From NCBI RefSeq assembly GCF_000764305.2, contig NW_025941275.1:250708-314707 (forward strand): DNA of 64,000 bases. Direction: 5' to 3'. Below, piece by piece: positions 1-64,000 of the stretch. Made by a program: the position numbers and the translations under genes. The first letter of the stretch is position 1. Every line of letters begins with the position of its first letter. Source of the stretch: Hyalella azteca (Eukaryota; Arthropoda; Malacostraca; Amphipoda; Hyalellidae). The notes beneath the pieces were generated by a model, which was given only the letters and a program-made list of their open reading frames with translations, ran no database searches and was not told the origin of the DNA.

Positions 1-68
1 GATCGTCCCGTAACCCACGGGATCGTCCCGTAACCATCGGTATCATCCCGTAACCCACGGAATCGTCC
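1..68. repeat. 20-bp tandem repeat at window edge
   Basis: About 3.4 copies of a 20-bp unit containing GATCGTCCCGTAACC. It ends exactly where the sequencing linker begins, so its true genomic neighbour is uncertain. Confidence 0.8.
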
Positions 69-106
69 CTGTCTCTTATACACATCTAGATGTGTATAAG
101 AGACAG
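69..106. other. Nextera mate-pair junction linker (assembly artefact)
   Basis: A 38-bp perfect palindrome made of the Tn5 mosaic end CTGTCTCTTATACACATCT followed directly by its reverse complement. This is the circularisation junction of Nextera mate-pair libraries and not genomic sequence. Bases on its two sides may have been several kilobases apart in the genome. Confidence 0.97.
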
Positions 107-981
107 AAGCCTGACAGATGGGAACAATTTTCGATTGAAATCAATGGTTATTTGTGAATAATATTTTCGATTGTGATATTATAACATATTTCTGATGGTG
201 AAATAATTTTGATTGTGATATTGACACTTGCCAGTAGTATCAACATTTGAACATCGAAGTTCTAACATAATTAATTACGAGGTAAAAGGACTGAGCAGAG
301 CTGAGATCATGGCTGAAGCTTCTTAACCGATGTCATAATTGTCATTGTCATTTTTTATGTCATTGATATCATTCTGGAACCAACGTAAGTAACTAAGAAA
401 TTTCCCAGTTCAAATATTTATTGATATATTTATATCAATTTCAAAACTTTATGTATTTCTAAAGGGAGTTGTGATGAGACCATGGGAGTCGAACCGTTGA
501 GTTAAGACCATTGCAACTTGCAACAGGGGCCCAACCGCCCAAGGGCCAAGGGCATGGGGCCTTGCGAAGGGTTATGACTGCGGACCGCCACACGGCGGTG
601 GACCAACATAAGTACCTCTCTTCATAGACTTCCACTATGGTTGTAATATACTACCATGTTTACCCTACCCCCATTTTATGGTATCCAGGATGTTAGGCAG
701 ACCAATACATAGTGGCAAAGCAGCAATTTTTTTAGACTCTTCATCAAGTTCATTTTTGAGTCCTATAAGTAGACCAGGAAACTGAGGAAAGTAACTTGAA
801 TACCAGCATTTTCATTTCATACATAAGAAATTGAAAAAATATTGAGTAGATAAGGAAATTAAAAATGAACTGATTCTAAAAAATCTCTGGTTTGCCACTA
901 TGGACCAAGGAAGAACCTGGTAGCCTCACTAGCTAGCCTGGATGTATTGTTAGGCAACGGCACAACGCAATACATTAATAA

Positions 982-1309
982 TACCGTAAAATGGGGTAAC
1001 TTAGACCGGCGGGGTAACTTAGACCACTTTTCGTTTTTTTTTACAAAAACCCCCACAACTCAAAAACTATTTGACATAGAAAAATTTTGTCAATGGGCAT
1101 TAAAGGCCTAATACTGAGGCTACATAACACAATAGAAAGATTTAAAAAGTTTGCATATCTAATAGGTTAAAAAATTAAAAATGTGACCCACGAAAAAGAG
1201 CTATTATTAAAAGCCTGTCAGAGTACCCCCTCCAATTTTTTTATTTTTTGGTTAAATAACTCCAGGTTTTGATAAAAAAAAGTGGTCTAAGTTACCCCAT
1301 TTTACGGTA
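982..1309. mobile_element. MITE with about 24-bp terminal inverted repeats
   Basis: The left end reads TACCGTAAAATGGGGTAACT and the right end is its reverse complement. The inverted match runs on through TTAGACC. The element is about 328 bp, AT-rich inside, with no coding capacity. The outermost TA on both sides suggests a TA target duplication, as for Tc1/mariner-type elements, but this class is inferred. The left end carries an extra tandem copy of the GGGGTAACTTAGACC part of the repeat. Confidence 0.75.
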
Positions 1310-1662
1310 CAGCTACAGCAAAAGTAAAGTAAAATTGGACGTACTTCAAACGGCTAGAATAAATAGTATTTCATTCTGTAGATTCCTCTTGCTTATCTGT
1401 GAGTGACGTGCACCAGACAGGAATAATGGGCAGATTTTTTAGAATACCGCGGGTGAAAAGAGGCTCTTCAAGGGTAAAGTTGGAAAATAGCGGGTGCAAT
1501 TTTTGTCCTCCCGGGTGCTTCTCGAAAATCGCGGGTGAGAATTTACTGTTCTCGGACAATTTTACGAAATAGCGTGTGAACAGCTTCGACCTACCGTCTC
1601 TCAACTTCTCGCGCCGAGCCGCCGAACGAGAGGTGCCGCGCCATAGACCAGCAAACAGGGTT

Positions 1663-1797
1663 GGCGATTTTTTTTATTTAAAAAAAAAAAATCAAAAAAA
1701 TAAGAAATCAATGATTTTTTTTATTTTTTCATGATTTTTTTTTATTTATTTGATTTTTTTTTTATTTTTTTTCAGTTTTTTTTGTCTTTTTTTTGAG
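1663..1797. repeat. A/T homopolymer-rich low-complexity tract
   Basis: Runs of T and A interrupted by few other bases. The strand switches from A-rich to T-rich, so it could fold back. Nothing coding. Confidence 0.8.
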
Positions 1798-2418
1798 GTG
1801 TTATTTTTTATGTTGCAATTAGCCTACTAACAATAACAGTATATGGATCATAATGGATGGCTAAAAAGGGCACTTGTTGCCTCCAATAATGGCCAAGGTG
1901 GTGTTTACCACTTAGGGATTTTTGGGTAAACAATTATTGATAAGTCTATTCATTAGCTTTGTAAAGTTTGTATGGAGCAAGGTAATGAGCTAAATATTGA
2001 CCATTTAACTGGCTTCAATATACAAAAACACTTCAGGAATGCAGATCTCCTAAACATTAAAGAGTAACATAACAGATAGGTAGCTGATTGCACCGTGCAC
2101 AGCACTATCAAACTTAGAAATCGTCCCTAGTAGCCCCAGTTGACGGTATATAAAAATGCGACACATATGAAACCTAATTTATTTTAGACTAACTTCTGCA
2201 GTTTAGAATGAACATGTATTAATGTAATGTTCTAATAACTGGAAAGTCGACAGATATTTATCTTGTGCAATAATTATCTATTAGTTGTGGCAAATTATTT
2301 TCTTTTCTTCGAATTTAAACTAGTCAAAGCGATGGCTGGTTGCTGACAACTTCTATGTGTATTTACTGTTGAGTATTTTTAATCAAGTATCATCAATTTG
2401 TTCTGAAAAATATAAAAA

Positions 2419-5400
2419 ATGGATATAACTGAACTGATTAAAAAAGGGAGACGCTTGACAGATGGAAACTATTCGTGAGTATTTGGTCCCATGTTTTCTT
2501 TTATAAATGTGACAACAATTAATGAGATGACAACAATTCTTAATGACAACAATTCTTTATATCTACCTACTATATCAGATGTTTTTACCTTCTATCCTAA
2601 CTGAAACTGCACTACCATACTACTAAACAGAAACTGTATATACATAGTATTGCCATGGAAGTGAACAATATCCTGTATTTTTTTAACCGCTTTACTTTTT
2701 TCAGGCCACGCAAGTTAATGCTGGTGATTTTGTTGGTGCTGGTGTTTTTCCTATATGCTGGCCCTTACATTCTCAGGACACTCTTTTCTACAAGGATGTC
2801 TCTCATCACAGGTATATATGAAGTACCGGTACCTAGTATTTAGTTCCTAACCTCTTTTATAAGTTTTATTCATGGTCATGGAAATTATCCTCAGTCAATA
2901 AGTGAAAGCTGGTGGTTGTTCTGCAATTGTACAGATATAGGTATATGGTAGGTATAAATAAATAAGTATGGTATGTATATATGGCAAAGATTGGTGATTC
3001 AAGGTAGTTTTACAAAACAGTATTTTTTTTATGTTTAATCCTATGACAGATGTAAGCTCAATTCAGATTGTGACTTTAGTCTCTGTGACTAAGCTGATAT
3101 TATTTTTCAATGAACAGTAGCTTTTGTAAAAGATGAAGTGGTTCATTAATTTTAATGTGACACTTTTATGCTGGAAATACTTTTAAGAATTTGTCCTTAT
3201 ATTTATCATTATATCATTATGTATATCTGCTGTACAAAATTGTGATTTTTACTTGAACCTAATATTTAATTTGCTCAGAGTCGGCAACTGAGAGTGTTGC
3301 TTCCCGTGTTGCCCTGCATAAGTTGGCTCTTTCATCACTTGATGCTCACATATTGTACACCCAGCCTCCTGAATTACTGGAAACAACTATGCTGCGTCAT
3401 GCACAAGGTCAGTAAATTGCTTTAACTTGGATGGAGTTAGTACCTTGGCATTGAAGCCTCTTGTTAGAGTGGTATACAGTCTAAAGGAGTAGACTGATTC
3501 AATTTATTTGCTGAAATAGTAAATTGATGGTCAAGGCTGCTGGTATAATTGTAAAACTACCGTATGTCATTGATGTTTAAAAAGAGATTGGATAATTGCT
3601 GCTGCCTGATAGCTAATGCTGTGATAATAATTTTTATTGATAATTTTCATTTGTTATATTGACTTTAAAACTTGCTACTGTGGTGGGTGCATTAAAGAAA
3701 CTTTTATTAACTCATCAAATTGTTAGAGAAGAAGGTAGGGAGCAGGAAGGGGATTGAACCAAAAAAAGTGTGTCTTGAATTTTTCCCGTTGCTACCAACA
3801 TTCACAATTAAGCATTCAAACAAGAAACCCAAGCCCATTAGCCATTGAGGTAGGTTTTGGTTGTGGTCCGGCATGTCAAATTACAGGATGTCTGTTGCAC
3901 TAGCAAATTGTAGCCTCATGTTACTGGATGGATAAAATTAATAGAATGATCTGTAAGGGGAAAATTTAATTCTACCCAGGAATAATTCGTTTTTCATAAA
4001 CTGTCAGATGGAAAGTTTATTTATGCACCCTGTATTATGAGCAGTTTGTCTTAATATCAGTTATCTGAACCCAGTTTCAGTCTGTAACTGCTTCATAATA
4101 ATTGCATCTACATTTATTTGACAACTAAATAGGGTTGATATTCAATGCAATAAAAATCATTTGATTATTTTCCCTCTAGAGGCAGATGGCGATGTTGCTT
4201 CTCTTCCTGTGCAAAAGTTTATTCCATTCATTGGTAATGGATACATTGGGGTGTGGTGAGTGGATTATGCTTATCAAATAAATTGTTTGTGCTACTTCAT
4301 TACCAAAATGATCTTCTAACTGAAAAAATAATGAATATTTTTTTTCAAGTTTGCAATGCAACTAATAATTATCAAATTCGATATCATTTTTAAAAATCAA
4401 ATTCAATTAATTTTTATCTTTCTTAGACTAGAAGGTTTGGTCAAACCTTCTGGTCAAGTCTAGCCTTCTCATTTGGTCAAGCCAAATTTGGCTTCAGCAT
4501 ATTTTTTGTTTTATGATCTTTCAGACCATAGCCTACATATTAGGTACCTACCGGTATTTACTGTAACTCCATGCAAGGAAATGCATACAAATGTTCTAAC
4601 AGTGTTATTTGGCACATAAGCAATTGAAAATATAATTGAATTTTAATTATTTTCTATATTTTACATGAAAAATGAAAAGTATAGTTAATCGCAATAATAA
4701 TGTGGTCATTATATTAATTTCAATCATTTAAAGGTTGATCCTTAATGTCCTTAAGAATGTTTGTTTGAAAAACTGAAGCATTACGGTATAATCAGATTAC
4801 TATTGTTATCAACAGGTTATCAGCATTGCAGCCATTGCTGAAACCTGACTCCTTGCCTCAAGAAAGTAAGCTCTACATAAGACATGGCCGAAACCTGGCC
4901 CTTCCAGTTCCATATGAGCCTCTGTTACGGATATATGTTGATGGTAAGTGATATCAAGATAATACATGTTATTACATTAAATGAAAGAGATATTGTGAAA
5001 GAGTTTCCAACGTTTTAGAGCAGTGGTTCCCAAAGTGGACGATTTCGCCCCCCTAGGGACGGTGGAAAGATTTTGGGGGGCGGTAAGGAAGAAAAGGGCG
5101 ATAGGGGGGTGGTAGGGGGGGCGACAGTCCGAAATCGAAGTCAGAAGTTCCAACGTTTGTTTGACGATTTGTACACAACACGTACAGCACATCATGACTC
5201 CAATCGATGTTTTTTCAAACAGATCTGTTTTTAGCGCATTTTCTCATTTATGGAAAAAATGCACTATTGTGCTTGCCATGTCCGTCTGTCTGCCTGTCCG
5301 TCCGTCTGTCCGTGACCTCAAGTTTTCGTCGACGATAAAATGCGCTCTCTGTCACTCACTGCAGTGAGTACTGAGTTAAATTTTTTTTTAATTCTCCTGG

Positions 5401-8400
5401 GTTTACGTCTTGGACAAATTTACGGTCGGACTAGCGGCCGGTCTCACGTCCAATTTCTTAATTCAATGATCAAGGAATATCTCTCAAACTAATGAACTTA
5501 ACTCGATGAATCTTGGTACACGTATTCATTACGACCTAACGGAAATGTTTAGCTCATGAAAAACTTTTTAAATTATGCCTTCATTTGTTTTTGCCATAGC
5601 TATATCGCAATACGGGCAAAATTCACAGTGATCAAGGAATTTCTTCCAAATTACTTAACATATTCGAAGGAAATTTTGAATTTACAACCCTAACTACCGA
5701 ATGGTAATGTTTAGCTCGTGAAAATTCTTTCGATTGTGCATTGTTCCCGAGTTTTTTTCTTCATTTCACCTTCATTCATGATATAAACAGCAATACGTGC
5801 TTAAATTCGCAGTAATCAAGAAATTTTTTCCCAACCCTAACTACAAAATAGATATGAACGAAACTTAGTATTTAAATACCTAACCTCAGCAACGGTGATG
5901 TTTAGCTCGTTTCAATTTTTTTCAATTATGCCTTCGTTTGCGAGCTATCCGGCTATGCGTAAACGGCTCATGGTTAAAACGGCCGGTAGAAAAGCCGGTC
6001 GGTTGTCCTATATCTGTATAACCCGCGAACGAAAGCAAAATAGAAAAATTGTGACGAGCTAAACATCACCGTTGGGAGGTTAGGTATTTATATACAAAGT
6101 TTCGTTGAAATCTGTTCGGTAGTTTAGAAGAAATTTTTTGATCACCGCGAATTTAAGCGACAAATTACCCGGCGATACGGGCCGAATATAAGGAAGTGTA
6201 AAATCAAGAATGACTGTGAAATGAAAAAAAAAAATCGCAAACGAAGGTTAGTAAAAAAATTAAATCTAAAAAATCACCCTTTGGTAGTTAGGAATGTATA
6301 TTCAAAATTTCGTTTAAATCTGTTCAGTAGTTCAAAAAAAATTCTTCGATCACTGTGAATATCGGCCTGCATCGCAATATAACTCACGAATGAAGGTGAA
6401 ATTTAAAAAATTTTCGCGTGCTCAACATCACCGTTGGGTTCTGATGAGTACGTACATGTTCCAAGTTTCATTGCGCTGCGTACATTAGTTTGGGAGATAT
6501 TGCATAATTGAATTTGGAGATTGGTCGTGAGACCGGCCGTAAATTTGCCCAAGAAGTCCTAGGTTTCTAGTGCCGAAACAGTTAAAACAGCTGAAAAACA
6601 TATTGGTTCACTAAATGGGTTCTATTTGTTAAATACATATTTGTGTTTAACCTTCATCTTTTAAAATTGCAGCGTACTAAAGTACTAAATTTCAAGAAAG
6701 AGACGTATGTTTTTATACGTGTCTGTGGGGGGCGCTAGAAATTCAGAAGGAAGCCAAAGTGGGCGCCAGCTTGAAAAATTTGGGAACCACTGTTATAGAG
6801 TCTCCATTATAGGTACGTCCTGTTGCTGTTTCCATCTTGGTGTTCTTTTTAGAATACCTATTAAATTCATGCAATTGCACTTACTGTTTTAAATGATTGT
6901 ACAAGACTGAGCAATATGGTACAAATACCCAATTTTTCACTGTAGGACCGTGCCACGCAGGTGGGCCGCTGCATTAGGCTGTAGTGACAACCTAAAGACA
7001 AATGATTATTCCCCACAAAGCAAATCATTCAACATACCTAACTGAGCAAATGCGTTATAAATGTACAATTTTTTTACTGTAAAACAATGCCTGGCAGGTG
7101 GGGTGCTGCATGAAGCTGTAGTGACAGACTACAGACAGGCGACGGTAGACAAGATACAAGCCTGGCGCATCGCGTCCTTTGCCACCAACCAGCGCTCAGC
7201 TGGTGAAGCGCAGCCACCAGTCTCGGGTAAACTGCCTCCCCATAGTGCTTCAAAATCTAGTTTTGTTTGTCAATAGTACCTAGTAATTCTTGGCAAGGGC
7301 ACTGGCCATGTTCACAAAATATTCTCTTTTAAAATGTCAATATATTTGTTTTTATTTAGAAAGAGAAATGGCCATGAATTTATCTTAGTCGAAACGAGTA
7401 AAGATTATAGGTATCGGGCATTTTATTATTTGATTGTATGGTATCTACCTATATGAAACCCAGCTATTTGTGTGTGAATGTTCTTCGTTAAACCAGCGTT
7501 CCTGTTGCTAGGTCATCAACAATCAAATTAGCCTCATTATGGAATATTATCCTGGAGTTTATATGACCTTGCTAATAATTCATCATTAAAAGCCATGTTA
7601 TGTGTGCAGCAAGCGACACTGAAGGTGGAGGCAACGTGGAAGTTACCCATAAGCTGCTCGCCCATCGCACTATACCATCTCTGCTGCTGCAGGATGTTGT
7701 GGTCGGTAGAATATTTCACAATGCACATACCTTCAGTAAAATTATTAAGCTCTTGAAACGAGTACAATCTGTGTATGACATTGGTGAAGTACAAATGATT
7801 AGCGAAGAACATTTGATTATTCAAGTATAAATGATATGTGAATTACAAATGAATTAAATGAGCATTGTTATGGATCATTTTTGTATGGTATCCAGCTCTT
7901 TGTGCTATAGCTTTCTCGTTGTTACTTGACTATTAGTGCGTCCTTGACTAGAATTTCATCTGATCTAGACTTAGGTTGCCCTCTTCACTGCCTTTACATT
8001 TTTTTTAATATCTCAGGTTATGAATCCAAATCCCGTGAGCGTCTTTGTCAGAATAACGCGGGCCGGAGAAAAGCATTGGAGCCACGTCTCCACCGACACA
8101 TTCTCGTGAGTCTTTCATCAATGCTCCATGATTGCTATTTAAAGGCTTAGCCATTATTGCGCACACATGTATCTTGCTATTTTGATTGCTTGCTCATTAT
8201 TCCGTTATTTCAAGCACTATTAGCTATTGCAGCTTATTCATTTCTATTATTTTGGGCATAACTTGCAACTCGACATCAAAACATTCTTAGGTTATTGTAT
8301 GTTATTTATTAACTAACCCCCGTGACGACATTCAGGGTAGAGTCACCGCTCGGCATCAGTCAGCCCGGCCACGCGACGCGGCAGGAGTACAGCGTCGTTA

Positions 8401-11400
8401 CGGGCACCGTCCCCGCGCCCGCGAGGCTCGCTCACCGCCACCAGCAGGCGTCCAATAAAGTCATCGTGGTCGCCGTCGCCACCCTCACACTGCCGCCTGT
8501 GCTTCAGGTGAGACTTGTGCCAGACTCCTATCCTCTGGGTGACTGGGTGAGACTTGTGCCACCCCATTTCTCCGGGTGAGACCTGTGCCACTCCTTTTCT
8601 CCAGATGAGACATGTGCTAGACTCCTTTCCTCCGTATGTGAACTTTGCCAGACTCCTTTCCTCCATATGAGAACTTTACCAGACTCCTTTCCTCCGTATG
8701 AGATTTATGCAACACTCCTACCAAGGGACACTTGTGCACCTATTGACGTCACAAATAAGTTTATTGCGCTCTGCAATGTTGTACTTGTGACAGACGCATC
8801 CTGTTGGTGCGGGATCTTCATGCGATCGATAGATATTTGGTGTTCAACGTGCGCGTTTAGTTGCACTTAAATCAACCTGATATGGATGACGTTTAGCATC
8901 AGCTCTGACCTAATGCACTTGCTGCACAACTACGAGGTGAATCGCATTTATTTTGATTTTGTGCTCTATAATTTTTGTATTAGCAATATTGTATTTGGTT
9001 GCCAGGTGGAGCCACGCATGTCAACGACTCTGCACGTGCTCACAGCCATCAACTATTCTGAGCCGATATTTCTGCAGGATTTACACGTCGCAACTAATGC
9101 TGCGCGACAAGCAGTCATTCAGGTCCGGTAACTGGTATTAATTATCATGTGTGTTCCAATAATCTGCTAATTACGTGGATTTAAAGGATATTTAAATGCA
9201 GTGGTTTAATAGGTAATTCATTTGTATCTAATCTGTAGCCGAATTACCCACTGTGCGAAATATTAATGTATGAGGGATGATTTTGTCAAAACGCGAAGTG
9301 GTTTCTATCTTCGATTGCTTGTATTTTCAAGCTCCTCTTCTAGTATTCATAGCGAAAACTTGTTTCTTCAATAGACGTGGTTAAAAATGACGAAAGGAAA
9401 AAGGTTCTCATGTTTCCTTCATGGTTTCCTTCAAAATTTCATGCTAACATCGTTCAGGTATTCAACTCTTAGTATTTCAGCTACCTCTACGCTATTCAAC
9501 TTCAGATTCAGGTGAACCTGGAGCTGAATGAATGAATTCCATGAATTTAATATGCTAGAATTGAATGTTATTTATTTACTGAGCTTTCTAAAAAATGTTG
9601 TAATTTTCAGACCCTGCAATCAGCCGTGTCTGAAAGTTCCATTTCAAGTCTGGTGCGGAGCCACAGCGAGAGCTGGTCTGCTGTGTGGCGTTCCGGCGTT
9701 CATATCGAGACTTCCAGAGCTCAAGACTCTCTAAATGGCGACCTCATCAACGCTACCATATATAACGTGCTGAGTCAGGTGGGTACACGATTATTAAATG
9801 GCGACCTCATCAACGCTACCATTTATAACGTGCTGAGTCAGGTGGGTACACGATTATTAAATGGTGACCTCACCAACGCTACCTACCATTTATAATGTGC
9901 TGAGTCAGGTGGGTATACTAGTAATTTGGTGTTAAGTTGCTAGATGGGGCTGCTGCTTAACGAAAGGATTGGTAAATGTAACGATACAGCTGTAGCAATG
10001 CTGCCTCACCCCTGCAGTCAGTACCAGCGCAATAATGAAATGGTTAAGCTGTAGCAATGCTGCCTCACCCCTGCAGTCAGTACCAGCGCAATAATGAAAT
10101 GGTTAAGCTGTAGCAATGCTGCCTCACCCTTGTGGTCAGTACCAGCGCAATAATGAAATGTTTAAGTTGTAGCAATGCTGCCTCAGCCTTGTGGTCAGTA
10201 CCAGCGCAATAATGAAATGGTAAAGCTGTAGCAATGCTGTTTTACCCCTGCGGTCAGTACTAGCGCAATAGCAACGCTGAAACAATGCTACCTCACCCGC
10301 AGGTTCGAGCGCCGTTGCAGGAAACGTCGCTGCCGCCTCAGCAGTGGGCAGATCTCGCTCAGCAGCTCAGCCCCCGACGCAGTGAAGGCTGCTACCAGGG
10401 GCACCACACGCTGTAAGTTTTCTCGAAGTTCCACAACTTTACGCGCATAAACGCTGTTAGTTTTTACTGATTTTTTCACCAAGTTCTGTGAGTTTAGTTT
10501 ATATTTGGCATTCGTGGAATGCCTTTAAACTCGGTACCGGTATTCATTTGACCGCATTATTTCTCTTTATGTATCCGGTTGCTATTTCTAAACATGTTTT
10601 GTGTCATGACACCCCTTTTATTTGATTTTATTTTCTATACCTACCAACTTAATTTCATGTTATTTATTTAATACATTATTTTCTGAATATGATGTTTCAT
10701 ATGAACTGCTGTGGCTTTAATTGCTATAGTTATGATGACAGCTTACGTTTATGATGCCATTGCAGTCAGGCGGAGAAGCTGTGGTCTCCCCTGACCACCA
10801 TTGATGACGTGCAACAGACTGTGCAGGCATGGCTCATCACGCTCGAGAAGCAGGTACGTCTAACGTCACATTGAGTCACATCTGTGACGTGATCGATATC
10901 TAACGTCTCATTGATTGATATCTAGCGTCTCAAATTCGATATCTAACGTCTCATTGAGTCACATTTGTGACGTGTATCGCGTGTTTGGTCGCTGTCTCTT
11001 GTCTCAATGACCAACATTCATTTCATGACGGTTATCAAGTGTAGATATCTAATGTAATTCGATGACAACACTTGTGATATTGACATAGGTACTAATTACC
11101 ATAATCTATACTCAGCCGCGTATTGTTCTGAAGTTTAGGCTTGTCTTGCACGAGGTTAATTTGTGTGCCCTGGTCACCATTGAGAACTTGGCAGGGATGT
11201 CACGGTCTCCTGCAAGCTGGGGCTGATGGCGTGCTACAGGCGATGCTGCTCAGCATGGGCGGACTATCCTTCCGTAACCTGCATCTCCAGATGAACACTC
11301 AAGCTAGTGACCTGCATCGTGATCTAACTTTCAGGTGCGTAGTTGTTCTTTTCGTAACCTGCATCTCCAGATGAACACTCAAGCTAGTGACCTGCATCGT

Positions 11401-13657
11401 GATCTAACTTTCAGGTGCGTAGTTGTTACCGTAGTTATTTTCGTAACCTGCATCTCCAGATGAACACTCAAGCTAGTGACCTGCATCGTGATATTACTTT
11501 CAGGTGCGTAGTTGTTACCTACCGTAGTTATTTTCGTAACCTGCATCTCCAGATGAACATTCAAGCTAGTGACCTGCATCGTGATCTAACTTTCAGGTGC
11601 GTGGTTGTTACTTAAGTACTATGCCGTGCTGTGCCAGATTCGTCATGCTAACGTCCCCTTATTATCTTAAAGAATCCATCGATAACTCATCGTTAAAGTT
11701 GAGCCGATAAATCACCCCAAATTCATCAGCGATTATCTTTCATGCCTAAGTTTCCATCTTTTTATGATGATAATATCTGTTGGATGAACTTGCAGGTGGA
11801 AAGATTATGTATTAGTGAAGGAAAGCAATATAATGAATATTAAATCGCATCATTTTGCCGCAGGCGCCTTTACTACGGCGTTGACGTTCATCTGAACTTG
11901 AGTGTGGAGGTGCAAGACCACGACTACAAGCCACTGCTGTGGCTGACGCTCGAGCAGCAACAGATGCCTGCCGATGCCAGCAATGACAGCAAAAACAGCG
12001 CTGTGGCTGGCATTATAAAACCTGGGAATTCGTTAGATTTTTTTAAATCTGATAAATCGATTGATGAAATATCGAAGGGGCTTTTCAGCAAAGAAGGAAG
12101 TCAGCACATCAACGTGAACTACATCTACATGCAGAGCTACGGGTACAGTGGCGTTGAGCTCTTGTCGAATGTTCCTGATGCCGACAGGCGAGCCCAAGGC
12201 CACCAGGCGGCGAGTGAGAGCTTCTATGCCTGCGATGGCGGCTGCCTCGACCCGCCTGTACAGCTGGGGTCAGTTTCTCATGCTCATTATTAATAGTTGT
12301 CAGTTTTCAGATAAATCAATTTTAGCCAACTGTGTTTTTTTATGGATTTATTTATTTTAGCATGCCGTGTTTTCCATTCTAATTTTACTGTCGAATTAGT
12401 ACTCAATCTCGATGACTAACATGGGATTCGTTATTTGTATTATTTACTTTTATTTTATTCATTTTGTTTATGATATTATTTAATTTGTTTTGATGTCAAT
12501 ACAAAATTATTGTTGCTTCTTCGTAGGTATGATATGTCTAGCTACAATAACAACTGTCTGTGAAATTATATGATATAGCAAATAGTTTACTCACTAATGG
12601 TCGGTTTCCGGCAAGTTAAGGGATTCAAGCGTGAGGCATACCTAATCGATAAATATGAAACTTGAGCAAATGACCACTTGTAACTTAAACTCACAATTAA
12701 CGTAAATGTATCCTGAACGACAGGAGGCAAGCACAGCCGTTCCCAGTGAAGCTGACTGAGCCCGTGACTGCGGTGCTGTACATCACGGCAGACAAGCAGC
12801 ACATGGAGGAACTCAAGCATTCCATCCACGTCAAGGAGGTGGCCATAGGTCGGTCTTAGCGACTGTGGCAGCTGGGGTCTGGTTAATTCATTTGGTTGAA
12901 TTATATTCAATATTAGTAGGGCTTCCATGCAGGAGTTTCAAACTCATTTCTGGATGAAAATAAATCAAAAATTAGGTAGGTATCTATGATAGCAAGTATC
13001 AAACTAAAATATTGGCTCAAAATAAACCAAAAATTGGCTAGGCATCCATACCAGCGAGTTTCAAACTTATTTATTGGCTAGAAGTAATTCCAAAATTAGC
13101 TTTACAGAGTGCACCTATGTCCTATCATTCAGCTACTAAGTATGCTTCATATTTGCAGTGAAAGAATGAACAAATTTCTATTTCACATTTCTGTTATAAG
13201 TATTAGTCTGTTAGTCTTTTTAAACTCTGTTTAAATCGTAAGTTCAAATAGTAATTAGTCTGTTTAAATCGCAAGTTCACCAAGAATTATCCAATTATCG
13301 CTTTCATTGAAGATAAGGAGAATTAATTAGGTGACTTCTTTACTTTTAATTTTGAATAAGACGATTTCTTTTTAAGTTGTTGACATATGTGTTTGCATTG
13401 CAGCGCCCGGTCATCACCAGTCGGTGATCGCGCTGCACCGGCACGGCCACAAGTGGGGGCGGTTACCCCCTCTCTTCTGGCTCTCGATCGCAGCCCTCAT
13501 CGTAACGTTCCATCTGTTCCTTGTGAAGCTCGTCGTCAACGAGTACTGCTCAGGCGACGTGCGAGCGCGCTACAGGTATGCCAGCCGCTCACTCTACACG
13601 CTGCACCCTGACGACTCGCCATATTTCAAAAAGTCAGTGAAAAAAGGCGCTCGCTGA
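2419..13657 (+). CDS. KIAA2013 homologue (uncharacterised conserved membrane protein), 17 coding exons
   Basis: Exons: 2419-2474, 2705-2811, 3279-3407, 4180-4255, 4816-4943, 7098-7226, 7610-7701, 8017-8105, 8336-8507, 9006-9122, 9611-9778, 10303-10412, 10766-10853, 11195-11334, 11864-12268, 12724-12848, 13404-13657. All have GT-AG borders and matching phases, giving 795 codons including the stop. An in-frame TAA at 2413-2415 fixes the start. The protein has an N-terminal membrane segment (about residues 22-40), a long middle domain and a C-terminal membrane segment in the last exon ([20 protein letters not shown], then VVNEYC). It resembles human KIAA2013 along its length, e.g. [29 protein letters not shown] and LPPLFWL. 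I recall the family as DUF2152; its function is not established. It is longer than the roughly 630-aa human protein, mainly from an extra stretch of about 70 residues in exon 15. The exon 7 donor (GTCGGT) is weak, chosen because it keeps phase and similarity. The first exon is the least certain. Confidence 0.9.
5021..6792. mobile_element. Non-autonomous fold-back hAT element in intron 5
   Basis: Ends are CAGTGGTTCCCAAA and its reverse complement (14 bp perfect). The flanking 8-bp duplications match at 7 of 8 positions (TTTTAGAG at 5013-5020, TTATAGAG at 6793-6800). Both features are typical of hAT transposons. The interior is two long inverted arms (about 5420-5990 and 6000-6565), each built of diverged subunits of about 150 bp that repeat the motif GAGCTAAACATCACCGTTGG. 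There is no transposase. A pyrimidine-rich (TCCG/TCTG)n tract lies near 5280-5320. Confidence 0.88.
6932..7000 (+). repeat. Decayed duplicate of the exon 6 acceptor region
   Basis: The sequence aligns with 7065-7136, which spans the intron 5 acceptor and the first bases of exon 6. Both have a T-rich tract and CACTGTA/TACTGTA, then a CAG, then GTGGGNNGCTGCAT and GCTGTAGTGACA. The copy carries changes that disrupt the reading frame, so it is read as a broken extra copy rather than an exon. Confidence 0.7.
8501..8716 (+). repeat. Exon 9 donor-derived tandem array (about 31-bp unit, 7 copies)
   Basis: The exon 9 donor GTGAGACTTGTGCC is followed by six more units with the core GTGAGACNTGTGCCAGACTC and a CTCC(T/G)-rich spacer. 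The next two units keep GTGAGAC intact; later ones drift to ATGAGA. All lie in intron 9 immediately after the true exon end. Confidence 0.85.
9733..9915 (+). repeat. Exon 11 3' end plus donor repeated three times (63-bp unit)
   Basis: The last 46 bases of exon 11 and the first bases of intron 11 occur three times. Each copy ends GCTGAGTCAG|GTGGGTA. Donors are at 9779, 9842 and 9909. The first two copies are 63 bp apart, a multiple of three, and the second stays open. The third contains an insertion and breaks the frame. Confidence 0.92.
9985..10302 (+). repeat. 59-bp minisatellite built on the exon 12 acceptor
   Basis: Five units of 59 bp contain GCAATGCTGCCTCACCCCTG followed by CAG. They run up to the real acceptor of exon 12, which reads CAATGCTACCTCACCCGCAG. 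Two units keep an intact CTGCAG acceptor-like end; later ones have TGTGG or TGCGG instead. Confidence 0.88.
10856..10990 (+). repeat. Imperfect repeats at the start of intron 13
   Basis: Diverged repeats of TCTAACGTCTCATTGA and CACATCTGTGACGTG follow the exon 13 donor (GTACGTCTAACGTC). They look seeded by donor-proximal sequence but do not clearly copy the exon. Confidence 0.6.
11271..11605 (+). repeat. Exon 14 3' end plus donor repeated four times (80-93 bp unit)
   Basis: The last 62 or so bases of exon 14 with its donor recur in intron 14. Unit starts lie at about 11273, 11353, 11442 and 11535, and donors TTTCAG|GTGCGT at 11335, 11415, 11504 and 11597. Copies are nearly identical, so the expansion is recent. 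Offsets are not multiples of three and reading through the first donor meets a stop, so only the first donor preserves the protein. Confidence 0.94.
12915..13095 (+). repeat. Diverged tandem repeat of about 65-70 bp in intron 16
   Basis: Three imperfect units share TTTCAAACT, AATAAATCAAAAATTA/AATAAACCAAAAATTG and GGTATC/GGCATC motifs. It is wholly intronic and has no copied splice site that I can see. Confidence 0.6.
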
Positions 13658-14063
13658 TCACGCTACAAATTTGAGTGACTTGCTTTCGCTGGTACACAAT
13701 TTTTTAGAGGATTAGGTGTGCAATTTGGGGTGCCTTTCATTTTCACTCGTCCACTTCATTACGCTGTTCCTATGGTGCATTATGATTTGGTTTTTATTAT
13801 TTTGTGTGAGCTATTTAAGTTATTTTGAAATTGTTCATTGACACTTGTTTCATTGGTATTATTATCTACGCGTGTTTTTTTATTTCACACCCGATGTTTT
13901 ATATCACTTTTTTGTACATTTTATAGTCTTCTATACCTCTGTCGTTGATATTGACACATATTTTCACTCTTTCATTTCCATTTGGTCTCTTTCATTTCCA
14001 TTTACAAATGTCTGCCGCTAGGTATGAAACTTTATGACACATGAGAAATAATTAAACTTCTGT

Positions 14064-14410
14064 CAATTCAATATTCACATCGTTCTTGCCACCTGGCAGT
14101 TCAATTTTCACATGGATGTTGCCACCTGGCAATTCAATTTTCACATGGATGTTGCCTCCTGGCAATTCAATTTTCACATTGTTCTTGCCACCTGGCAATT
14201 CAATTTTCACTTGGTTGTTGCCTCCTGGCAATTCAATTTTCACATGGTGGTTCTTGCCCCCTGGCAAATCAATATTCACATGGTTCTTGCCACCTGGCAA
14301 TTCAATTTTCACATGGTTTTTGCCTTCTGGCAAATCAATTTTCACATGGTTCTTGCCACCTGGCAATTCAATATTCACATGGTTCTTACCACCCGCACTC
14401 TCTTGCAAAT
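14064..14410. repeat. 33-bp minisatellite, open on both strands
   Basis: Ten or so units with CACCTGGCAATTCAATTTTC as the core, nearly all 33 bp and one of 36 bp. Read on the minus strand the unit encodes an 11-residue repeat (GGKNHVKIELP type) ending in a stop at 14052. On the plus strand two frames are also open. It lies 400-750 bp after the KIAA2013 stop. Whether it is translated cannot be told from sequence. Confidence 0.85.
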
Positions 14411-17159
14411 CATATAACTTTCCACACACTTCCCTTTTGTCTTGGGTTACACGAGTTCTCCCTGTCATTATTTTATCTCGCCCTGATAGGTCCCGCCGCC
14501 TCTTACCGTGACACGACGCCCACAGTGATCGTTCGTAAACCCTCCTCCGCCCCCGCACGCAGACAGTGCCGCAATAGTAAGGTTCTTCTCGAGACAGCCT
14601 GTCGTTGCCAGCGAGCGCCGGTTACCTTCCAGCCAACGCCCTCATCGTGCTTGTAGCGCTCTGAAAAACTCCTTACAAACAAGGCTACTCGACGCTTTGT
14701 ATTCGGAACTTGTCGCACTAATTTCGGAAGAATTTGTGATTAGTTCATTAGAGGAGAATTGATTCGGGTCGAGTTTGGTTTTTATTTAAATAATGGCTCA
14801 TCAGCTTGAGGCTGATGTATAACGAATGATTACTTGCCTTTAGCTGCACGTGTGATGCATTTTGGTGTTGGGTTTCAATTATTGGTTTATTTGTATTCTG
14901 GTGATCTAAGCAAGACGAGAAGTGCTCAACCTGATTATCAAAAGTGTATAATAATGAACATTAATGCTGTACAGTATTTTCTTCTGAGCTAAGTATGATA
15001 TTGGGAAGGCATGAATGATGCTTCATCGTATCAATCCTTGAGTTTCGGCGTGTGTCGAGTTATACAAATTTTTGTAAGATTGTCTCTATGCATGCTAGCG
15101 TGCATTCTGGACTGCTTGCTTGCGTGCATGTTAGACTCTTATATGCCAAATAAATTACGTTTACGCGGCATTTCTTTGGGAGTAATCACGACAATGTCGC
15201 AAATGTAATCTCCCATGCCTAGCGTTGCATGATTCCATGATAATTTGTTGCTTGAGGTCGATCAACACATTATAAACCTCTTACGTTTTAACCAATTACT
15301 TCACAGATAATCAGCTAGCTTGTCGAAATGACTTGTGATAAATGTTCGTCAGATCAACCTTCTTCTCTTAATTTTATGTACAGCTCGTGGTGATAGGAAT
15401 GATTTGGCTAGTGAGTGCAGCTTTATTTATCTAACCTATATTTGCTGTTGAATTAATGAATGATGAATATAAATAAGTATATTTTTTAATCGCATGTGAC
15501 TTAGAGACTAATCAGAAGCTTCATTCGTATGTTTCTTTCTACGTTTCTTTTGTCCCTGCATAAAAGGGGGTTCCAGCATCAACATCCTGAAAGTTAGCAA
15601 GATTGAGCCTCTAAAAGTCTAAACAAATGCACTGTTGCGGTGTTTATCGGATCTTTACAGGAAGCTGTCGGATTTCTGAGAGGACATTTCGTCGGAGCTT
15701 CCTTCTCACTCGCCCGGTCCATGCTGGTTTTGGGATTGTGGTGCGAGACACGCTGCTAAGCGCTTGTTATAATTATTATTTAACACATAATATAATTAAA
15801 TTATTTTATCCTTCATTGGTAAATTATTTAAATTCAATTACCTAATTGTGCTTTCTATTATGCCCCTGATTAGGCAACTTGTGAGAGAAGCAATAACGGA
15901 TATTTCGTTGTGATTTTATTTTTCTAGCTTCAAAAATCGAGGAAGGCAATCTGCATTTAGGACGTGTGATCGTCTGTGCTTCGAATGGATTTGCCTCGCA
16001 CGTTAAGTTTGGGGTTTTCGGATGTCTTATTATTGCTGCTAATGTTGTATGTTCGTAATAATGCGAGCATATTCCACGAGATAGGGACTATCAGCTCTTA
16101 AACGTGTTGACTTTCCCCGCGCAGATAGTAGCGGCTTAAATTTAATCTCAGCCAAATTGCCGGCCGTTGTTGATGCTTGTAGATCTTCGCTTTGGTTTTA
16201 TATAACCACATTTTTAAAGATTACTTAAGAAAGAATCATTTCACATTTAAACCTAAATCGTAGCTTTGGATGATCACTGATGCGTCCACCATTAACGGTC
16301 GATAGTTAGCGTTACTGATGCATCGCATTATGTTATCGGGCATTAATATCAGGCATTATCCGCGTTCTTATTGGTTTTTAGTAAACTGAAAAGGCCTATA
16401 GTTTCCTCCATCGTTGATGTTGCCGAACATAATGTTACTTATCTGCTATTAATTTGTACTAAACACGCAACTTGTTCTCGACATATTGTTTTAGGCAGAA
16501 TTTGGCCATCATGCATTTCAGTGACTTGTTTATACAATTGTCTGCCCTGTTATGGCCACGGATATACTTTCTTTTTTTACTAACGCAATGAATATTGTAT
16601 AATTCTTTGCTTTCTTGCATCTTTGTTTATAGTTATTTCTTAATTGTTTGGTTGTTTGATTTGTAAATATGAATTGTTTTGATCATATTCTACTGCTTGC
16701 GTGTCTATAGCGTGAGAAATTATCGCTGTTTCTACTTAAAAATCTTTAATCCGGGGGTTAATTCTTCTCGATTGCATTGAGGTGCAAGCATGACGAGTAA
16801 GGAAGCACAAGCATACATTCTATTTTAACATTAAGTATATTGAAATTAATTATTAATCTAACTGAGAAAATGCCTACAAATTTATCCCGCGCAAAAGATT
16901 TTGAAATGAAAGATATACATTTGTATGCTGTAAATTCTAAGGAAATGTGATTTGGAGTGTTATGAAATTCGTACGTTAGAACATAAAGATAGTATGTTTT
17001 TTGCTGATGGCACTACAAGAAGGAGGTATAAAAAACCGACCAAACTTGTAAAAAAAATGTCTTCAGTTTTGCGGAATTGTCAATTGTGATGAAGATATGA
17101 AGAAGGAAGGAGCTTAATTTCTCCCCGTAGAATTAGGATGATCTTTATATGGCCGTTGT

Positions 17160-17420
17160 CCTGGAGCCGTGCTATCAACACTCGCTTGAGTACACACAGC
17201 TGCCTAAGTGCACGTAGCGGCAGATTTCTCGACTGTGATTGGTGGATTTACTTCAAAAAGACGTCGGTGATTGGCTGACCGAGTTACGAATTCTCGAGTA
17301 TTTTTGATATTGCGGCTCCTGGTCATCGTGCTCGTTGATGCTTCCACTAGTCTTAAGCTCTGTGTAGGATATTGTGTTACGTGTTAATGGCTATGCAGTG
17401 ATGACGTCACCGTGTTCCAT
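17160..17420 (-). mobile_element. Dispersed repeat, copy 1 (SINE-like, class unknown)
   Basis: Its reverse complement shares the series TCAGCCAATCAC, CACCAATCAC, GAGAAATCTGCCGCTACGTG and ATAGCACGGC with 47395-47660, and the last parts with 30745-30880. The order of blocks is conserved, so these are copies of one element. No terminal repeats or coding region were seen. Confidence 0.6.
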
Positions 17421-18697
17421 ATGGGTGATGAAAGGGACCTGGACAATATAAGCACATTACGCTCCGTCATATGGCCTAAATTAATAACTACCTTGTAATT
17501 TCTTTTGTTGTGACGTCCAAAGTACTGCGCCAGGGGCATTAAGGTGATTAACCTTACTTATTCCGTCAACTTAATACAATGTACGTGTGTGGTCAATGGT
17601 TGCTGTTCTATTGTCTAGATATCATTATTGTTTGTGCTATTCCAACACGTGATAACGAATTAAATACATTTTAAACCCAATCGTGAATTTATTTAGCCAA
17701 GCTGCTGTTGCAATGTCGTTCTGTTGATAACCGTAATGTTTCAGAGCTCTTCCAGCTGATGTCAACGTGCTTTGCTAACGCTGTCAGTAAGCCTTTTGTC
17801 GGTTTAGCTCTCCGTATTTTAAATTTAAATTCTCAGGTGCGTCATTCGTTTCTTCAGCCAGAATTTGTGCTCAACTTTTCACCAACTAAATTACATATTC
17901 TTGTTGAGAGGGACTGTAAAAATTTTGAGGTTGGAATTGACGCGTTTTCATGCTGCACTCCAAGATGAGCCCATTTCTCTCATACATTTGCTTGGTAACC
18001 AGGTCTTTTAGACGAGCTGAATACGGAGAATAGGTATCATCACAGGATATTTTATTACCTCTTACAAGATTAGTTTAGTCGCTGTTACCAGGTTCCGCGA
18101 CGGGATGGTACCAACTGATCGGAAGCGTGCCATCTAACTGTGAATTCATTAGCAATACTCAACAATTTATTCACGAATTAGGGAGTGAAATATGGTTTAA
18201 AATTTCACAACTTTAATTGGATAACATATCTAACAATTGGAGTCCACGATTGAAATGATTACATTAATGACTCGTGAATTGGGGGTAGGTACTTCATCCT
18301 GCCCCAGAGAACAAGGAACCAATAGCGCGGCTCATCCCCAACTGCGATATTAATAACATCCAAATTAATCAAATTAATTAATTAATCAACATCACGTCGG
18401 CGAAGAAGAATAAAAGATTTCATCTAAACCCTGGATAAACCCCCTTTATCTCTTAATTGAGAAACGCCACATGAAATTTGAGTTATAATAAACCATTTAA
18501 GCCGACAATTCACATATTTTAGTTCAACCTATGGATTAAAGTTAAAATTGTTCAAGAAAAAACTTAGAAACTATCACAAATTCACAGACCTTAGGATAGA
18601 AGACATCTTTTCGTTCATACTTTGAGCATTGAAAACATTCATGCAGACGCAAGAGGGGCTAAACAACAATGTTATGTTTCTTGAATTGGCAACGGGG

Positions 18698-18995
18698 GAT
18701 TGGTGGCCGCGGGTGTCGGGTTCAGATAGTGGTGGCCGCGGGTGTCGGGTTCAGATAGTGGTGGCCGCGGATGTCGGGTTCAGATAGTGGTGGCCGCGGA
18801 TGTCGGGTTCAGAAAGTGGTGGCCGCGGATGTCGGGTTCAGAAAGTGGTGGCCGCGGATGTCGGGTTCAGAAAGTGGTGGCCGAGGATGTCGGGTTCAGT
18901 TAGTGGTGGCCTCGGGTGATGGCTTCAGATAGTGGTGGCCGGTGGTGATTGTTTCAGATAGTGGTGGTCGCGGATGTCGGGTTAAGATAATGGCG
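18698..18995. repeat. 29-bp minisatellite derived from the terminal LHFPL coding exon
   Basis: About ten units of GTGGTGGCCGCGGATGTCGG plus GTTCAGATA. The unit matches the C-terminal coding end of the LHFPL gene, where 19040-19070 reads GTGACGGCCGTAGGTGTCGT then GTTCAGAT. The array therefore appears to have grown from that exon into the 3' UTR. Confidence 0.85.
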
Positions 18996-19029
18996 GCTAA
19001 GATTTCGGGTTCAGATAATGGCGTAACGC

Positions 19030-22000
19030 TCATAGGTGGTAGTGACGGCCGTAGGTGTCGTGTTCAGATGGCGCTGGTGGCATCATCATCACAGGCTGAA
19101 GGTTCAAAGATTTCCTTGAAGCTGCCAGGCTGGCGCCGTCCGACATGAACGCACCGTTGCCAAGCTCACCTGCAAGACAAAATTTGTTCGGCACCGACAT
19201 GCTACGACCAGGTGGGAACTAATGAACGGTACATCAGTACCACTGAGCCGGCTATCACTAGCACCGAGAGCCAACTATCATTAGCCCAGAGCGCCAATTA
19301 TCACTAGCACCGACAGCCGACTATCACTAGCACTATTTGCGACAGAAAAGACACAATGTGACTGCACGCGACACAGGATAAGACCAGCATCAATGTCTTA
19401 TTCCTCCTCTTCGATTGATTGAAATGTTGACGACTCATGGACCTGCTTAGTTGGGTCCAGCGAACAGGCATAACTTTTGCATAAGTATCGAGCATGGTAG
19501 ATGAACCACTTTTATGTATCTCGGGCATGGTGTAGATGACGCACCTTTGTATATCTCAGGCACGACAAGTTGACCCACCTTTGTATATCTCGGGCGCGAC
19601 AAGTTGACCCACCTTTGTATATCTCAGGCACATTAAGTTGACCCACCTTTGTACATCTCAGGCGCGACTAGTCGACCCACCTTTGTATATCTCAGGCGCG
19701 ACTAGTCGACCCACCTTTGTATATTTCAGGCGTAGCATAGATGCTCTCCACGACGGGCTTGACGGTTCTGGTAGCGAGGACGAGGGCCAGCGCTGCTAGA
19801 ACCACAGCGTCGAACACGCCTGTCAGATGTATCAAGGTTTTATCATACCGAAGTTCATTAATAAAGTGTTATGAGTTCATTAATAAAGTGTTATGATCGT
19901 AATAATACAGATCTGGTGTGTTAGCAACGCACATCTGCTACTCGTACGAACGTCTCGTACTCTCGCGAGGCTCGTAACGGACGCCGATACGAAAATTTTA
20001 GCATCAATGCCCCATCAATTATTCATCGAGGCCATTGCGGTAACTGAAATCTAACCAGCTGCTAAAATTTAAACTGCAATGAACAATAATAAAGGAAGGC
20101 TAATAGTTGGGTAACATTTTCCGGCTCTAGCCAACGTAAGAAACTATGATTGTCATCAAGATAATTCATACTTGAAAATCGACAGTACCTGACATTAACA
20201 ACTTCAATATTTTTTAATTTTTCAAGAAAAAACTCGAGATCGATCATTTTGCATCCAAATTAAATGGAATAATCGACATATGATCAATATTTTCCACAAA
20301 ACTCCCGAGAAAAATGTTGAGATCGATAATTATCGACTTAAGTAACAATTGTATGACACAATTATACATTACGTGATAGGAAATATTATGTATATTTAAT
20401 TGGTAGAATAAAAATAAATAAGAATATCGTACCGATGATGGCGAGCACGTATGCCCAGCGGATGCTGCACTCGCCGACGTTGTACTGACGCGCCGTAGGC
20501 CCGCACAGATGACGTACCTCGCTGGTGTTGAACCCTAGCGGGTACACGCAGACTGCGGCGCCCAGCAGGCAACCTGCAATACCAGGCAGGTTAGGGCTGC
20601 CTCATGTGCACGCAGACTGCGGCGCCCAGCAGGCAACCTGCAACACCAGGCAGGTTAGGGCTGCCTCATGTACACGCAGACTGCGGCGCCCAGCAGGCAA
20701 CCTGCAACACCAGGCAGGTTAGGGCTGCCACATGTACACGCAGACTGCGGCGCCCAGCAGGCAACCTGCAACACCAGGCAGGTTAGGGCCCGGCTGCCTC
20801 ATGTACATGCAGACTGCGGCGCCCAGCAGGCAAGCAAACAATAAAAACGTTAGTTAGAGGCCACTGTTGCCAAGAGAGTGTGACTGGAAATTGAAAGCTT
20901 TATTGTATGAAAGATCAATAATAACAAAGTTAGTAATAGGAGGAGGCTGTCATGAATGTGGCTACGAATCGAAAGCTGGTACTAACAAAAGACTACTGTG
21001 AACAGAATGCTGCTACAAAGACGGCCCCTGCAGCACTCCAGTAAATGGAATGTTACCTCGAAGTGAACGCTGCTATTTGTAGAGAAACACTTTTGTATCG
21101 AAAGCTGATACCAAGAAAAGACTGCTGAGCAGAGAGAGGGGCTACTGCGGATAGAAGGCTAGATATACAAAGAGACGTGTGCTGTGAATTGAAAACGGCA
21201 TCAATTGATCGCTTTTTCGATGAAACAGCCATGTTTTAAAGTTTGAAATTGAGATAAGCTTTCTCTTTGATAGCAACAGCTCGGAATAACAGCTATGAGG
21301 AATGGCTTACTCCTGCAGGATCAATTAAAGCTTGACCAGGGAATGTAGGACGGCGAAGACTCGCTCAACAAAACCGTTTCGGAACACACGGTGACCTCAA
21401 ACTTGGCCAGTCTCCCGCGGCTAACTTCAACTGCGTGACCTAAACCCCCTTTTTCATCGTAAACCTCCGCCCTATCCTCCTAATTAAACCCACTCAAGCT
21501 TTAAACGAAGTAAACGAGTGGTTCGATGCGATTCTCTTGCAAAAATATGAAGACTTTTTTACGAAAAACAGCAGTAAATTTTGTTGTAAATATTGTACTA
21601 TCTAGTCACGCCGCTTACACTGTTTCAGCAATCAGTATTAAACGTTCTTACTCACGACAAACAGCACAAAATATCCTTGAAATCGTGGTGACCAACAATC
21701 CGAATACGACAAAGAGCACCAAATATTCGTACACAGTTTTACGAACAGATGAAAGCTAAGGGTCTTTTATTGAAAACAAGTTCCACTGTTCCATCAGCTA
21801 TAAAGTTATTCAATACATACCCGCCATGTTTTTTGATTATCTGAAGTCGCCACGAAATCTAACGAAGTTTAGATTTTGCTCTCGGATTGTGGAAATTAAA
21901 TGGAGGTTTACGGGCCCAAAAAAAGTCGTGGAGTAAATTTGCATGGCGTATTAGTTTGTAGTCATAGTAAATGAAAGTACCGGCAGAGGATATCTCCTCG

Positions 22001-25000
22001 GAGGAAGAGAAGTGGTTACAAGCTTCCATAGGCAGTCGTCCCCATTCCACTTCTCTGTCTGCACGACGCAAGCTTCCTTCCAGACGACACGAGTGCATTC
22101 AGCAGCAACAAGACTTTCTAAAGTAAATGTATGTCTATGGAGTCCCGTCATGTAAAGTTTACCACGAAAAAATTGTACGAGCTATGAAGCAAGGCTTTCT
22201 ATACCATAGCAGGAAGAACGATGCAAAAAAATAGGATTAGTTCAGTAGGAAAAGGAACGTATATTTGGTTTAAATAATCATGTTTGCTGTCATATTATAT
22301 TCTAGTCTATTTTTGCCGCGTTATAACCACGAACGAAAAACAATCAACGAGCATAGATATTATAGATAATAACCACGTCCCAGCAAGGTTATAAATTGAA
22401 CCTCGTACATGCTGAAACCACTAATTAACGTATATAGGGATCGTTATATATTATCGTTACAAATATAAAGTAGGGAGAATTATTGTCGTTACAAATATAA
22501 AGTAGAGAATAGGTCGAGGGGCTAACTGAACGACAAAACTCAAGTTGCAAGCATACAAATGACGTTATGTCATTGGCATCTTATGCATGTGAAATACGTG
22601 CGCTTGAGTTTAATTGGTAGGCATAATAAGTTAAGAGTTGCGACGCCGGCTGCGACCTGGTGACCTGCGGTGGCCGGAGCACCGTGACCTACATCGCACC
22701 ACGTGGCCGCTGCTGCGCGATGGTGCGCGAGTGCGCGGCACGCACCACGGGATCACTGCTGCGCGGTGGTGCGCGGCACGCACCACGGGACCGCTGCTGC
22801 ACGGTGGTGCAGGAGTGCATGGCACGCACCACGGGACCGCTGCTGCGCGGTGGTGCGCGAGTGCGCGGCACGCACCACGGGACCGCTGCTGCGCGGTGGT
22901 GCGCGAGTGCGCGACGATGATTTACACTCACCCGATAAATGCTACTCACCCTCGATGATTTGCACTCACTCGATGAATGCTACTCGATGATTTGCACTCA
23001 CCCGATGAATGCTACTCACCCGCGATGATTTGCATCCAGCCGGCGATGTGGAAGACCGTGCTCGTCTTGAGGCACAAGAAGAGCGACATCGCTGACAGCG
23101 ACAGCACAGACACCAGCAGCGCTAAGCCAACCAGCAACTGGGTCGTAAGAAAAAATTGTCTAATTAGAGTGAAGTTTGCTGTGTATTGCGACTTGCCGTT
23201 ATTATTTCAACAGTCTTATTAACAAGAAACACTTTCAGATTATTGTATATTTCGTTTCATATACCTATATACAGTTACAAGGTATGAATGATACGCGACT
23301 GTGATGAATACAAGTACGGTAGTTTCTTAATTAGAGGCAGACATTATACCCTTGCTTCTTATTATCATCCATTTGCTGATAAAATATAGAATTATTATAC
23401 GAGTTTAAGTAATGTACTGATGCAGCTGATGCTCGCGAGAATTACACTCTTGTACTTCTGCATAAGCAACGTCTAAAATTGAGCAAGAATTGTTATGCGA
23501 GAAATACAGGTAAGTTTCTTACACGAACCTTTGTTGGGAAATCGCTCGCCTCACGTAACTGCTCTCGCAGACGAAAATCAGTCGAGGATAGCAATTTCAG
23601 GATAAAATTCTCTTAGCACAGATAATTTTCTGGAAAAAGCATTGGACCGCTGAAATTATATATTTTTTTATAGTGAGAAGCAGTTTTAATTCGAATTCAT
23701 GAACGGTGAAGGTAGAATAAAAATTTTCAAGATTTTTCTGTTGATGGAGAGGTAAACGCCTACCGGTATAGATATGTACTGATACCTTAAAAATTAGGCA
23801 TTACAGTAACTTATTTCTCGCTAAGTTTATGTTGCCATCACTCAGAAAGACTGCCATAAAAGGGGTGTTGTTTATGGTGGCAACTTTTTGGACCAACTCC
23901 ATAGTCTACAAGTGCGACATTTTTGGTAACTTGTTGATTATTTTAATATCATAAACCCCCTTCATTACCCCAACACTCACAAATGCTGTCTTAAAAGGCG
24001 TGTTGTTGACGATGCCGGGATTGGGAGAAGAGCCACCTCCTCCATCTGAACTGAAGAAGTTGAAGATATCTAGCAACTCTCCTGAACATATGACGTCATC
24101 GGGGGAGTTGTTTGGGTCAAGAGAGACGGTGGAGCACCAGCGCCATAAGCCGATGTGACCTGAAACGAACGAGCGAGACAAGCAATCAAAGGCACAGTCA
24201 GGATGATATTGGACGCGAACAAACTTATAAATAAATGATAAACACAGTTAACATGGCTGTGAACATGAACAAATGGAGAACTTGATGAGTAACAAAGTCA
24301 AGGTGACTGTAAACATGAACAAATGGAGAACTTGATGAGTAACAAAGTCAGGGTGACTGTAAACATGAACAAACGGAGAACTTGATGAGTAACAAAGTCA
24401 GGGTGACTGTAAACATGAACAAACGGAGAACTTGATGAGTAACAAACTCAGGGTGACTGTGAACATGAACAAATGGAGAACTTGATGAGTAACAAAGTCA
24501 GGGTGACTGTGAACATGAACAAATGGAGAACTTGATGAGTAACAAAGTCAGGGTGACTGTAGACATGAACAAACGGAAAGACCTGTGAGTAATCAAGCTA
24601 GTAAGCAGGTAATGAATGAATTTCATTTAGAGGAGATCACACCCATCAAAAGCAGGCGTGATAATTACAATATACAATATTATCTTTTACTATACTATAT
24701 ATTAATATTATATTATTATTATTAATATTATCTTTTACTGCTTGCGGATTTTAATAACAAAATACGTTAGATAGTTTAACTACGCTGCGTTCAAACAACA
24801 TGACCTACACATTTCAAATTTTTAAGAGAAAAAAATAAACAAAGGATTAAATACTCAAACACACAAATAGATACAAAAAGATTGTTTGCACAGATACAAA
24901 GTACACGAACACATAAAAAATTTTCAGTACACAAACTGATCCCAGTCTGCGCTAGTGTGCGCGTCGCAAGTGCGCAGGCCTGGAAAGCCTTCCAATTGTC

Positions 25001-26552
25001 ACAAATGAATTGATAACGTCTAAGCTGAGAAGCTGGTGCCGACTTCGCATTAAAGTTGCGATCAATAATTATTCAGGTTTAGGTTCGTCTTGTATAATTG
25101 GCATCTGATTACATCAATACTCCAGTCAACACAATGCATAAAAAATTTACGTCTGACGGGAAATAACACATTAAAAATTGAAAGTTTTCTTGGATTACCA
25201 AAATAAGTTCGTAAAACTATTCATGTAATAAGCAGAGCATAAAATTTTAAGTAAAGTTTTCCACAGGAAGAAAATAAGAAATTAGAGGTAAAATAATGAA
25301 GAAATAAAAATCATAAAATAAATAATGGACGTTTTACGGCCCAGGCGCCAAAGGTCATCAGCCCGGGTGAGAATAGTGGCAAGGTCAGAGCGCACGCTAA
25401 GAATGATTAGCTGCTGAATTGGTGATTAACTGCATGAATTGGTATACTGACCTTCCATGCACCTCACGCGGCGCCGTCATGGAAATATACTTTTCTTGTC
25501 AAAACCGTAGACAAAAAAAAGAATACTTTAATTATCAAAACTATACGTGGCTTGGCATAGAGAATCGGAACTAATTTACTAGATTTAGCTCAGAAATGCC
25601 AGTTCTGTGATAATTTTTGTTTTTGTGATGATGCAATTAAACTGGAATTAAAAATGCAAGATAAACTCTAAAAATGTGGTTTTATCGAGGCGTTCAGCCT
25701 GACGTGTGTCGTTCCGGTTTTCATATAGAATATTTTAGGAAACAAAGAGCTATTTAGAATTTATATGTTAATATTAGAACGTGCAACTTTTCAATATCAT
25801 GATAGCTAGTCTATAATTGGCAATAGTGTCTATAAATAAAGAATTTTGCCAGTCACATGCACAAATATCGCTAGAAAAACGAGCGTACATTCCTTGTTTA
25901 TACTAATTATTATTACCAACACTATATACTTAATTTAAATATAATGAGCACACTAAGGAGGAATTTCTTTCTGCAAAACTTTTTTTTTTAATTAATTCCT
26001 GAGAAGGCATTCGGAGGCGCAGGTAAGACGTCAAAGGTGACAATTTTACGTCACCAAGCTCAGTCCTCGACTAGGTTCCCTCAACAATGCCTCATTGTAT
26101 CGAGTCGCCTGCAACGGATAGCGTAACGGTTGCCCAATTCTCACTGACACTCACCCGAATTTTTTTCAAGTCGACGGCAGACGAGAGAAAAAAATAGTTG
26201 TAGAGTACGGTATCAAGCATTGAAAATATGGAATTTATAGTTTTTTTCCGAGTGGACTGTAACAAATAAACAAAATTCATAAAATAGTTAATAAGGAATA
26301 AGCCCTAATTAATCACCTTAAAGACATAATTGTGTAATCTAATATTTACAGAGGCATAAACAACCAATATTCAAATTACTAACCTGGCCCAGTGTCGGTA
26401 GCTGTGCCGACCCAGTGTGGCTGCATGAACACCACAGCCACAATGATGGTGAAGCAGAGGGTGAAGACACACCACAACACACCCACAGCTCGGGCATGTC
26501 GGGTGAAACGACCTTGGGGTGAGCTGGGTGACACGGGCACACCTTTCCCCAT
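19030..26552 (-). CDS. LHFPL3/4/5-type tetraspan membrane protein, 6 coding exons
   Basis: Exons in coding order: 26552-26384, 24159-23981, 23137-23020, 20573-20433, 19819-19715, 19169-19030. All have GT-AG borders and matching phases, giving 283 aa. TM1 (GVLWCVFTLCFTIIVAVVF, about residues 25-43) is followed by QPHWVG and a loop with GLWRWC, the claudin-superfamily signature form. TM2 lies about 117-137, TM3 about 150-171 with YPLGF, TSEVRHLCG in the second loop, and TM4 in WAYVLAIIG-VFDAVVLAALAL. The C-terminal tail is SRKSLNLQPVMMMPP. Similarity is closest to vertebrate LHFPL3/4/5, e.g. CSIRWAYVLAIIG. Family members act as plasma-membrane accessory subunits: LHFPL5 in the hair-cell mechanotransduction complex, LHFPL4 with GABA-A receptors. 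The role here is unknown. An in-frame stop precedes the chosen ATG with no ATG between. Four of its six exons border tandem arrays made from their own edges. Confidence 0.93.
19500..19735 (-). repeat. LHFPL exon 5 donor-derived tandem array (34-bp unit)
   Basis: Six clear units and one degenerate unit. On the coding strand each carries GATATACAAAG|GTGGGTC, a copy of the exon 5 end (GAAATATACAAAG) and its donor. The true exon end is the unit nearest the coding sequence, at 19715. The unit is not a multiple of three. Confidence 0.92.
20551..20832 (-). repeat. LHFPL exon 4 acceptor-derived tandem array (64-bp unit, 5 copies)
   Basis: Starts recur at 20551, 20615, 20679, 20743 and 20812. On the coding strand the full units carry TGTTGCAG|GTTGCCTGCTGG, copying the exon 4 acceptor (TATTGCAG) and about 25 bases of exon. 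The true acceptor is the one giving exon start 20573. The farthest unit is truncated and lacks the acceptor. Confidence 0.92.
20833..22637. other. Intron 3 of the LHFPL gene, unique part
   Basis: AT-rich intronic sequence. Local A-rich diverged repeats occur at 20880-21200 (AATCGAAAGCTG-like). No exon, RNA gene or element was recognised. Confidence 0.45.
22680..22916. repeat. GC-rich minisatellite of about 46 bp in LHFPL intron 3
   Basis: Around five units with CGCACCACGGGACCGCTGCT and GCGGTGGTGCGCGAGTGCGC. It is strikingly GC-rich against the AT-rich surroundings and is open in several frames on both strands, as expected for a GC-rich repeat. It abuts the exon 3 donor array. Confidence 0.85.
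22915..23035 (-). repeat. LHFPL exon 3 donor-derived tandem array (about 35-39 bp unit)
   Basis: Three to four units. On the coding strand they alternate TGCAAATCATCG, GGGTGAGT and AGCATTCATCG. The exon 3 end (CAAATCATCGCG) and its GTGAGT donor at 23019 are copied, so several extra GGGTGAGT donors follow the true one. Confidence 0.85.
24255..24590. repeat. 50-bp minisatellite in LHFPL intron 1
   Basis: Six to seven near-identical units containing GTGACTGTAAACATGAACAA and ATGGAGAACTTGATGAGTAA. It starts about 95 bp upstream of exon 2 in coding orientation. No copied splice site was seen in the unit. Confidence 0.9.
24591..26383. other. Intron 1 of the LHFPL gene, unique part
   Basis: AT-rich, with no exon recognised. 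A more GC-rich block at 25330-25480 (GGCCCAGGCGCCAAAGG) is of unknown nature. Confidence 0.45.
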
Positions 26553-26720
26553 TACTGATATAATACAGCAAGGATTTTCAGGTGCACGATGATCGAACGG
26601 TGAGCTTGTGAACTTTATACTTGGTAGTTATTCGGGAAGACGAATGTTGATAGAAAATACAGAGGGGGTAAATGTTTGTGTTCTCACGTTGGTTTCACGA
26701 AGCGAAAATGATTTGGAGCG

Positions 26721-26753
26721 CCTATAAAACTTGTACCTACCAAGTTTTATAGG
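26721..26753 (-). promoter_or_regulatory. Perfect 13-bp hairpin carrying TATAAAA, upstream of LHFPL start
   Basis: CCTATAAAACTTG at 26721-26733 and its exact reverse complement at 26741-26753 are separated by 7 bases. TATAAAA therefore occurs on both strands. On the minus strand it lies roughly 190 bp upstream of the LHFPL ATG, a possible TATA box. The promoter role is inferred from position only. Confidence 0.35.
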
Positions 26754-28074
26754 TGAACAAGTGATTTAAAAAATTAAAAAATTCTTGAGGAACTTCAGAG
26801 GAAGCACGCAGAAGCTCTGATTTCTTTATAAATTATGGAACAAAGTTGCAGCTTGGGAGACCAAATATTTCGAGGGGGTTTATGTGGATTACAATATATG
26901 GTGTCAACTGGCTAGTAATGATCGGTATAATCAAGCGAGAACATGAAGATTTTAGAAGCAAGAGCAAAAAAGAAATAAGAGTAACTATATGTGAGGTGAC
27001 TAGATATGGCGCGAAGAAATCAGCGAGATCGCGATATCAGTGTACCGGTATCGGGAAAAGAAAAAAGTTTCTTTTTCAGCATAAATATCCGTAAATATTT
27101 TCAAGCTCAAAACATTCTCTTGAAAAAGATTTATTATTTTAGTATTTTGAAGAATTTATATAGATGAATAATTTTTTCACAATAACAAATTGTCAATGCA
27201 TACGTAGTTATTGTGTTATATTAATTACCGGTAACTCGCAATACCATTTCACTCTTCCACCGATTAGTTGGCATTATATTTTCAAATCAACTGTAAACAA
27301 AACGAAACGTTCATGAGCCATGAGACATTTAATCGTGAGCCGTGAGCCGCCTGGGCAACGCACTTGCAGGCAAACTGTCATAATAAAAGTGCAGGATAAA
27401 ATCAAAACAACTGCACAAGAAATAAAAAAAAACAGACTTCCCACTTAAATTAAACTTCCATTATGTGTGAATTTCAAGAAAATGCTTACTGATTCATTGA
27501 TACGAAAAAAAAACAATTCCAATGTCTTGGGTAGGAAAATTGTGTTGTTGGATTTATAAATCTGGCTCATGAGCAGAAAAAAATCTACACATGATACAGC
27601 GTTTACGTGAGCAATAAAATATTATGGGAAGAAACAGCTTCCTATAGTTTCGGCATAGCGTAAATACGGAGAGCTTGGCCTGTCAGAGAAAAATCTCGCC
27701 AGCCATGAAGTTCAGGCTTGAGTTGCCACTTTCTCCTAAGCGACTCCTTTTTTATCGCTTTATTCTTAACATTCACACGGCAAAAATAGCCGAACTAACC
27801 ATGAGCATTGAGCCAAAGCACGCAATTCTTTATTGAGAGATTCCTTATTGTTTAGAATAAATCTGAAAGCTGTTGCTTGAGCATTTCGAGAAGTGGTTCA
27901 CCTCAAACAATAAGCAAATTTACCACGCATGAATCTCAGCAAAAGTGTCGCTGATCCGAGAATGACGATGCTATGTTTTATGTCTGCAGAATAGTAAACA
28001 TCATAATTTAGTTAAAAATTATTTTAATAAAAAACTCGGAAGCTTGGGACTCGAATTTAGAGAAGAATAAATCG
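26754..28074. other. Non-coding stretch upstream of LHFPL gene
   Basis: AT-rich with no recognisable exon, RNA gene or transposon end. Confidence 0.45.
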
Positions 28075-28675
28075 TGTAATTCAATACTTGCGTATTGCGT
28101 GCAATTCACTACTTGCGTATCGCGTGTAATTCAATACTTGCGTATCGCGTGCAATTCAATACTTGCGTATCGCGTGCAATTCAATACTTGCGTATCGCGT
28201 GCAATTCAATACTTGCGTATCGCGTGCAATACAATACTTGCGTAGCGCGTGTAATTCAATACTTGCGTATCGCGTGTAATTCAATACTTGCGTATCGCGT
28301 GCAATTTAATACTTGCGTATCGCGTGCAATACAATACTTGCGTAGCGCGTGTAATTCAATACTTGCGTATCGCGTGTAATTCAATACTTGCGTATCGCGT
28401 GCAATTTAATACTTGCGTATCGCGTGCAATACAATACTTGCGTAGCGCGTGTAATTCAATACTTGCGTATCGCGTGTAATTCAATACTTGCGTAGCGCGT
28501 GTAATTCAATACTTGCGTATCGCGTGCAATTCAATACTTGCGTACGGTATCGTGTGCAATTCAATACTTGCGTATCGCGTGTAATTCAATACTTGCGCAT
28601 CGCGTGCAATTCAATACTTGCGTATCGCGTGCAATTTAATACTTGCGTACAGCGTGTAATTCAATACTACTAGCA
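28075..28675. repeat. 25-bp satellite-like array, about 24 copies
   Basis: Head-to-tail units of 25 bp with ATACTTGCGTATCGCGTG as the core. Variants (TAGCG for TATCG, AATACA for AATTCA) recur as a higher-order pattern near 28220-28470. The unit is not a multiple of three. There are no variable spacers, so it is not a CRISPR array. Confidence 0.95.
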
Positions 28676-28754
28676 TATTGCGTCTAGCAGTTAACACTCA
28701 TCAAGGCAGAGGAGAACAACTCATGCGCACCTAATTGTGTTTAGGTATATCTAT

Positions 28755-29150
28755 ACAGGTGTAGACCCATGTATATTTCGATTGAAGACCAGAGCATGCT
28801 TTTTATTAACAATCCTAATTGTTTTTTCGTACTCACAATACCCTTGATTTGTACCTACTACAGTCATTTCCAAAGTTCAATCTCAAGGGTTGCGAAATCC
28901 TTCACCAGCTTGATAATGAATATTCGAAACGTCTCATGCCATTAAAATGTCATTTGGTACCCTGTTTTTAGATTTCCTGCCGTCAGCGAGAAATTTTGTT
29001 CGACTCACTGAAAAAAAACACAACTAAGAAGATTGTTAAAAAAAGCATTCTCTGGTCTTCAATCAAACTTGCATAAATGAAAGGCTTCTGTCGAATTACA
29101 CCAATTTTCGCACCCATGTATATGGGTATACATGGGTTTACACTCATATA
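28755..29150. repeat. Imperfect inverted repeat between two tandem arrays
   Basis: The left arm (about 28755-28830) holds ACCCATGTATA and GATTGAAGACCAGAGCATGC. The right arm (about 29010-29150), reverse complemented, gives the same blocks with GATTGAAGACCAGAGAATGC and TTTAACAATC. The right arm also has an internal CATGTATATGGGTATACATG palindrome. It may be a decayed fold-back element. Confidence 0.65.
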
Positions 29151-29224
29151 TATGGTGGACATGTAGTGCATTGCTTGTAGCAAAGCAATGTTGCAGTTAA
29201 AACTACTACGGTACCTATACCTAT

Positions 29225-29550
29225 TTATCCTGGCAGAGCAGAACCAATCGTGTACACCTACTAGCGTATTGCGTGTAGCAGTTAACACTCCTTATCAAGA
29301 CGGAGAACCAATCATGTACACCTATTATAGCGTATTGCGTGTAGCAGTCAACAACAATCATGTACACATATTATAGCGTATTGCGTGTAGCAGGTAACAC
29401 TCCTTATCAAGACGGAGAACCAATCATGTACACCTATTATAGCGTATTGCGTGTAGCAATCAACACTCCTTATCAGGGCGGAGAACCAATCATGTACACC
29501 TACTAGCGTATTGCGTGTAGCAGTTAACACTCCTTATCAAGTGTAGAACC
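29225..29550. repeat. 66-bp tandem repeat, 5 copies
   Basis: Units begin AGCGTATTGCGTGTAGCAGT at 29263, 29329, 29375, 29441 and 29504. The second is shortened by 20 bp. A related single unit lies at about 28672-28735, on the other side of the inverted repeat. The GCGTATTGCGTG core resembles the neighbouring 25-bp unit. Confidence 0.88.
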
Positions 29551-32500
29551 AAATATCCCCGTCCGATGAATGGTTGGCTAACACTACGTACACATCCCCT
29601 CCTCGACTCAAGGCAATCAGGCTAATTATGGACCCGACAATCCGCCCTCGCATACTTATGAGGATAACAATCGTGATAAGAAAATATAGGAGACGAAAGT
29701 AAATCTGTTTCATAATCGAATTAGGTATATGATATCATATGAAAAAATTCGACTGTGGTTCAAGAAATGATCGGTTTCACTGCATGAACATAAGAGATTG
29801 AAAATTTTGCAATAAAATTTAAAATTAAAAAGAATTGTGGGAAATACCGAAATTCATAGCGAAAAAAACGTTACCTGCATCTATATAAGTATAATATACA
29901 AATCGCGATAAACTTGTTGCCCAGTCCTGACACCTTAGGAAGACGGCGTGCAGAGATTGAATAGAAGTGTACGAATTGATTTCCATTTACATCAAAATAA
30001 TGATATTTGTACTAAAGAACCTGGTCTAAGTTGGGGCAATGACAAATACTTGATGCGAGTCCTTTCATAACTAAATACTATCGAAAAATTTTGCAAGCCA
30101 CTAAAACTGTTGCTGACAAAAATTTATCGTTGAAAATAGACAGCAGACAAACAGCACAATAAAACACCCTGAAATGGTACGAATACCAATATCGATATCC
30201 ATTGTGGTAGTTAAACGATCCTCTATCTAGCCAACTAGGTCCCAAACACGAGTTCCAAGTTTACGAACGTTACGGTCTCAAAGATCCTTCAAGCCGTAGA
30301 CATGTTATCCAATTCTACAAGCTTAACGATCTTCTGTATGATTGCCGACTATTTGACCCCAAACACATGCCTCGCTTAGGAATTTTTGTGGCATAACGGC
30401 ACCTCACCTGCCGCGCAAAAATTGCTCGGTCAACCGTTTCGACAGCGGCCGCCTTCCGCCCTCTGCAGCGCAACGTTACCAACGGAAGTATAAACATGAA
30501 CACTGAACGTGTCATGTTAGGCGATACATTTCAAATTAATACTTATGGCTTCAGCTATCAGGTTTTTCATGTTTCACAAATGTTGTAAAATTTAAATCGG
30601 TGGCCGAGATATCCCGATAAGATTCATTTTGAATGAAAGAGCCAGAACTCTTCTTACAGCCAAAGGTTACAATCAAGTCTGACGTCACACTTGCTTGACC
30701 AAAAACTGTAGGGTATTTCTATCTCGTTCTGAGTTCATTACACCGTCAGCTTAGGTATAACTGACCGTACAGACGGCTTCTCAAGCTGATCCCACCAATC
30801 TCCAACGAGAAATCGGCCACTACGTGAACTTAAACAATTTTTTATAGCACGGCCCTGTGGCTGAGGGATGAAGTCATCTCGAGTATATACGGTTAAAAAA
30901 ACTGAGGACCGTAAAGGATGATTAGAATGTAGGTAACATGAAGGTATATAGGGATTCAGGAGGTCACATTTAACGAGTATCTAATGGACATCGATACATT
31001 AAATTTATTAACAATGATTTTTTTTAGAAAACTTGCGACTCCACAATAGAAGGCTCAAAGTATGGCCTTAGTTGACAGATGTGGTGCAAAGTAAGCTTCG
31101 AGAGTACATACCTAATATTGTGCCAGTCAAATTCTACGTAGGAGTCATCAGTCATGGGTGATCAGAAAAAACTCGAAGCACACCCACTTAGCACAGTTAT
31201 GCTTTTACTCCCGAGTCCTTGTCTATTCATACTGTAATTGATCCTGAAGTGTGCTGAGTACAACGTAATCATAGCACTTCACCCATGACTCCATAAAAGT
31301 AAGTAATCACAATAATGGAAGCCGTGAGAGTGGCAGAGAACAGCAAAGATGGTAGGTACACGACCCAGGACAAGATGACTTGAGGCCACTGGAATTCTTC
31401 TCAACCGTCCAGTCGGCGAAGAAATTCTACATTATGATAGCAATCAAATACATAGGGCACGAGATAAGCCGAGTGCAAACGCCTCCTAAACCGAATAATT
31501 TTTAATTGGAAAGGATTAATTCGTTTGATATATTGGAAATTGAACCCACTCTGGACACACAAGAAATACGTCTGGCACATGCCATATCACTACACCTTCC
31601 ACCCACAAGTTCCAGGCGGCACTGGACTGCGGTTGCCTGTTATGCAGCCAGCCTGTAGCCTGTTTTGCCCTGTTACGAACTTACGCTGTGAGTCTAGTCT
31701 CTATTGTAGGCTGCCAGCTATCAGGTCCAATTGAATGAAATCCATTCATGAGCAAGATGTACAATATCTGATATCTCTGATTTTTTCCAAAAGGTATAGG
31801 TATTTTAAGATAAAATTAAATATATCTCTGCACTTTTATTTTGTTGTTGAAAAGCTTACGATGCTTCTTTTTTTACATTTGTTCGAGCCTCGAGAATGAT
31901 TTCATACATGGAAATCCATTGAAAGTTTTCCATGAATATAAATTTAACCGAAATGCAAGGAAATATCTAAAAAAAATAATATTTATATTGAAGAACATGT
32001 TATAACATATAACTCCTTTGCCGCAATTTATAAACTTTTTGTTATAACTTTATAACATGTAGTGCCCCATGGCTGAGATATCATTATACAATGAAATTTA
32101 CTTCCCTAACATAGTTTTCAAGTTCTCATGCGCAATCCCTACCAATCACTTTATTTCATAGTTTGCTTAGTGGTAGTGGAGGCTATACGGATTACGGAAT
32201 ACATACGAGTTTTCTGAAAAGTTAGAGTTAGATTAGTCAACCATCAAAATATTTTTTCCCCTTCAGCATTTAAAAAACTGAAATTACTAAGAGTAACTAC
32301 GTCAGACACGCGTTCTGACTCTCTTATCCTGGCTGGTAGAGTGAAAAAGTATATTTATTTTTGAAATCGCTCATTTTCAACTCATTGCGAGGAGCCATAA
32401 ACAACTGGAACGAACAGTAAAAATTGCATCAATTTATTGCCTATTCTGTAGATAAAAATTTTATTTCAACGAATAATACAGAAGAACACTGATTTGTGAA

Positions 32501-35289
32501 ACTTCACCATTAATACTGGAATACATCAATCATTCAAACTTCATGCTGTGGGAGGAATTTTTAAACGGGAAGGGTCCAGCAGGAAATTATTTTGACCGGG
32601 AATACTCTCATTTTATTTTTTATTTTATAGCAACCGTTGCATCCAATTTATGAGCTATTATTTCGAGCGAAAATTGAGTCATTAGTTGGCTGATCTCTTT
32701 CGCATAATATGAAATAGGAACAATGAAATCCATTAGCTGAATAGCTTGTAAAGTAATGTTCAAAGCAACCATTTTTCAATGCTGAATGATTGACTTTATT
32801 AATTGAAATAATTTTTTGTGAACTTTTTTACAACTATGATTTTTATGTTGACATAATCCAAACGAATTTCCTTTTAAACGATTTTTAATCAAACCATTTT
32901 TACAGCTTTCAGCCCGAGACTGAAAATTAAAAGACTTCTGTTTAACATAATCTTCACGTATGCGTTTAGTTTCAAAAACATATCATGGATTATCGAGTGA
33001 TAATTTTAAATAGATATTCACATATCAGCCAAGAATGACAACTTATTGTAAACTTTCAATGCTAAGAATAAATGACAAACATTGAGCGAATATGTGTCAC
33101 TTACAGTACTCTGAAGTCCTCCTCTTTCATTGTAGATGATGTAGAGGTAGAATAAATGAGATTTTCTGTGATTTTTACTGGTTTTTCTTTATTGATATGA
33201 TATTACCATATACATTAATTACCGTATTATTGATGCAAGTACATTTTAATTGTCATGGGTACCTTATGATGAGATCTTATTGTATAAATCATTGTCGTTC
33301 CTCGATTATAAGGCATGTCGGGAGACAGTACAGGAATTTAATTAGATATTAAGTAGCGCTGCTTTCTGGCGCGCTGCAATGACCTGGCTTCTTCAACGAG
33401 GCTGGCGAGGAATGGATGATGGAAGCATAAATTCATTTAATTATTCTCATGGCACTTCAAGAAGGCGTAAAAAGGTTAATGATCGTAATAGAAAACAGAA
33501 CGATCACAAGGAATATATACTCGAACACTTTTCGACAGAGAGGAAGCTCGAAATGTAGCTCACTCACTTTCTATACTTCTCTACCTAGTTGAATTAAATT
33601 CCATCGGCATGCAAGCATTACCACTGAATCTTCTGTTGGGCTTTTGATATAAGCAAACCCCGATCGCAGTTTCGTATGGACGTATATCAAAATCGAAACC
33701 ATAACGATAGAAGGGGGAGACTGTGCAGGATTCTCCCAATACGTAACAGATCTGCTGTCAGATGCGCGATCCGTCGTGGCCTGGGACTGCTACGTCCGAA
33801 ACATATACCAAGGATATAATAACTAACAAATCCACCGCATCACATACATGAACTCTATTACAGTCGACCATTTATATAAGCACGGAGTTTTACATCAGCA
33901 TTTTCGATGATATAATAGCAAAATCGTTAGTGCATCTATAAATAAGAATTGTAATCAGGTTATCACCAAACGCAGCCGTTAAATTATAAGAGAAACTATA
34001 AAGTATAAACAATATAAGCAGTAAAATTTGGCGCTAAATTTTTTTAGTTATTTTTCATAAGTGAAATTTTTGCTTCGAACTTTTAGTTTTTCGAATGTTT
34101 AATATCCGAGACCATATACTGTATATCAACAGTTCACTTCTGTAGACAATAAACTTTAAATAGATAGACATAAGCCTAACTTATTGAACTAAAACCCAAT
34201 TTCAGGCTTCAGTTCTTGTTCCTTTGAAATCGCTAATGGATACATTTCACAAATTCATTGGTCCGTTTTTCGTTTTTAAGGATAAATCTCTTTCTTTTGG
34301 TCTTTTCTTCATTGATTTTACTTAAGTTATCAAACCTTTTGAACAGTTGATGGAGCATGGTCTCGGAAACGTTTGCAATATAGATACGCTGAATTTACAA
34401 GACGTTAAATTTTTTGGTGAACACAAATTTATCTTTCCCTTTGAGGGAGATTTTCGATTTTTAATGTTTACCCCTCGAATTATGGAGATATTATAAGTCA
34501 TGAAACATAAGTCTAATGCCTTATATTTGGGTATGCAAGCCACATTGTTCTTGTACAAGTAAAATGAATGAGTAAACATTTTATTTACTTCGAAAACTTC
34601 ACGAGTTAACTTCATACTCAGCAGCTTTCCAAGAGTGTAATATCAACGAATATGTGCGTGATATCTGCAACAGATTTTTTTGTATATATCACAATCGATA
34701 TATGGATTCGAACAGTTAATTCAAATGAGTTGAATGTTCAAAAAACAAATTTCCGTCGCTACAAAATGCACCACCATCAATAGCATATTGTGAATATTCT
34801 TTCATAAGGTTTTATCGTTGCCTCTTTCGACCACATGTGACAGGGGCCCTGAAAGCCAATAGCATGTGAATTGCTAATAAATCAACATTGACGAAATATC
34901 AGACAAGATGTAAGCGAAACAAAAAATTTAAATTCAGGTGTCTCATACATGACAGAAATGCCAATATTCTTTTAGAAATTGGTATTCGTCAGAGAAAAGA
35001 ATTCAAACCTTTTAATTGCAGCATAATGTAAATTTAAATTCGCCGGGCAAAAGAAATCAAACTTTCTAATTGCAGCATGAACGTATTCAGTCCCTTAATT
35101 TCAAAGTATTGATCAGAGAAGACGCGTTGTAAAGGCGTTATCAGATTTGATTGTTTTGAAATATCGACCGCGTAAATCAATGGTAAACAATAGGACCGAA
35201 GCTTATTATGTGAGTTGTGAATATTTCTGGTGAAAAATATAAATTTTAGAAATAAAATGTTGATATTTATAAAAAAAACTGTTTTCTTG
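29551..35289. other. Non-coding stretch between LHFPL gene and carbonic anhydrases
   Basis: No supported gene. It contains one dispersed repeat (30745-30880), a loose inverted repeat (GTCATGGGTGA near 31151 and TCACCCATGAC near 31286) and a somewhat more GC-rich block at 33330-33800 with no recognised coding potential. Confidence 0.45.
30745..30880 (+). mobile_element. Dispersed repeat, copy 2 (SINE-like, class unknown)
   Basis: Shares CCACCAATCTCCAACGAGAA, ATCGGCCACTACGTG and ATAGCACGGC with the copies at 17160-17420 and 47395-47660, in the same order. More diverged than either. Confidence 0.5.
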
Positions 35290-35580
35290 TCATACCATGC
35301 ACGTGTGTAAAAAAGTCTGTTTGTGTCACGTGTCGCACATGACACATGAAGCTCTGGTGAAATTTTTCCTTCTATTTTGATAGCTTATTATTTGCGAGGA
35401 CATTATTTATTGCATTTTTTAATTATTCATTCGCCATTAGGCAGTAGGTATCATAAATATTTCAGATATAAACGAATATATTTAGTAATATTAAGCCGCT
35501 TCTTCAGATTAAAAATGCGTGGAATTTCTAATTCGTGTTAAATACGAGGGTGAATATAATCTAGGGGTCGTGAAGATGAT
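35290..35580 (+). repeat. Carbonic anhydrase intron 1-like module upstream of copy 1
   Basis: Aligns with intron 1 of both carbonic anhydrase genes and with 43190-43560. Shared blocks are TGTGTCACGTGTCGC, GACACATGAAGCTCTGG, a TTATTTATTGCATT-like stretch, then AATTTCTAATTCG. Because a second such module follows exon 1 at about 35935, this one is probably a relic of an earlier tandem copy. Confidence 0.65.
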
Positions 35581-35856
35581 ATTATCAAACCAAACTTTCG
35601 AATATTTCATGACAAGCTTTTATGCTCTGTAATATTGCTAATAAGACTGAAATAAGCATTAAAATTAGTTTGGAATTGATCAAATTCGAGTCTAATATAC
35701 ACGCGTGAAATGGAGGTATTGATTTCGACGTCAACCGGAGAAACATTTCACATCCACGAGTGAAACAGTCAGTATTTACCAAACACTTGTATTATCTACC
35801 GACGATCTAAACAGACATTATAGCGATCGTCAGTCCAACAACAACAGCCAACCGAG

Positions 35857-38800
35857 ATGGTCGCATTACTTCTACCGAGCTTTATTTCATTCATCATATT
35901 CGCTGGTAAGTCGAATTGTTGAGGCCTGTTGTCGTGAATCTGGTGAAATTTTCGCTACTCTTTTAACACAGTTTATTTTTTGAAAACATTATTTACTGCA
36001 TTATTTAAACTATTCCTTCGCTATCATTCTTCATTTATAACCCATAACTATTCCAAATCTAGTAAAATCTTTTTTATTATAATAAACCGTTTTTTTAAAT
36101 GAATGTAATTGAAATTTTTATTTGAGTCAAATTGCGGGAGGGAATTTAATCTTGTGATTGTAAAGGCGAAATTATCTAAAGAAATCCTTCATCGAAGCGC
36201 AGTTTTCACGATGTAATTTTTTCAGTCCATCAGTGTTGTCAAATCCAAGTAGATCGATGCAATATTCCATCACTTCGTTGACGCTTACACAACAGTTTAT
36301 TTAACAATAATTTTTTATTGCTTACACAACAGTTTATTTAACAATAATTTTGTATTGCTTGCACCACAGTTTATTTAACAATAATTTTTTATTCCACACA
36401 GGAGCGACAGCCAGCCAATGGAGCTATAACCCCAGTAAGTATGACAACCCTGGCAAATAAAGTACAATTAAAATTTAACTTCGCTAGTTTCAGTATTTCG
36501 GAATGAACTTTTTCATATGAAAATTGACAAAAACTCTACTGATTATTTTGTGTGAAAAAAGAGTGTGGTAAATGTTCAAATGAGTTCATTTTCTTATTAT
36601 AAATAAAATCAATGGTCTTTCTTAATTGATTTTGGATTTATGATCCAACCAATGAAAACCTTTACATTAAATACTTACTCTATATTTCATCACATCAGGT
36701 ATATACAAATTAAATCACGTTATACTTTCGCATAAAGAGTTCGACAGAATTTTCTTCGCTCTCTTGCAATCATTTGTAGATAATTTGGGAATAATTCTAT
36801 TAATATTATTACGCCTACTTTATTCGGAAATTTTCTTAATATTTTTCATTCAACATATTTTTATTTCGCACAGGAGAGGAAGCCAGTAAATGGAGCTATT
36901 CCAGTGAGTATGACAACGCTAGCAAATGAAGCACGTTTTAAATTTCGCAAAATCAAATGATAAAACAGTAAGAGCTCATCAACAAACAATACGCAGTTCT
37001 TTATTAGAATACAATTTAAATTTCCAGTAAAAATAGCCAAAAAATTTGGTTGCAATTGAAATTGAAAGTAAAAATATCAACAATAATGAGGGTCCAATTG
37101 AAATTTGCAACAAAAATAGCCTATATAATAAGTATAATTAATATTTAAAAATTTCAGCAAAAAATAACTGGCCTTTGGAGTTTCCCTTGCACTGCGCTGG
37201 ATATCGCCAGTCGCCGATCAACATCCCGAAGAAGGAAACCTCCTGGAAGTGGCTGGGCACATTCTTGCCACTGAAATTCAGTGGCTACGACACGGTGCCT
37301 ACGTCCATGACGGCTGTAAACAACTTTCACACTCGTAAGAAATCTCATTCATTCATTTCGTTGTGTTATGTACACTGTTAGAAAAAACGGTGAAAAAACG
37401 GTCCCACTGGCATTCTAGTGGCCGGTCGCCCCGTGAAAATAAACTGTTTTGCCGTTTTTATCATATGTTTTACGGGTTTCTAATGTTAAATTAGAATAAA
37501 AACGGCGACACGGTGTTTCTTTTCACGTGCCGACCGGCCACTGAAACGCCGGTAATACCGTTAACGGTCATTTTTCTAACAGTGTAAAAAAGCTATCAGC
37601 TCTTTTAGTGCACAAACATTTGTTGTCATTATTTCATACTATGAACATCAATTAATTGAAACATGACCTATAATAAGTTTGTTATTGTTGAGTACAACAA
37701 GAAATTAATTGATTTATTTCCTATAATAAGTTTCAGTCACTGCTGCGTACTTGAGGAAGCCTCGCATATTTAGCGGCGGGCTCTCATCCCCATACGAGCT
37801 TCTGAACTTCCACTTCCATTGGGGGTCTGACGAGACCAAGGGATCTGAACATACCATAAATACTGTGCAGTGAGTCTTTTCATTACCCTTTCTATTCCTG
37901 TTATATTTAATTTTATTGAACGGACGACATTGTTGCCATATTTATAATAATCACTTCTGCAGGATTGTGCCTCAATCTTAATTTTGTGATTGCCAGGTAC
38001 CCTCTGGAGCTCCATCTCGTGCACAAGTTAGTAGGCCAGACGGTGGACGATGCTCTCGAAACAAGTCAAGGCCTGGCGGTACTAGGAATCTTTTTCGAAC
38101 TTTCTAGGACGGACAATCCTGCCCTGAGCCGGTTACTAAATATCACTTCTCAACTCACTAAAGAAAACAGTAAGCACCCACAATTATTCGTAGAAGCCAG
38201 AGCTGGGGCTAATAGTTACTTGACTTAATCCAGTAAATGCAAACACTGTCATCTTTAGACGAGCCATCTTTTTTGCTTCTATGTTAAGAACTCGAGGTTT
38301 GAATTTTAAACTTCCATTTCCATTTATATTTTCACGCCGATGAGTTTGAATGGCATTTTTAGCTCTTAGATATCAGCAATCATCATAATGATGAATCGAA
38401 ATCTCTACTCCGTAAACCTTGTTATTCACTCGACGATCTTCATGTCTCAAATTCATTCCATCCCACACGTGCTTACCTCATTTAATGTTATACCTCTAAA
38501 TTATAACACTTAACTATAAAATATAAAAATTATAAAAATACTTGATTTGATGCCCTTAATTTTAGCTGATGGTGCGAGGCATAGTTATTTAATAAGCCTA
38601 AGTGTTATTTTAACCATGAAATTAATGAGTAACTTACTCCTCACAACAGATTACACGGCGAATGTGCCGAACCCTTACGCACTGTCGTCGCTGCTCCCCG
38701 ACGACCTGAGCAGTTATTACCGCTACGAAGGCAGCCTTACGACGCCCGTGTGCAACGAGGTCGTCGTGTGGACCGTGTTCAAGCAGCCTCTGCCGGTCTC

Positions 38801-39925
38801 CAAGGCCCAGGTATCTATAGACCTATTATCAGTATTGTTTATATTGTTTGTGATGCTATTTCACTATTCGTACAAATATCATTGACAAATTCTAATAACG
38901 CTATTAGGTTGATTACAACCTATTAGGTTGATTAGGTTGTTGTGATTATCAGCGAATGATTATTCACAACTTCGATCGAATAATGGCAATATACTATTAT
39001 GTGTAGAATATAACGCTCTCGCAATTACAAAATCTTACCCAAATTAAGTTGAAGATTGAGTGCATTAGATTAATAAGGAGATGATATATTCCAGCTGGAT
39101 GCACTTCGGGATTTGACAGACGATAAAGGCCAACCAATACAAGACAACTACCGCAACCCTCTGCCCCTGAATGGCCGAAAAGTAAGACTTGTTAGGGTCA
39201 AGCCTCATACATTATCATAAATATCTAAAACATGACTGTAATTAATTTCACCATAACTAAGAGGCATTTATTACATTTATAAACTTATTTCTCCAAGAAA
39301 AACTATAACCTGTGAAATTTTACACATAATTCAACCAATATGCAGAGACTAGTCTAGCCTTATTTGAGATCGAAGCTATGTTATCTGGGGACATTCGTGA
39401 TGAATGTGACGTGCTAAAACCGAAATCAGCCGCATTATCTTTCAGTGATATGTATAATTAAATATCACAGCCCCCTCCATCATAAGATAAATATTTGTTT
39501 ATAGGCGCTAAATAAAATAAATATGAAATAATTGCACGAAATAACATTGTAGTATAATATTGCTGTGCAAGAAAAATAACCTACGGCCACCAGCTTCATA
39601 CGGCTACTTTACGGGTAACCTACATCTGAGGGTAGGGGAGGGGTTAGGACTCATGGGTCGCTATGATATGCGTAGGAGGCTTGAGTAATCTGCAAACATA
39701 TACAAACTTGTGCCACATTTTGATTTCTGATTTATAATTTAAAAATAAATATTTATGTTGATGTGAAAAGATTATATAAAATACTTCAATCTTGAAGTGT
39801 CCAATGATTTTAGTTTCTAATTAATTTTTTTATTTAATATTTCTTTCGTCTGAATTTAGTATTATCGATACATGTTCTTACTCGTAAATTTTTGCTTTTC
39901 GCAGGTGTACCGATCATGGCTGTAG
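35857..39925 (+). CDS. Secreted alpha-carbonic anhydrase, tandem copy 1
   Basis: Exons: 35857-35905, 36402-36434, 36874-36903, 37158-37334, 37737-37869, 37997-38169, 38650-38810, 39095-39181, 39905-39925. Including both mini-exons gives 287 aa. The start encodes a signal peptide (MVALLLPSFISFIIFAG). The catalytic fold is clear: CAGYRQSPINIP, NNFH (proton-shuttle His position), NFHFHWGSDETKGSEHT (two zinc-ligand His and the gatekeeper Glu), LELHLVH (third His), SSYYRYEGSLTTPVC (substrate Thr), and the C-terminal PLNGRKVYRSWL. All expected active-site residues are present, so it should reversibly hydrate CO2. The signal peptide suggests secretion; no GPI or membrane tail is seen. Exons 36402-36434 and 36874-36903 are homologous phase 1-1 mini-exons that each supply the WSY motif, so they may be alternatives. 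Intron 3 contains a MITE missing from copy 2. Confidence 0.93.
36281..36402 (+). repeat. 37-bp repeats containing the exon 2 acceptor (carbonic anhydrase copy 1)
   Basis: Units of CTTACACAACAGTTTATTTA plus ACAATAATTTTTTATTG lead into the real acceptor ATTCCACACAG|GAGCG. Each unit ends in an acceptor-like CA(A/C)CAG. The same set exists in copy 2, so it predates the gene duplication. Confidence 0.8.
37373..37584. mobile_element. 212-bp MITE in intron 3 of carbonic anhydrase copy 1
   Basis: Ends are CACTGTTAGAAAAA(A)ACGGT and the inverse ACGGTCATTTTTCTAACAGTG, flanked by TA on both sides (37371-37372, 37585-37586). It is made of inverted GC-richer blocks such as GTGGCCGG and CCGGCCAC. Copy 2 has the unoccupied target (GTTATGTAAAAAC at 48774-48786), which proves insertion into TA. 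Confidence 0.9.
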
Positions 39926-40065
39926 CTGGTTGTTGCAATCGGACGAGCGGACCGAATTTTGCGGACCGACCATGCAGCAACGGACCGAGCTGCTCGTTGC
40001 TGGTCGGACGAGCGGCTCAGAAGATGACTTGACCGATATTTACCATTCCATGCACGCGAGTTACT
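39926..40065 (+). other. Conserved 3' UTR start, carbonic anhydrase copy 1
   Basis: The 140 or so bases after the stop are conserved with 51960-52096 much better than the introns are. They contain repeated GGACCGA and TCGGACGAGCGG motifs and an inverted pair CAGCAACG/CGTTGCTG. A 4-base length difference argues against translation in a shared frame. Confidence 0.55.
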
Positions 40066-40234
40066 AAAATGTCGTGAATTTAATAGAGAATGTATAACGC
40101 ACCCTGTTTTGATTTATTGCGGTTATGGAAAAATGAAAAAAATTAGGCCTAGAATGACTGAAACGACAATTGCCGTTTTTGTACAATGTTTAATGGCTGA
40201 CTTTGAATGTAAAAATGGGCTAAGTAGTCGCTTT

Positions 40235-40249
40235 TTATTATTATTATTA

Positions 40250-40300
<51 letters not shown>

Positions 40301-40322
40301 TTAATATTATTATTATTATTTT
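40235..40322. repeat. (ATT)n microsatellite
   Basis: About 29 slightly interrupted trinucleotide repeats in the 3' flank of carbonic anhydrase copy 1. It is absent from the matching flank of copy 2. Confidence 0.95.
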
Positions 40323-41260
40323 CTGAAAATGGAATTAATCAAAGACCACATGCGATTTGTTCGAAATTAAACAAAGAAGAACCGTTGTCTTTTCAGTTCT
40401 CGTTTTAGAAATTGTGCATCGAATCCTTTAGAGTGGCTCTTTTAAATAAAAGGCAATAATTACTAATACAACTAAAGAAATCTTAATATCAATACTCCTA
40501 CGAAAATAAGTTTGGCCCACTTGCAAATTAGAGGCTACTCTGTTTTGCAGATCGCATTTGTCCGTCTCTGTGTTGTGCCCTTAATTTCTTTGCTGTGTAC
40601 TTTTTTCTTAAATTATGCACCTTAATTAGGTTTCTAGTTCAGTTTTACTAGCCTTGAAAATCACTAGAATTTTTTATATGATTTTTCTGTATTAATTCGT
40701 TTCCTGTTTAAGCCTGGATTGTTTTAGTGTTTCTTTTAGTTCTCCTTCGTTGAAGTGCGATGGCAGCATTGATCGACTGATCGAATTAATTTAGTGTCGC
40801 CTTGTCGGAAGTTTACAACATTAGATGCCATTTGGAAGTATTTTCAACAATTGTCAAAAATGTCAAGATATGACATTTGATAATAGATTTCAATATATGA
40901 TCACTTCACATAACTTGTTGAAACTTTAATTGCTAGAAATGCTGTCAAAGACTTTGCTCTGCGTTTAAATTCATTCTGAGCAAATAAAAAAACTACCGAA
41001 CGTAAACATTTTCCTGAGAACAGAAATCCGGGCGTGAAAAAACATTGGGAAAAGAAAACCATTTTTTCAAACAGAGAGGCTCGCCTGAGAATAATTGGTT
41101 TTGTCATCGTCTCTGCCCATGCGCTCTGTGATACTTTAATGGAATGTTGAGACAAGAATTGTAATATTCCAGGCAGGCTTCATTTATTTTTTGGCCATCA
41201 ATAAATTCGTTCAGAATACACTAATGCGAGCTGTAATTTCACTGAATAGGTTCACGTAAA

Positions 41261-43185
41261 AAAGCCAGATAAAAATTAACGCCGGCATTGCATAGGGTGC
41301 ACATGCGTGAAAGAGGGACACCAAACAATATTGTTTGAAATTTGATTATGGATGTTAAACATTACTGACTCATAACATGATTTCATAAATTGCAGCTTTG
41401 ATTTTTTTGGAATTCATCTATCGTAAGGATTTAAAGAAATAAGATACTATTAATCGGATATTCTGTGAATAAGTCACGAAAAGTACAAGAATCGGCGACA
41501 GGCCACATCAGGCCTACTCTTCAGCGCCGACATCGCTATGTTATGTTATATGCCCCTTAACCCACGTCAGCATAACACAGCTGTCGGGGAGAAATCATCG
41601 CAAGGTCCAATTTTTCACCTACCAAGACATCGCCGTATTTATCAGAACATTTCATGCATGTTGACACTTTTGTACAACTAAGCTCGCTCCTGAATTTTAA
41701 CGTCGTTATCTCACATCATCATATAATTTTCAACACTATTAGGTTTGCCAAATAAAGGTGAAATGAGTGTTTGAAATTTTTTACTCAAAATCCGATTATT
41801 CGATATCTTCTAGATTAAAGTATTGAATTTTGCAACGTAACATAGAAAATTACGTAGTCCTCCATCCACGAGGTGAGCATTGTGCATAGCTATGAGAAAA
41901 TAACTAAATTTAATCCAAGAACAAAAAGGACACGAATAAATAAGTAATTTGGAAGTTAGAAAGTAATTTATTTTTAGCAGCAGGATATTTAAGTGAAGTC
42001 GTCGTTTTTTATAAAGAAATGGTAAGTTATTCAATACTTTGATGCAAAAAAGCTTCGTTGCACCGATTTGAAGCTACTTCTAAGTTGAGCCAGCGGTAAT
42101 AGTTTACAAGTTTGTTAATGTTAATGTACGATAGTATAAACTCTAATCGTGAGAAATGACTAATTCAAGTTAAAGAAACTACAAACTATATAGTCTATAC
42201 AAAAACTACAGAGTACTTGAAACAATTTGGTACTTTGCGAAATCAAAGTCTTTTTGCAAGTCAAGAAAATTGAGCAACACCTCAATCAACTGAATAATAC
42301 CTCCTAAATAGTTTTAGGACTGAGAAAAGTGTCTACAGTGAGAACCTTTTCGAAAACGTCTTTGGGCAAAGTCAGCATTACTATTGACAAAGGGCAATGA
42401 ACTTTTAAGGTGCCGGGTTTAAGATTTAATTTATTCGAATTGAGCACGTTTCGATGGTTCAATGAAGTCTCCAGTGGCAATCAATTACTTTGAAACGTCT
42501 TCACACGAATTTAAAGTCGTTGTTTCTGAAACCAATTTCCTCATTTCTTTCTTTGTCATAATCTGGCGTCGTAGAAAGTGAGTCTTAGAACATGATTTTG
42601 AGCGGAGAGGCCTGTCCATGGTAATATTACAACTTAACACCAGTTCTCAGGGTAAAAACATAGTAAGATGCTCAAGCTATACTGTCATTGTTTTATTAAA
42701 CTTGTTAGTTTATATAATTTCGTAAGTTAGTGAGCTATCATATCTCGGAAGTGTTTGTGACACCAACGATGGATTGCCGTCCCAATCATTAGTCATTCTG
42801 CACGACCTAAGCCAACGAACTCTATCTAGAAGTGCCAATCGAATTTTCATTCAGTGGTCCCTGCATAGAGAATGAATACATAGTGTACTAATATCTGAAC
42901 ATAGTTCATAATGGAGATTTTGATCCTGATCTCATGCGTCTGGAGAATTCAATTTTCTAGGCACAAGAGAAGCAGGAAATTTCATATGATCCAGTATGTA
43001 AAGTTGTCATTAAATACCATGTGAACATTTTTATTTATTGCACCTAATTTGTATTCGCTTTCTATCACTTAACCCGATACAGTAATATGAACATCAGCCT
43101 TTATCTTGTCAGCAATTTAGAGATTTATGCTTCCAATTATACCATCTGCCGAGGAAAATGAACAAATAACGAGGAAAATAGATAA
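41261..43185. other. Unique non-coding sequence
   Basis: Past the end of the duplicated block and before the relic module at 43190. AT-rich; no gene or element recognised. Confidence 0.45.
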
Positions 43186-43189
43186 TTGT

Positions 43190-44705
43190 TTAGATGCAAT
43201 TTCTATAAAAAGATAAAAGCAAGTATGTTGTTGATTCTGCGTGTGTTTGTGACATGTGTAAAAAAGTCTGTTTGTGTCACGTGTCGCTCAGGACACAAGG
43301 CACATGTTGAGCTCATGACACATGAAGCTCTGGGGACATTTTTGCTACTATGTTGGCGCAGCTCATTATGTGCAAGGACATAAATTTCATTGTATTATTT
43401 AAACTAATCATTCGACATCAGATAATATACGATATAAATACTTCACATCCCACAAGATATTTTTAGTAATAGTAAGCCATTTCTTCAGAAAAAGAGTGCG
43501 TAGAATTCCTTATTGAAATCAACTTGTAGGGAAGAAATTTACTATAGTGTGGTTGTGTTGGGAATTTAATTGCTTAATTTTGTTCATTTCTTAAACATTG
43601 CCTCGCTAGAATAAGTTTAAAGTCTTAGTTCTCTCTAGGGTAAGTTTAATGCTAGGGTAGCTTAGGTCTGAGCCGGATTTCAGCACGTATACACCGTCGT
43701 AACAGAGCCTGTTTCGTGATCTCCAGCCAGCTTGTATAGTCTGCCGCCGCGCCTCCACCAGCATTCAACCCTAAGTCTAATTATCTTCTTTGTTGTGTTA
43801 TTTATCTATTCCTTAGTTTGCTGCCCAATTTCATTTCTTTTTGCTAAGTTCGCTCAAAATCTATGCTTAATTATCATGTATGATGCTTCATACATCATTT
43901 ATATGATTTCTTAAAATTCAACTTCAATTATTTACTTAGAGCGGATCCTTCTCCGACTCAAGCTCAATTTTAGCGTTTACGCCTAATTGCTATAACTTTA
44001 TTCTTACTTTAACGAACTAATCTTCGACTGTTATTACTTTAATTCCGTCTGACTCATCCAGCTTCTACTGATTTCTTCTTCTATAATCAATTTAATTTCT
44101 TTGCATAAGTGCGTTAGCACACCGAGTGTCAATATGATCTCAGGTAATTAGACTTAGTTTAATCTAACCTTTCATGAATTTACTACGTTCAATTTTCTAA
44201 TGATTCTACTTTTTCTTCTAAAATACATTCTTTTAATTTAACCCTTTTTTACATATGAACCAAGCCTTGGTGTATAGCTGGTTGCGGCCCAACTGTTCAT
44301 TTTTATATGATTTTCTGCTGTTATTATACCTCTTGACGCGGTTCCAGCAATTTACTCTCGCATGGCTCTTGATTTTGGTGCAATTATCAAACCGTCCCGG
44401 CTCCAAGAATCCAACTTTGAAGATTTAAATTTTCAAGGAAAAATTCAAGGTACTTAATTCAATAAATTTTCTCAACGTTAAATTTTCTTCCATATTCCAT
44501 TAACTACGAGATGATTGTATGAAATTATGCATAGGCAAGATTATTAAAGTAAATCCTTCATTGGAGCGCGGACTTCTAAAGATGTCATTGCGATGCAATA
44601 TTTTGCGTCAATTCATGTTGCCGCACCCACGTAGAGCGATGTAATATTTTGTCGCTGTCATGGCTCTTAAACAACAGTTTTTAGTTTTTCTATCTTAGGA
44701 ATTAC
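43190..44705 (+). pseudogene. Relic of an additional carbonic anhydrase copy (intron 1 sequence only)
   Basis: 43190-43560 matches intron 1 of the two intact genes (TGTGTCACGTGTCGCTCAGG, ACATGAAGCTCTGGGGACAT), and 44535-44700 matches the next part of the same intron (AAATCCTTCATTGGAGCGCG, GTAGAGCGATG, AACAACAGTTT). An unrelated CT-rich insert of about 950 bp separates them. No exon survives. The insert could be a solo LTR, but clear ends were not found. Confidence 0.6.
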
Positions 44706-45875
44706 TGATTCATGGTCGTTTTATCTTATATAAAGTCTATCGGTTTTATTTCGAAATTTTCGTTTAATATGCGCTCTATCTGGCTATAATATACATGTAT
44801 CATACCTAACAGGTTAGTGCGGCGTTAGTGCGGCAGTGCTCGTGCTTCATAATTCACGAAAATCTGGGATATTTAATTAAGGCTATCCCAAATACAAATA
44901 GAGTATCCAAATGGAATCCCTATCGCCTTCATACCCGTAATCCTTCAAATATTAATAAAGCTTTTGTTTGTAATCAGCAAGAATTCGTAGTGAACTTGCG
45001 ATTTATGCAGGCTAATGATATAAGCACTTATGTATTGTGATAAAATAAAGATGACATAAAACTCAAATTCTACATGGAAGATAGGACTCCCAGTTTACCA
45101 TATATAGTTTGCAAAAAAAATGGAATAAACTATCTTGCGTCCTAGAAACAAAATTTATGTTTACCAATTGCAGAACACAATTTCAATTTTTTTCTATCAA
45201 ATTTTTTGCCCCCTCTAATTATAAAATTTCAGGTTTCGGTATTTACCGACACGATAAGCTCCGTGAAAACGCGCCCCAACAGCCTCTATATATTTGCGAT
45301 GCTGGGCAAATTTTTGAAAACTCATAAAATTTTATAAAGATACCCAAGAGTATGCATGAAGACTATAAATAAGCAGTCAATACGAAATTATATTGCTTCA
45401 CTATATATCATTGATTTTGTCAGCATAACACTCTGAATGTTGTCAAGACATAAGACTGTATGTTTTCATTTCTATACTTTGTACCTTTTGTGTGCATAAC
45501 ACCGCAAATTATCATTACATAACAGTAACATTGCATAGTGTAGGACTGTGTATAATAAATATTTTCATATATTCACACAAACATCGCTGATATCACGATA
45601 TCACTCGAAATGTTCTAATGAAAATTGCACCAATACTCAATTGCTGATTTTTGCTCATGATAATGAATTTGAGTCACATATGTAATTTTCAAAATATTTT
45701 TCGAGAAATATACTAGTGACAAATCTTGAATATTTTGGATTGACATTTTGTTATGCTTCATAATATTGCTAATAAGACTGTAACAAGTATTGTAATCTTC
45801 CAGGAATTGATAAAATGTTAGTATTATTTATCAACGTAAAGTGGAGGCATTGAATTTGACGAACACCGGAAGAAC

Positions 45876-46018
45876 ATTTCAAATGCACGCGTGGAACTGA
45901 ATTTTTTTCGGGACACTTGCATAGCTACAGACGATATGAACAGATGTTCAAATGCACGTGTAAAACTGCATTTTTTCGGGGCACCTGCATAGCCACCGAC
46001 GATCTGAACAGACGTTAT
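45876..46018 (+). repeat. 69-bp tandem duplication just upstream of carbonic anhydrase copy 2
   Basis: Two units share TTCAAATGCACG, TTTTTTCGGG, CACTTGCATAGC/CACCTGCATAGC and GACGAT(A/C)TGAACAGA. Copy 1 has only one such unit. It ends about 35 bp before the start codon, so it lies in the promoter or 5' UTR. Confidence 0.85.
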
Positions 46019-46053
46019 AGCGATCGTCAGTCCAACAACAACAGCCAACCGAG

Positions 46054-49000
46054 ATGGTCGCATTACTTCTACCAAGCTTTATTTCATTCATCATATTCGC
46101 TGGTAAGTCGAATTGTTGAGGCCTGTTGTCCAGTCTGATTGTCTAGTTGGATGCAAGTGAAGAACGTTTTTCGTTCCGTAATTGAAAGGTATTGATTATA
46201 TCTATAGTAGAAGGCTTGTTCCGTAATCAGATTTCATTGAAATAATTACATTTTTTACATAATACTTTTATATTTATGAGAAAAAGCCTGTTGTGTCGGC
46301 ACGTGTTTATCCGTGTGTGAAAGAGCATGCATGTGTCACGTGTCGCTCAGGACACATGACACATGTTCATCTCATGACACATGAAGCTCTGGGGACATTT
46401 TTGATACTAGTTTAATAGAGATTATTTTGTGTGAATACATTACTTACAGCATTATTTAACTTATTTTTCACCATCAGATAGTACTTAACATAAAATTATC
46501 AGGTCTGATTAAATATTTTCTGTATTAATATGCCACTATTTCAGAGAATGAATGCAATTGGAATTTCTACTCGAGTCAAATTGCGGGAAGGAATTTAATA
46601 TTGTGATTGTAAAGGCGAAATTATCTAAAGAAATCTTTCATCGAAGCGCAGTTTTTACGATGTAATTTTTTCAGTCCATCAGTCATGTTGAATCCACGTA
46701 GATCGATGCAATATTCCATCACTTCGTTGACGCTTGCACAACAGTTTATTTAACAATAATTTTTTATTGCTTACACAACCGTTTATTTAACAATAATTTT
46801 TTATTGCTTGCACAACAGTTTATTTAACAATATTTTTTTATTCCACACAGGAGCGACAGCCAGCCAATGGAGCTACCTCAGTGAGTATGACAATTCTGGT
46901 ACATAAAGTACAATTTAAATTAAACTACGCTAGTTGCAGTACTTCGGAATGAACTTTTTTCATGTCAAAATTAAAAAAACTCAGTCTATTATTTTGAGTG
47001 AAATAATGTGCGTCTCAAAATTACTTGTTAAAGACAACACCTCTAAAGAGGCCAGTGTCTCCGATATCACTGAATAATCAATTTCTTAGTTATTTTTTGA
47101 ATATTAAAAAAATATTTAAATTTTTTTTAATGTATAGCATTTTCTTCTAATTTCTTATTATTTATTCTGTCAATCGATTCAAGCATTTTCTCCGAATTTA
47201 CGCAGTGCGCGAAATTTCAGATCGATTGAACAGGTAGAAAAGGGTTAAATATCGATTATAAGATTTTCAGCAAACAGACAATCAAACAAACAATAAGAAA
47301 TGAAGTTAAAGAGAAGTGTTATAAAAAGTGTGCGGGAAATTTCGCTGGAGAAAACTTTACGAATTGCGTGAAGTTCATCCGAACCATAGCTGTAGCATAA
47401 GGATTCACCCGCCTTTGAAATGCCGCCCTGGTAACTATATAAATAGTTACGAGTTCTAGACGCTGTCAGCCAATCACTGACTTCTTTTCATGCAAAACCC
47501 GCCAATCACTGACGAGAAATAGGCCGCTACGTGTACATGGGCCGCTACGTGTACATGGGCCGCTACGTGTACATGGGCCGCTACGTGTACGTGGGCCGCT
47601 ACGTGTACATGGGCCGCTACGTGTATTTAAGTGACTTACGATAGTACGGCATCGGATGAACGAACCTCACCGTGATTGCTGTGTCGATGTCCAGTCTTAT
47701 CTTTTGATGTTTGATCGAAATAAGTTCGATGCTATGAACTTTCTGGTCTACTTGTTAAATGAAACGTGATGTTTTTACTTTAACTTAAAAGGAGTAATCG
47801 ATTATTCAGTATTGAGAAAAAATACCTGTATGACTGGAATTTCTTAAAATGAGTTCATTTTCAATTTATAAATAAAATCTATGGGCTTTTTACGTTGATT
47901 TTGGATTTATGATCCAACCAGTCACGATATTAATTTTAAACACATCAGACACACACAAATGAAATCACGTTATACTTTCGTTTGCAGTATCTGACAGAAT
48001 TTTCTCTTCTCTCTTGCAGTCATTTGCAGATAATTAGTGAATAGTTCTATTAATATATTTTTGCCTATATATACTTTTATTCGGAATTTTTTTAATATTT
48101 TTAATTCCACGTATTTTTATTTCTCACAGGAGCGGTAGCCAGTAAATGGAGCTATTCCAGTGAGTATGACAACGCCAATAAATGAAGCACATTTTGAATT
48201 TTATCATTGCTCCCTGCAGTACTTCGAAATGAACTTGTTTCATATCAAAATGAACAAAGATTCTATTGTCTTTTGAAGGGAAAAAAGAATGCGATATATT
48301 TTGCTAAATCAAATGGTACAACAGTAAGGCCTCATCAACAAACAATACGCAGTTCTTTATTAGAATACAATTGCATCCAGTAAAAATAGCCACAAAAAAT
48401 TTGGCTACAATTATTGAATTTCTAAGCATAAATATCAACAATAATGAAGATACAATATATTATTATTATTAATTGATTGATTATTATATTAATTTGCAAC
48501 AAATATGGTCAATATAATACGAATAATTTATTTTTATAATTTTCAGCAAAAGATAACTGGGATGAGGAATATCCGAAATACTGCGCTGGCTATCGCCAGT
48601 CGCCCATCAATATCCCGACGCGGGAAACCTCCTGGAAGTGGCTGGGCACTTTGCTGCCTCTGAAATTCAGTGGCTACGACGTGGAACCTACGTCCATGAC
48701 GGCTGAAAACAACTTCCACACTCGTAAGAAAACTAATTAATTCAGTTTGTTATGTTATGTTAAAACTGGTATGTTATGTAAAAACTATGATTAAAACGTC
48801 AACTGTTTTAATGTACAAACATTTGGTCGCCTGCGATGAACAATTCATGCCCAAATTCTTTAAGATCAACTTGATAATGTTGGTCACTAATTTTTTATTT
48901 CTGTTCATGAAATAATTGTGCTACTTTTGTAACAATTATTCATCCTTTGTAACTTCTGCATAACTCTTTCGTCTCGATGGTTCTTCTATCACGAATAAAT

Positions 49001-51959
49001 GTTAATTACAGCTTACTTATTTCATTTTTCCAGGAAGTATTTTTCAAGTCATATTATTTTTAATTTTAATATACATTTCAGTTATGATTCAATTTGTAAA
49101 ATTTATTATTACTATTTATTTCTTTTTATTATTATTATTAACATTCACAAAATATGAAAAGAAGTATCAATGCAGTGTTTATGTGCCCAAGACTTCCTTA
49201 AAATTGCTTCGAAATTGATCCCAATAAACACTGATCGGTAGTTAGATGAAATGGGCCAGACAGTTAACGGAATGGTCTTATGGTCTAGTGACTCTAGTAT
49301 CTAAATTACGTACTGTAATGAGAAAAATTTGTCCTCAATAGTGCTAATGAGTACTACAAGTTGCAATAGCCATAAATTACTAGATTTTTCAGTATTAATT
49401 TTAAATAATTTCACTGCTGACCTGATCTAATTGATACATGTACTGTTATAACTTTCAGGCACTGAATTTCAGGCATCAAATTAATTTATTCCTGCATTAT
49501 ATAAGTTTCAGACACTGCAAATGAAGCAAAAATAATTGATTTATTTCCTATAATAATTAAGTTTCAGTTACTCCTGCGTACTTGAGGAAGCCTCGCATAT
49601 TTAGCGGCGGGCTCTCATCCCCATACGAGCTTCTGAACTTCCACTTCCACTGGGGGTCTGACGAGACCAAGGGATCTGAACATACCATAAATACTGTGCA
49701 GTGAGTCTTTTCATTACCTATTCTATTCCTGTTATATTTAATTTTATAGCATCCTTACCGTTTCTCCATTCTGCAATATTTGTAGCTATTTAAATTTGAG
49801 CCCATTAAAGTGGTGATTTATTGAACGGACGACATTGTTGCCATATTTATTATAATCACTTGTGCAGATTTGCGCCTCAATCTTTTTTTTTTCTGAACAT
49901 ACCAAGGGATCTGAACATACCATAAATACTGTGCAGTGAGTCTTTTCATTACCTATTCTATTCCTGTTATATTTAATTTTATAGCATCCTTACCGTTTCT
50001 CCATTCTGCAATATTTGTAGCTATTTAAATTTGAGCCCATTAAAGTGGTGATTTATTGAACGGACGACATTGTTGCCATATTTATAATAATCACTTCTGC
50101 AGGATTATGCCTCAATCTTAATTTTGTGATTGCCAGGTACCCTCTGGAGCTCCACCTCGTGCACAAGTTAGTAGGCCAGACGGTGGACGATGCTCTCGAA
50201 ACAAGTCAAGGCCTGGCGGTACTAGGAATCTTTTTTGAACTTTCTAGTACCGACAATCCTGCCCTGACCCGGTTACTAAATATCACCTCTAAACTCACCA
50301 CAGAAAACAGTAAGCGCCCACAATTATCCTAAACTTGTTTCTGTAGAAGCCAGAGCTGGGGCCTTGATTTACTTGATCCAGTAAATGCAAACAGTGTCAT
50401 CTTTAGACGAGTCCAATATTTTGCCTCTACATTAAAGCTCGAGGTTTAAATTTTAGACTTCCATTGATCAATTGAAATCTCTCTGTCCTCCGTGAACCTT
50501 GCTATTCGTTCGACTTTCTTCATGTCTCAAATTCATTCCATCCCACACGTGTTTGCATCATTTTACGTTATACCTCTAAATTATAACACTAAACTATGAA
50601 ATGTAAAACTTATAGAAAATACATAATTTTAATACCCTTTATGCATATGATGGTGCGAGGCATAGTTATTTAATAAGCCAGTGTTATTTTAACCAGGAAA
50701 TTAATAAGTAACTTACTCGTTACAAAAGATTACACGGCGAATGTGCCGAAGCCTAACGCCCTGTCGTCGCTGCTCCCCGACGACCTGAGCAGTTATTACC
50801 GCTACGAAGGCAGCCTCACGACGCCCGTGTGTCGTGAGGTCGTCGTGTGGACGGTCTTCAAGCAGCCTTTGCCGGTCTCCAAGTCTCAGGTATTTATAGA
50901 CTCATTAGCAATAATCACTATTGTTTAACATTGTTTGTGATGATATTTCATTATTCGTACAAATATAATTGAAACATTCTAATAACGCTATTAGGTTGAT
51001 GTTTTGTTGTGATAATCAGCGAATAATTATTTCTGTTCGATAGACTAATGGCAATAAACGATAATGTATAAAATGGAACGCTCTGCAAATAATGATATCT
51101 TACCCTAATTGAGTTAAAGATTCACTGCATTAGATTAATGAGAATATATTTCAGCTGGAAAAACTTCGGTCTTTGAAAGACATTAATGGGGAACCAGTAC
51201 AGGACAACTACCGCAACCCTCTGCCCCTGAACGGCCGAAGAGTAAGACTTGTTAGAGTAAAACCTCATACTTCTCACATATATCTAAAACATGACTGTAG
51301 TTTATTTCAGCATAACTGCAAGGCATTTATTCTAAACTAATTAGGTCGATAAAAATTACAACAAGGCGAATTTTATATAATAATTAATTTTAGAAAATTT
51401 TAATAAACCGAGACTAGTCCACCCAAATTTCAAATCGAAACTATGTCAGCTGAGGACATGTGTGATGAATTTAAACTCCCCGTAGACGTGAAATAATATA
51501 AATTAACATTATTGGATTCAAATGATATAATTGAACATCATTACCACATCCATCAGAAACTAAATATTTATTTATGGGCGTTTAAAATGAAATAATGCTG
51601 CTAAATATCATTGCAAGGTTATAAAGTCAGTGCAACCAAATTACCTACAACTACTTACGGGTCGCTATATAATATTCGCAGGAGACTTGAGTAATTATCA
51701 TTCAATCATGACTTAAATATCACTCAATCTTGGTCATATTTTGTTTACAAATTAATAAAAGAAAAGTCAATATTTATATTGAAGTGCAAAGATTGAATAA
51801 GCAAAGATTGAATAAATTAATTCCACCTTTAGGTGCCGCATGATTATATTCTTTTAATTTTTTTCAGTTATTATTTCTTTCGTTAGAATTTAATACTATT
51901 GATACGTGTTCTTTATCGTAATTTTTTGCTTTTCGCAGGTGTACCGATCATGGCTGTAG
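46054..51959 (+). CDS. Secreted alpha-carbonic anhydrase, tandem copy 2
   Basis: Exons: 46054-46102, 46851-46880, 48130-48159, 48547-48723, 49568-49700, 50137-50309, 50729-50889, 51155-51241, 51939-51959. Phases match throughout. The signal peptide is identical to that of copy 1. Active-site motifs are intact: YRQSPINIP, ENNFH, NFHFHWGSDETKGSEHT, LELHLVH and GSLTTPVC. The main differences from copy 1 are at the start of exon 48547 (DNWDEEYPKYCAGY instead of NNWPLEFPLHCAGY), CREVVVW for CNEVVVW, and LEKLRSLKDINGEPVQ for LDALRDLTDDKGQPIQ. Exon 4 (49568) and the following intron and exon are nearly identical to copy 1, unlike the other introns, which suggests gene conversion. Both mini-exons (46851 and 48130) are kept. 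Likely function is extracellular CO2/bicarbonate interconversion; tissue use may differ because the upstream regions differ. Confidence 0.93.
46270..46620 (+). repeat. Carbonic anhydrase intron 1 module, copy 2 gene
   Basis: Fourth member of the module family seen at 35290, 35935 and 43190. It holds a 12-bp stem, GTGTCACGTGTC (46333-46344) against GACACATGACAC (46351-46362), with one mismatch and a 6-base loop. The stem includes a CACGTG E-box. Confidence 0.65.
46733..46850 (+). repeat. 37-bp repeats containing the exon 2 acceptor (carbonic anhydrase copy 2)
   Basis: Same structure as 36281-36402: units ending CACAACAG or CACAACCG before the real acceptor ATTCCACACAG. Shared by both paralogues. 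Confidence 0.8.
47012..47838 (+). mobile_element. Private insert in copy 2 containing dispersed repeat copy 3
   Basis: Absent from the matching intron of copy 1. Within it, 47395-47660 carries TCAGCCAATCACTGACTTCT, CGCCAATCACTGACGAGAAA, GGCCGCTACGTG and ATAGTACGGC, as in the copies at 17160 and 30745. The insert boundaries are approximate. Confidence 0.65.
47522..47626 (+). repeat. 18-bp tandem repeat inside the dispersed element
   Basis: Six units of GGGCCGCTACGTGTACAT. The other two copies of the dispersed element have a single such unit, so this expansion is private to this copy. Confidence 0.92.
49657..50126 (+). repeat. 235-bp tandem duplication of exon 4 3' end, donor and intron 4
   Basis: Sequence from within exon 4 (AAGGGATCTGAACATACC) through CTGTGCA|GTGAGTC and about 190 bases of intron is repeated with a 235-bp offset. 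The second copy lacks the exon 4 acceptor but keeps an intact donor at 49936. Copy 1 gene has a single version with a small deletion in the intron. Confidence 0.92.
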
Positions 51960-52096
51960 CTGGCCGTTGCCATCGGACGAGAGGACCGAATTTTGCGGAC
52001 CAACCAGCAACGGACCGAGCTGGTCGTAGCTGGTCGGACGAGCGGCTCAGAAGATGACTTGACCGATATTTACCATTCCATGCACGCGAGTTACTA
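51960..52096 (+). other. Conserved 3' UTR start, carbonic anhydrase copy 2
   Basis: Counterpart of 39926-40065. AGAGGACCGAATTTTGCGGA and CTCAGAAGATGACTTGACCG are kept almost unchanged between paralogues. Confidence 0.55.
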
Positions 52097-53130
52097 TAAA
52101 AAGCTAATAAAAAATAAATAAATAATATTAATGTATTACACACGCTATTTTGATAGATTTTGCTTATGGAAAAAATTCAAAAAGTACGCATTGAATGATG
52201 GAAACGACGAATTCCCGTTATAGTGCAGGTACTGCCAAGATCGACTTCGATAGCAAAAATGATTTTTATATCTCACTCTTATTAAATTGATTATACGCCT
52301 TAAGAAATGCCCCAAATCTGACCAACTTACTTCCGGAATGAATTTTAAAACGTAAACTTCTACATTATCGGCTTGAAATCCAATTTAAGGAAAACTTGTT
52401 ACTATAAATCGATTTTGAATTTTTTTCTTAATATGGCACCTTGGGTTTGTAGTTGAGCTCAGTTTGCTCATAAATAATTATTATTCAAAAGATTTATCTA
52501 TGATTTTTCAGTATTAACTCGTGTCTTGTTCAAGTGTGTAAGTTTATAATGTTTTTCTTTTCTCCTTCAATTGTTGACGTGCGATAGCAGCATTTCATTG
52601 ACTGGTCGAACTAATTTGATGTCGTACTTGATGAAGTTCTGACAATTGTTAGAGCTTGCATTCTCTAACAATTGTCACGACATGACATTTTGTAAATGAT
52701 TTCAATTTATGATCACGATATATAACTTTATTGTTGAAACATTAATTGTAAGAAATGCTGTCAGAGGCGTTGACTTTGTTCTGCACTTAAAAATCATGTT
52801 GAGCAAATAAAAAATAAAAATAAAAAACCTAGCGTAAACTTATCCCGAATAAAATCTTCTTGGATTCGATTAGAACAGAAATCCCAGCATGAGAACAGAA
52901 ATCCAGCATGAAAAACATTGGAAAAAAAAAACAATTTTTTAAACCAGCGGGGCCCGCTTGAGAACAATTGGTTTAGTCACCGTCTCTGCCCAAGCGCTCT
53001 GTGATACTTTAATGGAATGTTGAGACAAGAATAATTTGTAATATTCCTGGCAGGCTTTATTTTTACGCTCTCAAAAAATTTGCTAAGAGCGATCTAACAA
53101 GAAAATATAATTTCGCTGAGCAGATTCACG

Positions 53131-56100
53131 AATTTTTACCGCGGTTCTTGTTTGGAGAATAAAAATAAGACCAATACTAAACTGCGCTGGAAATGGTAAA
53201 AAATTGAAAATAACAAAAGGATATTAATATGTGCAGATATCATGGAAAATTATAAAAATTATTTTTATTTCAATGCTATAACTTTCATTCGCATTCACGA
53301 ATCGGTAAATCGAACAATAATCTTCGTCTTTCATGGTCCAAATTGTACAACTTGCAAATACTAAGTCATTGAAAGAAGATTAAAAATGATAATGAATAAC
53401 ATGAATTAACATTTATTATAGTTGAATTTTTTAAAGAATTTTACAGATAACGTAAATAGAATAATCAACCTCTCAATATAAGCGTTCCTTGCGCATTTTC
53501 TGCATGCCTTTGATTATTTTAATTATTTGGAGCTAGTTCGAAATGCTCCTATTTAAAATCAATGCGCATGAAATATTGTGTCGCCTAAAAAGAAACCAAA
53601 GTTAACGCTTATCAGTTCACGTTAAAATGAAAAAGAATATTCAAATATTTTGCTGGTAAGCTGTTCACGGTGCAAGAAAATAATGATCAACTTTTTCTCT
53701 AACTCATGAACTTAACTTTGAATACGAATTCGACATGATTTTCTCAATTAAATCAGAAAACATAATACGAGGTGACATGATAAACTTCGGAAATTTCAGG
53801 ATAACAATTTCATCACATAACAATTTCTCCACTTAATTTTATAAATTTTATATTTTATAAAAAATGCTATACGAGTTTTCAGCATCAAGAATTTAGAGTT
53901 CAATATGGCATGGAATTTCCCCGTTTCATCCGCAACCCAAGTGCATAAACCAAACTTATGATGAAAAGTCACTTTCCATTAATGTGCTCTCTGTAAATAA
54001 ATCCACACTCGTGGTGCAGGCTTTAACATGCAAAGAAAAATTTGGTTGCGAATTTAGGCGCTTCCTGAGCAAAAATTGAAACGACGGATTTACTTTTCCT
54101 AGCCGTAAGAAATCAATGCTTGGCTCGATTTAATTAAATCGGTTCTGTTTTGCGTCAATCTTGCTGTTAATGCTGCGATGCTCGGTAAACATTCCGTTGT
54201 AAGGCATGGAAGCAGCTTTTGGATATTTACTCACAGTTTATTCGAAACTATTATGAAGGAAATTTTTTAAGGGTTTTCAGGGAAAGCCAACCCATGTGTT
54301 CTGTGCAGAACGCATTCACTCAAAGCTAAAAATTCAGTTCTTACTCTTCGTGATCTAATGCAGGTCAAAGTTGACCAGCGTAATCTGATTTTACTTTCAA
54401 AACCCTGCTCTCGGGAATATAACTCGGAAAGATCACCGAAATATCGCCTATAAATTGTAGGCTGATCTTTAAAGCCGTCAATTATTACCTGACAGAGTTA
54501 TCAACTCGTAACTATTTCTGATAGCGCCTGGGCCTCCGCCAAACACAGCAGCAATCAAGTCGCAGCACGAGTTCAAGCAAGATGCTGTCATATCTGTATA
54601 GCCCTATGCCAGTAAGATCCTGTACTGAAGTTCCTGAAAGACCTAAGAGTTTTTCGTGCAACGAACATCGCTGGCCCCGATATGCTTCGAATATTGTGGC
54701 CGTGATCCCTCCGCTGAGCAAGATATTCTAAGACGCGCTGAAACCACAACATAAAACCAACACTCTTCAGGTCTCTGATTTTACGGCTTCAAGAAGTAAA
54801 TCTGGCTGAGCGATGGTCTTACAGAAGTTATGGTGTCCAGGTGTTTGTTGTATCGTATATTTATTGTGCGTCGTAATCACTGCCATCACAAAACGGAATC
54901 CGGTGTTAAAATGAAGGTTGAGTATTTCTTTCCACGATGCATGTTTTCACCTATCGTAAATTAGCTGAAGAATAATGAAATACGCGTCACTTTGGCCGTG
55001 ACATGTAATCGATTTTTTTCTAGAAAATATCTAGGGTCACCAAATAAATAACTTAAATTTTTGCAGGATTTTTTTTTCAAGTTGCAAATGCATACACAAG
55101 AACTTCGTAAGCCTAGGGTATCGTCCAATAAGCAGTAATCGAAACAATCTAACGATAATTACGGTACAGTCAACAAGGCTGGGCCAATGGCACTCTCAAG
55201 TTTCACGCTTTAGTTTAGTTTTACGAGACGGCCTCGAACTATAGAAAGTGGATCACTCTTGGAAATCACTAGTCATTTCCTAGGATATTATAGTAAACCC
55301 AGAGATTCTTCGGTTGTCTTGGGTCTTCAAAGAAACTAAACAACGCCCCAATCGGGCCAGAACAAGGTCCAATATTAGCATTGGTCGCCTGCAGTTTCAG
55401 TGAAGATGGGTCAAGTTTGTCCGGGAAACAACCGGTGATAACTACAAGGGCGGCACGAGCTGAACTTGTGCGATTATTTTAAATTGATCATTGTGAAGAT
55501 CTTCCAGGGATCTTGGAGGCAAAGAATAAAATATGAGAGTAACTAGTGGTCGATGCAACCGGAAGCGTAGAGAGAACAGACAGTCTTTTCGAAGTTGCCG
55601 TGTTCAATTTCGTGATTGTTGCTGCATCCTTTAACGGAAAAGAAAGATTGCATGACACTTAGTTCAGTTATGGCTTAAAGTAAATGGGAATTATTACGCA
55701 ATAAACTAATTCTGTAATTAAACTGCATTCATCACAATTTATCAGGAAATTTGTGCACTGTCATTTTAGTTTCGGCCGAGAATTTTGTTAAAATAGATCC
55801 TATGTTTGTTCTAACGATTTCGATCGGCTTTAAATATCATCTGAAATAAATCCGATAAATGCATTATTTAGAGTGGCGCTGTTCTCTAACGAGACGTACT
55901 ACATGTGACCTGTTGCCTACGCTGACGTACAACCGGCACACATCTCTATATTGATCTCTGTTCATATAGTCACTCCATATCATCCGCAAGATTATGAGTT
56001 GTTTCTCAGAAAAAACCGCAACTTCCCTGCAAGTAATTATACGCGAGATATAATTATTTATCTCCGCCGGCGTTTCATACTACTTCTTCTCTGTTTTTTG

Positions 56101-59100
56101 CTTGCATTGTACATTTTTGTCCAATTTTAAGTAGAAGTATGATCAGGTATGTATGCTTAAATGATCTAACACTTGGCGAAGCGTTGATTGCAATAAAACC
56201 CAGAGGAAAGAACGTTTGTGTGTCTTGAATTGAGATAAAAATTATACAAGGTTTAAACAGTTTATGAAGACAGGAAGGCAAGTTGAGCTCAATCCGCGCA
56301 TCTGGTAAACCGCTGCCGGCAAAATGTTCAAGGAGCTAAGAGCGTAATGCATCTCGCTCTCTGAAGTCCGTCCTTTGAAGTCTGTCCATATTTGGTGAAG
56401 CTGAGACGGGTGTCAGCATCGGGAGTTTTTATTTTGAAATACGAGCTTTTTTCCTAGGGGAGATCCAATATTCTTTTGGGAGGTATCTCAAGATGCTTCT
56501 ATTAGCAAAGCCTGAGAGGATGCCATGGAAAACATTAGCGCTCTCTCCAACTCCAGGCCTACTGAGAAACATCATATACCAGAACACAAATGACTCATTG
56601 CACTGGCGCCTTCAGTCCATACCATGTCATTAAACTGCTAAAAATTAAACTTAAAGTCGCCAGCCTGACGAACACCGAAATTTTTTGTGTGAAAAAAAGC
56701 TATAAACATGAAAGCTAGCCATATGAAGTGAAAACATTTTTCCAAAAATGGATGAAAAAGTCGATAAAATATTCATTCGCGTTTTCCAGCTTTTACTTGG
56801 AGAAAATCCGTTTCTAAAGGCAAAATTTGAATATTTATCCAATTAAATGAAGGTCATAATGCGAATTTTACCATTTTGTTGTAACGAGCAGGTTACAATA
56901 AAAATTCTGCTAAATCTAGCAATTTTTGAGATCATTCGTCTGAAATTGCAGGCGGCAGGTACTAGTTGAATCAGGAAGGATCGACTGAAATTTTCATTAG
57001 TTGAATCAGCAAGGATCGACGGTAGGGGTCATCGCTCTGCGCGTTTAGTATTGGATAATTGCTATTGGACATTACTGCTATCGATGGTATAGTGCAAAAA
57101 GCGGTCAGTACGCGTCTTTTGGTCTTGTTCTCTAAGCATGGTCCATTTTATTTAAGCATCAGTCTTTACACAAAATACATTGAAAAGTAGAACGAACAGG
57201 TCTATCGCCTCGGGAAGATAATCTGCCTGAATGTGCATCTCACACATGCCGTTGTTGCACATCGTTCATCGAATAATCAAATTCTTGAACAACATAACTT
57301 TTTCGTTGTATAAAGTCCGGTCACAAGCTTGCCTCGTTTCTCTTTTCAGTTGAAATGATCAATATAGCAAATTTATATTTATTCCTAAATGGATATACCA
57401 CAGGAAACCATTACGTAGAGGTTTCAATAGAACATGGTTGGGCATTTCATGTTGTTTAAATTGTAAAAACAGCATTTAAGTAAGTAAATATTTCATGCTT
57501 TGTATTATTGTTACGTAAACATGCGGGCAAGCAATTGATGAGAAGATTACCTGCAAAATAATTGGGATTCCTTTTAGAAGTAAATTGAGCAAAGGATTCA
57601 ACCTGTGAATGAAATAAATAAATCAATTAGTGCAATAAAACTTAGTTCAGTACTTGGGTTTGTAATATTAATAGGTCGTTGTTCACTGCCGCTTGAAAAA
57701 TGCTCCAAATTTGGTTACTTGAACATTTCTTTCGCGTATTTCACTCATGCATGCTGGCCGCTAATACAATGCTAAGACGGAAACTACGATTTAAATCCCA
57801 ATTTTCTCCACAATAACTTAGTAGGCAGGGAAAATTTGTCAGCTCATTTCGCGTATAAGGATTGCGTGTGTGCGTGGTGAAGGCAAGAAATCGCGTACGA
57901 AAATTCCGTTGCCGTAAGTAAGGCCTGGCCAACAGGAGCTTTCATCGGACCCCGAGTGCTCGCGAGGTCCCCTTCTTTTTCCGTGCTGTGTATTATATTT
58001 CTACAGGCCATTCTATTGGAAAAATTGTTCTCTTTATTTCACGCAAAAATTCATGAACGGTTACTGAAATAGTTTATTGATGAACATTTTCATCTTTATA
58101 CAGCCAGCGGTTCTCAACCGTTTTTAAAAGAAACATTCTTCGCACCAGAGCCTTTTGGAGCAAATTTATTTTGCCTTAAGAAGTACGACATAGCGATCGC
58201 AGTTCGTATTTTCCTTCCGGCATAACAAATCAGAATGTTTATGCAAGGATATTATCCGTCATTCTCACACGACTTGTATATATATCAAAGGAATTCCTCG
58301 CATTTCACGAGAACTTACGCGTCCTCTTTCACCATTAATGCTGACTTAAAAAACTCCAACGTCTTAGAAGACAGGCTTTGGTCCATCAATAGCCCAAGTA
58401 GTAACACTTCTATTCACATCTAAATAGTAGTTACCATCGCCATTTTTTATTGCCACTAAGAATAACCACCTGTATAGCTAAAAATTCATATATATCCACC
58501 GTTTCGACAATTGCATTTAGTTATTCGCGCACTAATGTAGAAAATTCACATCAAAGATAATTTGAGCAATAGGCAATTCGAATTCCTCAGCTTCTAGCCG
58601 TGGAATCCCATCGTATTTAGATTCCTGTTAGGATCGGTACGCCTTTAGGACGTGTCGCAGCGCACGATATTTTGATGAACTAAAAAATACGAGTGCAACT
58701 AACCTAACAAGCGGATTTTAATCCGATGAAGGATCTCTGAACTCAATTAACCCGATAAATACAGCATTGTGGGGGTCTACTCTACCGATCAGGTAACAGA
58801 GGCTCATCGATTGAAGGATTACCGCCAATTGCAAGAAGGATCGAAGGTCATGAGAGACTGATGGTACCCGAACCTTAGTTCAAGGGCAGAAAAAAATAGA
58901 TACCGCTTCATAGTATGGTCTGCCTGTACAGTGTACATCGTAGAGAGCAAAATATTCTCTTAGCTTGAAGGAATGACCAAGCAAAACTCCATCGTTTCAG
59001 GCAGGTTTTCCTCCAGTCCACAGGAGAGCGTTTCGATTGCGCGTTAACTTGAACTCTTTTCTGTGACTATAATAGAATTGATCACCAGTATTCAGGCCTT

Positions 59101-59681
59101 CGCAAAGGCGTGAAAATAAGGATTATACGTTTGATGGGACATAAAAGAAAAATTGATTCACTCTCCAAGCTTTATTGATGATGACTTTCCTAATACTGGT
59201 TTACAGTACATAGACACGTATTAGCTAACCTTGAAATTCGCTCAAAGCCACTCATCAAGATATGAGCTAAAGAGAGTCAACAACTTCTAAGATTTGAGTT
59301 TTAACGTAGCGTATTCACAAAAGCAGAACTTCAAACTCTAATCTACGAACATACAAATCGAACGAAAACACTCAAGGTCATGAAGAAGCAAGGCAAGGAA
59401 GAATTAATACAAAGAGCAATTTCTTACTAAATTTCATCGTTATTTATGTGAACTAAACCTCGATGAAATGCACCGACTCAGAGCTTCCGAGCCCGAACGC
59501 CTTCTATTGCACTAAATACTTTTCTTTTTTAACCTTTAAATACTTGATAATTTAAGTATTGTTAGACAGGTTAATAGGGAGGAAGAAAGATAAATAAGGT
59601 TCTCTTCTTGAATTATTGCTTAGTTTACTCCTTGTTTCATATGAACCCAAACTGAAGGTTATCATGTCAAAAATAAGAAGT
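53131..59681. other. Non-coding stretch between carbonic anhydrase copy 2 and the BTB gene
   Basis: AT-rich with no firm gene. A GC-richer island at 54525-54731 is open on both strands and is discussed as a weak exon candidate. A possible hAT end lies at 58105. The 3' UTR of the minus-strand BTB gene should occupy the right end. Confidence 0.45.
58105..58126 (+). mobile_element. Solitary hAT-like terminal sequence
   Basis: CAGCGGTTCTCAACCGTTTT matches the common hAT/Charlie-type end form. No inverted partner was found nearby, so it may be a truncated insertion. Confidence 0.4.
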
Positions 59682-62600
59682 TTACAGGTTCAAATTCAGA
59701 TAAACAGGTGCTCTCAAAATGACGTCGTTGACATCATTCATTGGTACGAATGCCTCTCCGCATGACATCATTTGCAGAAAGTGTTTCATAATCTTTGATG
59801 GAATGTTCACGAAGATAGTGATGTACTCCTCACTGCGTCCAACGAGCCGTTCATAGAAGTAGTTGCTGCAATTCCCTAGAATTTCACTGTTGCAGCAAAC
59901 GGCACTGCCTTTACTGCAAACCACGGTGACGTCCATACGCAGCGAACGTTGCGAATTGATCCTGGCCGAGTACGCCTCATGGGCTTTAGGGAAGCCTAGC
60001 CACTGGACCCTGGCCCTTACATCCGTCGAGAGATAAGCAGGCGGGACGGGGCCGCATGGATTCACGTAAGGCACATAGGTGCTCTGATGAATGCGTAATC
60101 CAGAAGGCGAGGATATGGCGTCATTGTAGTACTTCCAGCCCCCAGTGCAAAAATCTTGAATGTTATCACACGCCAAGGCACTAACGTGGCTCAGCTGAGA
60201 CTCGTCACATGTCATCCTATCTGAGTTAGAATAATCAGAAACTAGTGTACCTGAAACTAGCCTCTCTACCGCGTGTTCCTTTCCATCAATGTCGCCATAG
60301 GCATTAACCATTGGGCTTGTGTTAAGTTCTACGGGAGGCATCATACTCGGCATCATGTGATTCATCAAGACGTCATCATTCTGTTGGTGTTGCATGGAGA
60401 AACTGTACCTATCGTGATAACCACGAGGAACACCACCGTACAATTCCCTGTCCACTTCGAGCTTTTCCGCCTCGTTGAGACCCAGTACATTTTTAACTTC
60501 GTGTATTGCTTGTTTATTTTTACCGGGTAGCTCTTCATGGAGATTACAGGTTCCTTTCACAACATTTTTTCTACGTGAATCTCCGCATCGATCTTGATCC
60601 TTTATCATCTCTTGATTCATCAAATGAGTATAATTTTCCTCCTTGTGGTCAACCTTGTAATTCTTTCTGCCATAGCCGTAATTTTTCCTTTCGTTAGTCT
60701 TTTTCCACGGAAACTGGAGCCCCACTTCATTAGTGATCTTCTCTGGTTTGGAAGAATCCAAGCTTCTGGGGAGAAAATCACCCAGCGTTGTGTCCTGAGG
60801 CTGATTAGAACGATTCATATTGCGCTGCGACGGCATGCGATGTTCGGATTGATTTGCTACACCCGTCGATGCTCGGTAGTTCGGAGGATTATTGTAATTT
60901 GAGTCGTCGCGATAGTTCTGATTTAATGGCGACGAGAAGCGTCCGTGGTTACCCTCATACGGCTTTTGGGACATGACCAACTGATTTTGACCCCTGAAAT
61001 CTGCAGAAAAACGATGCGGCAAGGAGTTACGAGTTTCCAAAGTTCTATTGTACAGTCCAGAATTAAATTCAGATGGCAAGGGCGGGGGTGGACGTTGCAC
61101 GAATGCCGGTAGAGGTTGAAGTCTATAACCAGCTGCTTGGAAAGGCGAAGTTGGGTAATTGTAATTGGGGAACAGGTTATCTTTATGAGCTTGCATGGGC
61201 GAAGGATAGTTGAAAAAATTCATGCTTTGAGGAACAGGGTGCATGGGAGGCAGAGGAGGGGGAGGACGACTGAAATCTCTATCTGGATTTGGATATCTGT
61301 TAATATTTAGCCATTCGGTTTGATTCATTTCTAGAGGGTAGTTCCTAGACCAACGAGGATCATAGGGATGTGGGTACTGAAGAGCGGTTGGGGGAGGATG
61401 AGACTGAACGTAGTTAGGTAGCTGCAGTGGAAGATTGACTGGTGGCGGCACCTTCGAAAGAGCAGTTGCGTCCATTTTAACAAACGCCGGCGCGTTTATC
61501 TGAAATAGGACAGATTTTAAATATGATGACATCACTATCAGTAGGGCAGCCAAATCAAGAAAATCCTCAAAAATCAATTTTTTAAATTCATCTAAAATCT
61601 AATATTTTAACAATTTTTTGCGAACACTATTGTATAACCGAAGGAGATAACGAAATATTCTTCCCGCTGTAAAAACTTTTTATGCTTTTTAACTCTTCAA
61701 CGATGTTCAAGATTTAATTGAGCAATTCAATCCTGGATTTAAAAAATTCAGTTCATGAACAATTAAATCTTGCACAAGTGTCATCATGTACTGAATTTTT
61801 GAACGATTTGCCGCATGCAAGGTACTTTTCGTTGAAAGCAGCAAGTCCGATCTATCACTTTCCCTGTGAGCAATTCATTGGGTAAAAATAACAGCATTCA
61901 CTTTGACCATGACAACTATTTTGGATTTAATAAGCTCAAAAAAGGATAATATACCTTTCAAAATCATTTGTAAGGTCGATATCAGTATCAACATCAGGCA
62001 TACTAATTACCTTTGTAGGAGGAGTGTGCGCAGCATTAGTCGGCATCACAAATGAATTGTGATTTTGGCGCGACTCAACGGAAGGTTGAACGACAGGCAC
62101 ACAGATCTGAGCAGGCTTTGAGGAGTCCAGTTCAGCCAAATTGGAAGTTCTAGATGACTCAATTTTCATTTTTAAAGGTATATTTCGACTTTCTGAAAGA
62201 TCATTCTGTACCAAAATAGCTTGTGTACTTTCTGTAATCATAGTCATTTCCGGTACTGTGGGTACAATTGAGGACATGAAAGGAGTTGAGGCTGCGGCAA
62301 CCATCGATTCGTTGGAATTGGCTGAAGGCACGGTTTCTGATTGATGGTCGCCTCTGGTGCAGTAAGAGTTTGTCGTTTTGAGGATAGTGGTTGCCTCGTT
62401 TTCCAAAATCATTTTTAGGGAAGCTTCAGGCTGGTCACGATCCAGGCTGGTGGGATTTGGCTCAGTGGACTGGCCAAGTTCGGACCAGATGGCAGAAGTG
62501 TTTGTTGCTGAAGCACTTGTTGATACCACTGAATGACCAACTTTTTCCGAAAGTGGCGAGGCTACCAAATCTGTTGCGCTCGAGTACGTAACTGAGCTCG

Positions 62601-64000
62601 TGCAGCTGCTCACAACAGGCCAAGGTGGCATCGGCTCAGATTCAGATCGTTTTATGGTCGAGTCTGTTCCAAGTGGCTCCTCAAAATTTGCTTTCGGTTC
62701 TTCTTTCGAGGCGATTGTCTCTTTATCATTCTGGCGCGCCATTTCCTGTATTGCGAATTCTTGCATACAGCGCGCTGGCGTTTCATTTCTGCGGCGAAGC
62801 TCAAACCCACTTCGCTGAGGTAAAGCTTGGGGTAATGCCTGGCCTCCTGTTGTAACCATCCAGCTCTGTGATTCGTCTGGAAAAAATACAATTGCATTTC
62901 TCGCAGGCTGAACTTCAAATGCAGTAACTTCTTCTTGGTTATTCGGATCATGATGGAAGACAGGTTTGTGCTCGAAAGAACCTACTGTTGGGCTCTCCTC
63001 TTGCGTTTCAATTTTGGCCGTCTCTATTTCCGTCACGTTCTCGGTTGTCGATTTTACACTACGCTCGCTACTGTACCGATCAGAACTGTAGCGCTCTTGC
63101 GAGAGGTCATTCGGTTGCACAATTTTTTTTCCTTGAGGAGATTCAAACTTCACGTAATCTGAGGATGTTCCCGTATCGACATTTCCTTCCATCAAGTAGT
63201 CATTTGAGACGTTATGCCTGCTAGTGGCAACTGTAGAGAATGCAGAGAGAGTTTCACTTTCTATCGCGCCAGTTTCCTGCCACTTCATAGCATGGCTTTC
63301 CAGCTCTTTTGCCACAGAGGCAATCACGTTATACGACTGGCGAGACAGTCCTTCCTGCAAGCTGTCTACTTCTAGACCTGCCGATCTGGTTGGCGTGGGC
63401 GGTGGAGCTGAAGTTTCAGCCCTGACAGTGAGGCCGTTGTCCGTTTCCGAGCACAGAAGCTGAGGGCTATCTTGCGGAGGACACATCTTCATTATGTCTT
63501 CACGAACATTTGTGACGTCATCCGTGATTTCGGCATTGGCCTTAAATTTGATGTGTACTGAAGGCGATTCGTCACCCCCAGATTTTTTCATCAAATTAAG
63601 ATGGATTGAATTGTTGTTCACTTCATCAGTTGACTTACCGCCGATAGCCCATGCATGTGTTGCATCATTGAACTGATTTTTTCCGTTCCAATCCTGCACC
63701 GAAAATTCAGAGTCACTTGGTTTCTCAGACGTACCGGCAGATCTGACGCACATTACATCAACTCTTGCCGTAATTACAGCCGCTTCTTTACGACTCGATT
63801 GCCCCCTCAAATCACCTGGCAACGTTTGAAATAATTCATGCGAGCTGGCAGTGTTTGGTTCAAGTTCTTTTTCAGATTTTTTCTCCCTGGGGTATTCTTG
63901 ATGCGTTGGTGATATACTAGGCTCGTTCACAGGTGTCTTCTCGCTCGAGTAGTTTTTGCTCCTATCACCGAAAAAGACATCCATATTTTGGATGTCTTTT
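59682..64000 (-). CDS. Large disordered protein with C-terminal divergent BTB/POZ domain (5' end outside window)
   Basis: Two long minus-strand open frames, 64000-61936 and 61577-59682. They join cleanly if exon 64000-62011 (donor AAG|GTAATT, phase 0) splices to 61499-59682 (acceptor TATTTCAG, phase 0), giving more than 1,260 residues. The first part is Ser/Thr/Glu-rich and looks disordered. The second part is Pro/Asn/Tyr-rich, then has a BTB-like domain in its last 100 or so residues: MDVTVVCSKGSAVCCNSEIL, GNCSNYFYERL, ITIFVNIPSKIMKHFLQMMS and CGEAFVPMNDVNDVILRA. BTB domains mediate dimerisation or Cullin-3 adaptor binding. No zinc finger or DNA-binding motif was seen. The frame is open to the window edge, so the Met at 63984 need not be the start. 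They could instead be two transcripts: a second donor (GAAAG|GTATAT, 61955) or intron retention would end the protein without the BTB domain. Confidence 0.75.
63972..64000. repeat. Perfect 11-bp inverted repeat at window edge
   Basis: AAAAGACATCC and GGATGTCTTTT separated by 7 bases, inside the open frame of the BTB gene. It may be chance or an end effect of the window. Confidence 0.5.

Follow-up and report, generated by a model that had tools for sequence, protein, structure and literature searches.

Eleven exon edges in four genes of a 64-kb stretch of Hyalella azteca DNA, analysed here over its whole length and called the window in what follows, are accompanied by tandem copies of the sequence that contains the splice junction. 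We think that they are quite probably minisatellites of the mirage type, in which DNA containing an exon edge was duplicated head to tail, while the exon-proximal copy would still be the one spliced and the protein would stay unchanged. The data also point, weakly, to exon edges being favoured targets of such duplication.

Gene Models

The gene models were built by hand and comprise 74 coding splice junctions in four genes, all of which have uninterrupted frames. The first gene (2419–13657, plus strand) has 17 coding exons and encodes 794 amino acids in an open frame; its Pfam match is DUF2152 (E = 4.3e-95), and the name KIAA2013 is taken over from an earlier note made on this DNA. The LHFPL gene (19030–26552, minus strand) has six coding exons and 283 amino acids (Pfam L_HMGIC_fpl, E = 5.5e-44). 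The exon numbering of these two genes is the same as in the earlier note. Two tandem carbonic anhydrase (CA) genes lie on the plus strand: copy 1 (35857–39925), which was the one scored in the Pfam scan (Carb_anhydrase, E = 4.7e-73) and has tandem exons 2a and 2b, and copy 2 (46054–51959), whose coding sequence is identical to that of copy 1 at 761 of 831 bases.

Exon 2 is double (2a, 2b) in both CA genes, at 36402–36903 and 46851–48159. The sequence similarity of 2a and 2b was examined in copy 1, in which the tandem duplicate with its splice sites occupies 36392–36945 (plus strand) with a spacing of about 470 bp. The frame of the hand models is kept with exon 2a alone, with 2b alone or with both, and going by these models the two may be alternative or mutually exclusive exons. 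At the far end of the window (59685–63999, minus strand) there are two long open frames; a BTB domain was recognised in one of them (25.7 bits against a cut-off of 20.5), and the second gave no Pfam match at E ≤ 0.001.

Tandem Duplications at Exon Edges

The tandem duplications themselves are above chance. A self-diagonal scan with offsets of 10–600 bp and a score of at least 16 returned 205 segments, whereas six Markov shuffles, taken as control, gave 0.17 false segments for every 64 kb. A low-complexity filter removed 18 of them, and the remaining 187 were grouped into 42 arrays; beyond 53 kb of the window the scan found a single array only (56963–57020). Each junction was also submitted to a gapped probe test, in which the 80 bp around it were aligned with its flanks and a junction-spanning copy was accepted if it scored higher than each of 60 shuffled versions of that probe. 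By this test, 14 of the 74 junctions have a junction-spanning tandem copy, namely the 11 duplicated exon edges and three that stem from the tandem exons 2a/2b of CA copy 1. Both exon ends are affected, with seven donors and four acceptors among the 11 edges. The unit length is about 29–93 bp in the multi-copy arrays, and the single longer duplication measures 235 bp. In addition, the use of each alternative copy with a mappable boundary was modelled in silico, which gave 18 scored copies.

In KIAA2013 (plus strand), the duplicated edges are the acceptors of exons 6 and 12 and the donors of exons 9, 11 and 14. The exon 6 acceptor (7097/7098) and its upstream copy (6933–7137) are 137 bp apart and 79% identical, with AG|GT kept. 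The array at the exon 9 donor (8507/8508; 8496–8719) is formed by units of 29–39 bp that start about the GT; the site could be mapped in two copies, with GT in one and AT in the other. At the exon 11 donor (9778/9779; 9732–9918), a 63-bp unit that includes 46 bp of exon is repeated 2.9 times. The exon 12 acceptor (10302/10303; 9975–10312) has a 59-bp array of 4.8 copies upstream, and the model acceptor itself matches the unit only by gapped alignment. The array at the exon 14 donor (11334/11335; 11267–11614) consists of four copies, 80–93 bp apart, each with CAG|GTGCGT.

In LHFPL (minus strand), the donors of exons 2, 3 and 5 and the acceptor of exon 4 are duplicated. The exon 5 donor array (19497–19732) has a 34-bp unit, and the exon 4 acceptor array (20542–20833) has a 64-bp unit repeated 4.5 times; all three extra copies scored include some 32 bp of exon and retain AG|GT. 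The exon 3 donor array (22915–23034) was found both by the self-diagonal scan and by the gapped probe test. The donor of exon 2, an exon whose final base is 23981 (23835–24007), has a copy 135 bp downstream with 82% identity, in which 23835–23872 repeats 23970–24007 and GT has become CT.

The two duplicated edges of the CA genes (plus strand) both belong to exon 4. The acceptor in copy 1 (37736/37737; 37650–37750) has an upstream copy at 37650–37695 that is degenerate and without AG, whereas the donor in copy 2 (49700/49701; 49657–50125) takes part in the 235-bp duplication, which includes exon end and intron. The weakest edges are the acceptors of KIAA2013 exon 12, with a score of 33 against a shuffle maximum of 24, and of CA copy 1 exon 4, with 40 against 28; neither was found to be spanning except by the gapped test centred on the junction.

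The earlier note had named 12 sites at which the repeated unit was said to contain the junction. Tandem Repeats Finder placed arrays at or adjoining every one of these places except KIAA2013 exon 6, and by the self-diagonal and gapped tests nine of the 12 have a junction-spanning copy and three do not. Two of the latter are the CA exon 2 acceptor arrays (36283–36401 in copy 1 and 46732–46850 in copy 2, plus strand), which are real arrays of three 37-bp units, matching one-to-one between the genes, that lie on the intron side and stop 8 bases short of it; the repeated part is intronic with an acceptor-like ...ACACAACAG, and the exon is outside the unit. The third is the coding end of LHFPL (18701–19077, minus strand), where a 29-bp array lies downstream of the stop. 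This repeat is also real, with the coding bases 19040–19077 matching the unit of the 18701–19023 array, yet it holds no splice junction, and the match leaves out the stop codon. Two junction duplications had been overlooked, at the LHFPL exon 2 donor and at the CA copy 1 exon 4 acceptor.

A Possible Preference for Exon Edges

The main alternative is that exon edges are not preferred at all, and that a minisatellite-rich genome scatters arrays which hit edges by chance. The earlier note had reasoned that junctions, being a small part of the locus, should rarely be hit. In the introns of the four genes, however, the share of duplicated DNA is 18.4%, nearly a fifth (compared with 8.0% of their coding sequence and 6.2% of the rest of the window), and chance alone would cover 10.4 of the 74 junctions. 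In a footprint test, in which a junction was counted as covered with at least 4 bp on each side, 11 of the 74 were covered, nine of them duplicated edges and two belonging to the CA exon 2 duplication (p = 0.48 by rotation), and the enrichment claimed earlier is not borne out by this measure. The number of junctions within 40 bp of a footprint is 23, with 18.9 expected (p = 0.12). KIAA2013 alone is below expectation, both for spanning (4/32 vs 5.1) and for the 40-bp distance (6/32 vs 8.9), and intron cover is 21.0% up to 60 bp from a junction vs 17.8% further in. All but the 40-bp figure for KIAA2013 were counted in favour of chance overlap. Against it, the two CA genes alone have 11 of 32 junctions within 40 bp (6.2 expected, p = 0.018). 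Moreover, the footprint null is too generous: a grown array inserts new DNA, inserted copies cannot cover an older junction, and therefore an array can hold an older junction only if its unit did.

Since extra copies are inserted DNA, we judged a test on units to be fairer than one on footprints. Each array was collapsed to one ancestral unit, which was placed randomly wherever it was not wholly coding. Counting all edges, 11 of 28 units contain a junction, with 3.5 expected (p = 0.00015). In the strict count, limited to the junction-blind scan and with the acceptors of KIAA2013 exon 12 and CA copy 1 exon 4 taken as misses, the result is 9 of 28 against the same expectation (p = 0.0035), so that the claimed enrichment does find nominal support by ancestral unit. 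GC content explains part of the excess, as GC-matched placement raises the expectation from 3.5 to 4.4 (9 observed, p = 0.01). Among arrays of at least 88% identity, 6 of 17 units contain a junction (1.9 expected, p = 0.0043; GC-matched p = 0.026), compared with 3 of 11 among those below 88% (1.65 expected, p = 0.22). The excess in the former argues that old duplications being easier to see beside a conserved exon is not the whole reason for the pattern.

Leaving out single genes gives p = 0.012 without KIAA2013, p = 0.001 without CA copy 1 and p = 0.006 without CA copy 2; without LHFPL, the value is p = 0.14, which speaks for chance overlap. Intron 5 of KIAA2013 contains diverged internal repeats at 5464–6438, and the three arrays there may be one transposon remnant; when they are left out, the strict count is 9 of 25 units (2.9 expected, p = 0.0005).

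The unit test took 28 of the 42 arrays. Nine lie outside the four genes, and the others omitted were the LHFPL 3' array (18701), the twin array at CA copy 2 exon 2 (46732), the CA exon 2 duplication (36432) and two pairs at a spacing of 586 bp (35353, 35400), in which one member is upstream of CA copy 1. These further omissions, the CA exon 2 duplication excepted, would have been non-spanning or a duplicate entry. A first version of the test (n = 29) took in this duplication, part of which is merged in the array at 36283 that was entered as intron-side and non-spanning. Unit limits were set by hand, identity is that of the best segment, and the array at 5464 was entered as 0.80 by judgement. 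The p-values are optimistic, because the window was picked post hoc for its striking look. In our opinion, a two- to threefold preference for exon edges is possible, and the probability that there is no preference falls somewhat short of even.

AG|GT Junctions and Possible Intron Gain

Junctions of the AG|GT type are duplicated in 7 of 24 cases vs 4 of 50 for other junctions (one-sided Fisher p = 0.023), in a comparison that was chosen after seeing the data and that counts the CA exon 2a/2b junctions as non-duplicated. For KIAA2013 and LHFPL alone, the figures are 7 of 18 vs 2 of 24 (p = 0.022). The scored copies of KIAA2013 exons 11 and 14, like those of LHFPL exons 4 and 5, have AG|GT, which is mostly gone from the copies at KIAA2013 exons 9 and 12, though these are among the seven. 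In AG|GT arrays, a GT...AG stretch lies between the copies. Such edges might be favoured if the arrays neutralised themselves in RNA, the original junction being restored, whatever the number of copies, when everything between the first GT and the last AG is spliced out; we consider this rather unlikely. If true, AG|GT junctions would be safe sites for the birth and growth of tandem arrays.

The copies with intact AG|GT would also be expected if the duplicated edges were introns in the making, with tandem duplication as a first stage of intron gain, for which there are a model from amphioxus globins (in the available text of PMC3087553) and a case in potato (likewise in PMC4974935). However, the extra copies sit inside introns that already exist, and we regard intron gain as unlikely here.

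Position and Use of the Extra Copies

At all 11 edges, it is the intron side of the model junction that carries the extra copies. This is partly by construction, because the models were chosen for an open frame. When the alternative copies were used in silico, 17 of the 18 led to an early stop. The exception is the copy 2 donor of KIAA2013 exon 11, which adds 63 bases (21 amino acids) in frame and free of stops. It follows that the arrays do no harm only as long as splicing stays with the exon-proximal copy, and the survival of duplications through tolerance of redundant splice sites, which the earlier note had proposed, agrees with both observations. Survival of the duplications because their units are in frame was considered as well, and is ruled out by the same 17 stops.

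It had also been claimed that the copies keep GT or AG. This holds for the scored copies of the high-identity arrays (KIAA2013 exons 11 and 14, LHFPL exons 3, 4 and 5, CA copy 2 exon 4), whereas the splice dinucleotide has been lost in three diverged copies, those of LHFPL exon 2, CA copy 1 exon 4 and one of KIAA2013 exon 9. Other diverged copies, i.e. the second of KIAA2013 exon 9 and that of KIAA2013 exon 6, retain the site. Judging from the sequence, there are alternative donors and acceptors of identical sequence that could be used, a point against the mirage-type reading. That the copies are working splice sites which yield protein variants is nevertheless very unlikely: the intact donor in copy 2 of KIAA2013 exon 11, with its 21 additional residues, is in favour, but the early stops from all the remaining scored copies and the changed dinucleotides in the three diverged ones are against.

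For the mirage-type reading we envisage the following course. Short stretches of DNA, of about 35–235 bp, that happened to hold an exon edge would have been duplicated head to tail, and some of these duplications would then have grown through repeat turnover. The splicing machinery would stay with the copy adjacent to the exon, the extra copies would turn into intron with the protein unchanged, and duplications within exons would be purged by selection. The lower cover of coding bases (8.0%) than of introns (18.4%) is in favour of this reading. We infer the use of the exon-proximal copy, the near-neutrality of the extras and the selection against exonic duplications, and error-prone end joining or template switching would be the mechanism of duplication.

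Age, Breakpoint and Assembly

Each unit of the 37-bp array at CA exon 2 has its counterpart in the other CA gene (155 of 162 bases of this part identical); the array therefore either predates the gene duplication or was exchanged between the copies afterwards. CA copy 2 alone has the 235-bp duplication at the exon 4 donor, which is absent from copy 1. The junction of this duplication consists of a T run and about 8–9 extra bases (TCTGAACAT), which together with the following ACC repeat 12 bases located a few bases downstream. In this one case, such a filler fits template switching or error-prone end joining.

A perfect copy of the 19-base transposase mosaic end and, after it, the reverse complement of this sequence stand at 69–106, adjoining a 20-bp tandem repeat. 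We take these 38 bases to be a perfect junction adapter from a mate-pair library that has remained in the assembly, and array copy numbers may consequently be off. Invention of the duplications is unlikely, because the copies diverge from one another. It is very unlikely that short-read assembly invented or misjoined the tandem copies: the adapter would favour this, but copies in several arrays are 79–82% identical and differ at many sites where invented ones would be identical, and the exon 2 acceptor array is common to both CA paralogues.

CpG Pattern

The CpG observed/expected ratio is 1.0 overall in the window. In KIAA2013 it is 0.36 over exons 1–5 (2419–4943) vs 0.89 over exons 6–17, and it falls to 0.24 over 2475–4815, which comprises introns 1–4 with the exons between them. 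This 5' depletion hints at methylation of the 5' gene body, as read from base composition. The pattern looks like that of many arthropods, in which gene-body methylation is weighted to the 5' part, and it hints at an arthropod host rather than at amphioxus. None of the junction duplications of KIAA2013 is located before exon 6. A stretch upstream of LHFPL exon 1 (28073–29541) contains a 25-bp array of about 24 copies and repeats of 66–112 bp, with a CpG ratio of 1.55.

Relation to Known Systems and Outlook

Minisatellite-like tandem duplications across exon-intron boundaries have been described under the name of mirages in the Adh3 and globin genes of amphioxus. According to the available text of that report (PMC3087553), they occur at 5' and 3' boundaries, with units of 10–160 bp, many copies with AG/GT and 81–100% identity in one gene; their length is unstable, RT-PCR suggests regular splicing, and a model of intron gain was proposed. 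The duplications in the window resemble these mirages in that the units span exon-intron boundaries (11 edges among 74 junctions), in that both exon ends are affected (seven donors and four acceptors) and in their minisatellite size of about 29–93 bp, the 235-bp duplication being longer. By this resemblance, the duplicated exon edges appear to be an instance of a pattern already described. The earlier note had suggested a lineage-specific mechanism or bias, but the same structures are on record for amphioxus. Unlike the mirages presented there, they comprise eleven edges in four genes within a single 64-kb window, and whereas splicing in amphioxus was followed by RT-PCR, here it is judged from the open frames of the exon-proximal copies in one assembled sequence.

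In human segmental duplications, as far as the text of PMC2812944 at hand goes, minisatellites at exon-intron boundaries with a unit of about 30 bp on average alter gene structure. Those repeats are in young primate paralogues and some form novel introns, whereas in the window the coding sequence is unchanged according to the models. In the RdRp gene of potato, a duplicated segment with AG|GT crosses an intron-exon boundary (PMC4974935, in the portion available). An AG|GT segment is duplicated in both systems, but the copies in the window lengthen an existing intron. Tandem duplication is treated as a source of introns in the accessible parts of a review (PMC3443670) and of the studies on potato (PMC4974935) and Drosophila (PMC2891723).

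We think that the window provides two elements usable for a genome-wide test, namely a density (11 edges among 74 junctions) and a null model in which each array is collapsed to its unit. If mirages are common outside cephalochordates, they would readily supply duplicated splice sites and offer a natural setting in which to study intron gain and how the spliceosome chooses among identical sites.
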